From the NCBI RefSeq assembly GCF_013283665.1, contig NZ_JABEKU010000002.1, forward strand, positions 1,176,863-1,240,862: 64,000 nucleotides of DNA, in the 5' to 3' direction. Of the stretch, positions 1 through 64,000 are shown in pieces. Positions within the stretch are counted from its first letter, which is position 1, and each line of letters starts with the position of its first letter. The notes under the pieces were generated by a model. The model was not told the DNA's origin and searched no databases. It worked only from the letters and a program-made list of their open reading frames with translations. A program made the translations under genes and the position numbers. The stretch comes from Ensifer sesbaniae. GTDB lineage: Bacteria > Pseudomonadota > Alphaproteobacteria > Rhizobiales > Rhizobiaceae.

Positions 1-318
1 ATCAAACTCGCCGCTCATGACGTCGCAGGACACCACCTCCGGCAGTCGTTTGAGCGCGTGGATGACGTCACCACCGCGCATGCGGTCGTGTCGATACACG
101 AACATCATCGCAGTGACGGCTGTGGCGGGCGGCCTACCCTCGCCAGCGATGATCGTGTAGCCCTGAATAAGACCGTCCCGCTCCAACCGCTCAATCCGCT
201 GGCGCACGGCGTTGCGCGACAGATTGACCACCTCCGCCAACTCGGCGTGCGGGATTCGGGCATTTCGAGCCAACTCGATCAGGATGCGCTCATCCGCTCG
301 GTCGAGAATTCGCTTCAT
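1..318 (-). CDS. Lrp/AsnC family regulator, C-terminus cut by window edge
   Basis: The product opens MKRILDRADERILIELARNA and continues with a helix-turn-helix (HAELAEVVNLSRNAVRQRIE) and then the start of the Lrp effector-sensing domain (GYTIIAGEGRPP). These are the hallmarks of Lrp/AsnC regulators, which bind DNA as oligomers and respond to amino acids. Only about 106 residues are inside the window; the family is usually about 150. The start codon overlaps the stop of the ThrB-like gene upstream (ATGA), so the two are translationally coupled. It is the last visible gene of the homoserine operon and probably senses an amino acid of that pathway. It is distinct from the divergent Lrp gene at 10.7 kb, so the locus has two Lrp regulators. 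Confidence 0.85.
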   Translation of the reverse strand, partial: MKRILDRADERILIELARNARIPHAELAEVVNLSRNAVRQRIERLERDGLIQGYTIIAGEGRPPATAVTAMMFVYRHDRMRGGDVIHALKRLPEVVSCDVMSGEFD

Positions 319-1109
319 GGCTGCAGCTCCTCGGTACATGCCTTGGCGGAGTGGAAGGCCTTGAACGTGCCCGCTTCAAAATCCGTGAGCCTGCAATCTT
401 TTCCAAGCTCGGCAGCAGCAGCGGCCATCACGAAGGCCGGTAAGGCGCGCCATTCTGGTGCAGTCAAACGACGGACCTCTTCGTACCCGGCGAGCAAGGG
501 GCGGACGAGCCTGTTCTCCAGCATACCGTCCGCTCGCGCGGTCCAGCGCATTAAGACTTGCCCGAGTTCCGCGACCAAAATGTCGTCGTGGCGCAATCGG
601 AAATTAATGACGCCACTCACGGCCTCGCCGAGGAAGAAGACATTGTCCCGATTGAGGGCTCCGTGCACCGGACCTTTCGGGAGGCCTGAGCGCCCTTCGT
701 CAAAGGAACGCCTCAAGGTCTGGTGGATGCGCGCGACGCAGCCCCCCAGCGCCCGGCTCTTCTCAGGGGTGATCTCGTTCGGTCGTGACCCCGGCATGAA
801 GCCGACAACCGCAACGAGCTTGCCAGACACGGTGACCGTCGCTGCGCCGGCATCGGTTCGGAACGTCGTCGGACAGGGTACGCCTGCGGCAGAAAGGGTT
901 TCCATAGTGCGAAAAGCACGCTCGAGATCGAAGGGATCGGCGCCGCTTTCGAACAAGGTGACAATGAACTCACCGCGTTCTGAGCGGAAGAGAAAGGTGG
1001 TCTCGGCATCGCCGTCGGCAATGCCGATGACCGAGGTCAGACGTCCCAGGCGGTAGGCCGTGGCGATTTGGCGACACTCGACCTCGGTCAGATCTGTGAA
1101 CACAGCCAT
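315..1109 (-). CDS. ThrB-like (type II homoserine kinase fold) protein, probable pseudokinase
   Basis: The protein of about 264 residues follows the aminoglycoside-phosphotransferase/choline-kinase fold of alphaproteobacterial homoserine kinase: an N-terminal MAVFTDLTEVE, then a glycine-containing lobe and a C-terminal lobe with RDNVFFLGEAVSGVINF. In active ThrB the catalytic loop reads H-x-D-L-x-x-D-N and the metal loop I-D-F. Here they read HGALNRDN and GVINF, so the catalytic Asp is Ala and the Mg-binding Asp is Asn. I infer loss of kinase activity. The ATG start at 1109 is preferred over an upstream in-frame start because it matches the ThrB N-terminus and avoids running into aspA. It overlaps the downstream Lrp gene by 4 bases. 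A role in homoserine sensing or binding is possible but unproven. Confidence 0.8.
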   Translation of the reverse strand: MAVFTDLTEVECRQIATAYRLGRLTSVIGIADGDAETTFLFRSERGEFIVTLFESGADPFDLERAFRTMETLSAAGVPCPTTFRTDAGAATVTVSGKLVAVVGFMPGSRPNEITPEKSRALGGCVARIHQTLRRSFDEGRSGLPKGPVHGALNRDNVFFLGEAVSGVINFRLRHDDILVAELGQVLMRWTARADGMLENRLVRPLLAGYEEVRRLTAPEWRALPAFVMAAAAAELGKDCRLTDFEAGTFKAFHSAKACTEELQP

Positions 1110-1122
1110 TCTTATGCTTCCT

Positions 1123-2511
1123 TCAGTGTCGCCTCGGTTCTCCAAAGATCGTGTCGATCTCTGCCGCAGACAGCCCACTGTCGCGCCCGACCACCTCGCG
1201 CAGCGACTTCCGTTCCGCCAGTGCTGTTCGGGCAAGGCATGCGGCCTGGGCATATCCTATGAGAGGATTGAGGGCTGCTGCAAGAACGAGGGAATCGTCG
1301 TGAAGCGCCCGGCAACGCTCTGCATCGGCCTCGATTCCTTCAATGCATCGAGTTCGCAGCGCGTCCATGCCTCGCGTCAGAAGCCGCATGGATTGGAGAA
1401 TGTTGAGCACGATGACAGGCTCCATCGCATTCAGCTGGAGTTGCCCGGCACTGGCTGCAAGTGTGACCACCATATCATTGCCGATCACCTGGAAGCCGAT
1501 CTGGTTCAGCATTTCTGGGATCACCGGATTGACCTTGCCCGGCATGATTGAAGAGCCCGCCTGCATGGCTGCAAGCCGGATTTCGCCGAAGCCCGCGCGC
1601 GGGCCGCTCGACAGGAGCCGTAGGTCGTTGCAGATCTTCGAAAGCTTCACTGCCATGCGTTTGAGAGCGCCCGAGATCGAAACGAAGGCGCCGGTGTCAG
1701 ACGTCGCCTCGACGAGGTTGCGCGCGGGTCGGAGAGTGATGCCAGAGATGCGGGACAGATGCGCACAGGCCGCAACAGAGAACTCCGCGGGCGCGTTGAC
1801 TCCTGTACCGATCGCGGTGCCACCCAAATTGACTTCGCGCATCAGCTCGGCGGCGCTGAGAAATTGTGCGACGTCTTCTTCCAATGTCTCCGCGAAGGCT
1901 TCGAACTCCTGCCCAAGTGACATCGGGACGGCATCCTGGAGCTGCGTCCTGCCAACCTTCAGGATGTCAGAGAAGGTTTCTCCCTTGCATCGAAACGAGG
2001 CTACCAATGCCGAAAGAGCCAAGCTTAGTTTCTCACCTTCCCGCAGCACCGTCAGACGAATTGCGGTCGGATAAACGTCGTTTGTCGACTGGGAGAGGTT
2101 TACATGATCGTTTGGGTTGACCGCATCATAGCTGCCAAGCTGCCGCCCCAGGCCCTGCAATGCAAGATTGGCAATTACCTCGTTGACGTTCATGTTGGTC
2201 GAAGTCCCCGCCCCGCCCTGCATCATGTCCACCGGAAAATGCGGCTCGAGAATTTCCCCGGCGATCAGTCTGTCGGCGGCGCGCTCGATTGCCCGTGCGA
2301 GACGAGGTTCAAGAAGTCCAAGTTCGAGATTGGTCGCGGCGGCGGCCTGCTTGACCATTCCTAAAGATTGCACGAACTCGGGAAAATCTTGGAGCCTGAT
2401 CCCTGATACGTCGAAGTTCTCCGTTGCTCGTAGCGTGTGGATCCCAATCAGGGCGTTTGCCGGAATTGTCCGGGGCCCGAGCAGGTCAGTTTCGATGCGA
2501 GTCTTTGTCAT
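1123..2511 (-). CDS. aspA: Aspartate ammonia-lyase (aspartase)
   Basis: This is a 462-residue member of the fumarase II/aspartase superfamily, which deaminates L-aspartate to fumarate and ammonia in the cytosol. Visible signatures are the early R-x-x-x-D segment (RIETDLLG), the GAGTSTNMNVNEVIAN stretch, NDHVNLSQSTNDVYPTA, and the superfamily signature GSSIMPGKVNP with the catalytic serine loop. The length equals that of typical AspA. The STN and SxSTND segments do not by themselves separate aspartase from fumarase. The context next to homoserine dehydrogenase and a semialdehyde dehydrogenase favours aspartase as the last step feeding carbon into the TCA cycle. The gene lies 13 bases upstream of the thrB-like gene and 21 bases downstream of the PLP enzyme gene, in one operon. 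Confidence 0.88.
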   Translation of the reverse strand: MTKTRIETDLLGPRTIPANALIGIHTLRATENFDVSGIRLQDFPEFVQSLGMVKQAAAATNLELGLLEPRLARAIERAADRLIAGEILEPHFPVDMMQGGAGTSTNMNVNEVIANLALQGLGRQLGSYDAVNPNDHVNLSQSTNDVYPTAIRLTVLREGEKLSLALSALVASFRCKGETFSDILKVGRTQLQDAVPMSLGQEFEAFAETLEEDVAQFLSAAELMREVNLGGTAIGTGVNAPAEFSVAACAHLSRISGITLRPARNLVEATSDTGAFVSISGALKRMAVKLSKICNDLRLLSSGPRAGFGEIRLAAMQAGSSIMPGKVNPVIPEMLNQIGFQVIGNDMVVTLAASAGQLQLNAMEPVIVLNILQSMRLLTRGMDALRTRCIEGIEADAERCRALHDDSLVLAAALNPLIGYAQAACLARTALAERKSLREVVGRDSGLSAAEIDTIFGEPRRH

Positions 2512-2532
2512 AATCTTTCTCTGCGCTCAGGT

Positions 2533-3801
2533 TCACGCATTGATCGCTTGGTCGAGGTCGGCAATGAGATCGTCGGTCGCCTCCAGCCCGACCGACAGCC
2601 GGAACACTCCATCCCCCGCAAAGCGGCGGTAATCAGCGAGCTGCTCACCTGTGAGCCCGTAGGTCGATTTCATCATTTCCTGCGTATCGAGCAGCACCAC
2701 GATTGAGCGCTGATGACCGAGCGAGAAGGCATAATGGGCAACCTTGAGATGCGCGGCGAGCTTCCGGGCCATCGTCGCGGGGTCTTTCACCTGAAAGGTC
2801 AGCACGCCTCCGAACAGATCCATCTGGCATTTCGCCAAGTTATGCTGCGGGTGGGAGGGTAGTCCCGGGTAGGCTACAGCCGCCACCGCCGGATGACCTT
2901 GCAGGAACGTCGCGATCTTTGTCGCGGAGTCAGAGATCGCCCGCATGCGGGGAAACAGCGTGTCGATGCCACGCAGGATGAGCCAAGCGTTCATGGCCGG
3001 CATGGACGCACCGAGATATACGCCGGCGCGTGAGCGGATTTTTTCCACCAGCTCCTTGCGTCCGCAAACGACGCCGCCCAACGTATCGCCATGCCCGTTG
3101 ATAAACTTCGTCAGGGAGTGGATGACGAGATCCGCTCCGAGTGTCAGCGGCTGCGTGGCCACAGGAGTGGCTAATGTTGAATCGACCGACATCAGAGCAC
3201 CGTGCCTTCGTGCAACGCCGGCGATGGCGGCAAGATCGGTCAGGCGCAGGATCGGATTGCACGGACTTTCGCAATGGACAAGCCTGGTGTTGGGCTGGAA
3301 CGCGGCAGCAACCTCCTCGGTGCGCGACATGTTCACCGGCGTCACCTCAATGCCGTAGTCCGGCAATATGCGCCGGGCGAGTTCGTTGGCACCGGCATAG
3401 CAAACGTCGCTCACAATCAGGTGGTCGCCCTTCTTCAAGAAGGTAAGGAACGTTGCGCCGATTGCCGCAACGCCCGTTGCCGTGGCAACCGCGTCATCGG
3501 TGGCTTCGAGTGCGGCAAGGCGCTGCTCCAGCTGCCGCACCGTAGGATTGGTCCAGCGCGCATAGAGGAACGGCAGCGCGGTCAGATCGTCGACGCCATC
3601 CGCGGAAAAAGCTCCGTCACCGGGTGTCAACACATTGTTGACGGACATGGAAACGTTGGGGGCGATGGCCTTCGTTGAGGGATCGATGACGAGCCCGCCG
3701 TTCAGAGCGAGGGTTTCGCGACTGAGACCCATTGTAGCGCCGGGCATGCTCTTGTTCTGGGCTGGCTCGCGCTCGAACAGAGCTGGGAGTGTCGTTGTCA
3801 T
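2533..3801 (-). CDS. Cys/Met metabolism PLP-dependent enzyme (cystathionine gamma-synthase-like)
   Basis: The 422-residue protein belongs to the trans-sulfuration (Cys/Met metabolism) PLP family. Landmarks are YARWTNPTVRQLEQRLAALE, the cofactor-stacking region ATATGVAAIGA, the substrate segment VHCESPCNPILRLTDL, the phosphate/aspartate motif SVDSTLATP, and the Schiff-base lysine in HSLTKFINGHGD. Members act on homoserine esters, cystathionine or methionine (gamma-synthase, gamma-lyase, sulfhydrylase), and sequence alone does not decide which. Within a homoserine operon it could handle O-acyl- or O-phosphohomoserine, or degrade homoserine or methionine by gamma-elimination. It is transcribed after dapA with a 104-base gap. 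The N-terminal 30 residues before the conserved fold are longer than in many homologues. Confidence 0.82.
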   Translation of the reverse strand: MTTTLPALFEREPAQNKSMPGATMGLSRETLALNGGLVIDPSTKAIAPNVSMSVNNVLTPGDGAFSADGVDDLTALPFLYARWTNPTVRQLEQRLAALEATDDAVATATGVAAIGATFLTFLKKGDHLIVSDVCYAGANELARRILPDYGIEVTPVNMSRTEEVAAAFQPNTRLVHCESPCNPILRLTDLAAIAGVARRHGALMSVDSTLATPVATQPLTLGADLVIHSLTKFINGHGDTLGGVVCGRKELVEKIRSRAGVYLGASMPAMNAWLILRGIDTLFPRMRAISDSATKIATFLQGHPAVAAVAYPGLPSHPQHNLAKCQMDLFGGVLTFQVKDPATMARKLAAHLKVAHYAFSLGHQRSIVVLLDTQEMMKSTYGLTGEQLADYRRFAGDGVFRLSVGLEATDDLIADLDQAINA

Positions 3802-3905
3802 CTGGGTATCCTCCTGGGCATTCAGTCCCTGACTAGGGATGGTGGCATCGTTTGCGCTGACTTTGCCGTTGCTGCCTAAGGCGATCTGGCCGAGAGACCG
3901 GCAGA

Positions 3906-4784
3906 TCAGACCGAAAGACCGGCGTGTCGCATGGCTTGATCGATTTCGGCTTCCACCGCAGGCGCGACCGTTACGAGCGGCAGACGCACGTCCCGGCGCA
4001 TGCGCCCCTGGCGCCAGAGGGCGTATTTCGGACCCGCCGGGTTGGTTTCCAGGAAAAGCGCGCGGTGCAGTGGCATCAGGCGGTCGTGAACTTCGAGCGC
4101 GCGACGGAAATCACCCGCAAGACACGCGGACTGGAACTCCGCACAAAGTCGCGGCGCGACATTTGCGGTCACGGATATGCAGCCGTGTCCACCATGCGCC
4201 ATGTAACCAATGGCTGTGCCGTCCTCGCCCGATAGCAGATTGAAATCTCGACCGCAGGCCATTCGTTCCAAGGAAGGACGCAGGAGATTGGCGGTGGCGT
4301 CCTTCACGCCGATTACGTTTCGGCAATCCCGTGCCAGACGTGCAAGCGTGTCCACGGAGACGTCGACGACGCTGCGTGGTGGTATATTGTAGACAATGAT
4401 CGGAATAGAGACCGCCGCGTCAATGGCGCGGAAATGCTGGTAGAGTCCCTCTTGCGTCGGTTTGTTATAATAGGGCGCGACGACAAGCAGCGCATCGGCG
4501 CCCGCCTCCTGCGCGTGCCTTGAAAAGTCGATCGCCTCATCAGTGCTGTTGGATCCGGCGCCAGCGATCACAGGAATTCGTCCCCTCGCTACGTCCACAG
4601 TCAGTTCAACCAGCCGCTTGTGCTCGGCGTGTGAAAGTGTCGGGCTCTCTCCGGTCGTGCCGCAGGGGACAAGACCGTTGGTGCCCTCCGCAATCTGCCA
4701 TTCGACGAGCGACCGAAAGGCCTCTTCATCAACCTTCTCGTCTTGAAACGGTGTGACAAGAGCCGTGATCGATCCTTTAAACAT
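3906..4784 (-). CDS. dapA: 4-hydroxy-tetrahydrodipicolinate synthase family aldolase
   Basis: The 292-residue TIM-barrel protein has all DapA hallmarks: the pyruvate/Thr motif [15 protein letters not shown], the catalytic Tyr in [12 protein letters not shown], and the Schiff-base Lys in IGVKDAT. DapA condenses pyruvate with aspartate semialdehyde. That substrate is exactly what the homoserine dehydrogenase of this operon should produce when running in the oxidative direction. An extra copy here, rather than only the biosynthetic one, may drain or buffer aspartate semialdehyde. DapA-like paralogues with other aldehyde substrates also exist, so the exact acceptor is uncertain. It lies between the importer permeases (31-base gap) and the PLP enzyme. 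Confidence 0.85.
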
Positions 4785-4815
4785 CGTAATCTCCGTTTGA
4801 CTTGCACCGGCGATG

Positions 4816-5505
4816 TCAGCGCCGTATCGGGACCTGCATCTCGACGATGCGGAAGGCGCGCGTGATCATGAGGGTGAGGCAGATATAGAAGACGGTCACG
4901 ACGGCCAGAGGCTCGTAGACGAGTAGCGTGTCCTGCCTGATCTTGTAGGCGACGGCATAGAGATCCATCACGGTGACGGTGAAGGCGAGCGGTGTCGCCT
5001 TCAGTTGTAGCACCACCTCGCCGGTGATCGTCGGCAGGGCGATGCGGATCGCCCGTGGCAGCCAAATTCGCCGCAAAAGGGTCCACCGTGTCATGCCGAA
5101 GGCGCGTCCGGCTTCCAGTTCTCCCTTTGGAACGGCGAGCAACGCACCGCGCAGCACCTCCGCCTCGTAGGCGGCGTAATTCAGCGTGAAGCTGACCGCC
5201 GCGAAGAAGAAGCCCTCGCGCACGATCGGCCAAAGGAAGCTTGAGCGCAGGCCGGGGATCATAGGCAGCAAAGACCCGACGCCATAATAAAGCAGCCACA
5301 ATTGGATGAGCAGTGGCGTACCACGCAAGCACGTGCAGTAGGCTTTTGCGCACCATCGCAGCCAATGGGGACCGCTCACCTGCGCGAGCGCAAGGCCGAT
5401 CGCCAAAACGAAGCCGAGAGTGACCGAAATGAAGAGCAGAAGTATCGTCTGTAACGCGCCTGCGGCGATGAGCGGCCAATAGTTGAAGACCCACGAGAAA
5501 TCCAT
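4816..5505 (-). CDS. Polar amino-acid ABC transporter permease (HisM/ArtM type)
   Basis: This 229-residue inner-membrane protein has about five hydrophobic segments, beginning with [20 protein letters not shown]. It carries the HisM/GlnP-family cytoplasmic loop [20 protein letters not shown], where it contacts the ATPase, followed by [20 protein letters not shown]. Polar amino-acid importers use two such permeases. The partner permease lies 11 bases upstream, and the binding protein and ATPase are further upstream in the same operon. The likely cargo is homoserine or a related small polar amino acid, inferred only from the neighbouring enzymes. Confidence 0.9.
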
Positions 5506-5516
5506 TGTGCGTCTCC

Positions 5517-6245
5517 TCAGGCTGCTCTCGGCTGTCCGCGTCGGAAATGGGTCTCCAGGCTAGCGAACACGACATTGGAGGCGACCGTGATCGCCAGATA
5601 GATTGCGGCAGCGGCGAAGAAGAACAGGAAATAATGTTTGGTATTTCCGGCGGCGAGACGTGTCGCAAGCGCCAGTTCCTGGTAGCCGACGACGGCGATC
5701 AACGCACTGTCCTTGGTTACCGACATCCAGAGATTGGCCATGCCGGGGATCGCATTCGGTATAAGAGCGGGCAGAACGATCCGGCGGAAGCGCAGCCACG
5801 GTCGCATGCCGAAGGCGCTCGCGGCTTCGATCTGGCCAACGGGAATGGCAAGGATTGCACCGCGCAGCACCTCGGTCATGTAGGCGCCCTGCACGACCCC
5901 GAGCACAAGGACGGCGGCGAGGAAGCCGTTGATCTCGATTGGCGGGAAGCCGAGTGCGGAAAGCAGTCTATTGATGCCGTCCGTCCCGGCATAATAGAGA
6001 CCAATGATCAGGATCAGTTCCGGGATAGCGCGCACCGCCGTCGTATAAAGATCAAGCAAGGTGGCGACGGCACGGCTGCCCTTGAGTTTGCCGGCCGCGG
6101 CCGCAAGCCCGATCGATATGCCGACCAGGTACGCTCCGAGCGAAATCATAATGGTCGAGACCGCGCCCGAAAGCAGTACCCCGCCCCATCCCGGTGGATT
6201 GGGAGAAAGCAGTTCGAGAATGGATAAGCTTGTCTGCATGAACAA
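5517..6245 (-). CDS. Polar amino-acid ABC transporter permease (HisQ/GlnP type)
   Basis: The 242-residue membrane protein shows the HisQ/GlnP pattern: N-terminal hydrophobic segments (GAVSTIMISLGAYLVGISIG) and the coupling loop TEVLRGAILAIPVGQIEAAS with FGMRPWLRFRRIVLPALIP. It pairs with the adjacent permease to form the membrane channel of the importer. The binding-protein gene ends about 107 bases upstream, a common spacing where mRNA processing gives more binding protein than permease. Specificity is not visible in the permease itself. Confidence 0.9.
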   Translation of the reverse strand: MFMQTSLSILELLSPNPPGWGGVLLSGAVSTIMISLGAYLVGISIGLAAAAGKLKGSRAVATLLDLYTTAVRAIPELILIIGLYYAGTDGINRLLSALGFPPIEINGFLAAVLVLGVVQGAYMTEVLRGAILAIPVGQIEAASAFGMRPWLRFRRIVLPALIPNAIPGMANLWMSVTKDSALIAVVGYQELALATRLAAGNTKHYFLFFFAAAAIYLAITVASNVVFASLETHFRRGQPRAA

Positions 6246-6352
6246 CAGCTCCGCGGCGTCCGAGCAGATTCGTTACGGCTCGAACGCTTTGTCGGTGAGA
6301 GGGGGCAATCGGCGGAGATACAGCGGGTCGCCTTAACTCCCGCTAGGTCCGA

Positions 6353-7123
6353 CTATTCGCCGTAGGGGTCGAAGTTGAAATACTTCTTGGAGATCTCTGC
6401 GTATTTTCCGTTAGCTCGAATGGCAGTGATGGCGGCGTTCAACCTGGCGAGCAGCTCGGAATCTTCTTTGCGCAATCCGCCGCCGATCCCCTGTCCCAGA
6501 ACATCCGGGTCATCCTGGACATTGCCCTTGTCCTCGCAGCAATCCTTGCCAAAATCCGATCCAAGGAATGTCATCAGCGGGATGGAGTCGCCGAACACGT
6601 AGTCCACGCGGCCGACTGCGAGGTCCTGGAAAGCCTCATCCAGTGTGGCATAGGTCTTCTCGTCGGCCACGCTCGCAAAGTGCTTTTTGTAATATTCGGT
6701 CTGGACCGTGGAGACCTGGATGGCAATCGTTTTGCCGGCGACGTCATCGGCGGTAGTACCGCTTTTGCCGTCTTGTGCACCAATCAGTTTGCTTGGTGTG
6801 TTGTAGTACTTGTTCGTGAAGGCGATTGTCTTCTTACGTTCATCCGTGATGGACATGGAAGACCAGATGACGTCGAATTTCTTTGACTGAAGACCCGGGA
6901 TGAGCCCATCCCAAGACATGTCAACGACCGAGCAGCTTTCCTTCATTTCCGAGCAGATCGCATCCATCAGATCGATTTCCCAGCCGATCCATTTGCCCGA
7001 CGCGTCCTTGGTAAAGAACGGCGGGTAGGCTTCGTTCATGATGCCAAAGCGCACTTCCGCACCCGCGCCAGCGCCCGAGGCGAAAAGAGCTGCTCCGGCG
7101 ATAAGGTAAATTGCGGTCTTCAT
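6353..7123 (-). CDS. Periplasmic amino-acid-binding protein of the ABC importer
   Basis: This is a 256-residue family-3 solute-binding protein. It has a Sec signal peptide (MKTAIYLIAGAALFASGAGA with cleavage near AGAE) and the family motif GKWIGWEIDLMDAICSEMK, followed by VDMSWDGLIPGLQSKKFDVI. It captures a polar amino acid in the periplasm for the adjacent permeases. Two Cys pairs (EMKESCS and KDCCEDKG) may form disulfides. By operon context the ligand may be homoserine, but related proteins bind Lys/Arg/Orn, His, Gln or opines, so binding must be measured. Confidence 0.88.
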   Translation of the reverse strand: MKTAIYLIAGAALFASGAGAGAEVRFGIMNEAYPPFFTKDASGKWIGWEIDLMDAICSEMKESCSVVDMSWDGLIPGLQSKKFDVIWSSMSITDERKKTIAFTNKYYNTPSKLIGAQDGKSGTTADDVAGKTIAIQVSTVQTEYYKKHFASVADEKTYATLDEAFQDLAVGRVDYVFGDSIPLMTFLGSDFGKDCCEDKGNVQDDPDVLGQGIGGGLRKEDSELLARLNAAITAIRANGKYAEISKKYFNFDPYGE

Positions 7124-7162
7124 GTCAGTTCCCTTTCGTTTTTGCTTGGTGCACTGCCGCGC

Positions 7163-7942
7163 TCAATGGCGTGACGAGCTCGTGAATTCGCGACACCGCG
7201 CGCTGATGGGAGCGCCAAAGATTTGCTCCGGTTTGCCCTCTTCCTCGACGCGGCCTTGATGCAGGAACATCACGTGGCTTGAGACGTCGCGGGCGAACTT
7301 CATCTCATGCGTTACGAGCAGCATCGTGCGGCCCTCTTCCGCGAGATCTCGGATGACCTTGAGCACTTCCCCAACGAGTTCCGGATCAAGAGCCGAGGTC
7401 GGTTCATCAAACAGCATCACGGATGGATCCACGCACAGCGCCCGCGCTATTGACGCGCGCTGTTGCTGTCCACCTGACATGAAGGCGGGGTAGACGTGGC
7501 GTTTTTCGTAGAGCCCAACTTTATGCAGCAGCGCTTCAGCTTTCTCGGTCGCCTGCCTGCGGCTCATCCCGAGCACGTGGACTGGCGCCTCGATGACATT
7601 CTCAAGGACAGTCATGTGTGCCCAAAGATTGAAGCTCTGGAAAACCATGCCGAGACCGATCCGGATGCGCTCTACTTGTCGCCAGTTGGCAGGACGTACG
7701 CGATCGGCCGATCCAGCCTTCATTAGTACTTCCTCACCGTTGATGATGAAACGGCCGCGGTCCGGGACCTCGAGAAAGTTGATGCAGCGAAGGAAGGTAC
7801 TCTTGCCGGATCCTGAGGACCCAATCAGCGAGATGACCTCCCCCTTTCCCGCAGCAAGTGATACGCCTTTCAACACTTCGTGGGTGCCGTAACTCTTGTG
7901 TACGTCGTCGACGCGCAGTGCGCATGAAATGCTGGTTGTCAT
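7163..7942 (-). CDS. Amino-acid ABC transporter ATP-binding protein (HisP/GlnQ type)
   Basis: The ATPase of about 259 residues has a Walker A GSSGSGKSTFLRCINFLE, the polar amino-acid-type insert VFQSFNLWAHMTVLENVIEA, the ABC signature MSGGQQQRASIARAL, the Walker B VMLFDEPTSALDPE and the switch histidine in LLVTHEM. It powers the importer encoded downstream. The ATG at 7942 (MTTSISCALRVDDVHKSYG) is chosen because the family fold starts there. An upstream in-frame start would add 23 unconserved residues. The C-terminus HQGRVEEEGKPEQIFGAP is typical of the family. Confidence 0.92.
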   Translation of the reverse strand: MTTSISCALRVDDVHKSYGTHEVLKGVSLAAGKGEVISLIGSSGSGKSTFLRCINFLEVPDRGRFIINGEEVLMKAGSADRVRPANWRQVERIRIGLGMVFQSFNLWAHMTVLENVIEAPVHVLGMSRRQATEKAEALLHKVGLYEKRHVYPAFMSGGQQQRASIARALCVDPSVMLFDEPTSALDPELVGEVLKVIRDLAEEGRTMLLVTHEMKFARDVSSHVMFLHQGRVEEEGKPEQIFGAPISARCREFTSSSRH

Positions 7943-8070
7943 TCGTTCCCCACTTTTTCGTGGCTTGTTAGGGCGCAATTTAGCAATCGCTTGCGCGGCG
8001 TTGCCGCACAATCGTATGTTGTTGAGGATTTTTTCCGCGACGTGTTGCTAGACATCGCGGCTTTTCCGCG

Positions 8071-9480
8071 TCACTGCCCGTTGATGCAGATCACCTTGGG
8101 TTGGGTCATGTCCTCGTAGGCAAAGCGCACGCCTTCGCGGCCCATGCTGCCGTGTTTGAAACCTCCGAACGGCATGGCGTCAAATCGATAGTCAGAGGAA
8201 TCGTTGATCATAACGCCACCGGCCTCAATGCCGGCTGCGGCCTCCAGTGCAACGGCGAGATTGTTGGTGAAGACGCCAGCATGCAGGCTGTAGTCCGGTT
8301 CGTTCGCTAGCCGGATTGCGTCCGCAAGCGTCTCAAAGCGCTCGAGTATCGCAACTGGTGCGAAAACCTCCTCCTTCCAGAGACGATTGTCACGCGGGAC
8401 GCCTTCGAGCACGGTTGGGTGGTAGACGGCGCCTTCGCGGCGATGGCCGCATAGCAGCCGCGCGCCAGCAGATAGGGCTCTTTCTACGGCTTCTTCGGTG
8501 CGTTCGGCCGCAGCGGCGGAAATCATGGGTCCGACGTCCGTAGCCTCAAGGCGCGGGTCTCCGGCACGAAGGCTGCGGGTGCCCGCGACAAATGCCTGGC
8601 GGAACTTTTCGTAGAAGGCGGTTTGGACGAGAACGCGTTGCGTGCCGATGCAGTTCTGGCCGGCCGCCCAATAGGCGCCCGAGATGCAGCCTTCCACCGC
8701 CTTTTCAAGGTCGCTGTCTGCCATGACGATAACCGGAGCATTGCCGCCAAGGTCCATGGCGAGCTTCTTCAGACCGGCCGTCCGCGTGATTGCCTCGCCG
8801 GTCGCAAAGCCACCGGTAAATGACACCATGCGGATATCGCGAGCTGAGACAATGGCGCGCCCCAGATCTGCGCCGCCAATCGCGACGGTGACGATTTCCT
8901 CTGGCAGGCCCGCTTCGATCAACGTCCCAACCAGCTTGAGAGCGGAAAGCGGCGCGAACTCTGACGGCTTCAAAAAGACCGAATTGCCACCCGCGATTGC
9001 AGGGCCAAGCTTGTGCGCTACGAGATTCAGCGGATCATTATAGGGGGTGATGGCAGCAATGATTCCAAGCGGTTCGCGTGTGAACCAGCCTTGGCGCGTC
9101 TCGGAGCCCGCGTAGGCGTCGAACGGAATAATCTCGCCGGCGTTGCGCTTGGCTTCCTCCGCAGAGAGCTTCAACGTGTTCACGCAACGCGATGCCTCCT
9201 TGCGGGCCTGCGTGATCGTTTTGCCCGCCTCGCAGACAATCGTGCGTGCGAAATCCTCGAGATGGTCCCCTACGAGCCGTGCTGCTTGTTCCAGAATGGC
9301 GGCCCGGCGATGCCTAGGGAGCGCTCGCGACACCGCCGCCCCCCGCTTGGCACGCTCAAGAAGGGTGCCAACGTCGTCGGACGTGCTGGCTCTTACGCTT
9401 TCGACAACCTTGCCGTCATAAGGATTGAAAACGTCGATCAATTCCGTAGTCGGGGCAACTTGAAGCTTGACGTTTGTCAT
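8071..9480 (-). CDS. Aldehyde dehydrogenase, probably aspartate/succinate-semialdehyde type
   Basis: The 469-residue NAD(P)-dependent aldehyde dehydrogenase has the Rossmann region [20 protein letters not shown], the loop [12 protein letters not shown] and the catalytic cysteine in [12 protein letters not shown]. At the usual general-base Glu motif (LELGG) it has MDLGGNAP, an Asp, as in some semialdehyde dehydrogenase subgroups. It starts 4 bases inside the end of the homoserine dehydrogenase gene, so the two are translationally coupled. Together they could oxidise homoserine to aspartate semialdehyde and then to aspartate (non-phosphorylating). The substrate is inferred from this coupling and from the downstream aspartase. 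Confidence 0.85.
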
Positions 9481-10541
9481 TCCGCGGCCTCCGTGATCGA
9501 ACCGGCCGACGCTGAGCGGTGGATAGCAATAATATCGGAGAGAAGAGCATAAGCGGTCTCGACCCGGCCAGCTCCCGGACCCGTTACCGTCACTGAACCG
9601 AGCATCTCAGTGGTGAAGGATACGGCGTTTATGGCGCCGCTCACTCCCGCGAGTGGGTGGTCGAGCGGCAGACGGCGCGGCGCGACAGATGCCTCGACGC
9701 TACCGTTCTCTAGACGCGCCGCCGAACCGATCAGCTTCCAGCGGTATCCCTCTTTGGCGGCTGTCTCTATGTCCATGGTGGTGAGCGCCGAAATTCCTTC
9801 ACAAGACACGTCCGTCGGTTTGAGCGCTGCGCCCAGCAGTTCATTTGCCAGAATGACCACCTTGAGACGAACGTCGTAGCCTTCAACATCAGCGGTCGGA
9901 TCAGCCTCGGCGTAGCCGAACCCCTGGGCCTCTTTGACCGCCGCAGAAAAACCGAGCCCGGCCTCCATGCGACCGAGTACAAAATTGGAGGTGCCGTTGA
10001 GGATGCCTTCGAATCCGCTGAGGCCAGCGCCGGCAAGTGCGTTCTTCGCCAAACGTATCACGGGTGTTCCGCTCATGACGGCCCCTTCATACTCGAAATG
10101 AACATGGTTGCGACGAGCCACTGCCTTGAGATCGGCAGCAGCAAGGGCCACCGGGCCCTTATTGGTCGTGACAACATGCTTATGATTCTCGAGCGCCCAA
10201 CGGCAATGGGAAACGGCCGGTTCTCCGTCGCGAGGGTTTGTGAAGGTGGCCTCGACAACTATGTCAGCAGGCGCCTGCCGGATGACTTTTTCGTTGTCCG
10301 CTTCCGCAGATCCACCGGAAAGCCTGGCGAAGCCGCCCTTCTCGAAATTGGTCTCAACGAGCATTCGTGCATCAATGCCATTTCGCGAGACGACGGAGCC
10401 GAGATTAAGATCGGTCACCGCGACAATGTTGAGCCGGAAGCCGAGTTCCGATTGCCAGAGCTCGTTTCGCTCGGCCACGAGCTGCGCGAGAGCGCGGTTG
10501 ACTCCACCGAATCCGATAAGAGCTATGTTGTACTGTACCAT
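9477..10541 (-). CDS. Homoserine dehydrogenase lacking the ACT regulatory domain
   Basis: The 354-residue enzyme starts with a dinucleotide-binding fold ([18 protein letters not shown]) and carries the homoserine dehydrogenase signature [19 protein letters not shown] followed by the catalytic Lys in [25 protein letters not shown] is also diagnostic. Biosynthetic bacterial Hom is usually about 430 residues with a C-terminal ACT domain for threonine feedback. This protein ends after the catalytic domain, so it should not be feedback-inhibited, which fits a catabolic role (homoserine to aspartate semialdehyde). It is the first gene of the minus-strand operon, divergent from an Lrp regulator. Confidence 0.88.
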
Positions 10542-10714
10542 GTCGGTTCCTCATCCTGGGCGATGAGAAGAGCATGACTGCCGGCAAACGCAGCAGGAAG
10601 CTTCCGAAACGGCCAAAAATCTGGCCGCTTTGACAAGCGTGCGCGACAACTGCGCAAATGTGGCAGAAAGCGTGGTAGTGCAGAGGCGGCCAAGGAAATG
10701 CCTGGGATGAGAAA
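10542..10714. promoter_or_regulatory. Divergent promoter region between hom-like gene and lrp
   Basis: The 173-base gap separates the minus-strand homoserine operon from the plus-strand Lrp gene and must hold promoters in both directions. A weak sigma-70-like TTGACA lies near 10632. Repeated TGCGC steps (GTGCGCGACAACTGCGC) form an imperfect dyad that could be a regulator site. Lrp-family proteins commonly control divergent operons from such gaps. The exact boxes are not resolved. Confidence 0.5.
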
Positions 10715-11182
10715 ATGGAACCGATTGACGACTTCGACCGCAGGATTTTGAGCATCATACAGGTTGACTGCCAGATGAAGGCGGAGGCCATCGGCGACTT
10801 AGTGGGTTTGTCCGCATCAGCCGTGCAGCGTCGCCTGAAAAGGATGCGGGACTCAAACATCATTACCGCCGAGATTGCTATCATCGACCGCAAAGTCGCC
10901 GGCAACCCCATGACGTTTATCGCCGGAATGGAGATCGAACGCGAGAACTACGACGCCCTGTCGAAGTTTCGCGTCTGGCTTGCCAAACAGGAACATATCC
11001 AACAGGTCTACTATGTGACCGGTGCAGTGGACTTAATCGCGATTATCACGGCTCGGGACGTTGGCCAATATGACGAGATCACTGCCAACTTGATGTCAGA
11101 AAACCCGCAGATCAAGCGCATTCACACCAATGTCGTGCTAAAAGATATTAAGCTCGGGATGTTCGTACCGGTCGCAAGCTAG
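10715..11182 (+). CDS. Lrp/AsnC family transcriptional regulator of the homoserine operon
   Basis: The 155-residue protein has an N-terminal winged helix-turn-helix (FDRRILSIIQVDCQMKAEAI, then VGLSASAVQRRLKRMRDSNI) and a C-terminal RAM/AsnC ligand domain (QQVYYVTGAVDLIAIITARD). Its position divergent from the catabolic operon, sharing one short promoter gap, makes it the probable local activator or repressor responding to homoserine or a pathway amino acid. The ATG at 10715 gives the family's usual length. The gene is intact, and the rhizobial dif-like repeat begins 54 bases after its stop. Confidence 0.92.
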   Translation: MEPIDDFDRRILSIIQVDCQMKAEAIGDLVGLSASAVQRRLKRMRDSNIITAEIAIIDRKVAGNPMTFIAGMEIERENYDALSKFRVWLAKQEHIQQVYYVTGAVDLIAIITARDVGQYDEITANLMSENPQIKRIHTNVVLKDIKLGMFVPVAS

Positions 11183-11235
11183 TCCAAGCGCTCCCGCGCT
11201 ACAAGGACGCAAGCTGACCGCAGATTCGCGGCGCC

Positions 11236-11262
11236 TTCCGGTGGATACATTATGCGATCTTC
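11236..11262 (+). repeat. dif-like repeat, copy 1
   Basis: This is one of three copies in the window of a motif with invariant core GATACATTATGCG, preceded by TTCCRG plus two variable bases and followed a few bases later by TTC. The other copies are at 34438 and 35321, in the same orientation. Read on the minus strand the core is CGCATAATGTATC, which matches the XerC half and the spacer of the E. coli dif site (CGCATAATGTAT). The other half matches poorly. This copy lies between the homoserine operon and the IS110 remnant. Function as a recombination site is an inference. Confidence 0.7.
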
Positions 11263-11398
11263 TGTAACGGGCGTTGCGTCAATCCCTTGTGCGCTCAATC
11301 CCTCGCCGAGTGCTTGCTTCTGTTGGGGTGGACGGCCCCCAACGGCATCGAATGTGCCAGAGGGAGTCGTTGTGAACTCAAGCAAAGGGAGCCGTCCG

Positions 11399-12001
11399 TG
11401 GACAAATTATTCGTATTGGCATGGATACGTCAAAACATGTCTTTCAATTGCATGGCGTCAACGCTGCTGAGCAACCGATCCTGCGCAAGAAGTTGCGCCG
11501 TAAGGAAATGATGGGCTTTTTCACGGAATGCCCGCCGACTGTGATTGCGATCGAAGCCTGCGGTGCTTCGCATCACTGGGCCCGGTCGCTGACCGCGCTC
11601 GGGCATGAGGTCAGACTGATCCCCCGCAGCTCGTGAAGCCTTACGTCAAACGTGGCAAAAATGACGCAGCTGATGCGGAAGCACTATGCGAGGCGATGAG
11701 CCGCCTAACAATGCGGTTCGTTCCGATGAAATCGGCGGATCAGCAAGCCGTACTGATGCTAGTTGGCATGCGCGAGCGCGTTGTTTCCGCACAAACGCAG
11801 CTTTCCAATACGATTCGCGGCCATGCGGCTGAGTTTGGGCTGACCGCCGGTAAAGGCATGTCCCATATCCCGCTACTGCTTGAACGGATCCTGATTGACG
11901 AAACCATTCCAGCCCTGGCACGCGATCTATTTGCATCTCTCGCTGACGAATTTCACTCCCGAAGAAGGACATACGGTCTTACGGTGAAAAGCCCGGCCTG
12001 A
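11399..12001 (+). pseudogene. IS110/IS1111-type transposase remnant, frameshifted and truncated
   Basis: Two reading frames together encode the N-terminal part of an IS110-family (DEDD) transposase. The first has IRIGMDTSKHVFQLHGVNA and IEACGASHHWARSL. The second has VKPYVKRGKNDAADAEALCE. They are joined by a one-base loss in the C-run near 11621-11625: one more C would restore the expected LIPPQLVKPYVKRG. The similarity stops after about 200 of the usual 340 or so residues (near ADEFHS), so the C-terminal catalytic half is gone. The element is dead. It marks past insertion beside the dif-like repeat at the edge of the catabolic island. Confidence 0.85.
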
Positions 12002-12006
12002 TAAGC

Positions 12007-12369
12007 CTAGTTTGCTTCGTCGATACAGACCGAGCGGATGTCGCCATTGCTTAGCGTCGTCTTGCACCGCTGGTTCGACTTGCAGTTAGGGTCACCGTTA
12101 GCCGTCACGACACCGCCAACGCGCTCACATTCCTGAGCAGTCAGTTCAGCAGAGCCGACCGTGGTCAGTGGGCCGGTTGCTCTATCCTTAACCGATGGCG
12201 CTTTCACCAGCGGCTTCTTGGTCTCTGCCACCAGAACCAAATCCGATGGATTTGCAGCGGTGGGGCTGGTCCAGGACGGACTGCCTGTCATGTTGATAGG
12301 CGCTGCGTGGATCGTCGTTGCAAAGCCTATTGAGAATGCGGCAACGGAAAGGAAGCGAGCCCGAGACAT
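12007..12369 (-). CDS. Small secreted Cys-containing protein, unknown function
   Basis: The 120-residue protein begins with a Sec signal peptide (MSRARFLSVAAFSIGFATTIHA, probable cleavage after HAA). It has a low-complexity linker and a C-terminal module of about 45 residues with four cysteines: LTAQECERVGGVV, then NGDPNCKSNQRCKTT and SVCIDEAN. Similar short periplasmic proteins with this C-terminal pattern occur widely in rhizobia, with no assigned function known to me. Two disulfides are likely. The gene stands alone between an IS remnant and a 600-base gap, and its codon use looks like that of the neighbours. Confidence 0.65.
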   Translation of the reverse strand: MSRARFLSVAAFSIGFATTIHAAPINMTGSPSWTSPTAANPSDLVLVAETKKPLVKAPSVKDRATGPLTTVGSAELTAQECERVGGVVTANGDPNCKSNQRCKTTLSNGDIRSVCIDEAN

Positions 12370-12979
12370 TCTTTGCCCTCTACAACCGGTGGTGAAGCTG
12401 GGGTTATGATATTAGCAGCAAATAGGGCGGCGCGGAATGCACGTGTCGTTTGGCAGATCCGCCTTTACCCACCCGCCTCGCCGCTTTGTTTATGCTACTC
12501 AAGCGACGAGGCGGAGCCTTTCGAAGCGACGCTCGGGCGAGTCGGCAACGCATATAATGGCAACCTCCGAAGACGACCAGTTTGTCGTTTGCGCAACAAC
12601 CACTTTCACTATCCGGTGAGCTGACGGATCGCCTTCGGCCCCAATTGAGACGCTCGGATCAAGAATCCGTTCTTCTCGCTTCCCGGGCGTTCAGATCAAA
12701 GGCAACAACGCGATCTCTCCATCCGCTTGAGACGACTGGAAGCCGGCAACATGCCGCTCAGTCCGGATGTCTCCTATCCCTCGCCTTGAAGGGATTCGAA
12801 CCAGCTTCGATTATGGTTAATTAAGCGAATTCGTTAATTAACAAAAATGCCGTTTCGTTTATTAATGCCCGTCCTATTACTGCAATACAGAACACGTGAA
12901 CATTACGGCTCGATACCGCCCCGTTATCGTCAACAAGAGGGAACCGCCTTCCGCTCTGCCTGGAGAAGCTGCGCTGCAG
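12370..12979. other. Intergenic region with a hairpin and an AT-rich inverted repeat
   Basis: I see no convincing gene in these 610 bases. A 14-bp near-perfect hairpin (CCGCCTCGCCGCTT at 12473 with AAGCGACGAGGCGG at 12501, one mismatch) could end transcription. A second dyad pairs GTTAATTAA at 12816 with TTAATTAAC at 12834 around a CGAATTCG centre, in an unusually AT-rich patch. That dyad may be an operator or a scar of an inserted element. Confidence 0.5.
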
Positions 12980-13828
12980 TCAGCCGAGCGCGTGGCTTGC
13001 CAACCCGTAGAGGTTCGGTCCCGGTACCACGACTGCGCCGCCTTTGCCCGGACGAGACATTGCGAGCACTGTGTCGAAGACGGCCAAGCCGGATTGCGAG
13101 AGGAATGTTGCGAAAGCGCCGGCCTCGACCGGTGTGTCGAGCCGCAGAAATTGACCTTCGTGGGTAGCGACATGATGCCGTATCACGGCGATGGCATCCG
13201 CATCATTTTCTGCCACGACCGGGCCAATGACATGCCCCCTGCCGAAACGACGGCAAAGTGCGAAAGCGCACAGCCGACCGCCGCGAACCAAGCCGTAGCC
13301 TAGGGACTGTGTAAAGAGCTTGCCGATCAGCGTCGCCCTCGAGGCACCGAATCCGCCCGCATCCAGCTCGACGACCGCAGCGAGGTCCTCCCCTTCCAGT
13401 CGCCGAACCAACGGCTGATCCGTTGGAGTAACAAAGTCGGTCGACCGGCGGGCCATGCCCTGGCATTGGTATATGGTCCGTATGGGCTCAAAACCGAGCG
13501 AATGATAAAGACGGCGGGATGCCCTTGTCGCATTGAGCCTCAGATCTCGTCCTCGGCTATCCGAAAGCACGTGGTCCATTAGCCATCGCCCGGCGCCGTT
13601 TGTCTGCAGCCGCGGCGAAGTAATCACCATGCCTATGGTCGCGAAATCATCGCCGTGCGGAAACCACATGGCCGAACCTGTCAGCCTGCCGATTTCGTCA
13701 AGCGCTATATAGCCTCGGCCGACCTCGCGCAGGAACTGCAAGTCTTCGGAGCGAAGCGGCCACCCGACGGAAACCGACAGAGCATGCAGTTGCTCGAGAT
13801 CGGCGCTCTCAATCCCAGCTATGCGCAT
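12980..13828 (-). CDS. GNAT-type acetyltransferase with C-terminal GNAT-like domain
   Basis: The 282-residue protein has an N-terminal GNAT fold (FATIGMVITSPRLQTNGAGR is the acetyl-CoA binding motif A region, then RLYHSLGFEPIRTIYQCQGM) and a second C-terminal GNAT-like/DUF1248-type domain (SLGYGLVRGGRLCAFALCRR, RGHVIGPVVAENDADAI). It is a paralogue of the gene at 23323, which has the same architecture and length. That match supports the ATG at 13828 over a longer upstream start. The acceptor substrate is unknown. Bracketing the first half of a catabolic cluster with an M20 deacylase, it might acetylate a pathway amine. It is divergent from the M20 gene with a 289-base gap. Confidence 0.75.
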   Translation of the reverse strand: MRIAGIESADLEQLHALSVSVGWPLRSEDLQFLREVGRGYIALDEIGRLTGSAMWFPHGDDFATIGMVITSPRLQTNGAGRWLMDHVLSDSRGRDLRLNATRASRRLYHSLGFEPIRTIYQCQGMARRSTDFVTPTDQPLVRRLEGEDLAAVVELDAGGFGASRATLIGKLFTQSLGYGLVRGGRLCAFALCRRFGRGHVIGPVVAENDADAIAVIRHHVATHEGQFLRLDTPVEAGAFATFLSQSGLAVFDTVLAMSRPGKGGAVVVPGPNLYGLASHALG

Positions 13829-14117
13829 TTCGAAACTGTCAATGACTTTGGATTCGGATGTCGGTGTGTCCACCTCTTGCCTCCCGTCCTGCCGTCGCCC
13901 TGTCTCGTCCCGCACTCCAACCGGCACGCGGCCAAAACCTTTGTACGTTAGACTAGAACAGTACGCTCGATACAATTCACTTGAGAGGCCGCCTGACGCA
14001 ACACAATCCTCCAAATCCGACGCGCTTTCAGCATGTAAAGCCTGGCCAGGCTTTTACAGTACCAGGCATCGTCGACGACGCTGACCCCAGCGGAGATATG
14101 GATGCTGTGAGGACAAG

Positions 14118-15242
14118 ATGCAGGCAGTGGAAATACTCGAAAAACTCGTCGGCTTCCCCACCGTCGTCGGCACACCCAATGCTGACATCGTTGCCTGGAT
14201 TGGCGGCTATCTGCAAAGCCACGGCATTGCCGTCACGCTCCTTCCCGGCCCGGAGGGCGATCGGTCTAACCTGTTCGCCACGATCGGTCCGAAAGAGGTG
14301 CCGGGTTATATTCTGTCGGGTCACATGGACGTCGTTCCGGCGACCGAAAGCGGCTGGACGGGCGATCCCTTTCATCTGCGTCAGGAGTCGGACCGACTTT
14401 ATGGACGGGGCGCCACCGACATGAAGGGTTTCTTGGCCGCCGCCCTCGCCGCCGCGCCAAAGCTCGCCGAGATGCACCTGCGCCGGCCCATCCACTTTGC
14501 CTTCTCCTATGACGAGGAGGCCGGCTGCCGTGGAGTACCGCATATGATCGAACGCCTGCCGAAACTCTGCGAAAAACCCCTCGGCGCGCTCATCGGCGAG
14601 CCGAGCGGCATGCGGGCGATCCGGGCGCACAAGGGCAAGTCGGCAGCGAGGCTTTCGGTGAAGGGCCGTTCCGGGCACTCCTCGCGTCCGGACCAGGGGC
14701 TGAATGCCATCCATGCCATGGCGAAAGTGCTTACCTCTGCTGCCGGAGAAGCTGACCGGCTGACCCGCGGCCCGTTTGAAGACGTATTTGAGCCGCCTTA
14801 CTCTTCCCTCCAGATTGGCACTGTCCAAGGCGGCCAAGCAGTCAATATCATTCCGGAGACCTGCGAGGCGGAATTCGAGGCGCGTGCGATTTCCGGCGTC
14901 GATCCGGCGGACCTGCTAAGCCCTGTGCGAGGGACTGCAGAGAAACTCAGGGAACTTGGTTTCACAGTCGAATGGCAAGAGCTCAGCGCTTATCCAGCGC
15001 TCTTTCTCCCCGCCGATGCGCCGCTCGCAACGCTTCTGGAGGAACTGACCGACCTCGTGTCTCTCCCGGCTGTCAGTTACGGCACCGAAGCCGGGCTTTT
15101 CCAGCAGGCCGGCATCGACGCGATCATCTGCGGCCCCGGCGAGATTGACCGCGCCCACAAGCCGAACGAATACATCCTCACCGACGAACTCGCTGCCTGC
15201 CAGGCGATGATCGAGCGGCTCGGTGAGCGTTGTCGCGCCTGA
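14118..15242 (+). CDS. M20 family metallo-deacylase (ArgE-like acetylornithine deacetylase)
   Basis: The 374-residue protein is an M20/ArgE-DapE peptidase-fold enzyme. Metal and catalytic motifs are visible: [14 protein letters not shown], then [20 protein letters not shown], the catalytic Glu pair in [25 protein letters not shown], and the final metal His in [12 protein letters not shown]. The dimerisation domain is present ([16 protein letters not shown]). Such enzymes hydrolyse N-acyl bonds of amino acids. Being first in a catabolic operon, separate from arginine biosynthesis, it probably deacylates an imported N-acyl amino acid or amine. The next gene starts 23 bases downstream. Confidence 0.85.
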
Positions 15243-15264
15243 GGCATCAAGGCGGAGACGCGCA

Positions 15265-16188
15265 ATGACCTTCCTCTTCAATTCCGACGCAAAACGCGGT
15301 GCGATCTTCGCCAAAGCTTTTTCGCGTGAGCTTCCGGACGTTCCTTTCGCCACGGATGCGGCGGCGGTCGATCCAGATGCGGTGCGCTACCTGATCACCT
15401 GGACGGTTCCGGAAGATCTTTCGCGCTATCGCAACCTTGAAATCCTCTTTTCGATCGGCGCCGGCGTCGACCAGTTCCGCATCGAGGCCGTTCCGCCGCG
15501 TGTGAAGGTCGTGCGCATGGTTGAGGACGGCATCATCCGGATGATGCAGGAATATGTGACACTTGCCGTACTCGCGCTCCATCGCAATTTGCCGGCCTAT
15601 TTGGACCAGCAGCGCAGCCAACATTGGCAGGCCATTTCCCAGATTCAGGCGTCGGAACGCCGCATCGGCGTGCTCGGCCTCGGCATGCTCGGCACCGCGG
15701 TTCTCGAACGATTGAAGCCCTTCGGCTTTTCCCTATCCGGCTGGAGCCGCAGCGCGCACGAACTCGAGGGTGTCAGATGCCTGCACGGTGCTGACGGTCT
15801 CGACAATCTGTTGGCCGACACCGACATCCTCATCTGTCTCATTCCTCTAACCGACGAGACGCGCGGTTTCCTCGATGCCGAGCTCTTCGCCAAGCTCCCG
15901 GCCGGTGCGGCGCTCGTTCATGTCGGCCGCGGTCCGCAGCTCGATCATCAGGCACTTCTCGACGCACTCGACAGCGGCCATCTCTCCGGCGCCCTCATCG
16001 ACGTCACCGACCCCGAGCCGCTTCCGGCGGACCATGCCATCTGGCGCCATTCGAAGATTCTGCTGACGCCGCACATAGCGAGCGTGACTCAACCGGAAAC
16101 CGCCGCCAAGGCCGTGATCGAGAACATCAGACGCCACCGCTCGGGTCTCGATCCGGTCGGGCTCGTTGATCGCGGCCGCGGCTATTGA
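15265..16188 (+). CDS. D-2-hydroxyacid dehydrogenase (GhrA-type glyoxylate/hydroxypyruvate reductase)
   Basis: The 307-residue enzyme has the NAD(P)-binding motif [20 protein letters not shown], the arginine region [14 protein letters not shown] and the catalytic His in the [17 protein letters not shown] segment. These are characteristic of the GhrA branch of 2-hydroxyacid dehydrogenases. It reduces 2-keto acids such as glyoxylate or hydroxypyruvate, or oxidises the reverse. The ATG at 15265 is chosen; an upstream GTG overlapping the M20 gene would add 14 unconserved residues. In the operon it could recycle a keto acid released by transamination or oxidation. Confidence 0.85.
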
Positions 16189-16212
16189 ATTCCACCCCAG
16201 GAAAGGAAAGCC

Positions 16213-16569
16213 ATGTCACTCCTGAAGACCATCGATACCAACCCCTCCTTCGCGCCGCGGGAATCCCGTCCCCTTCCGGAGCGCCTCATCTCCGGCGACC
16301 CCTCTTTCAAGACATGGGCTCAGGATGTCGCCCGTGGCGAAATGATCCACACCGGAATCTGGGAGGCGACGCCCGGCGAGACGCGCTCGATCAAGGGCGA
16401 GACCTTCGAGTTCTGCCATATCCTTTCCGGCGTCATTGAACTCACGCCCGAAGGCGGCGAGCCGGTCACCTACACGGCCGGCGACAGCTTCGTCATGAAG
16501 CCGGGCTTCGTCGGTATCTGGAAGACGATCGAGACGGTGCGCAAGGTCTACGTGACCGTGATGGCTTGA
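16213..16569 (+). CDS. Cupin-domain protein (DUF861 type)
   Basis: The 118-residue single-domain cupin contains the first cupin motif region WEATPGETRSIKGETFEFCH with LSGVIELTP, and the second GDSFVMKPGFVGIWKTIETV. This matches the (S)-ureidoglycine aminohydrolase/EutQ-like DUF861 group. The beta-barrel could bind a small acid or metal, but the usual metal His set is poorly kept (one His in FCH), so catalysis is uncertain. Small cupins of this type often accompany FAD amine oxidases and aldehyde dehydrogenases in amine catabolic operons. RBS GGAAAGGAAAG precedes the ATG. Confidence 0.8.
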   Translation: MSLLKTIDTNPSFAPRESRPLPERLISGDPSFKTWAQDVARGEMIHTGIWEATPGETRSIKGETFEFCHILSGVIELTPEGGEPVTYTAGDSFVMKPGFVGIWKTIETVRKVYVTVMA

Positions 16570-16716
16570 GCGATCGGGCGGGGTTATCCGACCCCGCCAA
16601 ACAATACACTGCGCGGCGGCTGCAAAACGGTGTTTTCCGCCGCGCCACCTCCACCAACAAACCAAGCGACTACCTCAGTTTTGCTAGCTTCGACTGCAGT
16701 TATCCGAGGTATCCGC

Positions 16717-18180
16717 ATGGCACTGAGTTTCGACCCTGACACCGTCCACCTCCCTATCGGTCACTTCATCGGCGACCGGATGATCCCTGCCGACGGGGTC
16801 ATCGACATGCATCGTCCATCCGATGGCAAAGCCTATGCCAGCTGTCCGCTCGCGGATGTGGCACTCGTCGACCGCGCTGTCGAAACCGCCAAGAATGCGC
16901 TGAAGGCTAGCAACTGGGGCGGCGTGCGTCCACGCGAGCGGACAGTCGTGCTGCAGCGCTGGGCCGACCTGATCGAAAGGGAGGCGGAAACCCTCGCCAA
17001 GCTCGAGGCGCTTTCCTCGACGCGTCCCGTTGGTCACCTCGTCGCCGGCGATGTCGCTGTCAGCGCCGAGCAGATCCGGTTCTTTGCGGAGTTCGCCGAT
17101 AAGGAAGGAAGCGACCTCGTGCCGACCGACGACGGTAGTCTCGGCATGGTCATGACGGAGCCCTATGGCGTCGTTGCCGCCATCACCCCGTGGAATTTTC
17201 CCATTTCGATGGCCGCCTGGAAGCTCGGCCCCGCGCTTGCGGCCGGCAATGCCGTGGTACTGAAGCCGTCGGAATTGACGCCGTTTTCGACCGTCTATCT
17301 CGCCGAACTCGCGATCCGCTCCGGCCTGCCGGCTGGTCTCGTTAATATCGTGCTGGGCGACGGTCCGGTGACCGGCACTGCCCTCACCGGCCATCCAGAC
17401 ATCGCCAAGGTCAGCTTCACCGGCTCGACCGGCGCCGGTTCAGCCATCATGGCTAACATCGCCCGCACCGGGGTCAAACCCATGACGCTTGAACTTGGCG
17501 GAAAGAGTCCTCAACTCGTGTTCGCCGACGCGGACCTCGACAAGGCGGCCGCCGCGATCGCACAGAGCATCCTCTCCAATGCCGGCCAGGCCTGCGTCGC
17601 CGGCTCTCGCCTAATCGTCGAGGAGGGTGCTGCTGCGCCGCTCGCCGAGGCGATCGTCAGACGCATGAGAGCGGCGAAGGCGGGGCCGACCTGGCACGAG
17701 GCAACCGAATACTCGCCGATCATCTCGAAGCGCCAGTTGAACCGCATCCACGGCATCGTCGAGGCTGCCGTTGCAGCGGGCGGCGAATGCCTGTTCGGGG
17801 GCGCGCCAATGGATGCGCCCGGCTACTTCTATCAGCCGACGTTGATGGCCGTGCGCGACAGTTCCTCGCCAGCGATAACTGAAGAAATCTTCGGTCCGGT
17901 CCTGACCATGCAGACCTTTGCCGACGAAGAGGAGGCCGTGGCGCTCGCCGATCACCCGACCTACGGCCTGGCCGCCGGCCTTTTCACCCGTGACCTGTCG
18001 CGCGCCCTCCGGCTTACGCGGCGACTCCAGGCAGGCACCGTTTGGGTCAACCGGTACAGCCGCTCACGCGACCACATTCTGCCGACCGGCGGCTACAAGC
18101 GCTCCGGCATCGGCAAGGACCTCGGACGCGTAGCCTATCAAGCCAATCGCAAGAGCAAGAGCGTTCTCATCAACCTCTAG
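16717..18180 (+). CDS. NAD-dependent aldehyde dehydrogenase 1 (betaine/amino-aldehyde type)
   Basis: The 487-residue enzyme shows full ALDH motifs: ITPWNFPISMAAWKLGPALA, the cofactor loop KVSFTGSTGAGSAIM, the general base in LELGGKSPQLVFAD, and the catalytic Cys in NAGQACVAGSRLIV. The C-terminal end GYKRSGIGKDLGR is typical. It should oxidise an amino-aldehyde or similar product to the acid. The ATG at 16717 begins MALSFDPDTVHLPIGHFI, matching ALDH N-termini. The next gene follows after 9 bases. It is one of two ALDHs in the cluster, and the two are not close paralogues. Confidence 0.9.
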   Translation: MALSFDPDTVHLPIGHFIGDRMIPADGVIDMHRPSDGKAYASCPLADVALVDRAVETAKNALKASNWGGVRPRERTVVLQRWADLIEREAETLAKLEALSSTRPVGHLVAGDVAVSAEQIRFFAEFADKEGSDLVPTDDGSLGMVMTEPYGVVAAITPWNFPISMAAWKLGPALAAGNAVVLKPSELTPFSTVYLAELAIRSGLPAGLVNIVLGDGPVTGTALTGHPDIAKVSFTGSTGAGSAIMANIARTGVKPMTLELGGKSPQLVFADADLDKAAAAIAQSILSNAGQACVAGSRLIVEEGAAAPLAEAIVRRMRAAKAGPTWHEATEYSPIISKRQLNRIHGIVEAAVAAGGECLFGGAPMDAPGYFYQPTLMAVRDSSSPAITEEIFGPVLTMQTFADEEEAVALADHPTYGLAAGLFTRDLSRALRLTRRLQAGTVWVNRYSRSRDHILPTGGYKRSGIGKDLGRVAYQANRKSKSVLINL

Positions 18181-18189
18181 GAGCCTTCC

Positions 18190-19233
18190 ATGAAATCCTA
18201 TTCGATCGCACTCATCCCCGGCGACGGTATTGGCCAGGATGTAACGGATGCGGCCTGGCGGGTTCTTTCGACCGTTGCCAGGCATTCCAACTTCTCGCTC
18301 ACCGGCACGCCCTTCCCCTGGTCCTGCGCCTATTACAAGGAAACGGGCGCGATGATGCCAGCAGATGGCATAGAACTCTTGCGTCGCTTCGATGCGATCC
18401 TGCTCGGGGCCGTCGGCTGGCCCGCCGAGGTGCCGGATTCCGTCTCACTCCACGGCTTGCTTCTGCCGATCCGCAAGGCCTTTGTGCAATATGCCAATAT
18501 CCGCCCGCACCGGCTGCTGCCGGGTGTGCAGGGGCCGCTGAAAGCGGAAAATTTCGACATTCTCTGCATCCGCGAGAATACCGAAGGCGAATATTCCGGA
18601 GCCGGCGGCCGCGTGCATCAGGCAACGGTCGACGAAGTCGCGGTCGAAACCTCGATCTTCACGCGCACGGGCGTCGAGCGGATCTTGCGCTTCGGCTTCG
18701 AACAGGCTCGCCAACGCCGCGGCAAACTCGCTTCGGTGACCAAATCCAACGCCCAGAAATACTCCATGGTGTTCTGGGACGAGATTACGCGAGAGCTCGC
18801 TGCCGACTATGCCGATGTCGAGGTGACGAACTATCATATCGACGCCATGGCCGCGCGCATGGTGATGGCGCCAGAGAGCCTCGATGTCGTGGTCGCCTCG
18901 AACCTTTTCGGCGACATCCTGACCGATCTCGGTGCCGCCATTCAGGGCGGTCTCGGCTTTGCGGCTTCGGCCAACATCAATCCTGATCGCAGCGCCCCTT
19001 CAATGTTCGAGCCGGTGCATGGATCAGCGCCCGACATCGCCCATCTAGGCATCGCCAACCCAATAGCCGCCATCTGGTCCGGTGCGATGATGCTGGAGCA
19101 TCTCGGAGAAAGCGACGCCGCGCGCATTGTTCTGGCCGCGCTCGAAAAAACGACCGCCCGCGGGATCGGCACCGTGCCGGGCAAAGACAAAACCGAAACC
19201 ATCACGGCGGCTGTGCTTGCCGCGCTCAACTGA
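18190..19233 (+). CDS. Tartrate/D-malate dehydrogenase-type decarboxylating dehydrogenase
   Basis: The 347-residue protein belongs to the isocitrate/isopropylmalate dehydrogenase family. It has IALIPGDGIGQDV at the N-terminus, substrate region VQYANIRPHRLLPGV, IRENTEGEYSGAGG, the Lys/Tyr catalytic pair region (KSNAQKYSM and NYHIDAMAARM), the Mg-binding ASNLFGDILTDLGAA, and FEPVHGSAPDIA. The ENTEGEYSG segment and the absence of LeuB-specific loops point to the tartrate/D-malate (TtuC/DmlA) subgroup. It would oxidatively decarboxylate a 2-hydroxy diacid. It sits between the two ALDH genes in one operon. Confidence 0.85.
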   Translation: MKSYSIALIPGDGIGQDVTDAAWRVLSTVARHSNFSLTGTPFPWSCAYYKETGAMMPADGIELLRRFDAILLGAVGWPAEVPDSVSLHGLLLPIRKAFVQYANIRPHRLLPGVQGPLKAENFDILCIRENTEGEYSGAGGRVHQATVDEVAVETSIFTRTGVERILRFGFEQARQRRGKLASVTKSNAQKYSMVFWDEITRELAADYADVEVTNYHIDAMAARMVMAPESLDVVVASNLFGDILTDLGAAIQGGLGFAASANINPDRSAPSMFEPVHGSAPDIAHLGIANPIAAIWSGAMMLEHLGESDAARIVLAALEKTTARGIGTVPGKDKTETITAAVLAALN

Positions 19234-19252
19234 TATTGAGAGGAGAGAAATA

Positions 19253-20707
19253 ATGAAGTTGGACGATAGGGAACTTTTCCGGCAAGAGGGCTTCATCGAC
19301 GGAGCCTGGCTGGCAGCAGCCTCGGGTAAGACCGTCGACGTTTTCGATCCTGCCAGCCAGACGCGTCTCGGTATTATTCCGGACATGGGTGAAGAGGAAA
19401 CGCGCGCCGCCATCGCAGCCGCCAATGCCGCCTTCGGGCCGTGGAAGAAGAAGACGCATGCCGAACGGGCCGCGATGCTCGAGCGCTGGTACACGCTGAT
19501 GATTGAAAACCTTGAGGATCTGGCGCTGCTCTTGACGATGGAACAGGGCAAGCCCCTGGACGAAGCGCGCGTGGAAATCCGTTACGGCGCGTCCTTCGTC
19601 AAATGGTTCGCCGAAGAAGCCCGCCGCATCGGCGGCCACACCATTCCCTCTCCGACGGCCGATCGCCGCATCCTCGTTCTGAAGGAGGCAGTCGGCGTCT
19701 GCGCCATCGTGACGCCGTGGAACTTCCCGAACGCAATGATTACCCGCAAGGTGGCACCCGCCCTGGCCGCGGGCTGCACGGTGGTAATCAAGCCCTCGGA
19801 ATTCACGCCATTTTCGGCGCTCGCCCTTGGAGTTCTGGCAGAGCGCGCCGGCATTCCCGCCGGCGTGATCAACATCGTCACCGGAATGCCGACCGCAATC
19901 GGCAACGAATTCATGGCGAACGAAACAGTGCGCAAGATCTCCTTTACGGGCTCGACGCGCGTCGGCTCTCTCTTGATGAGAGGCGCGGCCGACAGCGTCA
20001 AGCGCCTCTCGCTCGAACTCGGCGGGAATGCCCCCTTCATCGTCTTCGACGACGCCGACCTTAATCTGGCGGTCGAAGGCGCGATCGCGTCGAAGTTCCG
20101 CAATGGCGGCCAGACCTGCGTCTGTGCCAACCGCATCCTGGTGCAGGCCGGCGTCTACGACGCCTTCGCCGAGAAGCTCGGCGCACGCGTTAACGCAATG
20201 AAGGTCGGCCCCGGCACGGAAACCGGAATCGCGATCGGACCGATGATCAATGATGCGGCAATTGACAAGATCAACCGCCATGTCGAGGACGCGCTTGCCA
20301 AAGGCGCGAAGGTTTCGGCGCGCGGCATCTCGGTGCCGGAGGGGAGACAATATACGGCCCCGATCGTGCTGACCGGCGCCACCACCGAGATGCTGCTTGC
20401 CAGCGAAGAGACCTTCGGTCCCGTTGCCCCACTCTTCCGCTTCGAGACGGAGGAGGAGGCAATCGCCATCGCCAATGGCACGCCCTTCGGTCTGGCTGCC
20501 TATTTCTACACCGAAAGCCTGAAACGGTCCTGGCGCGTGGCGGAAGCGCTCGAATTCGGCATGGTCGGCCTCAACACCGGCGCCATCTCCACCGAAGTCG
20601 CCCCCTTCGGCGGCGTCAAGTATTCCGGCCTCGGCCGCGAGGGTGCCCAGGTCGGTATCGAGGAATATCTCGAGATGAAGAGCTTCCACATCGGCGGCCT
20701 GGATTAA
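19253..20707 (+). CDS. Aldehyde dehydrogenase 2 (succinate-semialdehyde, GabD-like)
   Basis: This 484-residue ALDH resembles NAD(P)-dependent succinate-semialdehyde dehydrogenase. Motifs are VTPWNFPNAMITRKVAPALA, ISFTGSTRVGSLLM, general base in LELGGNAPFIVFDDADL, catalytic NGGQTCVCANRILV, and the end segment FGGVKYSGLGREG. The doublet CVC around the catalytic cysteine is typical of GabD. The product, a dicarboxylic acid such as succinate, would enter the TCA cycle. Start ATG at 19253 follows an AGGAGAG ribosome site. An unusually long antisense open frame covers this gene but is a high-GC artefact. Confidence 0.9.
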   Translation: MKLDDRELFRQEGFIDGAWLAAASGKTVDVFDPASQTRLGIIPDMGEEETRAAIAAANAAFGPWKKKTHAERAAMLERWYTLMIENLEDLALLLTMEQGKPLDEARVEIRYGASFVKWFAEEARRIGGHTIPSPTADRRILVLKEAVGVCAIVTPWNFPNAMITRKVAPALAAGCTVVIKPSEFTPFSALALGVLAERAGIPAGVINIVTGMPTAIGNEFMANETVRKISFTGSTRVGSLLMRGAADSVKRLSLELGGNAPFIVFDDADLNLAVEGAIASKFRNGGQTCVCANRILVQAGVYDAFAEKLGARVNAMKVGPGTETGIAIGPMINDAAIDKINRHVEDALAKGAKVSARGISVPEGRQYTAPIVLTGATTEMLLASEETFGPVAPLFRFETEEEAIAIANGTPFGLAAYFYTESLKRSWRVAEALEFGMVGLNTGAISTEVAPFGGVKYSGLGREGAQVGIEEYLEMKSFHIGGLD

Positions 20708-20995
20708 TGCAAGTGGCGCAAAAATGTGGGCTTTTGGGGCAACGACATGCTCAAACAAGTACCTACGGCGCGTCGCGTGAATTCGATTGAACGCGACGAG
20801 CTGTGGGTAGTCACGACGATCTTGGGTCGGATCGAACCAAAGCCGCAAACGTGATTGTTCCAGGAGTGGAGTGAATGCCTGCGAAAAGGCGCCGTGTTTC
20901 TTCATCCCGCTCTAAAGCGCGCGCGAGGCGCTTCAACTCTTTCGCAAAATCCGCTGCACACTTCAGGCAGCACACCAGGCGAGATCCTCCAAACA

Positions 20996-21032
20996 AAGAA
21001 GGGCGCGGGCCTGTCCGGTCCGCGCCCTTCTT
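20996..21032. terminator. Strong bidirectional hairpin between converging genes
   Basis: A perfect 13-bp stem pairs AAGAAGGGCGCGG with CCGCGCCCTTCTT around an 11-base loop. It lies between the end of the plus-strand ALDH operon and the end of the minus-strand FAD oxidoreductase gene, so it can terminate both. On the minus strand a short T-rich stretch follows. Confidence 0.8.
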
Positions 21033-21047
21033 CCTTACCTGAGCTGT

Positions 21048-22322
21048 CTATTGGACCTTGTCCAGCATTTTGTAATACATGCCGACGAGCGGCAGGAACC
21101 AGGGCTTGCCGAAATGTCCTGGCACGGCCGGCCATTCGAGACCCTTCAGCGGGTTGCGGTCCGGCCGGTCGAGAATTGCATCCGCTATGATCATGCCGAG
21201 ATGCGTCGAAACCTGCGCGCCGTGGCCGGAATAGCCCATGGCGTACCAAACCCCGTCTTGATAACCGGCGCGGGGGAAGCGGTCCTTGGTCATGTCGACG
21301 AGACCACCCCAGCAATAGTCGATCTCGACGTTGACAAGCTGCGGAAAGATCTCAGCGAGGCTCGCCTTGAGGATGGCACCGCTTTTCGCGTCCGACCGTT
21401 GGTCGGATTTCGCCGAGAAGCGGGCTCGGCCGCCGAAGATTAGACGGTTGTCGTGCGAAAGCCTGAAATAATTGCCGATGTTCATCGACGTGACGCAGGT
21501 GCGATTACCCGGCATGCTTGCCGCGATCTCCGCCGCTGTCAGCGGTCGGGTGGCGATGATGAAGCTGCCGACGGCGATGATGCGGCGACGAAAGTAGCCG
21601 AAGGTCGAAGGCGTGTAGGCGCCGGTGGCGACAAGAACCGCATCCGCTGTGACGCTGCCGCGGGCGGTCTTCAATGCGTGCCGGCCGGCCGCCTGCCGAT
21701 GCTCGGTAACCGCCGCGCTCTCGAAGACCGTGGCGCCATGGCGGGTGGCCGCTTCGGCGAGTCCGACGACATAGCGCCCCATGTGCATCATCGCGCTCTT
21801 CTTCGAGAGCATCGCCCCGCAGAAGGGCGAGCCGACTTCCTGCTTCAGGTCCTGTGCGCAGAGAAGCGCGGTGTCGCGGTCAACTTCCGTGTTGACCGCC
21901 TCGAAATTGCGGGCGATCGCCTCGAAATGCTGGGGCTTCGAGGCGAGCTTCAGTTTGCCAGCGCGGCGGAAACTGCAGTCGATGCCTTCTTCGGCGATTA
22001 GTGCCTCGATCGTGTCGATCGATTCGTCGAACGCCTGGTAAAGCGCAATCGCCCGCTCCCTGCCGAGTTCCGCCTTGGCCGCGAGATAACTGTGGGCGAG
22101 CCCGTTGTTCAAGTGGCCGCCATTGCGTCCGGAGGCACCCCAGCCAACCCTTTCCGCCTCCAGCACGACGACTTTGGCGCCAGCCTTGGCAAGTTGCCGA
22201 GCAGCGGCGAGGCCGGTGAAACCGCCGCCGATCACCGCGACGTCGTAGTGGCCCTCGACCGGACCCTGAGCAGCCCCGGCAAAGGCCGGGGCGGTGTCGT
22301 GCCAGTAGGACAGAAACTTCAT
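21048..22322 (-). CDS. FAD-dependent amine/amino-acid oxidoreductase (PuuB-like, DAO fold)
   Basis: The 424-residue protein of the DAO family has the FAD-binding DVAVIGGGFTGLAAARQLAK, the VLEAERVGWGASGRNGG motif typical of gamma-glutamylputrescine oxidase (PuuB/OrdL), and the C-terminal YAMGYSGHGAQVSTHLGMII. It oxidises a primary or secondary amine to an aldehyde plus ammonia and H2O2. Within this cluster it could supply an aldehyde for the two ALDHs. It lies 15 bases downstream of a HAD gene on the minus strand and converges on the ALDH operon. Confidence 0.85.
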   Translation of the reverse strand: MKFLSYWHDTAPAFAGAAQGPVEGHYDVAVIGGGFTGLAAARQLAKAGAKVVVLEAERVGWGASGRNGGHLNNGLAHSYLAAKAELGRERAIALYQAFDESIDTIEALIAEEGIDCSFRRAGKLKLASKPQHFEAIARNFEAVNTEVDRDTALLCAQDLKQEVGSPFCGAMLSKKSAMMHMGRYVVGLAEAATRHGATVFESAAVTEHRQAAGRHALKTARGSVTADAVLVATGAYTPSTFGYFRRRIIAVGSFIIATRPLTAAEIAASMPGNRTCVTSMNIGNYFRLSHDNRLIFGGRARFSAKSDQRSDAKSGAILKASLAEIFPQLVNVEIDYCWGGLVDMTKDRFPRAGYQDGVWYAMGYSGHGAQVSTHLGMIIADAILDRPDRNPLKGLEWPAVPGHFGKPWFLPLVGMYYKMLDKVQ

Positions 22323-22337
22323 GGCGGACTGCCCTTT

Positions 22338-23006
22338 CTAAAGACCGACGACGCCCGGAAGGGAAGAGATGCCGGCGATCTCGATGTAACCGTAATACGG
22401 ATTGGCCGGCTCGTGGCCGCGATTGACCCAGACCTTGTTCTTCATGCCGAGATCATGCGCCGACATCAGGTCATAGCGGAAGGAAGACGAGCAGTGGAGA
22501 ATGTCCTCGGGGCCGCAGCCGAGCATGTCGAGCATGTATTCGAAGGCCTTGAAGCGCGGCTTGTAGGCCTGCGCCTGTTCGGCGGTGTATACTGCATGGA
22601 AGGGTGCGCCGAGCTTTTCGACATTCGACATGATCTGCGAATTCATTGCATTCGACAGGATCACCAACGGGATCTCCTTGGCGACCCTGGCAAGCCCCGC
22701 CGGCACGTCCGCATGCGGCCCCCAGGTCGGGACACGCTCGTAGACCATCTTCGCAGCTTCATCGCGGAACTTTATGCCGTTGCGCTTGCAGGTCCGTTCC
22801 AGCGAATTGTGCACCACCTCCGCATAGGGCTTCCAGTCGCCGAGAATTTCGTCAAGACGATAGGCGGCGAAATTCTTGATGAATTCGGCCAAGCGCGCTT
22901 CATCGAGCTGCTCCCCATAGAGGTCGCGCGCAGCTTCTGCCATCTGGAAATTGGTTAGCGTGCCGTAGCAGTCGAAAGTGATGTATTTCGGACGGAACGT
23001 CGTCAT
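22338..23006 (-). CDS. HAD hydrolase, haloacid dehalogenase type II-like (copy 1)
   Basis: The 222-residue HAD-superfamily enzyme opens YITFDCYGTLTNFQ, where the Asp nucleophile (D-x-Y-G-T) matches haloacid dehalogenase type II. It has the Ser of motif II in VILSNAMNSQ, the Lys in QAYKPRFKAFEYML, and a late acidic motif. HAD-II proteins in amine catabolic clusters are common, but their physiological substrate is usually not a halo-acid. A second copy lies at 25793. It is first of a two-gene minus-strand unit with the FAD oxidoreductase. Confidence 0.82.
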   Translation of the reverse strand: MTTFRPKYITFDCYGTLTNFQMAEAARDLYGEQLDEARLAEFIKNFAAYRLDEILGDWKPYAEVVHNSLERTCKRNGIKFRDEAAKMVYERVPTWGPHADVPAGLARVAKEIPLVILSNAMNSQIMSNVEKLGAPFHAVYTAEQAQAYKPRFKAFEYMLDMLGCGPEDILHCSSSFRYDLMSAHDLGMKNKVWVNRGHEPANPYYGYIEIAGISSLPGVVGL

Positions 23007-23322
23007 GTGCGTATCCTTGTAAGAGCGGGACCAGGTATTCTGTAAGGATCATAGGCGCTGCGCCTCCCATCGCCTCGCCTGATTTGGCGGCGTTCGAAGC
23101 AGAATCTATCGTATCGAGAGCCGGCTTTGGCAGAAGGTTGCGTGGCTGCTGATCGTCAACAGTGCCTTTCGGCCCGGCGCCGTCCCAGCGCTCCTTCCTT
23201 ATCAGCATAAGATGCGGCGACCGGCAGACGCAAAGCTATAAGATACCGCGCGAGCCAAAGCTTTCAGACGATCTTCCGGTCAGCACTCCTTCAGACTAGC
23301 GGGCAGAAATGAAGGAAACGCC
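23007..23322. promoter_or_regulatory. Divergent promoter gap between HAD 1 and GNAT 2
   Basis: The 316 bases separate divergent transcription units and should hold both promoters. I see no gene and no clear dyad. The region is slightly less GC-rich near 23220-23290. Confidence 0.4.
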
Positions 23323-24159
23323 ATGCAGACAAGTCAGATCGATATTGCCGCCTTCGGGCCTGAGCATCTGGAGGCCGCCGTCAAGCTCTCGCAGCAGGCC
23401 GGTTGGCCACATCGCCTTGAAGATTGGCAGATGGCGCTAATTATGAGCAAAGGTGTCGTCGCGATTGAGGGCAACCGGGTCGTCGGCACTGTATTCGTGA
23501 CCCCTTACGAGTCGGACTGTGCGACGATCAACATGGTCATCGTCGACGAGGCGATGCGCGGCCGCGGCCTCGGTCGCAAGCTGATGGACGCGGCGGTGGA
23601 GCTGGCAGCCGATCGTCCGCTTAGACTCGTGGCAACGACTGAGGGCATGCCACTGTACGAAAAACTTGGCTTCGAGAAGACCGGGCGCGTGCTGCAACAC
23701 CAGGGGATCGCTCGAGAAATAGCCACGCCAGCGGCAGCCGAGGCGGCGGACACCTTCGACATCCAGGCGATCGCCGAGCTTGATCGTCTAGCCTTTGGTG
23801 CCGACCGCAGGAGGCTGATCGCCTATCTGGCCGAGGTTGGCGAATTCGCCGTCATTCGCCGCGACGGTCGCGTCTCCGGTTTCGCAGCCTTGCGCGCCTT
23901 CGGCCGCGGCGAGGTCATCGGCCCCATCGTTTCCGGCAACCTCGATGACGCCAAGGCGCTCGTTCAACATTTCATCGCCGTCAAAACCGGCCGCTTTCTC
24001 CGAGTTGATACTACCGCCGATACGGGCCTTTCGCCCTGGCTTGCCGAATACGGACTTGCCCATGTCGGCGGCGGGATCGCCATGATGAAGCCGCCAGTTC
24101 ACCGCGCCGCCGATCCCGCCGCCATCACCTTCGCCCTCGCCAATCAGGCGCTCGGCTGA
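23323..24159 (+). CDS. GNAT-type acetyltransferase with C-terminal GNAT-like domain (copy 2)
   Basis: The 278-residue protein has motif A (NMVIVDEAMRGRGLGRKLMD), the C-terminal GNAT segment MPLYEKLGFEKTGRVLQHQG, and a second domain with FGRGEVIGPIVSGNLDDAKA. The Q/R-x-x-G-x-G/A acetyl-CoA signature (RGRGLG) is intact here. In copy 1 it reads QTNGAG. The two share the same layout and clearly arose by duplication. It is followed after 13 bases by the aminotransferase gene, suggesting an acetylated or acetylatable amine intermediate. Confidence 0.8.
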   Translation: MQTSQIDIAAFGPEHLEAAVKLSQQAGWPHRLEDWQMALIMSKGVVAIEGNRVVGTVFVTPYESDCATINMVIVDEAMRGRGLGRKLMDAAVELAADRPLRLVATTEGMPLYEKLGFEKTGRVLQHQGIAREIATPAAAEAADTFDIQAIAELDRLAFGADRRRLIAYLAEVGEFAVIRRDGRVSGFAALRAFGRGEVIGPIVSGNLDDAKALVQHFIAVKTGRFLRVDTTADTGLSPWLAEYGLAHVGGGIAMMKPPVHRAADPAAITFALANQALG

Positions 24160-24172
24160 TCCGGAGATCATT

Positions 24173-25549
24173 ATGTACAGCAATTCCCTTATCGAGCTCG
24201 ACCGTGCCCACCTGATCCATCCGGTCGCCTCCTATCGCAGCCACGAAAAGCTCGGCGTGCGCGTGCTCGCCTCGGCCAAAGGTGCAACGGTCACCGACGC
24301 CTCGGGCAGGCAAATGATCGACGGTTTTGCCGGACTCTGGTGCGTCAATGCGGGCTACGGACATGAAAGTATCGTCGAGGCGGCAGCAAAGCAGATGCGC
24401 GAACTCCCTTACGCGACGGCCTATTTCGGCCTCGGTTCGGAGCCGGCCATCCGCCTCGCTTCTGAACTCGCCGAACGCGCGCCAGGCGATCTCAACCATG
24501 TCTACTTTACGCTGGGCGGTTCCGATGCCGTCGATAGCACGATCCGCTTCATCCGTTATTATTGGAATGCCCGTGGCGAGCCGCAGCGCGATCAGTTCAT
24601 CTCGGTCGAACAGGGCTATCACGGCTCCTCGACCGTCGGCGCCGGCCTCACCGCGCTGCCGGCCTTCCATGCCGGCTTCGGCATTCCCTTCGACTGGCAG
24701 CACAAGATCCCGTCGCATTATGCCTACCGCAATCCGGTGGGTGAGGATCCGCAGGCAATCATTGACGCATCGCTGGCGGCACTCCGTCGCAAGGTCGAGG
24801 ATATTGGCCCCGAGCGCGTCGCCGCCTTCTATGCCGAGCCCATCCAAGGCTCGGGCGGCGTGCTGGTGCCGCCCAGGGGCTGGATGAAGGCGATGCGCGA
24901 ACTTTGCCGCGAGCTCGGCATCCTCTTCGTTGCAGACGAGGTGATCACCGGCTTCGGCCGCACTGGCCCGCTCTTCGCCTGCGAAGAGGACGAGACCGTG
25001 CCGGATTTCATCACCACGGCCAAAGGTCTCACTTCCGGCTACGTGCCGATGGGCGCGGTCTTCATGGCCGACCATGTTTATCAGACGATCGCCGACGGTG
25101 CCGGCGCTGCCGCCGTCGGCCACGGCCATACCTATTCGGCTCATCCGGTCAGCGCGGCGGTCGGCCTGGAAGTGCTGAAGCTTTACGAAGGCGGCCTGCT
25201 GGAAAATGGGCGGAAGGCCGGTGCCCGTCTGATGCAGGGCCTTGAAAACCTGAGAGACCACCCGCTCGTCGGCGATGTGCGCGGCCGTGGCATGCTGGCC
25301 GCCGTCGAACTCGTCGTCGACAAAGTGAAGAAGACCCCTTTGCCGGCAGCCGCGGAGCCAGCGCGCCGCATCTTCGACCGTGCCTGGGAAAACGGCCTTG
25401 TCATCCGTGCCTTCGCCAATGGCGTGCTGGGCTACGCGCCGCCGCTCTGCTGCACCGAAGCGGAGATCGACGAAATCGTCGAGCGCACCCGCCAAACGTT
25501 GAACGAGACCTTGGAAGACCTGGATGTTCGCCAGGCTTTGAGGGCCTGA
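24173..25549 (+). CDS. Class III PLP aminotransferase (omega-amine:pyruvate type)
   Basis: The 458-residue fold-type I aminotransferase has GFAGLWCVNAGYGHESIVEA near the N-terminus, the amine/cofactor region EQGYHGSSTVGAGLTALPAF, the cofactor Asp in ILFVADEVITGFGRTG, and the Schiff-base Lys in TTAKGLTSGYVPMGAVFM. This pattern matches the putrescine/beta-alanine/taurine:pyruvate group. It should convert a terminal amine to an aldehyde, which fits the two ALDHs in the cluster. It is co-transcribed with GNAT copy 2; HAD copy 2 follows 243 bases downstream. Confidence 0.88.
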   Translation: MYSNSLIELDRAHLIHPVASYRSHEKLGVRVLASAKGATVTDASGRQMIDGFAGLWCVNAGYGHESIVEAAAKQMRELPYATAYFGLGSEPAIRLASELAERAPGDLNHVYFTLGGSDAVDSTIRFIRYYWNARGEPQRDQFISVEQGYHGSSTVGAGLTALPAFHAGFGIPFDWQHKIPSHYAYRNPVGEDPQAIIDASLAALRRKVEDIGPERVAAFYAEPIQGSGGVLVPPRGWMKAMRELCRELGILFVADEVITGFGRTGPLFACEEDETVPDFITTAKGLTSGYVPMGAVFMADHVYQTIADGAGAAAVGHGHTYSAHPVSAAVGLEVLKLYEGGLLENGRKAGARLMQGLENLRDHPLVGDVRGRGMLAAVELVVDKVKKTPLPAAAEPARRIFDRAWENGLVIRAFANGVLGYAPPLCCTEAEIDEIVERTRQTLNETLEDLDVRQALRA

Positions 25550-25792
25550 TGGACGACTGACGCGATATGTCGCGGAACCGCCATATTCGAAATTTTGTGC
25601 CGCGCTACGGCGCCCTTTCAGAGACTCCAGCGCGGCACAACTGCCAAACTCAAATCAAGGAAGCGGCCGGATCCCAGCATATGCGGCCTTTCCAGCAAGA
25701 GCGGGAGAGAACATCCCGCCGACGGGAACAGAATATTCTTCTTCATGAAGTCGGCGCTCCGACGTGGGACGCGAAAAAACTGGGGAATCGAT

Positions 25793-26506
25793 GTGCACAA
25801 GAGCCTTCCCGAATTCAAATACATGACCTTCGACGTCGTCGGCACGCTGGTCGACTTCGAGGGCGGTCTCAAGGATTGCCTCGCCGGCGTCGCCGCCGAG
25901 GCCAGTGTCGCCATCGATGGCGAGGAGGCGCTCAGCCTCTACCGCGCAGCGCGCTACTCCAAGGACGCCGACCTCTTCCCGGACGATCTGGTGCGCGTCT
26001 ATCTTGAAATCGCGCCGAAGCTCGGCCTTCCGACTGAGCGGAAATATGGCGAGCGTCTCAGGGACTCCGCCAGGAACTGGAGGGCCTTCGCAGACAGCGC
26101 CGAAGCGCTGGCGCGCCTTGCGAAGAATTACCGGCTTGTCGCTATGACCAATGCGCGCCGCTGGGCCTTCGATTTCTTCGCCGAGGAACTGGGCGATCCC
26201 TTCTACGCCGCCTTCACCGCCGACGATACCGGCACCGAAAAGCCTGACCCCGCCTTCTTTCAGAAGGTTTTCGACTTCATCGGCTCGCAAGGCAATTCGA
26301 AGGACGACGTCCTCCATGTCGCCCAGAGCCAGTACCACGACATAGGCATTTCGCGGAAGCTCGGACTGACCAGTTGCTGGATCGAGCGGCGCCACGCGCA
26401 GAAAGGTTACGGCGGCACCATAGAGCCGGCCGAGTTCACCGAGCCCGACTACCACTTCACCTCCTTGGCCGGCCTTGCCGATGCCGTGGCCGTCGCACGT
26501 AGCTGA
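25793..26506 (+). CDS. HAD hydrolase, haloacid dehalogenase type II-like (copy 2)
   Basis: The 237-residue HAD protein has motif I FKYMTFDVVGTLVDFEGG (D-x-V-G-T), motif II VAMTNARRWAFDFF, and Lys in DDTGTEKPDPAFFQKVFDFI. A GTG start at 25793 (VHKSLPEFKYMTFD) aligns with the N-terminus of copy 1. A longer in-frame extension to 25595 would add 66 residues without family similarity. It precedes the ABC importer genes and is probably co-expressed with them. The two HADs are diverged paralogues of the same subfamily; the substrate is unknown. Confidence 0.8.
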   Translation: MHKSLPEFKYMTFDVVGTLVDFEGGLKDCLAGVAAEASVAIDGEEALSLYRAARYSKDADLFPDDLVRVYLEIAPKLGLPTERKYGERLRDSARNWRAFADSAEALARLAKNYRLVAMTNARRWAFDFFAEELGDPFYAAFTADDTGTEKPDPAFFQKVFDFIGSQGNSKDDVLHVAQSQYHDIGISRKLGLTSCWIERRHAQKGYGGTIEPAEFTEPDYHFTSLAGLADAVAVARS

Positions 26507-26575
26507 CCAGTTCACCGGATTGGGTCTAAGTCCGCGGAAGACGTGCAGCCCGTCAACAACGAAAAGGGGAATGAC

Positions 26576-28186
26576 ATGAACGACAAGATCACCAATTGGA
26601 CCAGTTCCGACGACGCCCTGGTCGAAAACGCCATCCGCCGCGGCGCTACACGCCGTGAGCTGCTGCAGATGATGCTCGCGGGCGGCGTTGCTCTCTCCGC
26701 CGGCGGTCTCGTGCTCGGCCGCGCCTCCAACGCGGTTGCCGCAACGCCGGTCTCCGGCGGCGCGCTTAAGGCGGCCGGCTGGTCGTCCTCGACTGCGGAC
26801 ACGCTCGACCCGGCCAAGGCATCGCTCTCCACCGACTATGTGCGCTGCTGCTCCTTCTACAACCGTCTCACCTTCCTCGATAAGAGCGGCACCCCGCAGA
26901 TGGAGCTCGCTGAGGCAATCGAGTCTGAGGATGCGAAGACTTGGACGGTCAAACTGAGGAGCGGCGTCACCTTCCACGACGGCAAGCCGTTAACCGCCGA
27001 CGACGTGGTCTTCTCGTTGAAACGCCATCTCGATCCATCCGTCGGTTCGAAGGTCGCGAAGATCGCCGCGCAGATGACAGGCTTCAAGGCCGTCGACAAG
27101 CAGACAGTCGAGATCACGCTCGCAAATCCGAACGCCGACCTGCCGACCATCCTGTCGATGCACCACTTCATGATCGTCGCCGATGGCACGACGGATTTTT
27201 CCAAGGGGAACGGCACCGGCGCCTTCGTCAGGGAGGTCTTCGAGCCCGGCGTACGCTCGATCGGCATCAAGAACAAGAACTATTGGAAGTCCGGCCCGAA
27301 CGTCGATTCCTTCGAGTACTTCGCGATCAGCGACGATAGCTCGCGCGTCAACGCATTGCTCTCAGGCGACATCCATCTCGCTGCTACGATCAATCCGCGC
27401 TCGATGCGCCTGGTCGAGGCCCAAGGCGACGGCTTCGTGCTCTCGAAAACCACCTCGGGCAACTACACCAATCTCAACATACGCATGGACTTGGAGCCCG
27501 GCAGCAAGCGGGACTTCGTCGAGGGAATGAAGTACCTCGTCAACCGCGAGCAGATCGTCAAGTCGGCGCTCCGCGGCCTCGGAGAAATCGGCAACGACCA
27601 GCCGGTTTCGCCGGCAAATTTCTACCATAATGGCGACCTGAAGCCGCGGGCGTTCGATCCGGAGCAGGCGAAGTTCCATTTCGAGAAGGCCGGCGTTCTC
27701 GGTCAGTCGATCCCGGTGATCGCATCCGAGGCGGCGAACTCGTCGATCGATATGGCAATGATCATCCAGGCTTCCGCTGCCGAGATCGGCTTGAAGCTCG
27801 ATGTCCAGCGCGTTCCGGCCGACGGCTATTGGGACAATTATTGGCTCAAGGCACCGGTCCATTTCGGCAACATCAACCCGCGTCCGACACCGGACATCCT
27901 GTTCTCGTTACTCTATACTTCGCAAGCGCCATGGAACGAGAGCCAGTACAAGTCGGAGAAATTCGACAAGATGCTGATCGAGGCGCGCGGCTCACTTGAC
28001 CAGGAGAAGCGCAAGGCGATCTACAACGAGATGCAGGTGATGGTCGCAAACGAAGCCGGCACCATCATTCCGGCCTATATCTCCAATGTCGATGCGATCA
28101 CCGCCAAGCTCAAGGGCTTGGAAGCCAACCCGCTTGGCGGCCAGATGGGTTATGCTTTCGCGGAATATGTCTGGCTCGAAGCCTGA
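26576..28186 (+). CDS. Dipeptide/oligopeptide-type ABC substrate-binding protein with Tat signal
   Basis: The 536-residue family-5 solute-binding protein starts MNDKITNWTSSDDALVENAI. It carries a twin-arginine signal (RRGATRRELLQMMLAGGVAL), so it is probably exported folded. The family signature follows (SRVNALLSGDIHLAATINPR region, and earlier VKLRSGVTFHDGKPLTADDV). It presents a peptide-like or larger organic substrate to the DppB/C-type permeases downstream. The ATG at 26576 follows AAAAGGGGAATG and puts the Tat motif near residue 25; an upstream ATG adds 11 residues. The type of importer argues for a substrate larger than a single amino acid, or for an N-acyl compound. Confidence 0.9.
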   Translation: MNDKITNWTSSDDALVENAIRRGATRRELLQMMLAGGVALSAGGLVLGRASNAVAATPVSGGALKAAGWSSSTADTLDPAKASLSTDYVRCCSFYNRLTFLDKSGTPQMELAEAIESEDAKTWTVKLRSGVTFHDGKPLTADDVVFSLKRHLDPSVGSKVAKIAAQMTGFKAVDKQTVEITLANPNADLPTILSMHHFMIVADGTTDFSKGNGTGAFVREVFEPGVRSIGIKNKNYWKSGPNVDSFEYFAISDDSSRVNALLSGDIHLAATINPRSMRLVEAQGDGFVLSKTTSGNYTNLNIRMDLEPGSKRDFVEGMKYLVNREQIVKSALRGLGEIGNDQPVSPANFYHNGDLKPRAFDPEQAKFHFEKAGVLGQSIPVIASEAANSSIDMAMIIQASAAEIGLKLDVQRVPADGYWDNYWLKAPVHFGNINPRPTPDILFSLLYTSQAPWNESQYKSEKFDKMLIEARGSLDQEKRKAIYNEMQVMVANEAGTIIPAYISNVDAITAKLKGLEANPLGGQMGYAFAEYVWLEA

Positions 28187-28201
28187 TGAAGCGAACGGTC
28201 G

Positions 28202-28227
28202 GGGTTGCAGCCGCAGCGCTGCAGCCC
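28202..28227 (+). promoter_or_regulatory. Intercistronic hairpin between binding protein and permease genes
   Basis: GGGTTGCAGC pairs with GCTGCAGCCC (one G-T) around a 6-base loop, 16 bases after the binding-protein stop. Such stems between binding-protein and permease genes commonly protect the upstream mRNA or attenuate read-through, giving more binding protein than permease. Confidence 0.55.
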
Positions 28228-28271
28228 TGATCCTTTTGGTTTGAAATCTCGAATGCCGAAAGGGAACGCGT

Positions 28272-29222
28272 GTGAACAATCGTGTCCTATCGCTCGTGTT
28301 GAGCAGATTGCTCATCGCCTTGATCACGCTGGTGATCGTCTCCTTCGCCGTGTTCTTCGCCACGACGCTCTTGCCGGGAGACACAGCGACGATCCTGCTT
28401 GGACAGGCCGCCACGCCGGAGGCAGTCGAAGGCTTGCGCAAGGCCATGCATCTCGACGACCCGGCGATCTTCCGTTTCCTGCGCTGGATCGTTGGTTTGC
28501 TGCAGGGCGACCTTGGCACCTCCTATGCCAATGAGATGCCTGTCGCGGATCTGATCGGCGGGCGCTTCATCAACACGCTGCAACTCGCGGGCGTCACCGC
28601 GCTCTTTTCCGTGCCAATCGCGCTGACGCTCGGCATCACGGCGGCGATGCTACGTGGCTCGCTGTACGACCGCGCCGTCACCGTGCTGACGATAGGGGTC
28701 ATCTCCGTGCCGGAATTCATGATAGCGACCTCCGCGGTGTTGATCTTCGCCGTCTACCTGAAATGGCTGCCGGCGCTCTCCTTCGCGAACGAAGTCACGT
28801 CGCTGACAGAGCTCCTGCGCATCTATGCTATGCCGGTGATCACCCTTACCTTCGTCATCTCGGCACAAATGATCCGCATGACCCGGGCAGCGGTGATCGA
28901 GACGCTCAACACGCCCTATGTGGAGATGGCGTTGCTCAAGGGTGCCTCGCGGCCGCGCATCGTGTTTCGGCATGCGCTGCCGAACGCTCTGGGCCCGATT
29001 GTCAACGCGGTCGCGCTTTCGCTCTCATACCTGCTCGGCGGCGTCATCATTGTCGAGACGATCTTCAACTATCCAGGTATTGCCAAGCTGATGGTCGACG
29101 CCGTCGCCACTCGCGACCTGCCGCTGATCCAGAGTTGCGCGATGATCTTCTGCCTCGGCTATCTGCTCCTGATCACGGCCGCCGATATCATAGCCATCCT
29201 TTCCAATCCGAGGCTCCGATGA
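28272..29222 (+). CDS. Dipeptide-type ABC permease (DppB-like)
   Basis: The 316-residue inner-membrane protein starts with GTG (MNNRVLSLVLSRLLIALITL) and has six hydrophobic segments. It carries the DppB-family coupling loop near YVEMALLKGASRPRIVFRHA followed by LPNALGPIVNAVAL. It pairs with the next permease, whose start overlaps its stop by 4 bases. Together with the fused ATPase it forms the importer for the unidentified substrate. Confidence 0.9.
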   Translation: MNNRVLSLVLSRLLIALITLVIVSFAVFFATTLLPGDTATILLGQAATPEAVEGLRKAMHLDDPAIFRFLRWIVGLLQGDLGTSYANEMPVADLIGGRFINTLQLAGVTALFSVPIALTLGITAAMLRGSLYDRAVTVLTIGVISVPEFMIATSAVLIFAVYLKWLPALSFANEVTSLTELLRIYAMPVITLTFVISAQMIRMTRAAVIETLNTPYVEMALLKGASRPRIVFRHALPNALGPIVNAVALSLSYLLGGVIIVETIFNYPGIAKLMVDAVATRDLPLIQSCAMIFCLGYLLLITAADIIAILSNPRLR

Positions 29223-30082
29223 CAATGACCAATTCTGAGACCAAGGCTGACCGGATTTCAGGAACCCGGCTTGGCTATCGCTTCAACATCATCGGCATGG
29301 TCGGTCTCTCGGTCATCCTTTTTTGGGCGTTGATCGCGATCTTCGCGCCGCTGATCATCCCCTACCCCGTCGGCGAGATCGTCGACCTCGACTACTTCGG
29401 CCCGATGAGCCGCGACTTCTGGCTCGGCTCGGATTATCTCGGCCGCGACATGCTCTCGCGAATCCTGATGGGCGCCCGCTATACGGTCGGTATCTCGCTT
29501 GCGGCAGTTACGATCGCCTGCTTCAGCGGCGTGATGCTCGGCATGTTCGCAGCGGTCGCCGGCGGCTGGCTCGACACGGTCCTGAGCCGCTTCCTCGACG
29601 CCCTCAACTCGATCCCGAGCAAGCTGTTCGGCCTTGTGGTCGTCGCTGCCGTCGGCTCCTCCATTCCCGTACTAATCCTGACGCTGTCGGTGATCTATAT
29701 CCCCGGCGCGTACCGTTTCGCCCGCGCGCTTGCCGTCAACATCAACGCGATGGATTTCATCACCGTCGCCCGCATCCGTGGCGAAAGCACGCTCTATCTC
29801 ATCCGCTCGGAAATCCTGCCGAACATCGTCGGACCAGTACTTGCCGACCTTGGCATCCGCTTCGTCTTCATCGTTCTCCTGCTCTCCGGCCTCTCCTTCC
29901 TCGGCCTCGGCGTCCAGCCGCCTTACGCAGACTGGGGGGCTCTCGTGCGTGAGAATATCGGCGGCCTGCCCTTTGGTGCACCGGCGGTGATGGCTCCCTC
30001 CTTTGCGATCGCCAGCCTCACCATCAGCGTCAACCTGCTGATCGACAACCTGCCCAAGAAGATCCGCGATCGGAGCGAATGA
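29219..30082 (+). CDS. Dipeptide-type ABC permease (DppC-like)
   Basis: The 287-residue permease begins MTMTNSETKADRISG and has the DppC hallmarks: an N-terminal transmembrane segment, the periplasmic region FGPMSRDFWLGSDYLGRDML (the DxxGRD motif of the family), and the coupling loop DFITVARIRGESTLYLIRSE with ILPNIVGPVL. The start at 29219 gives an ATGA overlap with the upstream stop; a longer frame upstream overlaps the previous gene out of frame and is not used. Its stop overlaps the start of the ATPase gene. Confidence 0.9.
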   Translation: MTMTNSETKADRISGTRLGYRFNIIGMVGLSVILFWALIAIFAPLIIPYPVGEIVDLDYFGPMSRDFWLGSDYLGRDMLSRILMGARYTVGISLAAVTIACFSGVMLGMFAAVAGGWLDTVLSRFLDALNSIPSKLFGLVVVAAVGSSIPVLILTLSVIYIPGAYRFARALAVNINAMDFITVARIRGESTLYLIRSEILPNIVGPVLADLGIRFVFIVLLLSGLSFLGLGVQPPYADWGALVRENIGGLPFGAPAVMAPSFAIASLTISVNLLIDNLPKKIRDRSE

Positions 30083-31737
30083 TGGTAAATCTCGTAGAAA
30101 TCCGCGACCTGAAGGTCGAAGCCACCACCGATTCCGGCCGCCGCGTCGAGATCATCAACGGCGTCAGCTTCGACATCGCTGAGGGCGAGATCGTGGCGCT
30201 GATCGGCGAAAGCGGCTCCGGCAAGACGACGATCGCACTCACGCTGATGGGCCATGCCCGTCCCGGCTGTCGCATCTCCGGCGGCAGCGTCTCAGTCGCC
30301 GGAAAGGATATGGTGACGCTGAGCGAAAAGCAGCGCGCCAGGGTACGCGGCACCGAGGTCACCTATGTTCCGCAATCAGCCGCCGCCGCATTCAACCCGG
30401 CCACCACAATCATGGACCAGGTGATCGAGGTCACCCGCATCCATGGGATTATGTCGTCCGACGAGGCGCGCGCCCGCGCAGTGGATCTCTTCCGAGCGCT
30501 GTCGCTACCAGAGCCCGAAACGATTGGTAGGCGCTATCCGCACCAGGTCTCCGGCGGCCAGTTGCAGCGGCTTTCAGCGGCGATGGCACTGATCGGGGAC
30601 CCGAAGCTCGTCATCTTCGACGAGCCAACGACGGCGCTCGACGTGACGACGCAGATCGAGGTGCTGCGCGCCTTCAAGTCGGTCATGAAGAAAGGCGGCA
30701 TCGCCGGCGTTTACGTCTCGCACGACCTCGCCGTGGTCGCCCAGATCGCCGATCGGATCGTCGTCTTGAAAGGCGGCGAGACCAAGGAGATCGGCACGAC
30801 CGAAGAGATCCTCAATGGCGCGAAGCACCCGTACACGCGGGAGCTGCTCGCCGCCTTCGAGCCGAAACCCCGTGGCGCTGCGGGCGCGGCCGAGAGTGGT
30901 CCGGCCCCGTTGCTCGAAATCGAAAATCTCATCGCAGGCTACGGCCAGGTTCAGGCCGACGGCCTGCCGCTCGTGCGCGCGGTCGAGCATGTCAGTCTCA
31001 AGGTGGAGAAGGGGCGCAACCTCGGTATCATCGGCGAGTCCGGTTGCGGCAAGTCGACGCTCGCTCGCACCATCGCCGGCATATTGCCGGCCGCTGTCGG
31101 CAAGATCGTTTTCGACGGCAAGGAACTCGGTCGCAGCGCCCGCGAGCGCTCGCGCGATGAACTACGCGAAATGCAGATCGTCTTCCAATATGCCGATACG
31201 GCGCTTAATCCGGCGAAATCCGTCGAGGACATCTTAGCCCGGCCACTTACCTTCTATCACGGGATGAATGCCAAGGCGCGTAGCGCACGCATCGATGAGC
31301 TGCTCGACATGGTGCGTCTGCCGCGCAACCTGCGTCATCGCCGCCCGGGCGAGCTTTCCGGCGGCCAGAAGCAGCGCGTCAACTTCGCCCGCGCGCTTGC
31401 CGCCGACCCGAAGCTGATCCTTTGCGACGAAATCACCTCGGCGCTCGATACGGTGGTCGCCGCCGCCGTCATCGATCTCCTCAAGGAATTGCAGCGCGAG
31501 CTCGGTCTTTCCTACATCTTCATCAGCCATGACCTCTCCGTGGTGGAGTCGATCTGCGACGAGATCGTCGTGATGTATGGCGGCAGAAAGGTAGAGGAAA
31601 TCTCGCCGGCGAAGATCAAGACACCTGAGCATCCCTATTCGCAGTTGCTCTTCTCGTCGGTGCCGAGGCTCGATCCCACGTGGCTCGATGGGCTCGAACA
31701 GGATCCGGAGCTCGTGCGAGCCTATCGCCAGCGCTGA
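30079..31737 (+). CDS. Fused double ATP-binding protein of the dipeptide-type importer (DppD-DppF)
   Basis: The 552-residue protein contains two complete ABC ATPase domains. The first has Walker A GESGSGKTT, signature VSGGQLQRLSAAMAL and Walker B LVIFDEPTTALD. The second has GESGCGKST, LSGGQKQRVNFARAL and LILCDEITSALD. It replaces separate DppD and DppF subunits with one chain. It starts 4 bases inside the permease gene, so four transport genes are tightly coupled. The second Walker B has Ile in place of Pro (DEITSALD), but the catalytic Glu is kept. Confidence 0.92.
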   Translation: MMVNLVEIRDLKVEATTDSGRRVEIINGVSFDIAEGEIVALIGESGSGKTTIALTLMGHARPGCRISGGSVSVAGKDMVTLSEKQRARVRGTEVTYVPQSAAAAFNPATTIMDQVIEVTRIHGIMSSDEARARAVDLFRALSLPEPETIGRRYPHQVSGGQLQRLSAAMALIGDPKLVIFDEPTTALDVTTQIEVLRAFKSVMKKGGIAGVYVSHDLAVVAQIADRIVVLKGGETKEIGTTEEILNGAKHPYTRELLAAFEPKPRGAAGAAESGPAPLLEIENLIAGYGQVQADGLPLVRAVEHVSLKVEKGRNLGIIGESGCGKSTLARTIAGILPAAVGKIVFDGKELGRSARERSRDELREMQIVFQYADTALNPAKSVEDILARPLTFYHGMNAKARSARIDELLDMVRLPRNLRHRRPGELSGGQKQRVNFARALAADPKLILCDEITSALDTVVAAAVIDLLKELQRELGLSYIFISHDLSVVESICDEIVVMYGGRKVEEISPAKIKTPEHPYSQLLFSSVPRLDPTWLDGLEQDPELVRAYRQR

Positions 31738-31896
31738 GGCGCCGGCTCATTCCAACCTGCTGGCCATCGCCTCAGTCCGAAGAAGGACCGAAGGAGACGC
31801 GGACGAAACATCATACCTTGTCAGGTGCGGCTCCGGAGGAGCGGGCCAGATCGCAGGCGCCCGCTGCGCAAGCCGGCGCAAGCCGATCCGAAGATT

Positions 31897-32373
31897 CTAC
31901 ATCCGAAACAGGCTGGTCAGTGGCATGTGCACCTTGACGATCGGCGACTTCAAGACGACGAAACTAAAATACTTGTCGATGCCGACGTCCATGTCGGTGA
32001 GGCGCTCCATGATCGTCTGGTATTCGCCGATCCCGGCCGTGACGAATTTCAGGAGATAGTCGTAGCCGCCGGACACCAGATGGCATTCGATCACTTGGTC
32101 GACCTTCTCTATCGCCGCAAGGAAGCGGGCGAAGTCGATCTGCCGGTGGTTCTTCAGCGTGATCTCGGTGAAGACCGTAAGGGTTTGCCCGAGCTTGCTG
32201 ACGTTGATCTGCGCTGAGTAGCCCTCGATATAGCCCTCCGACTGCAGCTTCTTGACCCGCATGAGGCATGGGCTCGGGGAAAGATTGACGAGCTCTGCAA
32301 GCTCCACATTGGTGATGCGGCCATTCTTCTGCAGTTCGTACAGAATCTTGATGTCGATCCGGTCGAGTTTCAT
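31897..32373 (-). CDS. Lrp/AsnC family regulator of the amine catabolic cluster
   Basis: The 158-residue protein has the winged HTH (MKLDRIDIKILYELQKNGRI, VELAELVNLSPSPCLMRVKK) and the AsnC ligand-binding domain (VIECHLVSGGYDYLLKFVTA). The PSPCLMRVKKL recognition helix is typical of the Lrp/BkdR group. It is divergent from an FAD oxidoreductase and converges on the ABC importer operon, so it is the obvious local regulator. The ATG at 32373 gives the family length; longer frames upstream reach into the promoter gap. Confidence 0.92.
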   Translation of the reverse strand: MKLDRIDIKILYELQKNGRITNVELAELVNLSPSPCLMRVKKLQSEGYIEGYSAQINVSKLGQTLTVFTEITLKNHRQIDFARFLAAIEKVDQVIECHLVSGGYDYLLKFVTAGIGEYQTIMERLTDMDVGIDKYFSFVVLKSPIVKVHMPLTSLFRM

Positions 32374-32608
32374 GGCGGGCCTTTCCCCTTGCTGAAGTGG
32401 CCAACGGCGCAGCAGATTGTGCTGCGATTTTCCCGACGATGACCTTAACACATTGGAGAGGCGTGTCGATTTGGTTTGGGACAGTGGGCCAAAGCAGAAA
32501 GGGCGGCATTGCTCCTGCAAGACGGCATCTTCTGCTGCGCTTCGGCCATACTCCGGCAACGCCTTCGCGCCCAAGCCGCTAGACTGCGCTCGAAACGGAG
32601 GTCCCGCC

Positions 32609-33934
32609 ATGCCCGCACCACTGAAACTCGTCGACACAACTCCGCAGTTGCCCGATGCCGCCGATGCCGTGGTAATCGGCGGCGGCATTGTCGGCGTGTT
32701 CGCGGCCTATTACCTTGCCCGCCGCGGATTGAACGTCGCCCTCGTCGAGAAGGGACGGATCGGCGCGGAACAGTCGAGTCGCAACTGGGGCTGGTGCCGC
32801 CAGCAGAACCGGGACGCCCGTGAATTGCCGATGGCGACGAAGAGCCTCGATCTTTGGGAGCGTTTCGCCGCCGAGAGCGGCGAGGTCACCGGTTTCCGCC
32901 GCTGTGGGCTGCTCTACCTCAGCAATAGCGAAGAGGAACTGGCCGGCTGGGCACGCTGGCGCGATTTCGCCCGGACCGTCGGCGTCACCACCCATATGCT
33001 CGACAGCGCCCAGGCGACCGAGCGCGGCCGCGCAACCGGCAAGCCATGGAAGGGCGGCGTCTTTTCGCCGAGCGACGGCACCGCCGATCCGGCAAGCGCG
33101 GCACCCGCGGTCGCGCGTGCGATCCTCAAACTTGGCGGCACCGTGCACCAGTCCTGCGCCGCCCGCGGCATCGAGACAGAAGGCGGTCGCCTATCCGGTG
33201 TCGTCACCGAGCATGGCACCATCCGCACGAAAACGGCCGTCCTCGCCGGCGGCGCCTGGGCCTCCTCCTTCTGCCGCCAGCTCGATATCCGCTTTCCCCA
33301 AGCGTCTGTCCGCTCATCGATTCTCGCCGTCTCGCCGGGCGCCATCGGCCTTCCGGATGCGCTGCATACGGCCGCTGTTTCGGTGACGCGCCGCGCCGAC
33401 GGCGGCTATACACTCGCCATCAGCGGCCGCGGCCGCGTCGACCCGACGCCACAGCAATTGCGCTTCGCGCCGCAGTTTCTGCCGATGTTTGCCCGGCGCT
33501 GGCGCAGCCTTGCACGCGGCGGCCTTGAAGGTTTGCGCTCCGGTCACGAGAGCCTCACCCGTTGGCGCATCGATGCTCCGACGCCAATGGAGCGTATGCG
33601 CATCCTTGATCCCGCAGTCGACAAGGCCACCATTCGCCTCACTCACTCACGCGCGGTCGAGCTGTTGCCTGACCTGAAGAACACCAGCATCGCCGCCGCA
33701 TGGGCCGGCTACATTGACAGCACGCCCGACGGTGTGCCGTGCATCGGCGAAATCGCCACCATACCAGGCTTCATCCTGGCCGCCGGCTTCAGTGGGCACG
33801 GCTTCGGCATTGGTCCTGGCGCCGGTCACCTGATCGCCGACATCGTCACCGGTGACGAGCCAATCGTCGACCCCCGCGCGTACCATCCGGACCGCTTCCG
33901 AAAATCCGTCTGGGGTAAGGTCGCCGATTTCTAG
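32609..33934 (+). CDS. FAD-dependent oxidoreductase (DAO family, DadA-like)
   Basis: The 441-residue enzyme has the FAD motif DAVVIGGGIVGVFAAYYLAR, the second glycine-rich segment EKGRIGAEQSSRNWGWCRQQ, and the C-terminal LAAGFSGHGFGIGPGAGHLI. This is a typical DAO fold that oxidises amino acids or secondary amines. The WGWCRQQNRD block after the second motif matches an uncharacterised branch common in rhizobia. Divergent from the Lrp gene, it is probably controlled by it. It is the second FAD amine oxidase of the cluster and not a close copy of the one at 21 kb. Confidence 0.85.
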   Translation: MPAPLKLVDTTPQLPDAADAVVIGGGIVGVFAAYYLARRGLNVALVEKGRIGAEQSSRNWGWCRQQNRDARELPMATKSLDLWERFAAESGEVTGFRRCGLLYLSNSEEELAGWARWRDFARTVGVTTHMLDSAQATERGRATGKPWKGGVFSPSDGTADPASAAPAVARAILKLGGTVHQSCAARGIETEGGRLSGVVTEHGTIRTKTAVLAGGAWASSFCRQLDIRFPQASVRSSILAVSPGAIGLPDALHTAAVSVTRRADGGYTLAISGRGRVDPTPQQLRFAPQFLPMFARRWRSLARGGLEGLRSGHESLTRWRIDAPTPMERMRILDPAVDKATIRLTHSRAVELLPDLKNTSIAAAWAGYIDSTPDGVPCIGEIATIPGFILAAGFSGHGFGIGPGAGHLIADIVTGDEPIVDPRAYHPDRFRKSVWGKVADF

Positions 33935-34437
33935 TCACCTGAATCCATAGTTCGGTCATTGTTTTTTGGCAGAATCGTTTGACGGCGGCGAGGATGCTGA
34001 GCGTCGATCAAGCGAGGACCAGTCCACCGGAAGGAAGCCGTAGCGGGACGTCATCCCTCGTCGACGAAATGCAGATCAGAGCTTGCAAGTTCAAACCCGC
34101 CTTGACGGCATGCCATAAAGCAGTTCCGCCGGCGCTGAAACCAATCCCGAGGCACGAAGGGCTCTCTTCACGACGGCTCTGGACGGCCCGCTCTAAACCA
34201 TCACCCTTAAAAAGATGGTTGTGAAGCTCCTCTCCGCTCAGATCCGGCCGTCCACTTACGTCAGCTAGTGCAGATTTCGGTGTTCGAAGCGAACAAGCGG
34301 TTCAAATACGTTTGGACAACCACGAATGAATGTCTCCACCACCAACCAAATCTCGTATCCGGGACATTAATCAAACCTGGCTTCATCAGAGTGGCAGCTT
34401 TGCACCGCTAGAGTGCTTGCGATACCTAAGATGGCCA
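33935..34437. other. Intergenic region, no gene recognised
   Basis: I see no convincing coding region, hairpin or repeat in these 503 bases apart from the dif-like repeat that begins at its right end. Base composition is less GC-rich than in the catabolic cluster. Confidence 0.4.
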
Positions 34438-34464
34438 TTCCAGTCGATACATTATGCGTTCTTC
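34438..34464 (+). repeat. dif-like repeat, copy 2
   Basis: The core GATACATTATGCG (34446-34458) is preceded by TTCCAGTC and followed by a TTC. It has the same orientation as the copies at 11236 and 35321. It flanks the left side of the toxin-antitoxin module. See copy 1 for the comparison with dif. Confidence 0.75.
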
Positions 34465-34528
34465 GGGCGGGTGAACCACTGCGGCCCGTTGGCCTTCGCT
34501 GATAACCAGACCAACAGCCGGTCTACCC

Positions 34529-34819
34529 TCAGAAGCCAGCTTCTTTCTGATGCCGCACGGCGAGGATTGTCACAACGTCGTCGTCAATGCGGTACCGTGT
34601 AATGTATCCGCTATCTCCAAAATCGATGAGCCACTCTCGATACTGATCCGGCAAATCATCAATGAGGCGCCCCAATTTTGGATGTACGCCAAGGGCTTGC
34701 ACACCTGTCAGAATGGCTTCAGCCGCGCGCTTTGCTGCCAACGGGCTTTTCGGTTGCAAGAATTTTCGGAGGCGCTCAAGATCACGAACCGCTGCCTGAG
34801 AGAAGACTATTTGTGGCAT
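34529..34819 (-). CDS. ParE/RelE-family toxin
   Basis: The 96-residue protein fits the ParE toxin family: IVFSQAAVRDLERLRKFL at the N-terminus, the central PKLGRLIDDLPDQYREW, and the C-terminal beta strand TRYRIDDDVVTILAVRHQKE. ParE toxins poison DNA gyrase, while RelE relatives cut mRNA; the sequence does not settle which, but GRxxxxLPxxYRE with a terminal AVRHQKE favours ParE. Its start lies within the end of the antitoxin gene (13-base overlap), the standard antitoxin-first order. The pair sits between dif-like repeats 2 and 3. Confidence 0.88.
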   Translation of the reverse strand: MPQIVFSQAAVRDLERLRKFLQPKSPLAAKRAAEAILTGVQALGVHPKLGRLIDDLPDQYREWLIDFGDSGYITRYRIDDDVVTILAVRHQKEAGF

Positions 34820-35085
34820 TCAGGCGCAGCACTCTCGTCGTCAGCTCCCCACGTGGATAGCCAGTTTTCGACCTCAGCCGCAGTGGCATGGAGGCCGGTC
34901 GATTGATACTCCTCCCACGCCGCCAGCGTGTCCTGTCGCAATGCTTCTCGCTTCTCTTCTCGCTCGACGTATTGCGCAATCGCTTCTCGCATGATCCAGT
35001 GAGACGACCGGCGACGGATTTCAGCCAAGTGTTGAACGCGGCCCTTCAACTCATCATCGAGCTTGAGCGAAGTCGGGGATGCCAT
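34807..35085 (-). CDS. CopG/RHH-type antitoxin of the ParE pair
   Basis: The 92-residue protein starts with a ribbon-helix-helix module (MASPTSLKLDDELKGRVQHL, RRRSSHWIMREAIAQYVE). This is followed by an acidic, charged tail that should wrap the toxin (VENWLSTWGADDESAAPECH). RHH antitoxins neutralise the toxin and repress their own promoter. The upstream DNA has short dyads (AGCGCT and GGTATTACC) that could be the operator. It is encoded first, overlapping the toxin gene. Confidence 0.88.
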   Translation of the reverse strand: MASPTSLKLDDELKGRVQHLAEIRRRSSHWIMREAIAQYVEREEKREALRQDTLAAWEEYQSTGLHATAAEVENWLSTWGADDESAAPECHK

Positions 35086-35150
35086 AGCAGCCGTCCTTAG
35101 TTTAAGGTAATACCAAGCGCTAAATATAAGTGCTGCGGTTTCACTTGTCT

Positions 35151-35273
35151 ATGATCCAGCATCTCGTTTCCTACCTGTCGCAGTACACGTCGCTGCAGCC
35201 GGGCGACATCATCTCGACCGGCAAGCCGCCCGGCGTCGGCACCCAGAAGCAGTTCGCACGCGCGGACGACTGA
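35151..35273 (+). pseudogene. Fragment of a fumarylacetoacetate hydrolase-family gene
   Basis: A 40-codon open stretch encodes MIQHLVSYLSQYTSLQPGDI followed by ISTGKPPGVG, which is the conserved core near the C-terminus of FAH-family hydrolases (usually QPGDIISTGTPPGVG). Nothing of the rest of the roughly 280-residue protein is present. It is a gene remnant trapped between the toxin-antitoxin pair and dif-like copy 3. Confidence 0.75.
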
Positions 35274-35320
35274 TCTTACGTCGAGGAGAACGACCGCTAA
35301 CGGAAATCCCACGCCGTCGT

Positions 35321-35347
35321 TTCCAGACGATACATTATGCGACTTTC
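35321..35347 (+). repeat. dif-like repeat, copy 3
   Basis: TTCCAGAC precedes the core GATACATTATGCG (35329-35341), with ACTTTCG after it. It is in direct orientation with copies 1 and 2, 883 bases from copy 2. It marks the right end of the toxin-antitoxin module and the start of the decayed DUF433 gene region. Confidence 0.75.
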
Positions 35348-35454
35348 GACGCACAAAACAGGAACAGCACGCCCGTCCTCAATACTGACACTTTAGGGAG
35401 GTTCGGAACTCCTCGATCGCGAATTATATATTCCGCCACATCGGAAGATTTAAT

Positions 35455-36120
35455 ATGGAGGCTCAGGTGTCTGCAGTTGCGGAAATGCTGAAGGCGAGCG
35501 AGGCTCGCCGTTGTCTCACGCGTGAGCTTACGCGACATCAATCGCGTCATTGATGAGCACGTTCTGCCAGACGCCTTCGTTTCGCTCGACAATGGCCGCC
35601 ACATCCTGGCGGGGGCCTGTTCACTCATCGCCTTCTATTTTGAGAGCGCACGCCGCCTTACGTCGGAGGAGCGATTGTTTGCTATCCGCACCGCAGAGGC
35701 GCGACTGGCAAAAGCGCGCACACTCCCCTGGGCGGCTCTGTTGCGCGAGGACTGGACCGTGCACCATGAGTTTCTGACGATCGATCTTATGCCCTTTATG
35801 AGAGGTGCGAGCGAACGCCTGGACGACTTGCCGCAGCGCGAGAGATCGTCACAGCCTCACCCGACGTCCTTGGCGATACGCCTGTCATCCTCGGCACCCG
35901 CGTTCCGGTCTATGATGTTGCCGCATCCGTGGCTGCTGGTCATTCGGTTGAGCGCATCCTGGAAGCCTGGCCTAGCCTGGACGCGGAGAAGATAAGGCTC
36001 GCCTCTATCTATGCGGAAGCGAACCCCTTGCGCGGCCGGCCCCGCGTCTCCCGCGACATTCCCGAAGGCTCGGTCATCCCCACGGATCGTCGCGTCCCCC
36101 GCCGTAGGAAGACGGGATGA
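35455..36120 (+). pseudogene. Frameshifted DUF433 antitoxin gene
   Basis: Joined over three frames, the segment encodes an antitoxin of about 220 residues. It has an N-terminal MEAQVSAVAEMLKAS, a middle part (SLRDINRVIDEHVLPDAFVS ... HHEFLTIDLMPFM), and a C-terminal DUF433 domain (VTASPDVLGDTPVILGTRVP, then SVAAGHSVERILEAWPSLDA). Frame changes occur near 35505 (an extra C after GAGGCT) and near 35827 (a missing C in GACGACTTGCC). DUF433 proteins pair with DUF5615 PIN-like toxins, which is exactly the next gene. I infer loss of function by single-base indels. Confidence 0.75.
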
Positions 36121-36500
36121 AGTTTCTGATCGACGAGTGCCTCAGTCCTCAACTGGCAAAAATGGCAATCGAAAGGGCCACGGCGAAGGCGGCCTGAAGG
36201 ACCGGGAGCTCAAACCGATCATTCTCGAAGGCGACTGGACATTTGTCACGAAAACTCGGTCGATTTCCGGGGACCAAAAGACAAGCCAGGCACCAAGGGA
36301 CAATATGCCGACGTCGCCATCCATGCCGGGCTGATCTGCCTTAACGGCCCACCCGGCATGGACCTCGACATGCAATTGAGTTGTTCGAGCAGGCATTGAT
36401 CGAGCTCGACAATGACGATGATCTCATCAATCGGGTGTTGGAGATTTCCCTCGAAGACGAAGACCTGCGCGTGCTTCGCTACGCTCTGCCGAAAGAATAG
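36117..36500 (+). pseudogene. Frameshifted DUF5615 (PIN-like) toxin gene
   Basis: The start MKFLIDECLSPQLA is the metal-binding N-terminus of DUF5615 PIN-like ribonuclease toxins. The frame is then broken three times by missing single bases: in GAAAGGGCCACGG (G), in ACGAAAACTCGG (A) and in CATGCAATTGAG (A). Corrected, it reads on through TKNSVDFRGPKDKP, ADVAIHAGLICLNGP and ELFEQALIEL. The start overlaps the stop of the DUF433 gene (ATGA), the usual operon layout. The toxin is probably inactive. Confidence 0.75.
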
Positions 36501-37081
36501 TCAAAAAGGGCGCGCGCACCCCTCGACTTTCATCTGAGCCTCGACGCCCAACGTGTGTTCGGAAACCGCGGAAGATCTTTTCTACATAATTGCCAAAATC
36601 GGGGCTCTTGAGATCCCATCAGGGGTGAGTAGCGGCCAGCACCGTGGCAGAGTGAGGTCGCTAGAAAACTCTCTGGAGGCCAACCATGCCGATGACACCA
36701 GATCAAACTCAAGCACCGACCGCTACCCCCATCGATCTTGGCGCAATTTTCGTTTCGTTGGAATTCTTATGTTCATTTGCAAGTGGCGTAACCACGACTG
36801 TTCGCCCCGCCAACAATGGCTGGTCCTTTAGGGTGTAGCTAATGCGCAATGTAGGAGACAGGGCGTCAAGACGACGGTTTGCAAACTCTTATACGCGGGT
36901 TGAATACCGCATTTCGGTGTGTACGCCTGGGGCTGCTTCTCTCTGAGCACGGGCATCGACGTCGTCGGCCACTCAATTCCATCGAAGATTCCCCGACCAG
37001 GGCCCTGCCTCCAACATTGGGCATCAGCAGATGATCGATGTTTGCCCTCCTTCTAATGCGCGCTCTATGCGGGGCGCTTGG
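36501..37081. other. Intergenic region, no gene recognised
   Basis: No open frame here shows recognisable protein features. The stretch lies between a dead toxin-antitoxin pair and a dead IS110 transposase and is probably scrambled DNA from past insertions. Confidence 0.4.
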
Positions 37082-38199
37082 CTAAGCTTGATGAACTGGT
37101 TGCACTTCCTGGCCAATAGCCCAGAGGAATGCCGCCATTTCTCGCGCGATCGCGGTGATCGCGACGGCCTTTGCTTGCCCGCGAGGGTCATTTTTCGATA
37201 GCGTGAGCAGAGGCGGAGCTGACCTTTCCAGGCTATTTCGCGAACGCTTCTCGACGGCCTTCCAACTGCGCTTGCTTGGATCGACTTACCCGCGCAGGGA
37301 AGCGGTAAGCCCATGCGCCTTCAACCAGCAGGCGACGGGCCCGAGAGTTCCCGGCCTTAGTGATGCCACCACGTTTGATATGTTCACCTGTCGAGCTCTC
37401 TGACGGAACGAGGCCAAGAAAGGCCATCAGCTGGCGGGGGTTTTCGAAGCGGCGGATGTCGCCAATTTCGGCAACAAAGACGACGGCGGCAATCAACGAC
37501 ACGCCCCGCAGCGCCTGATTAGGCTTCAACAACAGGAGCCATCGTCCAGGATTTGACAGTCTCCGATATCAGATCGGTCAGAGGCTTCAACCGCACCTCG
37601 GCATCCTCGATCGCCTGGCAGTATTCCTTGAGCACGATGAAGTGCGCCGGATGCTCGAACTTCAGAGTCGATATCCACCGCATATGCGCCAGCGACCAGG
37701 ATGAGCGGCCCGAATAGACGCGGCCATGTCGAAGGAGGAACGACTGAAGCTGCTGACGCGCCCGCTTTTGAGCCTCCTGTGCTGCTTCTCGGGCCCGCAC
37801 GAGATCGCGCATAGCCTCGTGCCCGCGGTCAGGCACCCAAACCGCTGTCAGCTCACCCGCACGATGTAACCGCGCCAAGCTGACCGCATCGCGCCGGTTT
37901 GTCTTCACTCGATCTCCGGGACGCTTGGGAATTAGTGCCGGTGCCACCACCACACAATCATGGTCCATCTCGCTGAGCTGGCGGTAGAGTTCGTAACCTG
38001 TAGGCCCTGCCTCGTAGCAGAAGTGGAGCTTAGCTCCTCGCTTGGCCAGCTTTTGCACGACATTCGCCACCGACGCCGGATCTGAGGGTATGTCCCCAAA
38101 AAATCTTACCTCACCACCCCGCTCGCCATCTGCGACTGCTACAGAAATCTTCAGTTTCGCGACGTCCAGACCGACGAAACGTCTGCTATGCTGATCCAT
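37082..38199 (-). mobile_element. IS110-family transposase, frameshifted (degenerate IS)
   Basis: The 226-residue first frame has the N-terminal DEDD domain (RRFVGLDVAKLKISVAVADG; KTNRRDAVSLARLHRAGELT). The second frame has the IS116/IS902 C-terminal domain (RRFENPRQLMAFLGLVPSES, GNSRARRLLVEGAWAYRFPA). The third has IAWKGQLRLCSRYRKM, and a fourth has AFLWAIGQEV to the stop. Breaks are an extra base near 37528 (GCCTAATCAGG), one near 37235 and one near 37165. All domains are present, but no single frame spans them, so the transposase is inactive. It is unrelated in detail to the IS110 remnant at 11.4 kb. Confidence 0.85.
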
Positions 38200-38475
38200 G
38201 GTTCATCCTCGCTAAGCTTGGGGCTCGGCTTCGGCCACTCCGAAGCAACCCCCGATCTCAGCTTACGGCGAGGGTGAGCCGCCTTCACCCCGAGAACATA
38301 CGGTCTGAGCGGAATCGAACTGCAGACCCGCAATTCACCAGTTCAAGGTGGCCCGGCTCGACGAGGATCGCCCGGCAACCACAAACCGCTGGATCCCCGC
38401 TTAGGCCTTGTTGTTCATTGACCTCTTCACAAGGAAGCGTCACGTTCGAACAAAATCCAGGACCAGGGGCCATTC

Positions 38476-39930
38476 ATGTCAGCTGAAACCTATAGATCCG
38501 CGCTCCACGTTGCAGCGGTGTTCGGCTTTTACCTGTGCTGCGCGATGCTGGTGCCTGCCTTCGTGGACTTTTATACCGGGCACCCGGATTGGATGGTGTT
38601 TACGCGGGCGGCGATTTTCTGTGGCGGTTTCTGCGGTGCGGCCGCGCTTGCGACACGCGACACCCCACCTCCATTGAACCGCAAGACCGGGTTCTTGCTG
38701 GTAAACCTGCTCTGGGTGGTGTTCTCGTTGATCGGTGCCATCCCGTTGTGGCTGTCATCTAAAGATATGAGCCTGATGAAAGCTATATTCGAGTCCGCGT
38801 CGGCCGTCACCACGACCGGATCGACGGTCATGACCGGGCTCGATTATGCGCCACCTGGAATCTTGCTTTGGCGATCGATGCTGCAATGGTTCGGCGGCAT
38901 TGGAATTGTCGCTCTTGGACTTTTCGTCATGCCGTTCTTGAGACTTGGCGGCATTTCCTTCTTCCGTATGGAATCGTCCGACACAAACGAGAAAGTCTTT
39001 GCGCGCATTGCCACCTTTATGCGGGCGTTCGTCGTCATCTACATCGCCATCACGCTCGTCTGTTTTACGGTGTACCACGTCCTTGGCATGACGCAGTTCG
39101 ACGCGCTCAATCACGCCATGACGACGGTGGCTACGGGCGGTTTTTCGACGCACGATGCTTCGTTTGGATACTTCCAAAGCGTGCCGCTGCTGTGGGCCTC
39201 GACCTTTTTTATGACGCTATGCAGCCTGCCGTTCTCCATTCTTATTCTCTTTCTTGTCAAGCGAAGTGCCAAAGCCCTGCAGGACCCGCAAATCCTCGTG
39301 TTCCTGGGGTACCTCACCGTCGCGGCGTTCCTGCTCGCCGCTTATCACAGGTTCACCAACGGCGTGCCGTTCGGCGTGGCTTTGTCGCACGCCTTTTTCA
39401 ATCTCGCTTCTATTTTGTCGACTTGCGGGTACGCGAGCGAAGACTATACCCTCTGGGGTAGTTTCGCGGTAATCTTGATGTTCTTTGCGACTTTCGCCGG
39501 GGGATGCTCGGGGTCTACGGCCGGAGGGATAAAGGCCTACCGCTTCGTCATTATCTTCGGGACCGTAAAACCCGCGATCACTCGCATTCTTTATCCAAAC
39601 AGCGTCATGACGGTTCGATACGGTGAAGCAACTGTCGACGCCGATATGCAGCGGGCCGTCCTTCTGTTCTTCGCCGTCTTCATAACGTTGTGGGCGCTGG
39701 GCAGCCTTGCCCTGGCCGCATTGGGCTATGATATCCTTACGGCGACCTCAGGTGTAATCACCGCACTTTCCAACGTCGGCCCCGGGGTTGGACCGGTGAT
39801 CGGACCTGCCGGCAACTTCGCGACCCTGTCGGATCCAGCCCTCGGCGTGCTCACGGTGTTGATGATCATGGGTCGCTTGGAGGTGATGACGGTCCTCGTC
39901 TTTTTCTCTCCGTTCTTCTGGAGAAGTTGA
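38476..39930 (+). CDS. trkH: TrkH-family potassium uptake channel subunit
   Basis: The 484-residue membrane protein shows the four pseudo-repeated pore loops of TrkH/KtrB with their conserved glycines: SAVTTTGSTVMTG, MTTVATGGFSTHDA, LASILSTCGYASED and ITALSNVGPGVGP. About ten hydrophobic helices surround them. It mediates K+ uptake with a cytosolic TrkA-type partner, which is not in this window. It is monocistronic, starting after the IS110 debris. The C-terminus ends FFSPFFWRS, as in full-length TrkH. Confidence 0.92.
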   Translation: MSAETYRSALHVAAVFGFYLCCAMLVPAFVDFYTGHPDWMVFTRAAIFCGGFCGAAALATRDTPPPLNRKTGFLLVNLLWVVFSLIGAIPLWLSSKDMSLMKAIFESASAVTTTGSTVMTGLDYAPPGILLWRSMLQWFGGIGIVALGLFVMPFLRLGGISFFRMESSDTNEKVFARIATFMRAFVVIYIAITLVCFTVYHVLGMTQFDALNHAMTTVATGGFSTHDASFGYFQSVPLLWASTFFMTLCSLPFSILILFLVKRSAKALQDPQILVFLGYLTVAAFLLAAYHRFTNGVPFGVALSHAFFNLASILSTCGYASEDYTLWGSFAVILMFFATFAGGCSGSTAGGIKAYRFVIIFGTVKPAITRILYPNSVMTVRYGEATVDADMQRAVLLFFAVFITLWALGSLALAALGYDILTATSGVITALSNVGPGVGPVIGPAGNFATLSDPALGVLTVLMIMGRLEVMTVLVFFSPFFWRS

Positions 39931-40722
39931 TCACGATCCCGATCTATGCGTCGTGTCGAGGTCCTCCAGGATGCGAATGGCGCGCTGAACGCCACCCTCG
40001 CCTCGCATCTCCAAGCCGACTTTTGACGCACCGGAGCGAATCCGCGGATCGTCGACTGCCCGGAGGGCAGCGATGATCTTTTCGACCGTGAGGTGCTTCA
40101 TGTCGAGTGGCGGCGGCCCCGCCTCCAAAGCGCACACACGATGCGCCCAGAAGGGCTGATCCCCAAAAAAAGGGCAAATTATCGACGGCTTCCCGGCGCG
40201 TAAGGCTGCGGCAGTCGTTCCCGCTCCTCCGTGATGAATTACCGCATCGGCTCGCGGAAATAGCTGATCATGCGGAGCATATTCGATCGGGAAGATGCGG
40301 TCCGAACCAGCCACGTTTCCAAGAGCGCCGCCTGTGGCGAGAATCGCGCGCTTGCCGATTCGGCTGGTTGCCTCCACGAATATGGCGGCGAGTTTTTCAC
40401 CGTCGAGGTTCGGCATGCTTCCAAACCCCACAAAAATTGGCGCAGGCCCTCCGGCGAGAAACGCCTCAAGCTCGGCCGACGGTTTCCAGTCCGGATCGTC
40501 AAGCCACCACGTGCCTGTGACATGAACATCCTGCCCCCAGTCTGGGGGGCTGGGCACGAGAAATCGACTATAGGCGTAGAGCGTCCGCGCTGGCTTTCGC
40601 GGTGGTGCCGAGCATTGGGGGAGCCCCAGCGACTTCTTCCTCCACTGAGCCAGGTTTTTCGCAAACAGTCGCTGCGAGGACCATTCGGTCAACCTGTGGC
40701 TCATCCGGTTCAATGGCCCCAA
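39931..40722 (-). pseudogene. N-terminally truncated GT-B glycosyltransferase
   Basis: The frame encodes the C-terminal half of a UDP-glycosyltransferase of the sterol/macrolide type. Landmarks are PSPPDWGQDVHVTGTWWLDD, APIFVGFGSMPNLDGEKLAA, the donor-binding HHGGAGTTAAALRAGKPSII and CPFFGDQPFWAHRV. The N-terminal acceptor domain of about 170 residues is missing, and the upstream DNA (40728-41042) shows no match to it. The gene converges on trkH with no gap. It is most likely a remnant rather than a working enzyme. Confidence 0.72.
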
Positions 40723-41042
40723 TGTGTGGAACGGGAAAGATATGGAATTCGCCCCTCAACTCTGAGACGTCTCCGCCGCAACGGTAGGCTCGACGTGGAG
40801 GGAAATCGTGTGTGCTACGCACCGATTGTTGCATGGCCTCGCCGCCAGCGGCTCGTCGGGGCCATACTTCCCTTGGATCAGATATCCCGCGCAAGAATAC
40901 TGGCCGCTGCTGATCGCTCGCAGTCACTCGGGCCGAGTGTAGCAGTCTTATCTGGTAGGCACTTCCGGGGAGGCAAGGCAGCAGTGCTCAAGCTCGCCTC
41001 GGTCAGCGCCCTCTTCCGATGGAGCATTTCAGCGCTACCTAC

Positions 41043-41483
41043 CTAGACTCGAAAAATCATCATCGCGTTCAACAGCATGGCGAACAATCCGGGACCCGGT
41101 GCAGCCACTTCACGAACGCATTCGGCGACAACCGCGGCGCGCACCGTAGCTCCAGAATGGCAACTGCACACAAGCTGATGCATATCCAGGTCGCTCAACT
41201 CGAAGAACCGCTTTGTCTCCCCGTAAGTATCACCACCAAGACCGTCAGCGCGCAGGACGGAATCCTCAAAGGCCACGGTAAGGGGAGAATTGTCGCTTCG
41301 CATCCCATCCCGTATTGCAGCCGGTCGGTACTCGGTCTCCGAAAGCGTGTTGAGGTACCGATCAGGTGTTCTTTCCAAGAGCTCTACCCATCGAGCTAGA
41401 CGCTCGCCCCGCGTCAATGCGCGACGCATATTTGTATGGACATCGGCTATCCTCTGAAGCCGTTCTCGTGTTTGATGCTCCAT
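41043..41483 (-). CDS. Conserved rhizobial hypothetical protein
   Basis: This 146-residue protein is cytosolic, with no signal peptide or membrane segment. The core NMRRALTRGERLARWVELLE, DNSPLTVAFEDSVLRADGL and FFELSDLDMHQLVCSCHSGA recurs in short proteins of unknown function across rhizobia, as I recall the family. Three closely spaced Cys/His residues (VCSCH) are notable. No operon partner is visible, and function is unknown. Confidence 0.65.
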   Translation of the reverse strand: MEHQTRERLQRIADVHTNMRRALTRGERLARWVELLERTPDRYLNTLSETEYRPAAIRDGMRSDNSPLTVAFEDSVLRADGLGGDTYGETKRFFELSDLDMHQLVCSCHSGATVRAAVVAECVREVAAPGPGLFAMLLNAMMIFRV

Positions 41484-42007
41484 TGTCGCCTCCCACTGTT
41501 CTACAGTTCGCGCCCAGGCATATGCCCAGCTGCAGCGCCCGCTTCAGGGGAAATTTACTTCCCCTGCAGTGTATTCGTCGGATTGCTACCGATCGAGTAG
41601 GATATCACAGCTTTGCCTGAGTCACGAATCCAGCGTAAACCGAAGCGGCTGTCGGGGTCAGGCGAAATTATATTTGTATAGCGCGCTGATTCTTAACTAT
41701 CGAAGCAGAAGCAGCGTCCTTTTAATACTATCTCAGTACCAAATCGCGCTTCTGTACCACGAGCGCGCTATCATGCGTTTATAGTTTCTCATTTTCCGCG
41801 CAAAGGAAACGACCAACATTTGACAAATCAGCTGGTTAGGCGTGAAGTTGTTTTTGAAGTGCTGCGGAAGCTGCGGCGTAATTGAGATTTTCTTTGCATA
41901 AAGTCCTCGAAAGGTGAACTTGTCCGGCGACGGCTCATACCAACCTAATTCCGCTTCGTCGCACCGCGTTTCCGCGTACACGTTTACTCTGATCGGGAGG
42001 CACGGTC
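41484..42007. other. AT-richer intergenic region upstream of the permease
   Basis: I see no gene here. From about 41640 to 41900 the DNA is clearly more AT-rich than its surroundings. It probably holds the permease promoter and old insertion scars. A purine-rich ribosome site (GATCGGGAGG) precedes the permease start. Confidence 0.4.
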
Positions 42008-43528
42008 ATGGCCAATGATAGCAGGGAGCACGAGGGCGGCGTAACCTACCACGTGCCCGGTCAAGAGTACTTCGAAAGGCGAGGATTGAGGCGCCACGCG
42101 GGCGTCTTTTCACTTTGGGCCCTCGGCGTGGGCGCTGTCATTTCCGGCGACTTTTCAGGTTGGAACCTCGGTTTTGCAGTGGGTGGCTGGGGCGGGATGT
42201 TCGTCGGCACCATTCTTATCACGATGATGTATCTCGGCCTTACCTATTCTATCGCCGAAATGAGTCCTGCTCTGCCGCATACAGGCGGCGCGTACTCTTT
42301 CGCGCGAACTGCTTTCGGGCCGTGGGGTGGCTTCATAACCGGCGTAGCGGAGAATATCGAATATGTACTCACGCCGGCGGTGGTTGTGTTCTTTATCGGC
42401 GCATACCTCACCGGAATTTTTGAGACACCACAAAGCTTCCAACCGGTCTGGTGGCTGATCGGCTATATTATCTTCGTCGGCCTCAATGTTCGGGGCGTCG
42501 AGCTTTCATTCGCGGTGACGATGGTCGTCACGCTGGTCGCGCTGGCGATCCTTTGCTTGTTTTTCGTAAGCGCGATTCCGTTCATCGACTTCGGAAAATA
42601 TGCAATGAATATCAGCGTCGACCCGGCGACTGGCGCGATCACGGAGCTCCCGGATGGCGGTGGGCCGTTCCTGCCGTTCGGCGTCTATGGTGTGCTGGCC
42701 TCAATGCCCTTCGCCGTATGGCTTTTTCTTGCCATCGAACAACTACCGCTCGCCGCCGAAGAGTCCGTCGAACCAAAGCGTGATATGCCGAGGGGCATCA
42801 TGCTCGGCATGTTCACATTGATTGCCACAGGCTTCCTGGTGCTGATTATCAATCCGGCAATTCCAGACGGTGCCTTCAAGCTCGGCTCTTCGGGCGAGCC
42901 AATCCTCGATGGCTTCCGCGCGATCTATGGGGCCGGATGGGCTAAGATTCTCGCACTGTTCGCAGTCGCTGGGCTGATTGCCAGTTTCCACGCGATCATC
43001 TTCGCCTTCGGGCGGCAGATATATTCGCTTTCGCGCGCCGGCTATTTTCCACATTTCCTGTCGGTGACGCACGGACAACACAAGACGCCCAACACTGCGT
43101 TGGTCGCCGGTGCGCTGGTAGGCTACCTTGTGATGTTGGTCGTGTGGTTCACTCAAGGAGGTGAGTTGGCGGGGTCATTCATCGGGGGCGTGCTTCTGAA
43201 CATGGCGGTATTCGGTGCAATGTTCTCCTACCTCCTGCAGGGGCTGACCTTCATTCAACTGCGGCGCGCTTTCCCGCATATCGAACGGCCATATCGTAGT
43301 CCGTTCGGTGTGCCGGGCGCGGCGCTCACCGTGGTCATTGCACTTGTCACGATCTTCTTCCAGCTCACCGATCCACTCTATCAGAAAGGCATCATCGGGG
43401 TGGCTATCTGGTACGCCCTCGCAATCCTCTATTTCGCCGTCTACGGCCGCAAGACGCTGGTTTATTCGCCCGAGGAAGAGTTTGCGGTCAAGCAGCGAGA
43501 GGGCGCCGCATCGATGCAGCACAGGTGA
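42008..43528 (+). CDS. APC-family amino-acid/ethanolamine permease
   Basis: The 506-residue protein has twelve or so transmembrane helices. It carries the APC signature FSLWALGVGAVISGDFSGWN and the helix-3 region LPHTGGAYSFARTAFGPWGG typical of ethanolamine permeases (EAT family). VAENIEYVLTPAVVVFFIGA and the loop LPLAAEESVEPKRDMPRGIM (EE-x-x-x-P-x-R-x-x-P-R) also fit that subgroup. It would import ethanolamine or an amino acid by cation symport. No ethanolamine ammonia-lyase genes are near, so the substrate is only suggested by family. Confidence 0.88.
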   Translation: MANDSREHEGGVTYHVPGQEYFERRGLRRHAGVFSLWALGVGAVISGDFSGWNLGFAVGGWGGMFVGTILITMMYLGLTYSIAEMSPALPHTGGAYSFARTAFGPWGGFITGVAENIEYVLTPAVVVFFIGAYLTGIFETPQSFQPVWWLIGYIIFVGLNVRGVELSFAVTMVVTLVALAILCLFFVSAIPFIDFGKYAMNISVDPATGAITELPDGGGPFLPFGVYGVLASMPFAVWLFLAIEQLPLAAEESVEPKRDMPRGIMLGMFTLIATGFLVLIINPAIPDGAFKLGSSGEPILDGFRAIYGAGWAKILALFAVAGLIASFHAIIFAFGRQIYSLSRAGYFPHFLSVTHGQHKTPNTALVAGALVGYLVMLVVWFTQGGELAGSFIGGVLLNMAVFGAMFSYLLQGLTFIQLRRAFPHIERPYRSPFGVPGAALTVVIALVTIFFQLTDPLYQKGIIGVAIWYALAILYFAVYGRKTLVYSPEEEFAVKQREGAASMQHR

Positions 43529-43619
43529 AACTTGAGCGGGTCATGCCAGCTACCACACGTTGGCCTACTGCAAAGCAACAGCACCGTTCGACTAACATAT
43601 AGGAGAGCAACGCTCCGAC

Positions 43620-43830
43620 CGCCGGAGCCCCAATCATCCAATCTTTTCTTCTTGCAGGCAGCCTCCAGCCGAACGCGGGCGGGACACACCTTGCCCACAA
43701 TATTGATCGGAAAAGCCTCGAAGCGTTGGTTCAGGAGGATCCTTTCTTGGCAGAGCGAGTGGTGAGCGCCGATATCCACGAAGTCACGCCAGGCCGCGTT
43801 GATGAACGGCTTATTTTTCTGAAAGAGTAA
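43620..43830 (+). pseudogene. YciI-like domain gene remnant
   Basis: An open frame with no usable start reads LLAGSLQPNAGGTHLAH and then RKSLEALVQEDPFLAERV, ending VTPGRVDERLIFLKE. This matches the second half of YciI-related proteins (small ferredoxin-like enzymes of about 95-100 residues). The N-terminal half, with its catalytic His/Asp, is missing and an in-frame TAG lies just upstream. It ends 4 bases before tag. Confidence 0.55.
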
Positions 43831-43833
43831 TCG

Positions 43834-44442
43834 ATGAGCGGAACTGTCCTGGGTCATGACGGGCGGCTGCGCTGCCGGTGGTGCGCGACCGCACCCGAGT
43901 TTCTTCATTACCATGACGCCGAGTGGGGCTTTCCGGTCTCCGACGATTTTCGTCTTCTCGAAGGGCTCTGCCTCCAAGGCTTTCAGTCGGGCTTGAGTTG
44001 GCGAACAATCCTCGCCAAGCGCGAGAACTTCAGGTCTGCCTTTTGGGCCTTCGATTTCAATCGCATCGCACAATTCAACGACGCCGACATCGATCGACCC
44101 TTGAGCGACGAGGGAATTGTACGACATCGTGGCAAAATCAATGCAGTCATCAACAATGCGAAGCGTGCGCAAGAGCCCGTCAAGGCGGAGGGCTCCTTCG
44201 CCAGCTATATCTGGCGCTTCGAGCCGAGACGGGAAGATTGCGCCGAACCGCAGACTGCATCGACTTCCGCAGCTTCAGTTGCGCTATCGAGAGATTTGAA
44301 AAAGCGTGGGTGGTCCTTCGTGGGACCAACCACCGTTCACGCTTTCATGCAGGCGATGGGGCTCATCAATGACCATGCCTGGGGATGCGAGATCAGGGCT
44401 TCGGTCGAAGAAGCAAGAGTGGAATTCCAGCGCCCAATGTGA
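43834..44442 (+). CDS. tag: DNA-3-methyladenine glycosylase I
   Basis: The 202-residue HhH-GPD-like Tag enzyme has the N-terminal zinc/Cys-His segment RCRWCATAPEFLHYHDAEWG (the Y-H-D-x-E-W-G motif is invariant in Tag), GFQSGLSWRTILAKRENFR, and the C-terminal SFVGPTTVHAFMQAMGLIND with zinc-ligand Cys/His (HAWGCEI). Tag excises 3-methyladenine from alkylated DNA. Its length matches the family, and the start ATG follows a remnant of a YciI-like gene. Confidence 0.92.
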   Translation: MSGTVLGHDGRLRCRWCATAPEFLHYHDAEWGFPVSDDFRLLEGLCLQGFQSGLSWRTILAKRENFRSAFWAFDFNRIAQFNDADIDRPLSDEGIVRHRGKINAVINNAKRAQEPVKAEGSFASYIWRFEPRREDCAEPQTASTSAASVALSRDLKKRGWSFVGPTTVHAFMQAMGLINDHAWGCEIRASVEEARVEFQRPM

Positions 44443-44742
44443 CAGACAGGAGAGAACCCAGGATCTTCCAGGGGTTGCGGGACTGCTCGAATTCTACAGT
44501 CCTCATAAGGATGAATGAGCATAGGCGCGCGCCGGGAACTGCACGGCGGTGAACGTTTCGGGCACCTCGCCCCGACACGACAACAAGTCCGCCGCTGTCA
44601 CTCTTTCGAGCTGTACGAAAGCCTCTTTCAGGTGCGACGCCGTGCTTTGTCTGCCGAAACCAGCGAGCAAAAGAATTGTGCCATTAATCTTGTTCACAGG
44701 AAGCATCATAAGGGTTGGAGCGCGATCGTTTGATCCCTTTCT
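44443..44742. other. Intergenic region, no gene recognised
   Basis: The 300 bases between tag and the end of the HlyD-family gene contain only short open frames without recognisable features. Confidence 0.35.
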
Positions 44743-45942
44743 TTAACGCTGAACAATAGCCACGCCATCCCGGATCCGGTCGCTCGGATAGAGAACGACT
44801 TTATCCCCTTGTCGAATGCCCTCGCGAATTTCAACCGCTAGGTTGTTGCGGTGTCCAACGACAACAGTGTGGATACGTGCCCTTCCCTCATCCGCGATGA
44901 AGACGGCCCATTCTTCGCCTTGCCGGAACAGCGCACCGAGTGGCAGCATAAGAATTTCCCCCTCGAAGAGGAGGACGCGCACGTCGACCCGATAACCATG
45001 GCCAAGCGAACGCCAGCGTTCCGGAGATGAAACAAAATCGAGGATAACATCAACGCGCTGCTCCTCGATCCCGAGCGCCGAGACTTCGGTCTGCCCGAAC
45101 GGTTCGACGCGCCGCACGACTGCATTGAGATCTTCTCCACCCCAGCCGGTAATGATCGCTTGCTGGCCAGGCTGGATCCGCACTGCGTCCTCTGAGAGGA
45201 AGTTGACAGCGATCTCAAGATCCGTTGGGTCGCCTATAGCGAGCAGCGGCGTTCCCGCTTCCACCACGCCTTCGCTGCGGCGCAATACCTGAAGAACGAC
45301 ACCGCTCACTGGCGCCGTAACCGGCATACAGTTACATGGCTCACGCAGGCTCCTGATCTCCTGGCGCGACAGCAGGCGAGATTGCGCCTGAGCAAGCTCG
45401 TACTCTCGCACTTTCAGGGCGGCTTCAGCTGTCGCGAGATTGGCTTGTGCGACATTGTAGGCACGCTCGGCATCTTCCAGACTGCGCTGCGAGATCGTCC
45501 GACGTTCGATCAGCAGTCGAGCGCGAGCGCGCTCCCCCTCGGCAAAGGTCAGATCGGCTTTAGCCTTATTGAGTTCGGCGGCAGCAAGGTTGTGGGCTGC
45601 TCGCGCCGCCTCGGCCGCCGCCTGCAGCTCCGCCTCGGTCCGCACGTCGAGGAAGGCGGGTGGCGCGGCTTCGATTTGTGCGAGTTGAGTCTCGCCGGCC
45701 TCAACGACGTCGCCGGCCTCGGCGGTAATGCGCTGCAACTGGCCGCGCAACGGCGCGTGAAGCGTGTAGACGTGGCGTACCCGTGTTTCGCCCTCCTCGT
45801 CGAGGGTGACGCGCAACACGCCGGTCTCGGCGGTGGCGAGATCGACCTGAATTGGCTGCGGCCGCAATGCATAGCCGATCCCGGCCGCTAGAAGGGCGAG
45901 CAGGCTGCCCCAGATTGCCACCCTGCGCTTCGCAATGCTCAT
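44743..45942 (-). CDS. HlyD/MFP-type periplasmic adaptor of an ABC exporter
   Basis: The 399-residue protein has one N-terminal membrane anchor (VAIWGSLLALLAAGIGYALR). It then has a lipoyl-like half (VYTLHAPLRGQLQRITAEAG), a long alpha-helical coiled-coil hairpin (AAEAARAAHNLAAAELNKAK and onward) and the second lipoyl half (MPVTAPVSGVVLQVLRRSEG). It links an inner-membrane transporter to the outer envelope. It is the last gene of a three-gene operon, with the FtsX-like permease 4 bases upstream and an ATPase before it. Confidence 0.88.
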   Translation of the reverse strand: MSIAKRRVAIWGSLLALLAAGIGYALRPQPIQVDLATAETGVLRVTLDEEGETRVRHVYTLHAPLRGQLQRITAEAGDVVEAGETQLAQIEAAPPAFLDVRTEAELQAAAEAARAAHNLAAAELNKAKADLTFAEGERARARLLIERRTISQRSLEDAERAYNVAQANLATAEAALKVREYELAQAQSRLLSRQEIRSLREPCNCMPVTAPVSGVVLQVLRRSEGVVEAGTPLLAIGDPTDLEIAVNFLSEDAVRIQPGQQAIITGWGGEDLNAVVRRVEPFGQTEVSALGIEEQRVDVILDFVSSPERWRSLGHGYRVDVRVLLFEGEILMLPLGALFRQGEEWAVFIADEGRARIHTVVVGHRNNLAVEIREGIRQGDKVVLYPSDRIRDGVAIVQR

Positions 45943-45946
45943 CAGC

Positions 45947-48319
45947 CTACTCCCTTGTCTTCAGCACCGCTATCAGGTCCAGACGATCGAGCCGCCGCCG
46001 CACGACCGCAGCGCAGACAAGCGTGGCAGCAAGCGCGATCAACGCCGCCTTGCCGTAGGTCGAATCCCGCAGGACGAGCGGCACGCGGTAGAGTTCCGTC
46101 TCGAAGGCGCTGGTCATGTACCATGCGAGGCCGTAGCCGATCGCCGCGCCGAGCGGGATGGCGACCCACGTCAGAATGCCGACTTCGCCGAGCAGGATGT
46201 AGGAGATTTCCCAACGACTGAAACCGAGCACGCGCAGCGTCGCGAGTTCTCGCGCCCGTTCGGATAGTGCAATGCGGATCGAGTTATAGGTGACGCCGAC
46301 GGAGAGGGTCATCGAGAAGGCGACGAAAAAGCCGATGAAGATAAAGATGGTTTCGCCCATGGTCTTGTAGAAGGTGTCGATTGCAGCCTGCCGGAAGAGC
46401 ACCGCCGCGACGTTGGGGATGTCCTTCAGTTTTGCCAACAACGTCGCGCGGCTCGGGGCATCGACGAGGATATGCAGTCCGCTCACGACGCGACCGTCGC
46501 CCGCTATCCGGTTCAGCGCGTACATGTCCATGTAGGCGGGAGTGCCGAGATGGGTTTCGAAGACCTGAGCTACCGGAAGGCTTAATCGCGCCTGGCGCCC
46601 TTCCAGGAGTTCAACGCTCACGGTATCGCCGGCGCTTACGTGAAGCAGCTCGGAGAGCTTGCGCGATACCATGAGTCCGCCGGGCGGGACCTCGATCGGA
46701 CCGCGATCGACGTCGAAGACGGGACTGAGGATTGCACCGGGCGGGACGCCGATTATGCCTTGTCTCTCGACAAGGTGCCCGTGACTGATGCGCGCCGAAG
46801 CATAGCGGTAGGGTTCCGCCGCCAGGACACCGGGCAGCCCCTCGAAGTCTCCAACTGTGTCGATGGGTTGCAGGTCGTTGAAGGCAACGGTCGCGTCCTG
46901 GTGCTGCCCACGTTCGAAGACTGTTTCGGCAAGGGAATCGATAGCGTCGACCCATTGCAGTGCCATGATTAGCACTGCCATCGACATTGCAAGGCCGAGG
47001 CTGGCGAGAAGCGCCCTGACTGGCCACCTGATGATGCGTCTTAATATCATGCGCGACGGCTCGTCTAGCGCACCGGCGAGCGCGGTCCGCGATGCCCAGG
47101 TACGACGATAGATGGGCGGGGAAGGGGGCAGCATGGCTTCCGCAGGCGGGAGCCGGACGGCGCGACGGACCGCGGCGAGGCTGCCGGCGAGCGCCGCACC
47201 TAGACTGATTGCCCCGGCGATCACGAAGCCGGCGGGGCCGGGGCGATAGAGCAGGAAGGGGAACCGGTAGAATTTCGTGTAGAGCTCGGTGTTCCAGTGT
47301 CCGAGCCAGGCGCCGACCAGTGAGCCGATTAGGATGCCAAGCGTGCCGATGACAAGGACCATCTTGGCGTAGTGCCAGCCGATTGCTAAATTGCCGTAGC
47401 CAAAAGCCTTCAGTAGCCCGATCTCGCGACGCTCGGTCTCGATTAGCCGCGCCATCACCATGTTCGTCAGAAAGGCGGCGACCGCCAGGAAGATGGTCGG
47501 CATGATGCGGGACAAGTTCTTCTGTTGGGCGATTTCGCTTTCCAGGAACCAGTTCGAGGTCTGGTCGGCACGACCGTAGGCGCCGGTGGCGCCGAAGGGA
47601 ACCAGAAGGTTGTCGAGCCGGCGGATGACGTCCCTTTCGTCGGCGCCGGGCAGGAGGCTCAGCGTGACGCTGTTGAAGGAAGCCTTGAGGTCGAAAGCGG
47701 CCGCCAGCGCCTCGTGACCCATCCACAGAATGCCGAAACGCTCATCGTCCGGCATGAGCCCGCCCGGGGCGATAGCGTAGACGAATTCTGGGCTAAGGGC
47801 GGTGCCCACAACCTGCAACGTACGTTTGCGCCCCCTTAAGACTGCGTCGAAGCTGTCACCGAGCCTCAAGTGATGGGCTTCGGCGAAGGGTTCGCTGACT
47901 ACCACCTCGTCGGCGCGCGTCGGGTCGATTGGGCGACCGGTCCGGATTACCAACACGTTCAAAAGCTGAGAGCTTCGTTCAGGCAGCGAATGTAAGTTGG
48001 CAACGACCGGCTCCGCAAAGCCCGGCATATCGAGAATGGCGCCTTCGACGATGCGCGTCTCGGCGACGCGGACGCCTGGGATATCCGAGATCTCGCGCGC
48101 AAGATATTCAGGAGCGCGCTTCACCTGCGCAAACACATCGGCAAAACGCGTTCGCTCGTAATAGGCGGCGGTCGTCTCCTCCAGAGCTTCGATGGTGGTC
48201 AGCGCCATGATGAGCAGGGCAGTACCGGATGCAATCACGAGCGCAATCGCAAGAACCTGGGCCCTTAGCCTCCAGAGTTCACGAAGCAGCTTTCGATCGA
48301 GACTGCCCATCATGATCAC
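45947..48319 (-). CDS. FtsX/MacB-type ABC exporter permease (two FtsX domains)
   Basis: The 790-residue membrane protein has an N-terminal helix, a large periplasmic domain, and two FtsX domains. Typical segments are [20 protein letters not shown] in the first and [20 protein letters not shown] in the second. The second domain is followed by three closing helices. Such permeases do not move small solutes through a channel; they drive periplasmic work such as lipoprotein or peptide extrusion. Partnered with LolD-like ATPase and MFP subunits, it resembles lipid or macrolide-type exporters. Cargo is unknown. Its start overlaps the ATPase gene end by 4 bases. Confidence 0.88.
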
Positions 48320-49035
48320 CAGGCCAGTTCGCCGGGGGCACGTTGGACGGCGTTCCGCCGTGTTTCGACAATGCGCCCATCAGCAAAGTAGAGTACGCGA
48401 TTGGCAATGTCGGCAATAACCGCGTTATGGGTGATGAGCGCGGTAGTCGTTCCAAGCTCGCGATTGATCTTGAGGATAGCGTCAAGCACAAGGATGCCGG
48501 TCTTGCTATCAAGCGCACCCGTCGGCTCGTCGCACAGGAGCACGTCTGGTCGCTTGGCGATCGCTCGGGCAATTGCGACCCGCTGCTGTTCGCCGCCGGA
48601 AAGCTGTGCCGGAAAATGATCCAGCCTCTCGCCAAGGCCGACGATCGACAGGGCCTCAAGGGGCGGCATTGGGTTCCTGGTAATTTCGGTCACGAGGGAG
48701 ACGTTTTCGCAGGCCGTCAGGCTGGGGATCAGATTGTAGAACTGGAAGACGAAGCCGACGTGATTGCGCCGATAGAGGTTGAGGGCGCGTTCACTCTCCA
48801 TCGCCAGCCGCTGATCGCGAAACAGGACATCGCCGCTGGTGGGCGGGTCGAGACCGCCGAGAATGTTGAGCAGAGTTGACTTTCCGCTTCCGGATGGCCC
48901 CAACAGAACCACCAGTTCACCCTCGCGAAGGTTAACGTCCACGCCACGCAAGGCGAGAACTTCAACCGTACCCATACGATAGGTCTTGGTGAGTTTTCGC
49001 CCCTCAAGGGCAATAGCCGATTTCTCGTTTTCCAT
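48316..49035 (-). CDS. LolD/MacB-type ABC ATPase
   Basis: The 239-residue ATPase has Walker [19 protein letters not shown], the LolD/MacB-type Q-loop [20 protein letters not shown], signature [15 protein letters not shown], and Walker [14 protein letters not shown] with the switch His in ALITHN. It energises the FtsX-like permease encoded next. It is first in the operon, with a 249-base gap to the TRAP remnant upstream. Confidence 0.92.
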
Positions 49036-49284
49036 TGCTGGCTCCCGGAATCCAGGCGTGGCGTTGCAAATGTCCCGCCCTCGCCGCCGTCAAGCAGATA
49101 CCGTTCCGAGGGTCTCGATCTCCCGGATCGACTACTCTACCAGATCCTTTGGCTTATGGTGGCGGGAGCAGCAGAGCACAACTGCTGAGAAGGACGGGCG
49201 CCCGAGAGTAAACCTTGGCGGCCTCGGCCCCGTTGCGATGGCTCACCAGGGGCAACGTGTTTCCCTTGGTGGTTCAGCATTTCA

Positions 49285-49689
49285 ATGAAGAACCGCCAGC
49301 TCGACGCGACACTCCAGTCGGCAGGCCTCGGTGTCTCGTCCTTCAAGGACCTCGCGACATCGCTCGATGTGCAGATGGTGTCGGTGCCTGAGGCCATCGC
49401 CGCCAAGCTCGGGGCGCCCTACATCGCCGCAATAGTTCCGGCAGGGACCTATCAAGGCCAGGACAAGGACGTTCCGATGGTCGCGGTCGTCAACTTTCTC
49501 GTTACACATTCCAAGGTTTCCGACGAGACCGCCTATCAGATGACCAAACAGCTTTTCGAGAACCTGCCGGCCATGGCAGCCGCTCACAAGGCCGCCGAAA
49601 AAATCAAGCTTGAGGACGCAGTGAAGAGCATGCCGATCCCTCTGCATCCGGGTGCGGAGCGCTACTATAAGGAAAAGGGGCTGCTCTGA
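49285..49689 (+). pseudogene. C-terminal fragment of a TAXI-family TRAP substrate-binding protein
   Basis: The frame encodes about 134 residues of the C-terminal lobe of a TAXI-family periplasmic receptor: FKDLATSLDVQMVSVPEAIA, AIVPAGTYQGQDKDVPMVAV and KSMPIPLHPGAERYYKEKGL. The full protein is about 320 residues with a signal peptide; the N-terminal part is absent upstream. It is followed by the start of a TRAP permease gene in the natural order, so this is the broken end of a TAXI-TRAP operon. Confidence 0.78.
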
Positions 49690-49765
49690 CGGATTTGAGA
49701 CCGTCCATGCGACGACGGAGGATTGCCGCATGGACGTCCTCTTCCAGCGGATATTTCGGGAGGAA

Positions 49766-50047
49766 ATGATGCACGACAACGATGCACCGGCCGGCAGAAC
49801 GACCGTCGATCTCAACAAACACGACGCGCTCGCGGGCGCATTTCCCGCGACAAGCGAAGGCCGCCTGCTCTTTGCAATCGCTTTCCTATTTTCCATGTTT
49901 CAGATCGCCACGGCGGCCCATTTTGTCGACCCGCCGAGCCAGCTCGTGCGCGCAATCCATGTCGGTTTCGTTACGGTGCTGATTTTCCCACTGCTGGCCA
50001 ACATGGCTGGCAAATTGTGGCGGCCCCTTCGACGTGGCCGAGGTATA
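49766..50047 (+). pseudogene. N-terminal fragment of a TRAP fused permease gene
   Basis: The start MMHDNDAPAGRTTVDLNKHD leads to two hydrophobic segments (LLFAIAFLFSMFQIATAAHF and VGFVTVLIFPLLANM). This is typical of the N-terminus of the fused DctQM permeases used with TAXI receptors, which run to over 600 residues. After about 90 residues the match ends and the DNA runs into the tail of the BigR gene on the other strand. A good ribosome site (GGGAGGA) is kept. It is a truncated remnant. Confidence 0.7.
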
Positions 50048-50049
50048 GC

Positions 50050-50478
50050 CTACCGCGCCGGATCCAACCGCGCGAACTGCGCCGCTTCGCCGATATCCGC
50101 CTTCCGCGCGGTGTCTGACGACGATAAAGGCGCAGGTTGCCTGTCGCGCGAGGATTGCGGATAGCGGTCGGTGCCGCAGAAGAGGTCGAGGAGCAGGCCC
50201 ATGACCGCTTCGACCCGTTCATCGGCAACGGAGTAGTAGATCGTGCGCGACTCCCGACGCGTCTTGACCAGGCCTGCCTGGCGCAGTTCCGCAAGTTGTT
50301 GCGAAAGTGCCGGCTGCTTCAGCCCAAGATCATTCTGGATGTCGCTGACTGACCGTTCTTGCTGAGCGATATGGCAGAGCAGCATCAGGCGGCCTGGTGT
50401 GCTGAACAACCGCATGAATTCGGCCGCCTCGGCTGCTTTGTCCTGCAATGCTTCGACGGGATTGTCTTTCCTCATCAT
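50050..50478 (-). CDS. bigR: BigR/SqrR-type persulfide-sensing ArsR-family repressor
   Basis: The 142-residue winged-helix repressor of the ArsR family has RLMLLCHIAQQERSVSDIQN, the recognition helix GLKQPALSQQLAELRQAGLV, and LLDLFCGTDRY. The two cysteines, C35 and C101, are 66 residues apart, the same spacing as C41/C107 of SqrR and the BigR pair. They form a tetrasulfide with persulfides and release DNA. It sits in an operon behind a peroxiredoxin, divergent from the persulfide dioxygenase operon, and should repress both from the dyad at 51178. The C-terminal 40 residues are an unusual extension. Confidence 0.88.
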   Translation of the reverse strand: MMRKDNPVEALQDKAAEAAEFMRLFSTPGRLMLLCHIAQQERSVSDIQNDLGLKQPALSQQLAELRQAGLVKTRRESRTIYYSVADERVEAVMGLLLDLFCGTDRYPQSSRDRQPAPLSSSDTARKADIGEAAQFARLDPAR

Positions 50479-51119
50479 GCGACCCGTTCCCGATAGTACC
50501 AGGCGCCCTTCGACCCACTGGCCGTTTCCGCCTCCTCCATGGTCGTTGCCGCTGCCTCGACGAGCGGATCACCAGTCCGCCAGCCCTCTGGCGTGGATGC
50601 GCCTTCCTCCAGGGACGCCTGCAAGGCTTCGACAAGGCGCAGAAGTTCGTCCACGGACCGGCCGACATTCATGGGATACCAGACGATGGCGCGGATGACG
50701 CCTTCAGGATCGATGACATAGGTGGCCCGGACCGTGGCGCTGCTCGGCGAGGCACTGTCGAGCATGCCATAGGCTCGTGCAATCGCCATCGACGGATCCT
50801 CGATCACCGGGAAATCCACCCTTACTCCGAAGCTCCGCTCGATATCGCGCAGCCAGGCAACGTGCGCGTACAGGCTGTCCACCGAGAGACCCAACAGTTC
50901 GCACTCGAGTGCCGCAAACCTCCCCTTTGCACGTGCCAAGGCTATGAATTCGCTCGTGCAAACCGGGGTGAAATCCGCCGGGTGCGAAAAGAACAGGACC
51001 CAGCGGCCACGATAGGAGGCAAGCGACAGCTCTCCCGTCGTCGATCGAGCCGAGAAGCCAGGCGCGATATCGTTGATCCTGAGAGATCGCACCTCGATCC
51101 CTGAATCGGTGTCGTCCAT
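50475..51119 (-). CDS. 1-Cys peroxiredoxin (AhpC/TSA family)
   Basis: The 214-residue peroxiredoxin carries the peroxidatic Cys in HPADFTPVCTSEFIALARA (P-x-x-x-T-x-x-C) and the Arg region ATVRATYVIDPEGVIRAIVW with YPMNVGRSVDELLRLVEAL, like the Prx6/1-Cys group. There is no clear resolving Cys at the C-terminal end. It reduces peroxides, and perhaps persulfides, in the cytosol. Its stop overlaps the bigR start by 4 bases, so repressor and peroxiredoxin are co-expressed. The promoter shares the BigR dyad with the opposite operon. Confidence 0.88.
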   Translation of the reverse strand: MDDTDSGIEVRSLRINDIAPGFSARSTTGELSLASYRGRWVLFFSHPADFTPVCTSEFIALARAKGRFAALECELLGLSVDSLYAHVAWLRDIERSFGVRVDFPVIEDPSMAIARAYGMLDSASPSSATVRATYVIDPEGVIRAIVWYPMNVGRSVDELLRLVEALQASLEEGASTPEGWRTGDPLVEAAATTMEEAETASGSKGAWYYRERVA

Positions 51120-51177
51120 TCCAAATCTCCTGATCGGCCATGCTTCTTCGCCTATAGCTCAGAAGTTTTCACGATTC

Positions 51178-51205
51178 CATTAAATACATACTTGCATATT
51201 TAATG
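51178..51205. promoter_or_regulatory. Putative BigR operator (9-bp perfect dyad)
   Basis: CATTAAATA and TATTTAATG form a perfect inverted repeat with a 10-base spacer in an AT-rich stretch between the divergent peroxiredoxin-bigR and dioxygenase operons. Its position and symmetry fit a dimeric ArsR-family repressor. Binding is inferred. Confidence 0.65.
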
Positions 51206-51243
51206 TAAATATATATGTAGTGGGTCCAACCAGGAGGTTAACC

Positions 51244-52170
51244 ATGTCGGACACCGCACTCTCCCACGCTCGCGACGTCATCCTCGCCGCCCAAGACGAC
51301 ACATCGAAAAGCCCCGCCGTCACATCCTTCTTCGACCCCGCCACATTCACCATCAGCCACGTCGTTCGCGATCCGGGCTCGAACGCCTGCGCCGTCATCG
51401 ACAGCGTGCTCGATTACGATCCGGCCGCCGGCCGGACGATGAACGCTTCGGCGCGCGCGCTCATCGATTACGTGAAATCCGAAAATCTCGAAGTGCAGTG
51501 GCTTCTGGAGACGCACGCCCATGCGGATCATCTGTCCGCAGCTCCGTTTCTGCAGGCGGAACTCGGTGGCGCGCTGGCGATTGGTCGCGAGATCATCCGG
51601 GTCCAGGAAGTGTTTGGCAAGATTTTCAATGCCGGTAGCGAATTCCAAAGGGACGGCAGCCAGTTCGATCAGCTCTTTCGGGACGGCGACCGGTTCAAGG
51701 TCGGCCGCCTCGAAGCGACCGTCTTGCATGTACCGGGACACACACCCGCTTGCCTCGCCTACATCATCGGCGATGCAGTGTTCGCCGGCGACACGCTGTT
51801 CATGCCGGACTATGGCACCGCGCGTTGCGACTTTCCGGGCGGCGACGCCCGCCAACTCTATCGCTCGATTCAGCGCCTGACGCGTCTGCCGGACGAGGCC
51901 CGGATGTTCATGTGCCACGACTACAAGGCGCCTGGCCGCGATGAATATGCCTGGGAGACCACCGTCGGCGCAGAGCGGACCGGCAATGTTCACGTGCACG
52001 AGGGCGTTGACGAAGATGCGTTCGTCAAGATGCGCAACGAGCGGGACGCGACGCTTTCCATGCCGAACCTGATCCTGCCATCGGTGCAGGTCAACATGCG
52101 CGGCGGCAGACTTCCACCGCCTGAGGACAACGGCGTGCAGTACCTGAAAATCCCCGTGAACGTGTTGTGA
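51244..52170 (+). CDS. Persulfide dioxygenase (ETHE1-like metallo-beta-lactamase fold)
   Basis: The 308-residue protein has the MBL metal motif LLETHAHADHLSAAPFLQ, then HVPGHTPACLAYIIGDAVFA and the metal Asp in GDTLFMPDYGTARCDFPGGD. This is the signature of the ETHE1/Blh/PDO family, which oxidises glutathione persulfide to sulfite with a mononuclear iron. It opens the BigR-controlled sulfide operon. The ATG at 51244 follows AGGAGG. The C-terminal extension (RDATLSMPNLILPSVQVNMR) is typical of rhizobial Blh-type proteins. Confidence 0.9.
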   Translation: MSDTALSHARDVILAAQDDTSKSPAVTSFFDPATFTISHVVRDPGSNACAVIDSVLDYDPAAGRTMNASARALIDYVKSENLEVQWLLETHAHADHLSAAPFLQAELGGALAIGREIIRVQEVFGKIFNAGSEFQRDGSQFDQLFRDGDRFKVGRLEATVLHVPGHTPACLAYIIGDAVFAGDTLFMPDYGTARCDFPGGDARQLYRSIQRLTRLPDEARMFMCHDYKAPGRDEYAWETTVGAERTGNVHVHEGVDEDAFVKMRNERDATLSMPNLILPSVQVNMRGGRLPPPEDNGVQYLKIPVNVL

Positions 52171-52607
52171 GCGCGATGATTGAAATCAACTATCTCTGGC
52201 CGCTCGCCGGCGGCCTTCTGATCGGTATATCGGCTGGGCTATACCTTCTGCTGAACGGACGGATCGCCGGGATTTCCGGTCTTGCGGCCGCTGCGGCAGG
52301 CCTGACACATGACGGCATCAGCAAGTTGGGACTGGGCTTTCTCGCCGGCATCATCGCCGGCGCGTGGCTCGCGTCCCACCTCATCCGACAACCCCACATC
52401 ACCATCACCTCCTCGCCCGCGCTGCTGATCGTTGCCGGACTGATCGTCGGCTACGGCACACGGCTCGGATCGGGCTGCACGAGCGGTCATGGCGTCTGCG
52501 GCCTAGCTCGTCTTTCGCCACGTTCGATCGCGGCGACGGCGATCTTCATGGCCATCGCGGCTGTCACCGTCTTCGTCACGCGCCATCTTCTTGGAGTCCA
52601 GTCATGA
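52167..52607 (+). CDS. YeeE/YedE-family membrane protein 1
   Basis: The protein of about 146 residues has four hydrophobic segments and the YeeE/YedE signature RLGSGCTSGHGVCGLARLSP (G-x-G-C-T-S-G-H-G). Its cysteines are believed to relay sulfur across the membrane, as in thiosulfate uptake by YeeE. A GTG start overlaps the upstream stop; an ATG 9 bases on is equally possible. It is paired with the next gene as a two-part transporter, together forming one full YeeE-like unit. Confidence 0.88.
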   Translation: MSAMIEINYLWPLAGGLLIGISAGLYLLLNGRIAGISGLAAAAAGLTHDGISKLGLGFLAGIIAGAWLASHLIRQPHITITSSPALLIVAGLIVGYGTRLGSGCTSGHGVCGLARLSPRSIAATAIFMAIAAVTVFVTRHLLGVQS

Positions 52608-53044
52608 CTGCCCGCATCGCAGCATCGATTATCTGCGGCCTCATCTTCGGGACCGGCCTGGTGATCTCGGACATGATTAATCCAGCACGCGTGCTGGCTT
52701 TCCTCGATGTCGCCGGCAACTGGGATCCGTCGCTGGCCTTTGTCATGGGTGGTGCGCTGATCCCCTCCGCCGTGGCCTACATCATCCGCGGCCGCCACTC
52801 GGCGCCCTTGCTCGACAGCCGGTTCTTTGTGCCGGCGAATGCCTCGATCGACTGGAAACTGGTGACTGGCGCGGCCCTGTTCGGGCTTGGCTGGGGGCTG
52901 GTGGGTTTCTGCCCCGGTCCCGCCGTTGCTGCATTATCGACAGGGCGGTGGGAGGCTGCCCTGTTCGTCGCGGCCATGCTGGTCGGGATGTCGGCCTATC
53001 GCTTTTCGCTCGGCCGGCGCCTTCCGAATTACAATTTTCGATGA
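52604..53044 (+). CDS. YeeE/YedE-family membrane protein 2 (DUF6691)
   Basis: The 146-residue protein has four hydrophobic segments and the second half-signature GLGWGLVGFCPGPAVAALST (G-x-C-P-G-P). SDMINPARVLAFLDVAGNWD is typical of this half. It starts with a 4-base overlap (ATGA) to the first YeeE gene. Together they should move a sulfur species such as sulfite, thiosulfate or a persulfide. Confidence 0.88.
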   Translation: MTARIAASIICGLIFGTGLVISDMINPARVLAFLDVAGNWDPSLAFVMGGALIPSAVAYIIRGRHSAPLLDSRFFVPANASIDWKLVTGAALFGLGWGLVGFCPGPAVAALSTGRWEAALFVAAMLVGMSAYRFSLGRRLPNYNFR

Positions 53045-53058
53045 GGAGGAAGAACAGC

Positions 53059-54735
53059 ATGGACATCCGCAAGATTGATGACACGATCAGCGTGTCACCG
53101 CAGATCGGGCTTGAGAATACGAACGAGCTAGCGGCGCTCGGATTCAAATCCATCATCTGCGACCGACCGGATGCCGAGGAAGCCGACCAATCCACCGGCG
53201 CTGACGTCTGCCAGGCCCCCATGGGCGCGGGCCTCGACTTCCGCCACATTCCGGTCATCGGTTCAAACATCACAGACAACGACATAGCCCTCTTCCGCGA
53301 AGCCTTGGCGGTTCTACCAAAGCCAATTCTTGCCTACTGTCGATCGGGCACGCGCTCGGCGACGCTTTGGGCCCTGTCGACGGCCGAGACGACCAGTGTC
53401 GAGCATGTGATGGCGACCGCAGCGGAAGCCGGCTACGACCTTAACGCGCTTCGCTCGCGCCTGGAGGGGTCTCAACGGCGAACCACAAAATGTGTCTCAG
53501 CCGCGTGCGACGTACTCGTGGTCGGTGGAGGCGCCGCCGGCATTGCAGCGGCTACGAGCCTGCTGAAGCGGCGTCCCTTTCGCAACATAACCATCGTCGA
53601 CCCCTTGGATCGACATGCCTATCAACCAGGCTGGACCATGGTCGGCGGCGGCATCTTCAAGCCGGCCGATACCGTTCGCCCAATGCGATCGGTCATACCG
53701 TCCGGCATCCGCTGGGAACAGGCGGCCGTCACCGAGTTCGATCCGCAACATGACCAGGTTGTCCTGAGCGATGGCCGCCGGTTGGGCTACCGCATGCTGG
53801 TGGCCGCCCCCGGCCTCAAACTCAACTGGTCCGGAATCGAAGGCCTTGAGGAATCGCTCGGCCGCAATGGCGTGACGTCGAACTATCGCTACGACGCGGC
53901 GCCCTACACCTGGCAACTCGTGCAGAACCTGAAAGGAGGGCGTGCGCTCTTCACGCAGCCGCCCATGCCGATCAAGTGCGCCGGCGCGCCGCAAAAGGCG
54001 ATGTATCTCTCGGGAGGCCATTGGTACCGGCAGGGTCGCATCAACGACATCGCCACAGAGTTCCACACAGCAGCTCCGGTGCTGTTCGGCGTCAAGGACT
54101 ATGTGCCGGCGCTGATGAAATATGTGAAGCGCTACAGGGCGAACCTCAATTTTGGATCGCACCTGACAGCCGTCGACGCTGATGCCAAGGTGGCCACGTT
54201 CTCCGTAACCGGCGCCGACGGGCAGGCAACGACAGTCACACGCGAGTTCGACATGATTCACGTCTGTCCGCCGCAGGTTGCCCCGGATTTTGTCCGCGAG
54301 AGCCCGATTGCTGCCGGAGGCGGCTGGATTGATGTCGACGAAACGAGTCTGCAGCACAAGCGTTTCTCCAACATCTTCGCGCTCGGCGATGGCGCCGCCA
54401 CCTCGAATGCCAAGACCGCGGCCGCGGCCCGCAAGCAGGCACCGATCGTGGCCGAGAACCTTCTCGCGGTCATGGACGGGCGAACGATGCCGGCCGCCTA
54501 TGATGGTTATGGGTCCTGCCCGCTTACGGTCGAGCGCGGCAAGATCGTGCTCGCGGAGTTCGGCTACGGCGGCAAACTCCTGCCGACATTTCCGACGTGG
54601 CTCATCGACGGCACCAAACCATCGACGCTGGCTTGCTATCTGAAGGCCGAAGCCATGCCGCCGATCTATTGGCACGCGATGCTTAAGGGCCGCGAATGGC
54701 TTGCATCGCCGGAACTCAAGGCCGAGGCCGCATAG
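53059..54735 (+). CDS. Fusion of DUF442 phosphatase-like domain and sulfide:quinone reductase-like FAD enzyme
   Basis: The 558-residue fusion starts with a DUF442/TIGR01244 domain of about 140 residues with a phosphatase-like P-loop AYCRSGTRSATLW (C-x5-R). It continues with an SQR-type disulfide oxidoreductase: FAD motif DVLVVGGGAAGIAAATSLLK, catalytic Cys in MPIKCAGAPQKAMYLSG, ALGDGAATSNAKTAAAARKQ, and GYGSCPLTVERGKIVLAEF. In type II SQR the GD-x segment usually carries the second catalytic Cys (GDC). Here it is GDG. The enzyme would oxidise H2S to persulfide and pass electrons to quinone. Strong AGGAGG precedes the ATG at 53059. Confidence 0.88.
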   Translation: MDIRKIDDTISVSPQIGLENTNELAALGFKSIICDRPDAEEADQSTGADVCQAPMGAGLDFRHIPVIGSNITDNDIALFREALAVLPKPILAYCRSGTRSATLWALSTAETTSVEHVMATAAEAGYDLNALRSRLEGSQRRTTKCVSAACDVLVVGGGAAGIAAATSLLKRRPFRNITIVDPLDRHAYQPGWTMVGGGIFKPADTVRPMRSVIPSGIRWEQAAVTEFDPQHDQVVLSDGRRLGYRMLVAAPGLKLNWSGIEGLEESLGRNGVTSNYRYDAAPYTWQLVQNLKGGRALFTQPPMPIKCAGAPQKAMYLSGGHWYRQGRINDIATEFHTAAPVLFGVKDYVPALMKYVKRYRANLNFGSHLTAVDADAKVATFSVTGADGQATTVTREFDMIHVCPPQVAPDFVRESPIAAGGGWIDVDETSLQHKRFSNIFALGDGAATSNAKTAAAARKQAPIVAENLLAVMDGRTMPAAYDGYGSCPLTVERGKIVLAEFGYGGKLLPTFPTWLIDGTKPSTLACYLKAEAMPPIYWHAMLKGREWLASPELKAEAA

Positions 54736-54751
54736 CACCCCAAGGACATTC

Positions 54752-55543
54752 ATGTATCTCGATGCTCTACAATATCTGCTCGGAGGGCTGTCCGGCGTCC
54801 TGGTTGGCTTCACTCTCGGGCTCTTCGGTGGCGGTGGTTCGATCCTTGCCGTCCCGCTGATGGTCTATCTCGTCGGCGTGCCGAGCGCGCATCTGGCGAT
54901 CGGCACCAGTGCGCTCGCCGTCGCCGCCAACGCTTTTACGAACCTTGTCGGCCATGCTCGCCTCGGCAACGTCAAATGGCGATGTGCCGCCGTCTACAGT
55001 GCCGCCGGCGTCGTGGGCGCGTTCCTCGGCTCCACGCTCGGCAAAATGGTCAACGGTCAGCACCTGCTAATACTGTTCGCCCTCCTGATGCTGGTCATCG
55101 GCGCACTGATGTTCAAGCGGCGAGATGCCGAAGGCAATCCGGGCGCCCAATGCAGTCCCGAGAACGCCTCGAAAGTCCTGGGTTTCGGCGGCATGACCGG
55201 TATCCTGTCGGGGTTCTTCGGCATTGGCGGCGGGTTCCTCATCGTCCCCGGACTGATTGCCGCGACAGGAATGCCAATCATCAACGCCATCGGCTCCTCG
55301 CTCGTCGCCGTCACCGCGCTCGGGCTGACGACAGCCATCAACTACGCTCTTTCCGGCTATGTCGATTGGGCACTGGCTGCCGTCTTCATCCTCGGCGGTG
55401 TCGCAGGCGGAGCGTTCGGCGCGTTTGTCGCGGCCCATCTTTCAGCCAGGAAAGGCGTGCTCAATAGCCTGTTCGCCTCACTGATCTTCGTGGTTGCCGG
55501 CTACATGATCTACAGGGCCGTGGGCCAAATTGCTGCGGCTTGA
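54752..55543 (+). CDS. TauE/SafE-family sulfite/anion exporter
   Basis: The 263-residue membrane protein has seven or eight hydrophobic segments and the family glycine motifs GFTLGLFGGGGSILAVPLMV (first repeat) and MTGILSGFFGIGGGFLIVPG (second repeat). TauE/SafE proteins export sulfite or sulfoacetate. In this operon the sulfite from persulfide dioxygenase is the obvious cargo. The ATG at 54752 starts 16 bases after the SQR gene. A longer upstream frame overlaps SQR and is rejected. Confidence 0.88.
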   Translation: MYLDALQYLLGGLSGVLVGFTLGLFGGGGSILAVPLMVYLVGVPSAHLAIGTSALAVAANAFTNLVGHARLGNVKWRCAAVYSAAGVVGAFLGSTLGKMVNGQHLLILFALLMLVIGALMFKRRDAEGNPGAQCSPENASKVLGFGGMTGILSGFFGIGGGFLIVPGLIAATGMPIINAIGSSLVAVTALGLTTAINYALSGYVDWALAAVFILGGVAGGAFGAFVAAHLSARKGVLNSLFASLIFVVAGYMIYRAVGQIAAA

Positions 55544-55616
55544 TCTCACGCGCACCGAGGAGATCATTTCGAAGCAGGCTGAAATGCGTCGATGAAAACC
55601 GACGAAGGGAAGTCCA

Positions 55617-56003
55617 ATGAGCTACTACTTCGCAAAAACATTGTCATGCGGCTTTGACGAGGCGGTACAGCGAACGACGGGCGCGTTGAAGGCCGCCGGC
55701 TTTAGCGTCATCACCGACATCGACGTCAAAGAGACCCTTAAGAAGAAGATCGACGTGGACTTCCGTCCTTATCGAATCCTCGGTGCCTGCAACCCGCGCA
55801 TGGCGTATGAGGCGCTCAACATCGAGGATAAGGTCGGGACGATGCTGCCGTGCAACGTCATCATACAGGATGCCGGTGGTGGCAAGATCGAGGTCGCCGC
55901 CATCGATCCTGTTGCCTCCATGCAGGCGATCGGCAATCCAACGCTTTTGGAGGCGGCCAAGCAGGTGCGGTCGATGCTGGAGCGCGTAATCGAGGGCCTC
56001 TGA
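55617..56003 (+). CDS. DUF302-domain protein
   Basis: The 128-residue protein is a DUF302 domain: MSYYFAKTLSCGFDEAVQRT, KIDVDFRPYRILGACNPRMA and VGTMLPCNVIIQDAGGGKIE. The conserved Cys pair in GACNP and LPCN is typical. DUF302 proteins often sit next to sulfur and heavy-metal detoxification genes. A role in binding a thiol or metal is plausible. It is 74 bases after the TauE gene with a clear GAAGGGAAG ribosome site and is the probable last gene of the BigR operon. Confidence 0.85.
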   Translation: MSYYFAKTLSCGFDEAVQRTTGALKAAGFSVITDIDVKETLKKKIDVDFRPYRILGACNPRMAYEALNIEDKVGTMLPCNVIIQDAGGGKIEVAAIDPVASMQAIGNPTLLEAAKQVRSMLERVIEGL

Positions 56004-56156
56004 ACGGTCACAGCGCTCATCGCGCGGTAAGAAGGTCCGGAAGGCGGCCCAGATAGAGCCGCTCGTTGTCGGCCAGTCGGTCCGTCGTTGATGTCGATCA
56101 ATGCCCAATGCCGGTCAGCGACATAACGTTGATTTTCACCGAGCAGGAGCAGAGCG

Positions 56157-56620
56157 ATGTACAAGCCTTCCATGATTGTAGTGCTGACCCTTGGGATGTT
56201 GTCAGGGCAGACGCTCGCCGACGACGACTTCGGACCGCGATGAGGTTGGCGACAGGGTCCTGGCCCTGGAATGATGCAGCGTCTCGGCGCCATCGACACC
56301 AATGATGACGGCATGATCAGCGATGACGGGAATCGGTGTTTGCCGCGATGGATGGTGATGACGACGGTGATTTGACCGAGGACGAATATATGAGTTTGCG
56401 CATGGGGCCTGGACGAGGCTTCAATGAGGCACGGCAAAAGGCGATGCAGGAGCGCAAGAAGATCCGGTTCGCTGAAATGGACCACGACAAGAGCGGCAAG
56501 GTCAGCAAGGCGGAGTTCATGGCGGCCGGCAAGGCTCGCTTCGAAGCGGCCGATACCGACAAGGATGGACGGGTCCTGTGCAGTCAGCTCATGGTAAAAC
56601 CAGACGGGCGGATTGCGTGA
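56157..56620 (+). pseudogene. EF-hand secreted protein gene with frameshifts
   Basis: The start MYKPSMIVVLTLGMLSGQTL is a good signal peptide, but the frame ends at FGPR. Two further frames continue it: RLGAIDTNDDGMISDD with an EF-hand loop, then FAAMDGDDDGDLTEDEYMSL and KIRFAEMDHDKSGKVSKAEF plus DTDKDGRV, giving four calcium-loop motifs. At least two single-base changes split it. The end (RVLCSQLMVKPDG) diverges from the family, suggesting fusion to foreign DNA. It is probably non-functional. Confidence 0.7.
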
Positions 56621-57179
56621 CCGATGCCCTTCCTGCGCCAATCGCATCGCGGCCTTCGACCAGGGCGAGCTCGTCCCGCAACATTTCTGCGATAACTGTG
56701 GCTTCTACTTGCGGCGTGCGTCGAATGTCGCTGTCCGTGCTGCGACAAGGCGGCTCGACCGTTGCATCAATGATATCTGCCGCTTGGAAGCGATCACCGG
56801 ATCTCTGGCCAGAGGCAACCTCGTTCAGCGCTTGCAGGACCTGCGAGCCTCAGCCGGCATCTATGCCACATCGAACCTGACCGGCCTGTCCACAGCGGCG
56901 CGTATTCGGTGCATGGAACGCCTGGCCGAGCAGCCGGTCGATTGGCTGACGACAGAAGACGACGTTGTTGTCGCCATCGGGCGGCGGTTGATTCTGGCGC
57001 CAGGTGGGCATGCCCCCTTGATCGCCCATATCGCAACAACGCTGGAGCGGCGAGGGCAACGCCTCCCGACGAGCCGGACCGCCGGCTGCCGAACTCCCAG
57101 TCGTCCTGGGCGCCTACTTACGCATCAGAGAGGCTCCTCATCGGCCGCCCCGTCGAAACCGCGGTCCGGTCGGCGATAG
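56613..57179 (+). CDS. Hypothetical zinc-ribbon protein, possibly TniQ/TnsD-like fragment
   Basis: The frame starts with TTG and encodes 188 residues with two CxxC pairs: DRCPSCANRIAAFDQGELVP, then FCDNCGFYLRRA. CP-x-C followed 20 residues later by C-x-x-CGF-x-L-R-R-A resembles the zinc part of TniQ/TnsD transposition proteins, but the match is partial. After about residue 150 the sequence becomes Arg/Pro/Ser-rich and looks non-coding. It may be a transposon remnant between the sulfide and arsenic genes. I am not sure it is expressed. Confidence 0.4.
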   Translation: MRDRCPSCANRIAAFDQGELVPQHFCDNCGFYLRRASNVAVRAATRRLDRCINDICRLEAITGSLARGNLVQRLQDLRASAGIYATSNLTGLSTAARIRCMERLAEQPVDWLTTEDDVVVAIGRRLILAPGGHAPLIAHIATTLERRGQRLPTSRTAGCRTPSRPGRLLTHQRGSSSAAPSKPRSGRR

Positions 57180-57276
57180 AGAAAGTGCTGATCCCGATGC
57201 CCGCGGCGACGAGAGCCACGGGTGACGCCGTCCCAAGGGAACGGTTCAAAATACTGTCATGTCATTGAACTGTCAT

Positions 57277-57300
57277 ATACATCCATTATTCTGGATATAT
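57277..57300. promoter_or_regulatory. Putative ArsR operator at arsR start
   Basis: ATACATCCA and TGGATATAT form an imperfect dyad (one mismatch, 6-base spacer) that ends on the first two bases of the arsR ATG. Similar dyads (TCATATACATCCA) extend upstream. The location predicts autorepression by the ArsR encoded here. Confidence 0.6.
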
Positions 57301-57658
57301 GGATGATAATCAGACAATTGCAGCGCTTGCTGCCCTTGCCCAGCCAACGCGCCTACGCACGTTCCGCCTGCTGGTCGAACGCGAACCCGAAGGGGTGCCG
57401 GCGGGCGAACTGGCTAAGCTCGTCGACGTGCCGCAGAACACCATGTCGGCGCATCTTGCGACACTGTCGCAGGCCGGACTGGTGCGGGGCGAGCGGCACA
57501 GCCGCTCGATCGTCTACCACGTCGACCTCAATCGGTTCCGCGCCGTCATGGTCTACCTCCTGCAGGACTGCTGCGGCGGCAACGCCAGTCTCTGCGCGCC
57601 ATTGATTTCCGACCTGACCCCCTGCTGCGCTCCTGGGGAGGAGACGCAGGCCTGTTGA
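57299..57658 (+). CDS. arsR: ArsR-family arsenite-responsive repressor 1
   Basis: The 119-residue winged-helix protein has the HTH VPQNTMSAHLATLSQAGLVR and the wing GERHSRSIVYHVDLNRFRAV. The C-terminal cysteine cluster QDCCGGNASLC and PCCAPGE matches the C-terminal As(III) sites of the AfArsR-like group, not the N-terminal helix site of E. coli ArsR. It leads the ars operon and should come off the operator when arsenite binds. It overlaps its own operator at the start codon. Confidence 0.9.
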   Translation: MDDNQTIAALAALAQPTRLRTFRLLVEREPEGVPAGELAKLVDVPQNTMSAHLATLSQAGLVRGERHSRSIVYHVDLNRFRAVMVYLLQDCCGGNASLCAPLISDLTPCCAPGEETQAC

Positions 57659-57677
57659 GCCAAACTGGAGAGCGCCC

Positions 57678-58187
57678 ATGAGCGACAAAGTCTACAACGC
57701 CCTTTTTCTATGCACGGGCAACTCCGTCCGCTCGATCATCGCCGAAGCCATCCTCAACAGGCTTGGCATGGGCAAGTTCAACGCCTATTCGGCAGGCTCG
57801 CAACCGAAGGGGGAAGTGCATCCGTTTGCCCTGCAACTCCTCAAGAGGCTGAACTACGACACGTCCTTCGCCCGTTCGAAGGCTTGGGACGAATTCGCTG
57901 CACCCGGCGCACCGCAAATGGATTTCGTCTTCACCGTCTGCGATAACGCCGCCGCCGAGGCCTGTCCCGTGTGGCCGGGGCAGCCGATGACGGCGCATTG
58001 GGGCGTGCCTGATCCCGCCGCGGCCGAAGGCAGCGAGGCCGAGCGGCACTTCGCCTTCGCCGAGACCTACCGCATGCTCAACAATCGCATCTCGATCTTC
58101 GTGAGCCTGCCGATGCCGAGCCTCGACAAGCTCGCGCTGCAGAAAAGGCTCGATGAGATCGGCCGCAACATTCAGAAGGCCGGCTGA
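57678..58187 (+). CDS. arsC: Arsenate reductase, thioredoxin-coupled (LMW-PTP fold)
   Basis: The 169-residue enzyme has the phosphatase loop FLCTGNSVRS (C-x5-R), YSAGSQPKGEVHPFALQL and the redox pair in FTVCDNAAAEACPVWPG. These cysteines relay electrons to thioredoxin. This is the Gram-positive/rhizobial type that reduces arsenate to arsenite. It follows arsR by 19 bases and precedes aqpS by 3. The operon has a second, unrelated arsenate reductase. Confidence 0.92.
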   Translation: MSDKVYNALFLCTGNSVRSIIAEAILNRLGMGKFNAYSAGSQPKGEVHPFALQLLKRLNYDTSFARSKAWDEFAAPGAPQMDFVFTVCDNAAAEACPVWPGQPMTAHWGVPDPAAAEGSEAERHFAFAETYRMLNNRISIFVSLPMPSLDKLALQKRLDEIGRNIQKAG

Positions 58188-58190
58188 AAC

Positions 58191-58889
58191 ATGGCATTCG
58201 ATCTCAAGCGCCGCCTAGCCGCGGAAGTCCTCGGCACGGCCATCCTGGTCGCCACCGTCGTCGGCTCCGGAATCATGGCCGACCGTCTTTCTGACGACGT
58301 CGCGGTGTCGCTGCTCGGCAACACCATACCGACGGGTGCTATCCTCGTCGTGCTGATTAGCATTCTCGGCCCGATCTCCGGCGCCCACTTCAATCCTGCT
58401 GTCACCATGGTGTTTGCGGCACGGCGAGAGATCGAGGTACCTGCCGCGGCGCTCTACGTCCTTGCGCAGATCACCGGCGGCATCGTCGGGACGGTGATCG
58501 CTCACGCGATGTTCGACCTGCCGCTGCTACAACTGTCGGAAGCCGTCCGCACCGGCTCAGGCCAATGGATTGCTGAAGTGGTCGCCACGTTCGGGCTTGT
58601 GCTCACGATCCTGACGGGACTTCGCTTCCGTGGTGACGCGATCCCATGGCTCGTCGGCCTCTACATCACAGCGGCCTACTGGTTCACGGCCTCGACGTCG
58701 TTCGCGAACCCTGCGGTGGCTGTGGCCCGCGCTTTCTCCAACACGTTTGCGGGCATCCGTCCGACGGATGTCCCAGCTTTCGTCGGCGCCGAGGTCCTCG
58801 GTGCGCTGGTCGCCACGGTCATCGTAGGCTGGATGCTCACCGAGCGAAACACCTCAACAGCGGCAATCATGGCCAAGGGAACCGAATAA
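58191..58889 (+). CDS. aqpS: Aquaglyceroporin AqpS, arsenite exit channel
   Basis: The 232-residue MIP-family channel has six transmembrane helices and two half-helices with NPA-type motifs: ISGAHFNPAVTMVFAA and TSFANPAVAVARAF. In Sinorhizobium meliloti AqpS replaces the pump ArsB/Acr3 in the ars operon and lets arsenite flow out down its gradient. No Acr3 or ArsB gene is in the window. It is placed between the two reductases, so arsenite made inside can leave through it. Confidence 0.93.
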   Translation: MAFDLKRRLAAEVLGTAILVATVVGSGIMADRLSDDVAVSLLGNTIPTGAILVVLISILGPISGAHFNPAVTMVFAARREIEVPAAALYVLAQITGGIVGTVIAHAMFDLPLLQLSEAVRTGSGQWIAEVVATFGLVLTILTGLRFRGDAIPWLVGLYITAAYWFTASTSFANPAVAVARAFSNTFAGIRPTDVPAFVGAEVLGALVATVIVGWMLTERNTSTAAIMAKGTE

Positions 58890-58891
58890 CC

Positions 58892-59317
58892 ATGGACGTC
58901 ACCATCTACCACAACCCCGCCTGCGGGACCTCGCGCAACACGCTGGCGCTGATCCGCCACGCCGGCATCGAGCCGACTGTCGTCGAGTATCTGAAGACGC
59001 CACCAAGCCGGGATGAGCTTGCCCGGATGATCCGCGACGCCGGGCTCTCTGTTCGCGAGGCGATCCGCGAAAAAGGAACGCCCTATCTGGACCTCGGCCT
59101 TGATGACGCAACTCTCTCGGACGACCAGCTCCTGACAGCGATGCTCGAGCATCCTATCCTCATCAATCGCCCATTCGTCGTCACCCCGATGGGCACGCGG
59201 CTGGCTCGGCCATCGGAGGCGGTTCTCGACATCCTGTCTGCCGACGCCTTCAAGGCCGCGTTCGTCAAGGAGGACGGCGAGAAGATTCTCGATGACGAGG
59301 GCCGACGTATTGTCTGA
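58892..59317 (+). CDS. arsC: Arsenate reductase, glutaredoxin-coupled (ArsC/Spx fold)
   Basis: The 141-residue enzyme starts [20 protein letters not shown] with the catalytic Cys-x-x-Ser-Arg (CGTSR). It contains the Arg motifs of the ArsC family in [20 protein letters not shown]. It reduces arsenate using glutathione and glutaredoxin. It starts 2 bases after aqpS. The presence of two mechanistically different arsenate reductases in the same operon is notable. Confidence 0.92.
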
Positions 59318-60017
59318 TCTTCCTGCCGCCGATCTGCGCCATCTTCAGAAGCCCGATCTCGACGCGCTTCGGCCGCCGTTCTCGAGCCACCCGCCGCGCA
59401 TCCTGATCCTCTACGGCTCGGTCCGCCAGGTGTCCTATTCCCGATTGCTGGCCGTGGAGGCCGGACGCCTGCTCGAACACTTTGGGGCCGAGGTGCGCTT
59501 CTTCGATCCCTCAGGGCTGCCGCTTCCGGACGACGCGCCGGTCAGCCATCCGAAGGTCCAGGAACTGCGCGCACTTTCGGCGTGGTCGGAGGGCCAGGTA
59601 TGGGTGAGTCCGGAACGGCACGGGGCGATTACCGGGATCATGAAGGCGCAGATCGACTGGATTCCGCTGTCGATCGGCTCTATCCGGCCGACGCAGGGAA
59701 AGACGCTTGCTGTCATGCAGGTGTCGGGCGGTTCACAGTCCTTCAATGCCGTCAACACGCTTCGCCTGCTCGGGCGCTGGATGCGCATGATCACCATCCC
59801 GAACCAGTCGTCGGTCGCCAAAGCCTACCAGGAGTTCGATGGAAACGGTCGCATGAAGCCGTCCTCCTACTACGACCGGGTCGTCGATGTCTGCGAGGAA
59901 CTGGTGAAGTTCACGCTGCTGACCCGCGATGCATCGGCCTATCTCGTCGAGCGCTACAGCGAACGCAAGGAGACCTCGGAGAAGCTGGAACAGCGCGTCA
60001 AGCTCAAATCAATCTGA
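59292..60017 (+). CDS. arsH: ArsH, NADPH-dependent FMN organoarsenical oxidase
   Basis: The 241-residue flavoprotein has the FMN phosphate loop [20 protein letters not shown] and the ArsH signature [20 protein letters not shown] with [19 protein letters not shown]. ArsH oxidises trivalent organoarsenicals to the less toxic pentavalent forms and can reduce ferric ions and quinones. The ATG overlaps the end of arsC by 26 bases, so its translation is coupled. It completes the arsR-arsC-aqpS-arsC-arsH operon. Confidence 0.93.
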
Positions 60018-60055
60018 CCACGCTTTTGCCCGCAAGCAGCGACAATGGCCGATGA

Positions 60056-60190
60056 GTGAGTGAGGGAATACAAAAGCAAAAGATCGATTGGACCAAACCC
60101 TGGTGGAAGCCCGTCCTGATCGGCACCTGCATCGTGGTCGGGCTCGCACAGCTGATCGGCGGTATTGTTATGTATTTCGCTTATCGATAA
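60056..60190 (+). CDS. Small membrane protein, unknown
   Basis: A GTG-started frame encodes 44 residues: a polar N-terminus, then KIDWTKPWWKPVLIGTCIVV and a single hydrophobic helix ending MYFAYR. It starts 38 bases after arsH in the same direction, with no strong ribosome site, and ends just before the convergent MFS gene. The pattern (a Trp-rich membrane edge and one helix) looks like a real small membrane protein, but I do not recognise it. Confidence 0.45.
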   Translation: MSEGIQKQKIDWTKPWWKPVLIGTCIVVGLAQLIGGIVMYFAYR

Positions 60191-60208
60191 CACGGGCGGC
60201 GCCGGTCC

Positions 60209-61456
60209 TCATGGCGTCACAGCGGCCGCGCGCTTCGCGGCCGCCGTCACCGCGACGAATGCTGCGACGCCGACCGCACCGAGCAAGGCACTGACGGTCA
60301 AGGCAACATCGATCCCGAAACGCTCCATGAGGACGGAGAGGACGAAGGGGGCCACGGCGCCTGACGCCAACCGGGTGGCGGCCATGCGGCCTGTGATCGC
60401 GCCGTAGCCCAACGACCCGAACAGCCACAGAGGCAGCGAGCCCTGGGCAATGCTGTTGATGCCGGACCCTAGGCCAAGGCAGATCGCGAAGGCTGCAGCC
60501 CCGGGCAGCCAGGTTCCCGACAGGCTGAGGATGACAACCGCCGTGACGATCAATGCGGCGGAGAGGGTCGCGAGTGCGGGCGGCGACACATTTTTGCCGA
60601 ACGCCATGTTGATCAGCCGGCTTAGAACCTGCGCAGGCCCGAACAACGAGCCGATCACCACGGCCGCCGTTCCGAAGCCGATGGCTCCGAGCATCGGAAC
60701 CATATGCGTCAGCATCGCGGAAAGCGCGAATCCCTGCAGCGCAAACGCCAGGGAAACAAGACGCAGTCCACGCCGCCTGACCTCGGCCGGCAACGCGCCG
60801 ACGACCACCTCCCGATCCTCGCGTGCAAGTGCGCTCGCTTCGGACCCTCTGCCGCACATGATCCGATAATGGAGCGGGAAACAGACGAGCAAATTGAGAA
60901 CAGCGTAGGCGACGTAGATTTCGCGCCAGGTGAAGTGTTCGCGCAGGTTTGCGGCGATCGGCCAGAAGAGTGTCGAGGCAAAGCCGGCGATCAAGGTGAG
61001 ATAGGTGATGCTGCGCGCGGCGGCCCGCGGACGGCTTTCGACGAGGGTCGCAAAGGCCGCCTGGTATTGCACCATGCCGGAGGCCACCTCCAGGAGGACG
61101 ACCGAAGCGGCAAACACCGCGATCGATGGAGACCAGGCGCACAGGAGCAAGGCCACCGCGGAAAGGACCGAGCCGACGGTCATAATCATCGCTGCGCCGA
61201 AGCGATCCATCCAGCGGCCGATGAAAGTCGCCGAAAGCCCGCCCACGAAAAGTGACGCGGAGAAGACGCCGAACACCTGCTCGACACTGAGCCCGAGGTC
61301 GCTTGCCATGCCCGGCGCGAGGATGCTGAAGCTGTAGTAGAGCGTGCCGTAACCGATGATCTGGGTGAGGCCAAGCGCGGCGACGATGCGCGCCGGGATG
61401 GCGGGAGTGAGCGGAACGGTTGTTGCCGCGGGAGCGTCGGGCTTCATCTTAGACAT
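60209..61456 (-). CDS. MFS transporter, possibly arsenical efflux (ArsK-like)
   Basis: The 415-residue protein has twelve hydrophobic helices and the MFS loop motifs GRWMDRFGAAMI (loop 2-3) and TGRMAATRLASG. IIGYGTLYYSFSILAPGMAS is typical of the monocarboxylate-like MFS branch. It is co-transcribed with an arsR gene (8-base overlap), so arsenic or antimony species are likely inducers. It may be an efflux protein like ArsK of Agrobacterium. No GAPDH partner (ArsJ type) is present. The exact cargo is unproven. Confidence 0.85.
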   Translation of the reverse strand: MSKMKPDAPAATTVPLTPAIPARIVAALGLTQIIGYGTLYYSFSILAPGMASDLGLSVEQVFGVFSASLFVGGLSATFIGRWMDRFGAAMIMTVGSVLSAVALLLCAWSPSIAVFAASVVLLEVASGMVQYQAAFATLVESRPRAAARSITYLTLIAGFASTLFWPIAANLREHFTWREIYVAYAVLNLLVCFPLHYRIMCGRGSEASALAREDREVVVGALPAEVRRRGLRLVSLAFALQGFALSAMLTHMVPMLGAIGFGTAAVVIGSLFGPAQVLSRLINMAFGKNVSPPALATLSAALIVTAVVILSLSGTWLPGAAAFAICLGLGSGINSIAQGSLPLWLFGSLGYGAITGRMAATRLASGAVAPFVLSVLMERFGIDVALTVSALLGAVGVAAFVAVTAAAKRAAAVTP

Positions 61457-61814
61457 TCCCGCCTTCAGCGGTCGCGGACGAGGGCGAGCAGCAATTGTCG
61501 TCCTGCTCGAGGAGGGCGCGCACGCGGGCGTGCCCGGCGCAGCAATCCTCCATCAGGAACTTCACGAGACCGGACAGTGCATCGTAGTTCGCGCTGTAGA
61601 CGATCGAGCGCGATTCACGCCTTTGCGCGATCAATCCGGCTCGCTCCAGCTCCTTCAGGTGGAAGGAGACATTTGATGGTGAAACGGCCATCGCCTCCGC
61701 GATCGCACCAGCCGCCATGCCGTCGGGGCCGGCCACGACGAGCGTTCTGACAATGCCGAGGCGGGTCTCTTGCGACAGGGCCGCAAAGGATAGGAGGGCT
61801 TGACGCTCTTCCAT
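61449..61814 (-). CDS. arsR: ArsR-family repressor 2, C-terminal cysteine type
   Basis: The 121-residue repressor has the HTH MAVSPSNVSFHLKELERAGL and the wing QRRESRSIVYSANYDALSGL, with cysteines EDCCAGHARVR and NCCSPS near the C-terminus, an As(III)/Sb(III) binding pattern. It leads a two-gene operon with the MFS gene. Its start codon lies inside a perfect inverted repeat (61811-61846), so autoregulation is clear from position. It is distinct from arsR 1 (different HTH and spacing). Confidence 0.9.
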   Translation of the reverse strand: MEERQALLSFAALSQETRLGIVRTLVVAGPDGMAAGAIAEAMAVSPSNVSFHLKELERAGLIAQRRESRSIVYSANYDALSGLVKFLMEDCCAGHARVRALLEQDDNCCSPSSATAEGGNV

Positions 61815-61846
61815 GATTCAATAATCCTTGAAATATTGAATCATGG
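61811..61846. promoter_or_regulatory. Perfect 13-bp dyad operator between arsR 2 and DUF6428 gene
   Basis: CCATGATTCAATA and TATTGAATCATGG form a perfect 13-bp inverted repeat with a 10-base spacer. The left arm contains the arsR 2 start codon; the right arm lies 10 bases before the divergent DUF6428 start. A dimeric ArsR repressor bound here would silence both genes. Confidence 0.75.
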
Positions 61847-61856
61847 AGTAGCGCAG

Positions 61857-62354
61857 ATGACGCTTATAGACAATACCCGATACGCGCCCGCTCACATCAC
61901 CCTTGGCGCCCTGTTGGAAAAACTTGGACAAGTGGCCCTCAGGCCGCTCGTCTTCGAATACGACGGCAAGGCTGTCCGCCCGGGTTACCATGTCACCGAG
62001 GTCAAGGCCGGCCAATTCTCTGCCTTGGATTGCGGAGCCAATCCAGAAGCCTGGTCGGAAATCTTCGTCCAGCTCTGGGACGTCGATGATGGCGATCGCA
62101 CGCACATGACGGCGGGCAAGTTCTCCGTCATCGTCAGGAAGGTTTCAGAACACGTCGCCATCGACGGGGCCGCCAAGCTGACCTTCGAGGTCAGCGATGG
62201 TGTCAAGCCGATGCAGCTTTACTGCGCCGGCGACCCGTTGAGCGCGACAACGCCGTTTTCATTCACCTGTCACCGCGCCCTTCGAGCTGCAAACCGCGCG
62301 ATCGATGGCTCGCCGCACAAACCGCCCCGGCACAAGCGGGTTCTTAAAGCGTGA
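61857..62354 (+). CDS. DUF6428 protein, divergent partner of arsR 2
   Basis: The protein of 165 residues starts MTLIDNTRYAPAHITLGALL. Its core KAVRPGYHVTEVKAGQFSAL, PEAWSEIFVQLWDVDDGDRT and FEVSDGVKPMQLYCAG is conserved in proteins that I recall as DUF6428 and that commonly sit next to ArsR genes. It has no signal peptide or membrane segment. A role in arsenic or metal handling is inferred from the shared dyad. The C-terminal 40 residues diverge and are basic. The ATG at 61857 is chosen over a longer frame crossing the dyad. Confidence 0.72.
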   Translation: MTLIDNTRYAPAHITLGALLEKLGQVALRPLVFEYDGKAVRPGYHVTEVKAGQFSALDCGANPEAWSEIFVQLWDVDDGDRTHMTAGKFSVIVRKVSEHVAIDGAAKLTFEVSDGVKPMQLYCAGDPLSATTPFSFTCHRALRAANRAIDGSPHKPPRHKRVLKA

Positions 62355-62378
62355 CATCCTGGATTGGCGGGGGCTGCG

Positions 62379-62609
62379 ATGGGTCGGAAAGCGGACGCGA
62401 CGAAATCTCCCCGAACGCACTCTGCGCCGATTCTGGCGCGCGAACGAGAGGTCGCGAAAACCGCGGCGATCAACGCTCTCCTCACCCGGCCAATCGGGAT
62501 CCTTCCGGCGAAAGTTGGCGACCCGGCCAGCCCCTTTGCGCTCGGGCTCTGGAATGACGTCCGTCCCCTGCTGAAACCGGAAGTCAGCGTCTCGGCTCTG
62601 CGCGCATAA
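62379..62609 (+). pseudogene. N-terminal fragment of a ProQ/FinO-like plasmid gene
   Basis: A 76-residue frame (MGRKADATKSPRTHSA; REREVAKTAAINALLTRPIG; ASPFALGLWNDVRPLLKPEV; SVSALRA) matches, as I recall, the front half of rhizobial ProQ/FinO-domain proteins that act as RNA chaperones. The expected continuation after SALR is missing because a stop follows at once. Probably a truncated, inactive copy. Confidence 0.55.
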
Positions 62610-62877
62610 TCACGCAGCCCTATCGCCTCTACATCGAACGCAAGGACACGACGAAGAACATGGCGCGCTTCTATTCGCTCGAGATCGGCAGCAACCTCTT
62701 CGGCAAAATCTGCCTCACACGTCGCGGGGACGGATTGGCGCGCGCGGACAAACGGCGGCGCATCAGTTTTCGCGCGAAGAAGACGCGGTCGGCCTCTTCC
62801 TTGATTTGGCGCGCCGCAAGCTGCGGCGCGGATATCGCCCGCGGACGGGGACGCGGCGAGAAAAACAGACCACTTGA
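62606..62877 (+). pseudogene. WGR-domain gene with lost start codon and frameshift
   Basis: The frame reads ITQPYRLYIERKDTTKNMAR then GKICLTRR. After a one-base loss near 62729 it continues GRIGARGQTAAHQF and GLFLDLARRKLRRGYRPRTG to the stop. Restoring a T in CGTCGCGGGGACGG gives RRWGR, the eponymous motif of WGR domains. The codon where ATG is expected reads ATA. WGR proteins are frequent on rhizobial plasmids. This one is dead. Confidence 0.7.
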
Positions 62878-62968
62878 TCTTGTGCGGCGAAGGACAGATT
62901 GCTGCTGCTTGAACCAGGCACAGCGTCGACGATAGCGAACTAGACGCGATCTGCGCACGCTGACAGCG

Positions 62969-63145
62969 TCAGGACGCCAGGCACTCTTCACAGATCCCAC
63001 AACCGTCTGAGTCCATGCTCGTCGCTGGGCGCTTCTTTTGACAACAGAGGCAGGTGACGGTGTCGCGCGCGCTCCTGTTGTCGCGCTTCGGCGGTATGAT
63101 TTCGATTGGATGGTCGGAGACCGTTTGTCTACCTTGTTGATCCAT
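62969..63145 (-). CDS. Small Cys-rich (zinc-binding) protein
   Basis: The 58-residue protein begins MDQQGRQTVSDHPIEIIPPK and ends with TVTCLCCQKKRPATS and CGICEECLAS. Three closely placed cysteines and then two CxxC pairs suggest one zinc knuckle or treble clef. Such small plasmid proteins in rhizobia are of unknown function. The ATG at 63145 is preferred to a longer start. Confidence 0.6.
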   Translation of the reverse strand: MDQQGRQTVSDHPIEIIPPKRDNRSARDTVTCLCCQKKRPATSMDSDGCGICEECLAS

Positions 63146-63338
63146 CTCGGCGCTCCGTGTCGAGGCTGCTAGTTCAGATAGGAAGCCTTGAGACGGCAAC
63201 AAGATGTGTAAGCGGCAACATTATGCTTCCGGCGTCACTCGGTCGGGCGGATAGGAGCGAGATGCGCAACCCCGACTGTGAGAACCACGAATGGAGACGG
63301 TATTTGGGCTGAAATCGCGCTTGAACGGATACCGGAGC

Positions 63339-63629
63339 TCATTCCTCACCGTCTTGCATGATCCGCAGCGCCCGGATGAGGTCCGCCGCATCGAGAAGAG
63401 TATCTCTCGCGTCCTCTGGTGACAAATCTCGGGCGCGCGACGACGCAACCTGCAAATCGACCAGCACGTCCCTCGCGCGCCGACTACCAACCCTTCCAGT
63501 CTGCTCGCGCATATCGCGGATCGTGTCGACAGACCGGTCAAGAAGACGGCTCATCTCGTGCGGTGTCAGCTTCTCGATCTCATTGGCGGCTCTGATCAAT
63601 TCGGAGATAAAGGCGGGAATGGAAGACAT
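63339..63629 (-). CDS. Small helical hypothetical protein
   Basis: The 96-residue protein (MSSIPAFISELIRAANEIEK; LTPHEMSRLLDRSVDTIRDM; DLLVQVASSRAR region; DAADLIRALRIMQDGEE) is almost entirely alpha-helical and charged, without membrane or signal segments. I do not recognise the family with certainty. The ATG at 63629 is preferred over one 11 codons upstream. Transcription is in the same direction as the neighbours. Confidence 0.55.
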   Translation of the reverse strand: MSSIPAFISELIRAANEIEKLTPHEMSRLLDRSVDTIRDMREQTGRVGSRRARDVLVDLQVASSRARDLSPEDARDTLLDAADLIRALRIMQDGEE

Positions 63630-63712
63630 GGCGGGGAACGTGTGGATGCTATGCCACTTCAATGTTGCGTTCGTCGTGCTCGGTCAAACGATCGTCGAAA
63701 AGCGCGCTCGAA

Positions 63713-64000
63713 TCACGATCTGTCAAACCGCTTCAGCAATCCTGCAAGCTGCTTGTTCTGCAGCCGCAGCTTTTCTGTGAGCTGCCGCCTGAGCTGCCGG
63801 ACCTCTTCATCCAGAGCAGCAACTTCGTCGGACAACGTCGGTGGCGACCGCACGACGACGGATGCTTCCTTCGGCTGCATCGCTGCAACCACAGCAACTG
63901 GCCTTGCGCTTGGCTTCCTGACGCGCCGCTGCACTTTTCTCGGTTGCGCCGATTGTGCGCGTTCCGACGCGTGATCGTCGGCGCGCGGCGAATCGACCCT
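63713..64000 (-). CDS. SyrB-like basic coiled-coil protein, N-terminus beyond window
   Basis: The open frame continues through the right window edge. Its visible N-terminal part is basic and rich in Arg/Pro/Ala (QPRKVQRRVRKPSARP). The C-terminal part is a coiled coil (LSDEVAALDEEVRQLRRQLT then EKLRLQNKQLAGLLKRF). A basic, disordered front and a short leucine-rich coiled coil ending in LR-x-x-N-x-x-L recall SyrB-type rhizobial regulators. The assignment is tentative; the start is not in the window. Confidence 0.5.
   Translation of the reverse strand, partial: RVDSPRADDHASERAQSAQPRKVQRRVRKPSARPVAVVAAMQPKEASVVVRSPPTLSDEVAALDEEVRQLRRQLTEKLRLQNKQLAGLLKRFDRS

What the first reader, a model, noticed from the sequence alone, without database searches (positions are those of the whole stretch)
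11236..35347. Three direct copies of a dif-like 21-27 bp repeat in 24 kb
Seen: GATACATTATGCG, with TTCCRG plus two bases before it and TTC a few bases after it, occurs at 11236, 34438 and 35321, all in the same orientation and nowhere else that I found. Read on the other strand, CGCATAATGTAT equals the XerC half and spacer of E. coli dif; the other half is weak. Known: Xer-type sites on Acinetobacter plasmids (pdif) flank mobile modules. Inference: these could be Xer or related tyrosine-recombinase sites that move modules in rhizobial replicons. I know of no description of this in rhizobia.
Basis: partly seen in the sequence, partly recalled or inferred. Interest (0 to 1): 0.78.

Follow-up and report, generated by a model that had tools for sequence, protein, structure and literature searches.

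The report
Xer-like module junctions on rhizobial megaplasmids
A short sequence repeated along large plasmids of Sinorhizobium looks like an altered copy of the bacterium's own chromosome-separation (dif) site, and blocks of genes have been swapped, gained or lost exactly at it, so these plasmids appear to be built partly from exchangeable modules.

Summary
The repeat is real: three same-strand copies in the window, 12 exact copies in the genome, and copies in 15 of 16 genomes of the genus. Read on the other strand it is GATCGCATAA-TGTATC-GACnGGAA: the XerC arm of rhizobial dif (one base off this host's GATCACATAA), a 6-bp centre, and the outer half (GGAA) of the dif XerD arm TTATGGAAC, with inner TTAT replaced. 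A pattern leaving centre and inner arm free found 17 true dif sites and 94 dispersed sites, 77 of them with one and the same centre.

The sites are recombination junctions. Of 121 sites, 27 pairs share the upstream flank, 116 the downstream flank, none both (thresholds given). In S. meliloti megaplasmids, 50.1-kb and 2.75-kb segments are present or absent exactly between sites; in the first case the remaining site is a hybrid, the exchange lying in the centre plus one base.

Sites are polar: XerC-to-XerD reads away from the origin in 62 of 66 placed sites, along with KOPS. Unlike pdif modules the sites are direct repeats. Catalysis by XerC/XerD is inferred. My literature searches showed no earlier description.

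The parts
11236..11259 (+). Site 1 (TTCCGGTGGATACATTATGCGATC): altered XerD arm 11236-11243, centre GATACA 11244-11249, XerC arm TTATGCGATC 11250-11259
   Evidence: upstream flank 96.1% to S. chiapasense S24 pA up to the last base of the site, downstream flank 95.8% to Ensifer sp. PDNC004 from the first base of the site
34438..34461 (+). Site 2 (TTCCAGTCGATACATTATGCGTTC), left edge of the toxin-antitoxin module
   Evidence: the E. adhaerens relative of the module also follows a site (2 mismatches) but has a different upstream flank
35321..35344 (+). Site 3 (TTCCAGACGATACATTATGCGACT), right edge of the module
34462..35320 (+). 859-bp module between two direct sites
   Evidence: homology to E. 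adhaerens covers window 34470-35160
34529..34819 (-). ParE/RelE-family toxin gene, 96 aa
   Evidence: PF05016 E=2e-17
34807..35085 (-). Ribbon-helix-helix antitoxin gene, 92 aa
   Evidence: PF01402 E=8.5e-12
35351..35366 (+). Downstream box GCACAAAACAGGAACA on the XerC side of site 3 (consensus roughly GCMCARAACGNGAACA at +22..+37)
   Evidence: sequence; conservation over the 121-site set
11260..11323 (+). Downstream sequence of type A on the XerC side of site 1, 92% like that beside the C5 site
11320..11953 (+). IS110-family element or remnant next to site 1
   Evidence: blastn to annotated IS110 transposases

Best explanation
The repeat is a dif-derived, Xer-type core recombination site. It keeps the XerC arm of rhizobial dif, a nearly fixed 6-bp crossover sequence (TGTATC/GATACA) and the outer half of the XerD arm, but the inner XerD half is replaced. 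Circular segments carrying one such site integrate into a resident site, or segments between two direct sites excise, by exchange in the shared centre. Repeated events build co-directional strings of modules (toxin-antitoxin pairs, catabolic blocks, IS) on large plasmids. The shared centre differs from the dif centres seen (in one dif by a single base), which should keep these exchanges apart from the replicon's own dif. Shown: the dif-like anatomy, junctions at the site, a hybrid site in a natural deletion/insertion pair, and polarity. Inferred: that host XerC with XerD (or a related plasmid recombinase) catalyses it, probably XerC-first because its arm is intact, and that the altered XerD arm together with the orientation (FtsK meets the XerC side first) limits FtsK-driven excision.
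For: Dif of this genome: GATCACATAAGATAGATTATGGAAC (C1) and GATCACATAATATACATTATGGAAC (C2); dif-type sites with up to 2 mismatches in 16 of 16 genomes. In a search leaving centre and inner arm free, 17 dif and 94 dispersed of 111 hits, reversed control 0. 121 sites: 27 pairs share upstream, 116 share downstream, 0 both at the thresholds used. S. meliloti: 50.1 kb between sites 211334 and 261483 of RCAM1750 is absent in ml56, whose site is a hybrid, exchange between positions 7 and 15 of the 24-mer; 2.75-kb RelBE segment present/absent between RCAM1750 and ml28; further half-swapped junctions; 20 of 104 synteny breakpoint clusters within 30 bp of a site where about 0.5% of the sequence lies. 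The parent sites of the 50-kb event share at most 9 consecutive bases, those of the 2.75-kb event 11. Window site 1 joins two flanks of different origin. Orientation 62 of 66; KOPS 116 against 17. A XerD-family protein over the family cut-off lies on C3.
Against: No recombinase action, binding or excision circle was observed. The inner XerD half is not conserved, so XerD action is unproven. The genome encodes many other tyrosine recombinases on C2 and C4 that could act instead. Most breakpoint clusters (84 of 104) are not at a site. Part of the shared-flank signal comes from IS that target the site and from short repeated D families; three pairs show some homology on the other side below or beyond the thresholds. 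The direction of each event (gain or loss) is unknown. At window site 1 homology to S. chiapasense resumes about 800 bp on, so a local insertion or replacement fits as well as a module exchange. The E. adhaerens relative of the window toxin-antitoxin pair has a site on one side only, with up to 5 mismatches allowed. Four of 66 placed sites have the other orientation.
Confidence: 0.8

Rival explanations
1. Same kind of site and same module exchange, but the enzyme is a plasmid-borne tyrosine recombinase that borrowed a dif-like site, not XerC/XerD. (This overlaps with the best explanation, which leaves the enzyme open.)
For: Many XerD-like tyrosine recombinases on C2 (for example 1307214, three in a row at 1085-3824) and C4; the inner XerD arm is replaced by a loosely conserved GACn; in this genome the sites are on C2, C4 and C5 and not on C1 or C3.
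Against: The XerC arm is that of the host's dif but for one base, and identical to that of several relatives. Genes beside the sites were not surveyed for a common recombinase.
Confidence: 0.25
2. The sites are passive hotspots: insertion sequences that hunt dif-like sites put different DNA beside them, and ordinary homologous recombination does the rest.
For: An IS30-like end lies exactly 14 bp after GATC at 10 of 121 sites; an IS1595-like end abuts or nearly abuts the other side at 5 of 121 (one ORF of each kind tested); IS110 elements lie in type-A flanks. IS1202-family IS are known dif hunters (PMC10132070, passages and sections 18-19).
Against: The 50.1-kb and 2.75-kb events change whole segments between two sites, the first leaving a hybrid site; the parent sites share runs of only 9 and 11 bases and the flanks seen at the junctions are not alike.
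Confidence: 0.12
3. The repeat is an orientation-dependent replication or segregation signal (KOPS-like or fork barrier), and its presence at breakpoints is secondary.
For: Polarity relative to repC and dif: 62 of 66; same sense as KOPS, 116 to 17.
Against: It does not explain the dif anatomy, the nearly fixed centre, the hybrid site or the non-shared flanks; one genome of the genus, G001, has no exact copy.
Confidence: 0.05
4. The repeat is the end of one transposon or a promoter element.
For: Conservation starts sharply at TTCC, and several downstream families are shared over 40 to 1500 bp.
Against: Several unlike downstream families, and 27 pairs that share the upstream flank but not the downstream one; no Rfam match at the sites in the window and four loci.
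Confidence: 0.03

Closest known systems
Acinetobacter pdif sites and dif modules
   Same: dif-like sites on plasmids that delimit exchangeable modules; toxin-antitoxin modules such as higAB and abkAB appear in a table of PMC10132070 (passage); IS hunt the sites
   Different: [quoted passage not shown] the inner XerD arm is altered, the 6-bp centre nearly fixed, and polarity follows the replichore
IMEX attachment sites with a divergent XerD side (GGI difGGI, TLC phage attP)
   Same: XerC arm conserved, XerD arm divergent (PMC5357621, passages)
   Different: In GGI and TLC the centre is like that of the host dif and integration is at dif; here the centre differs from the dif centres seen and many copies lie on one replicon; no viral contig matched
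cer/psi plasmid resolution sites
   Same: Xer core with conserved sequence next to the XerC arm (cer/psi layout recalled)
   Different: Many sites per replicon: 26 to 33 pattern hits, a few of them dif-like or chance, on each of seven S. meliloti megaplasmid records
Rhizobial replicon dif
   Same: XerC arm, 6-bp spacing and outer XerD half (A. tumefaciens dif in PMC2731167, passage)
   Different: None of the 121 sites chosen for a GATACA-like core has the inner ATAA/TTAT
Integron cassette arrays
   Same: Co-directional strings of modules
   Different: The core is dif-like; attC folding and an integron integrase were not sought

Membership tests
Xer/dif-type core site | XerC-binding arm matching the host dif | tested here: met
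   GATCGCATAA against GATCACATAA in this genome (9 of 10) and GATCGCATAA in several relatives' dif
Xer/dif-type core site | 6-bp centre between the arms | tested here: met
   TTCC-N4-N6-TTATGYGATC holds both classes in one register
Xer/dif-type core site | Complete XerD arm including inner TTAT | tested here: not met
   0 of 121 sites chosen for a GATACA-like core have it; outer TTCC/GGAA kept. It is therefore called dif-derived, not a dif site
Xer/dif-type core site | Recombination by XerC/XerD | not testable with these tools
   Needs mutants or purified proteins
pdif module system | Segments with precise site-to-site presence/absence | tested here: met
   Two such segments between S. meliloti strains
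pdif module system | Pairs of inversely oriented sites flanking each module | tested here: not met
   72 co-directional and 4 inverted adjacent pairs
IMEX attachment site | Conserved XerC arm, divergent XerD arm | tested here: met
IMEX attachment site | Centre like the host dif, integration at dif | tested here: not met
   Centre GATACA in 77 of 94 dispersed sites; the 17 dif centres differ from it, one (GATACC) by a single base
cer/psi-type resolution site | Accessory sequence next to the XerC arm | tested here: inconclusive
   A box at +22..+37 is found with a loose motif in 58 of 120 sites against 2-5 of 119-120 in five control stretches; no protein is known to bind it
IS terminus | One constant flank inside the element | tested here: not met
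   Both flanks vary

The most novel reading that the evidence does not exclude
Sinorhizobium megaplasmids carry a replicon-wide, polar network of FtsK-silent Xer sites with one private crossover sequence: an altered XerD arm and an orientation in which FtsK arrives from the XerC side keep modules stable, while XerC-first exchange among these sites, insulated from dif, makes the symbiotic and accessory replicons modular by design.
Probability: 0.35. Interest if true: 0.87.

Novelty: new variant of a known kind. Interest (0 to 1): 0.74.

Why it matters
It would give a concrete mechanism for the mosaic structure of rhizobial symbiotic plasmids (that they are mosaic is recalled), with a 24-bp handle by which many module borders could be read off a Sinorhizobium genome. 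It extends Xer-driven module exchange from Acinetobacter plasmids to megaplasmids of nitrogen-fixing bacteria, with 26 to 33 pattern hits on each of seven S. meliloti records. The replichore polarity, shared with KOPS, poses a directly testable question: does the direction in which FtsK meets a Xer site decide whether it recombines?

Tried and rejected
IS terminus or promoter: rejected because both flanks vary; no RNA family matched at the sites tested. A tie to the DUF433/DUF5615 genes downstream of site 3: rejected, since four relatives of that gene pair have no site within 6 kb by the scan used. Classical E. coli-type dif in this genome: no match with <=3 mismatches; the rhizobial consensus came from a table in PMC10132070. 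In one search the dif pattern with up to 2 mismatches had 4 hits and 1 control hit, so only the two 1-mismatch hits are taken as dif. Chance: the reversed control had 0 hits. Toxin-antitoxin enrichment of modules: only looked at; 133 ORFs, overlapping frames included, from 14 chosen modules of 3.02 kb or less (of 21 modules up to 5.2 kb) matched 35 Pfam families, the 25 shown holding PIN, ParE, RHH, Phd/YefM, MazE and FitA-like among metabolic and other ones; no control set was run, so no enrichment is claimed. Viral contigs: no exact match.

Rows dropped: for the orientation count 66 of 140 known sites (121 plus 19 further hits, counted by hand) lie on the 14 contigs used; contigs without a repC hit and G003:C4 (two repC, two dif-like sites) were left out. 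The repC of G000:C4 is truncated, and G007:C4 has two repC hits, of which one was used. Discordant sites: G005:C14 576212 and 669913, G008:C2 154060, G000:C4 40781. In the ml56 list of 26 hits I leave out two with unrelated centres; the other 24 (21 minus, 3 plus) fit an origin at the repC near base 156 if dif lies between 615 kb and 1.5 Mb, which was not located in that record. The reversed KOPS control is also skewed (74 to 37), so part of the KOPS signal is strand composition. Of the 94 dispersed hits, one (G006:C1, centre CTTCAC) is probably chance but is counted.
Full report
Observation. The motif GATACATTATGCG is present at 11244, 34446 and 35329 of the window, all on the + strand, inside a 24-bp unit that begins with TTCC at 11236, 34438 and 35321. 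In the whole genome (G000, 6.9 Mb, 5 contigs; the window is C2:1176863-1240862) there are 12 exact copies: eight + and two - on C2, one on C4, one on C5. Sixteen places match TTCCRGTCGATACATTATGCGATC with up to 3 mismatches, none on C1 or C3.

Distribution. GATACATTATGCGATC is found in 15 of 16 genomes of the genus. In 199 genomes drawn from the family, 5 had the pattern, in 3 of 109 genera; two of the hits in other genera lie on contigs numbered C1, which may be chromosomes. Viral contigs had none. A 201-bp query around one site matched 185 plasmid records, all Sinorhizobium, Rhizobium or Ensifer.

Anatomy. The dif sites of this genome are GATCACATAAGATAGATTATGGAAC (C1:1977854) and GATCACATAATATACATTATGGAAC (C2:220713), the latter roughly opposite the repC of C2 at 1534834. 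All 16 genomes have such sites with up to 2 mismatches, several with GATCGCATAA. Read on the same strand the repeat is GATCGCATAA TGTATC GACnGGAA: a dif XerC arm, a 6-bp centre, the outer XerD half GGAA kept, the inner TTAT lost. To avoid finding only what I asked for, I searched TTCC-N10-TTATGYGATC: 111 hits in 16 genomes, 0 for the reversed control. They fall in 17 with inner ATAA (true dif; eight different centres, TCTATC in 9) and 94 without it, whose centre is GATACA in 77 and within 2 bases of it in 93. One dif, GATACC, is one base off GATACA; the other 16 dif centres differ from it by 3 to 5 bases. A nearly fixed centre in one class and varied centres in the other is what sites that must exchange with each other, but not with dif, should show (inference).

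XerC-side flank. Little is conserved beyond TTCC on the XerD side in 47 aligned sites. On the XerC side a second block, about GCMCARAACGNGAACA at +22..+37, is moderately conserved; a loose form is found in 58 of 120 sites against 2-5 of 119-120 in five control stretches. Several longer downstream families exist. This resembles the layout of cer/psi, where accessory sequences lie on the XerC side (recalled).

Junction test between species. For 121 non-identical sites in the window and 95 fetched loci, 1.5-kb flanks were compared all against all. With at least 100 bp of homology reaching within 60 bp of the site, 27 pairs share the upstream flank, 116 the downstream flank, and 0 share both. Short of those thresholds, one upstream-sharing pair has a 78-bp downstream match, and two downstream-sharing pairs have upstream homology that starts some 400-600 bp from the site. 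Some of the shared flanks are IS or short repeated families, so these are not counts of events.

Junction test within a species. In S. meliloti megaplasmids the blocks RCAM1750 200445-211357 / ml56 142778-153687 and RCAM1750 261480-275115 / ml56 153661-167297 are 99.9% identical and meet inside one site in ml56, whereas 50.1 kb (sites 211334 to 261483) lie between them in RCAM1750. The ml56 site has position 7 of one RCAM1750 site and position 15 of the other, so the exchange lies in positions 8-14, the centre plus one base. The two parent sites share at most 9 consecutive bases. The segment carries transport, LysR-type regulator and oxidoreductase genes. A 2.75-kb segment with RelB/RelE genes lies between sites 250130 and 252884 of RCAM1750 and is absent from ml28, where the outer flanks meet at one site. 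Sequence related to this segment lies elsewhere on the ml28 and ml56 plasmids. Other sites show one flank kept and the other replaced. Over three plasmid stretches of 320, 380 and 320 kb, 20 of 104 breakpoint clusters are within 30 bp of a site, where about 0.5% of the sequence lies; the comparisons are not independent and 84 clusters lie elsewhere.

The window. Site 1 joins an upstream flank shared (96.1%) with S. chiapasense S24 up to the last base of the site, and a downstream flank shared (95.8%) with Ensifer sp. PDNC004 from its first base; S. chiapasense has another sequence right after its site. Some homology to S. chiapasense resumes about 800 bp later, so here an insertion with local replacement is as good a reading as a module exchange. 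Sites 2 and 3 enclose 859 bp with a ParE-type toxin and a ribbon-helix-helix antitoxin. The E. adhaerens relative (89%) follows a site with 2 mismatches and has another upstream flank; no second site was found in the 5.7 kb fetched.

Polarity. Adjacent sites are co-directional in 72 of 76 cases. On 14 contigs with a repC, 62 of 66 sites read XerC to XerD away from repC. On the four contigs where dif and length were used, all 37 sites fit a switch at dif; on G006:C3 the sense changes between 533 and 589 kb, dif is at 547 kb, and the half-way point from repC is near 314 kb. KOPS (GGGNAGGG) around the sites run in the same sense, 116 against 17, in 36 contigs against 3 with 3 ties; a reversed control is skewed less, 74 against 37. 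PMC13342612 (passages) reports that across most of the large replicons it studied, a panel with S. meliloti pSymA and pSymB, KOPS polarity switches at dif. FtsK coming from the origin would therefore meet the XerC arm first. I recall, but did not see, work that FtsK activation is asymmetric with respect to the XerD side; PMC2680272 (passages) does not settle this. Review passages on GGI state that FtsK failed to activate XerCD at difGGI in vitro and that the complex is dissociated (PMC5357621), which is the model for the stability idea.

Mechanism. Best reading: Xer-type exchange among sites with a private centre, probably XerC-first, giving integration of circles into resident sites and excision between direct sites; successive integration keeps orientation and so yields polar strings. 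The recombinase is not shown. A XerD-family protein over cut-off is on C3 and a second full-length match below cut-off on C1, but other tyrosine recombinases are on C2 and C4.

Novelty. Searches for the 13-mer, for pdif with Rhizobium and XerC, for dif site/XerC/chromosome dimer with Sinorhizobium, for dif modules with Rhizobiaceae, for dif/XerCD/megaplasmid, for Sinorhizobium with dif-like, for IMEX with XerCD, and for pSymA with site-specific recombination gave no description among the titles and abstract starts listed (two searches listed 15 of 26 papers each). The nearest is PMC10132070 (passages and sections 18-19), which found single dif-like sites beside rhizobial IS of the IS1202 family and suggested a different local dif consensus. 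I rate this a new variant of a known kind.

Noticed in passing
L088, L090, L091, L094 (two), L117, L125, L138, L146, L150: An IS30-like end (GGTACATTC) lies exactly 14 bp after the XerC arm at 10 of 121 sites; one ORF, in L125, was tested and has HTH_38. Possibly another IS group that hunts Xer-like sites.
   Followed up: partly
L091, L102, L107, L139, L134: An IS1595-like end abuts the XerD side of the site in four cases and lies about 10 bp away in a fifth; the transposase family was tested in L102 only.
   Followed up: partly
window 35410-36400: Sequence 80-92% identical to DUF433 + DUF5615 (PIN-like) genes of other rhizobial plasmids; the one ORF tested there had no Pfam hit, so the genes may be decayed.
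   Followed up: partly
G000:C2 1085-3824 and 2347058: Three tyrosine-recombinase genes in a row at the start of C2, next to a dif-like site (2 mismatches) at the other end of the contig if C2 is circular; looks like a recombinase-in-trio element (recalled).
   Followed up: no
W02:C1 351660 and W03:C1 293879: Sites with a one-base insertion (GATACATTAATGCGATC) share the downstream flank of an intact RCAM1750 site but not the upstream one.
   Followed up: partly
G001: The one genome of the genus set with no exact site; it has a single variant (centre AATACG) at C3:129559.
   Followed up: no
L011 9666-9765: Group II intron match (RF00029, 50.2 bits) on C4.
   Followed up: no
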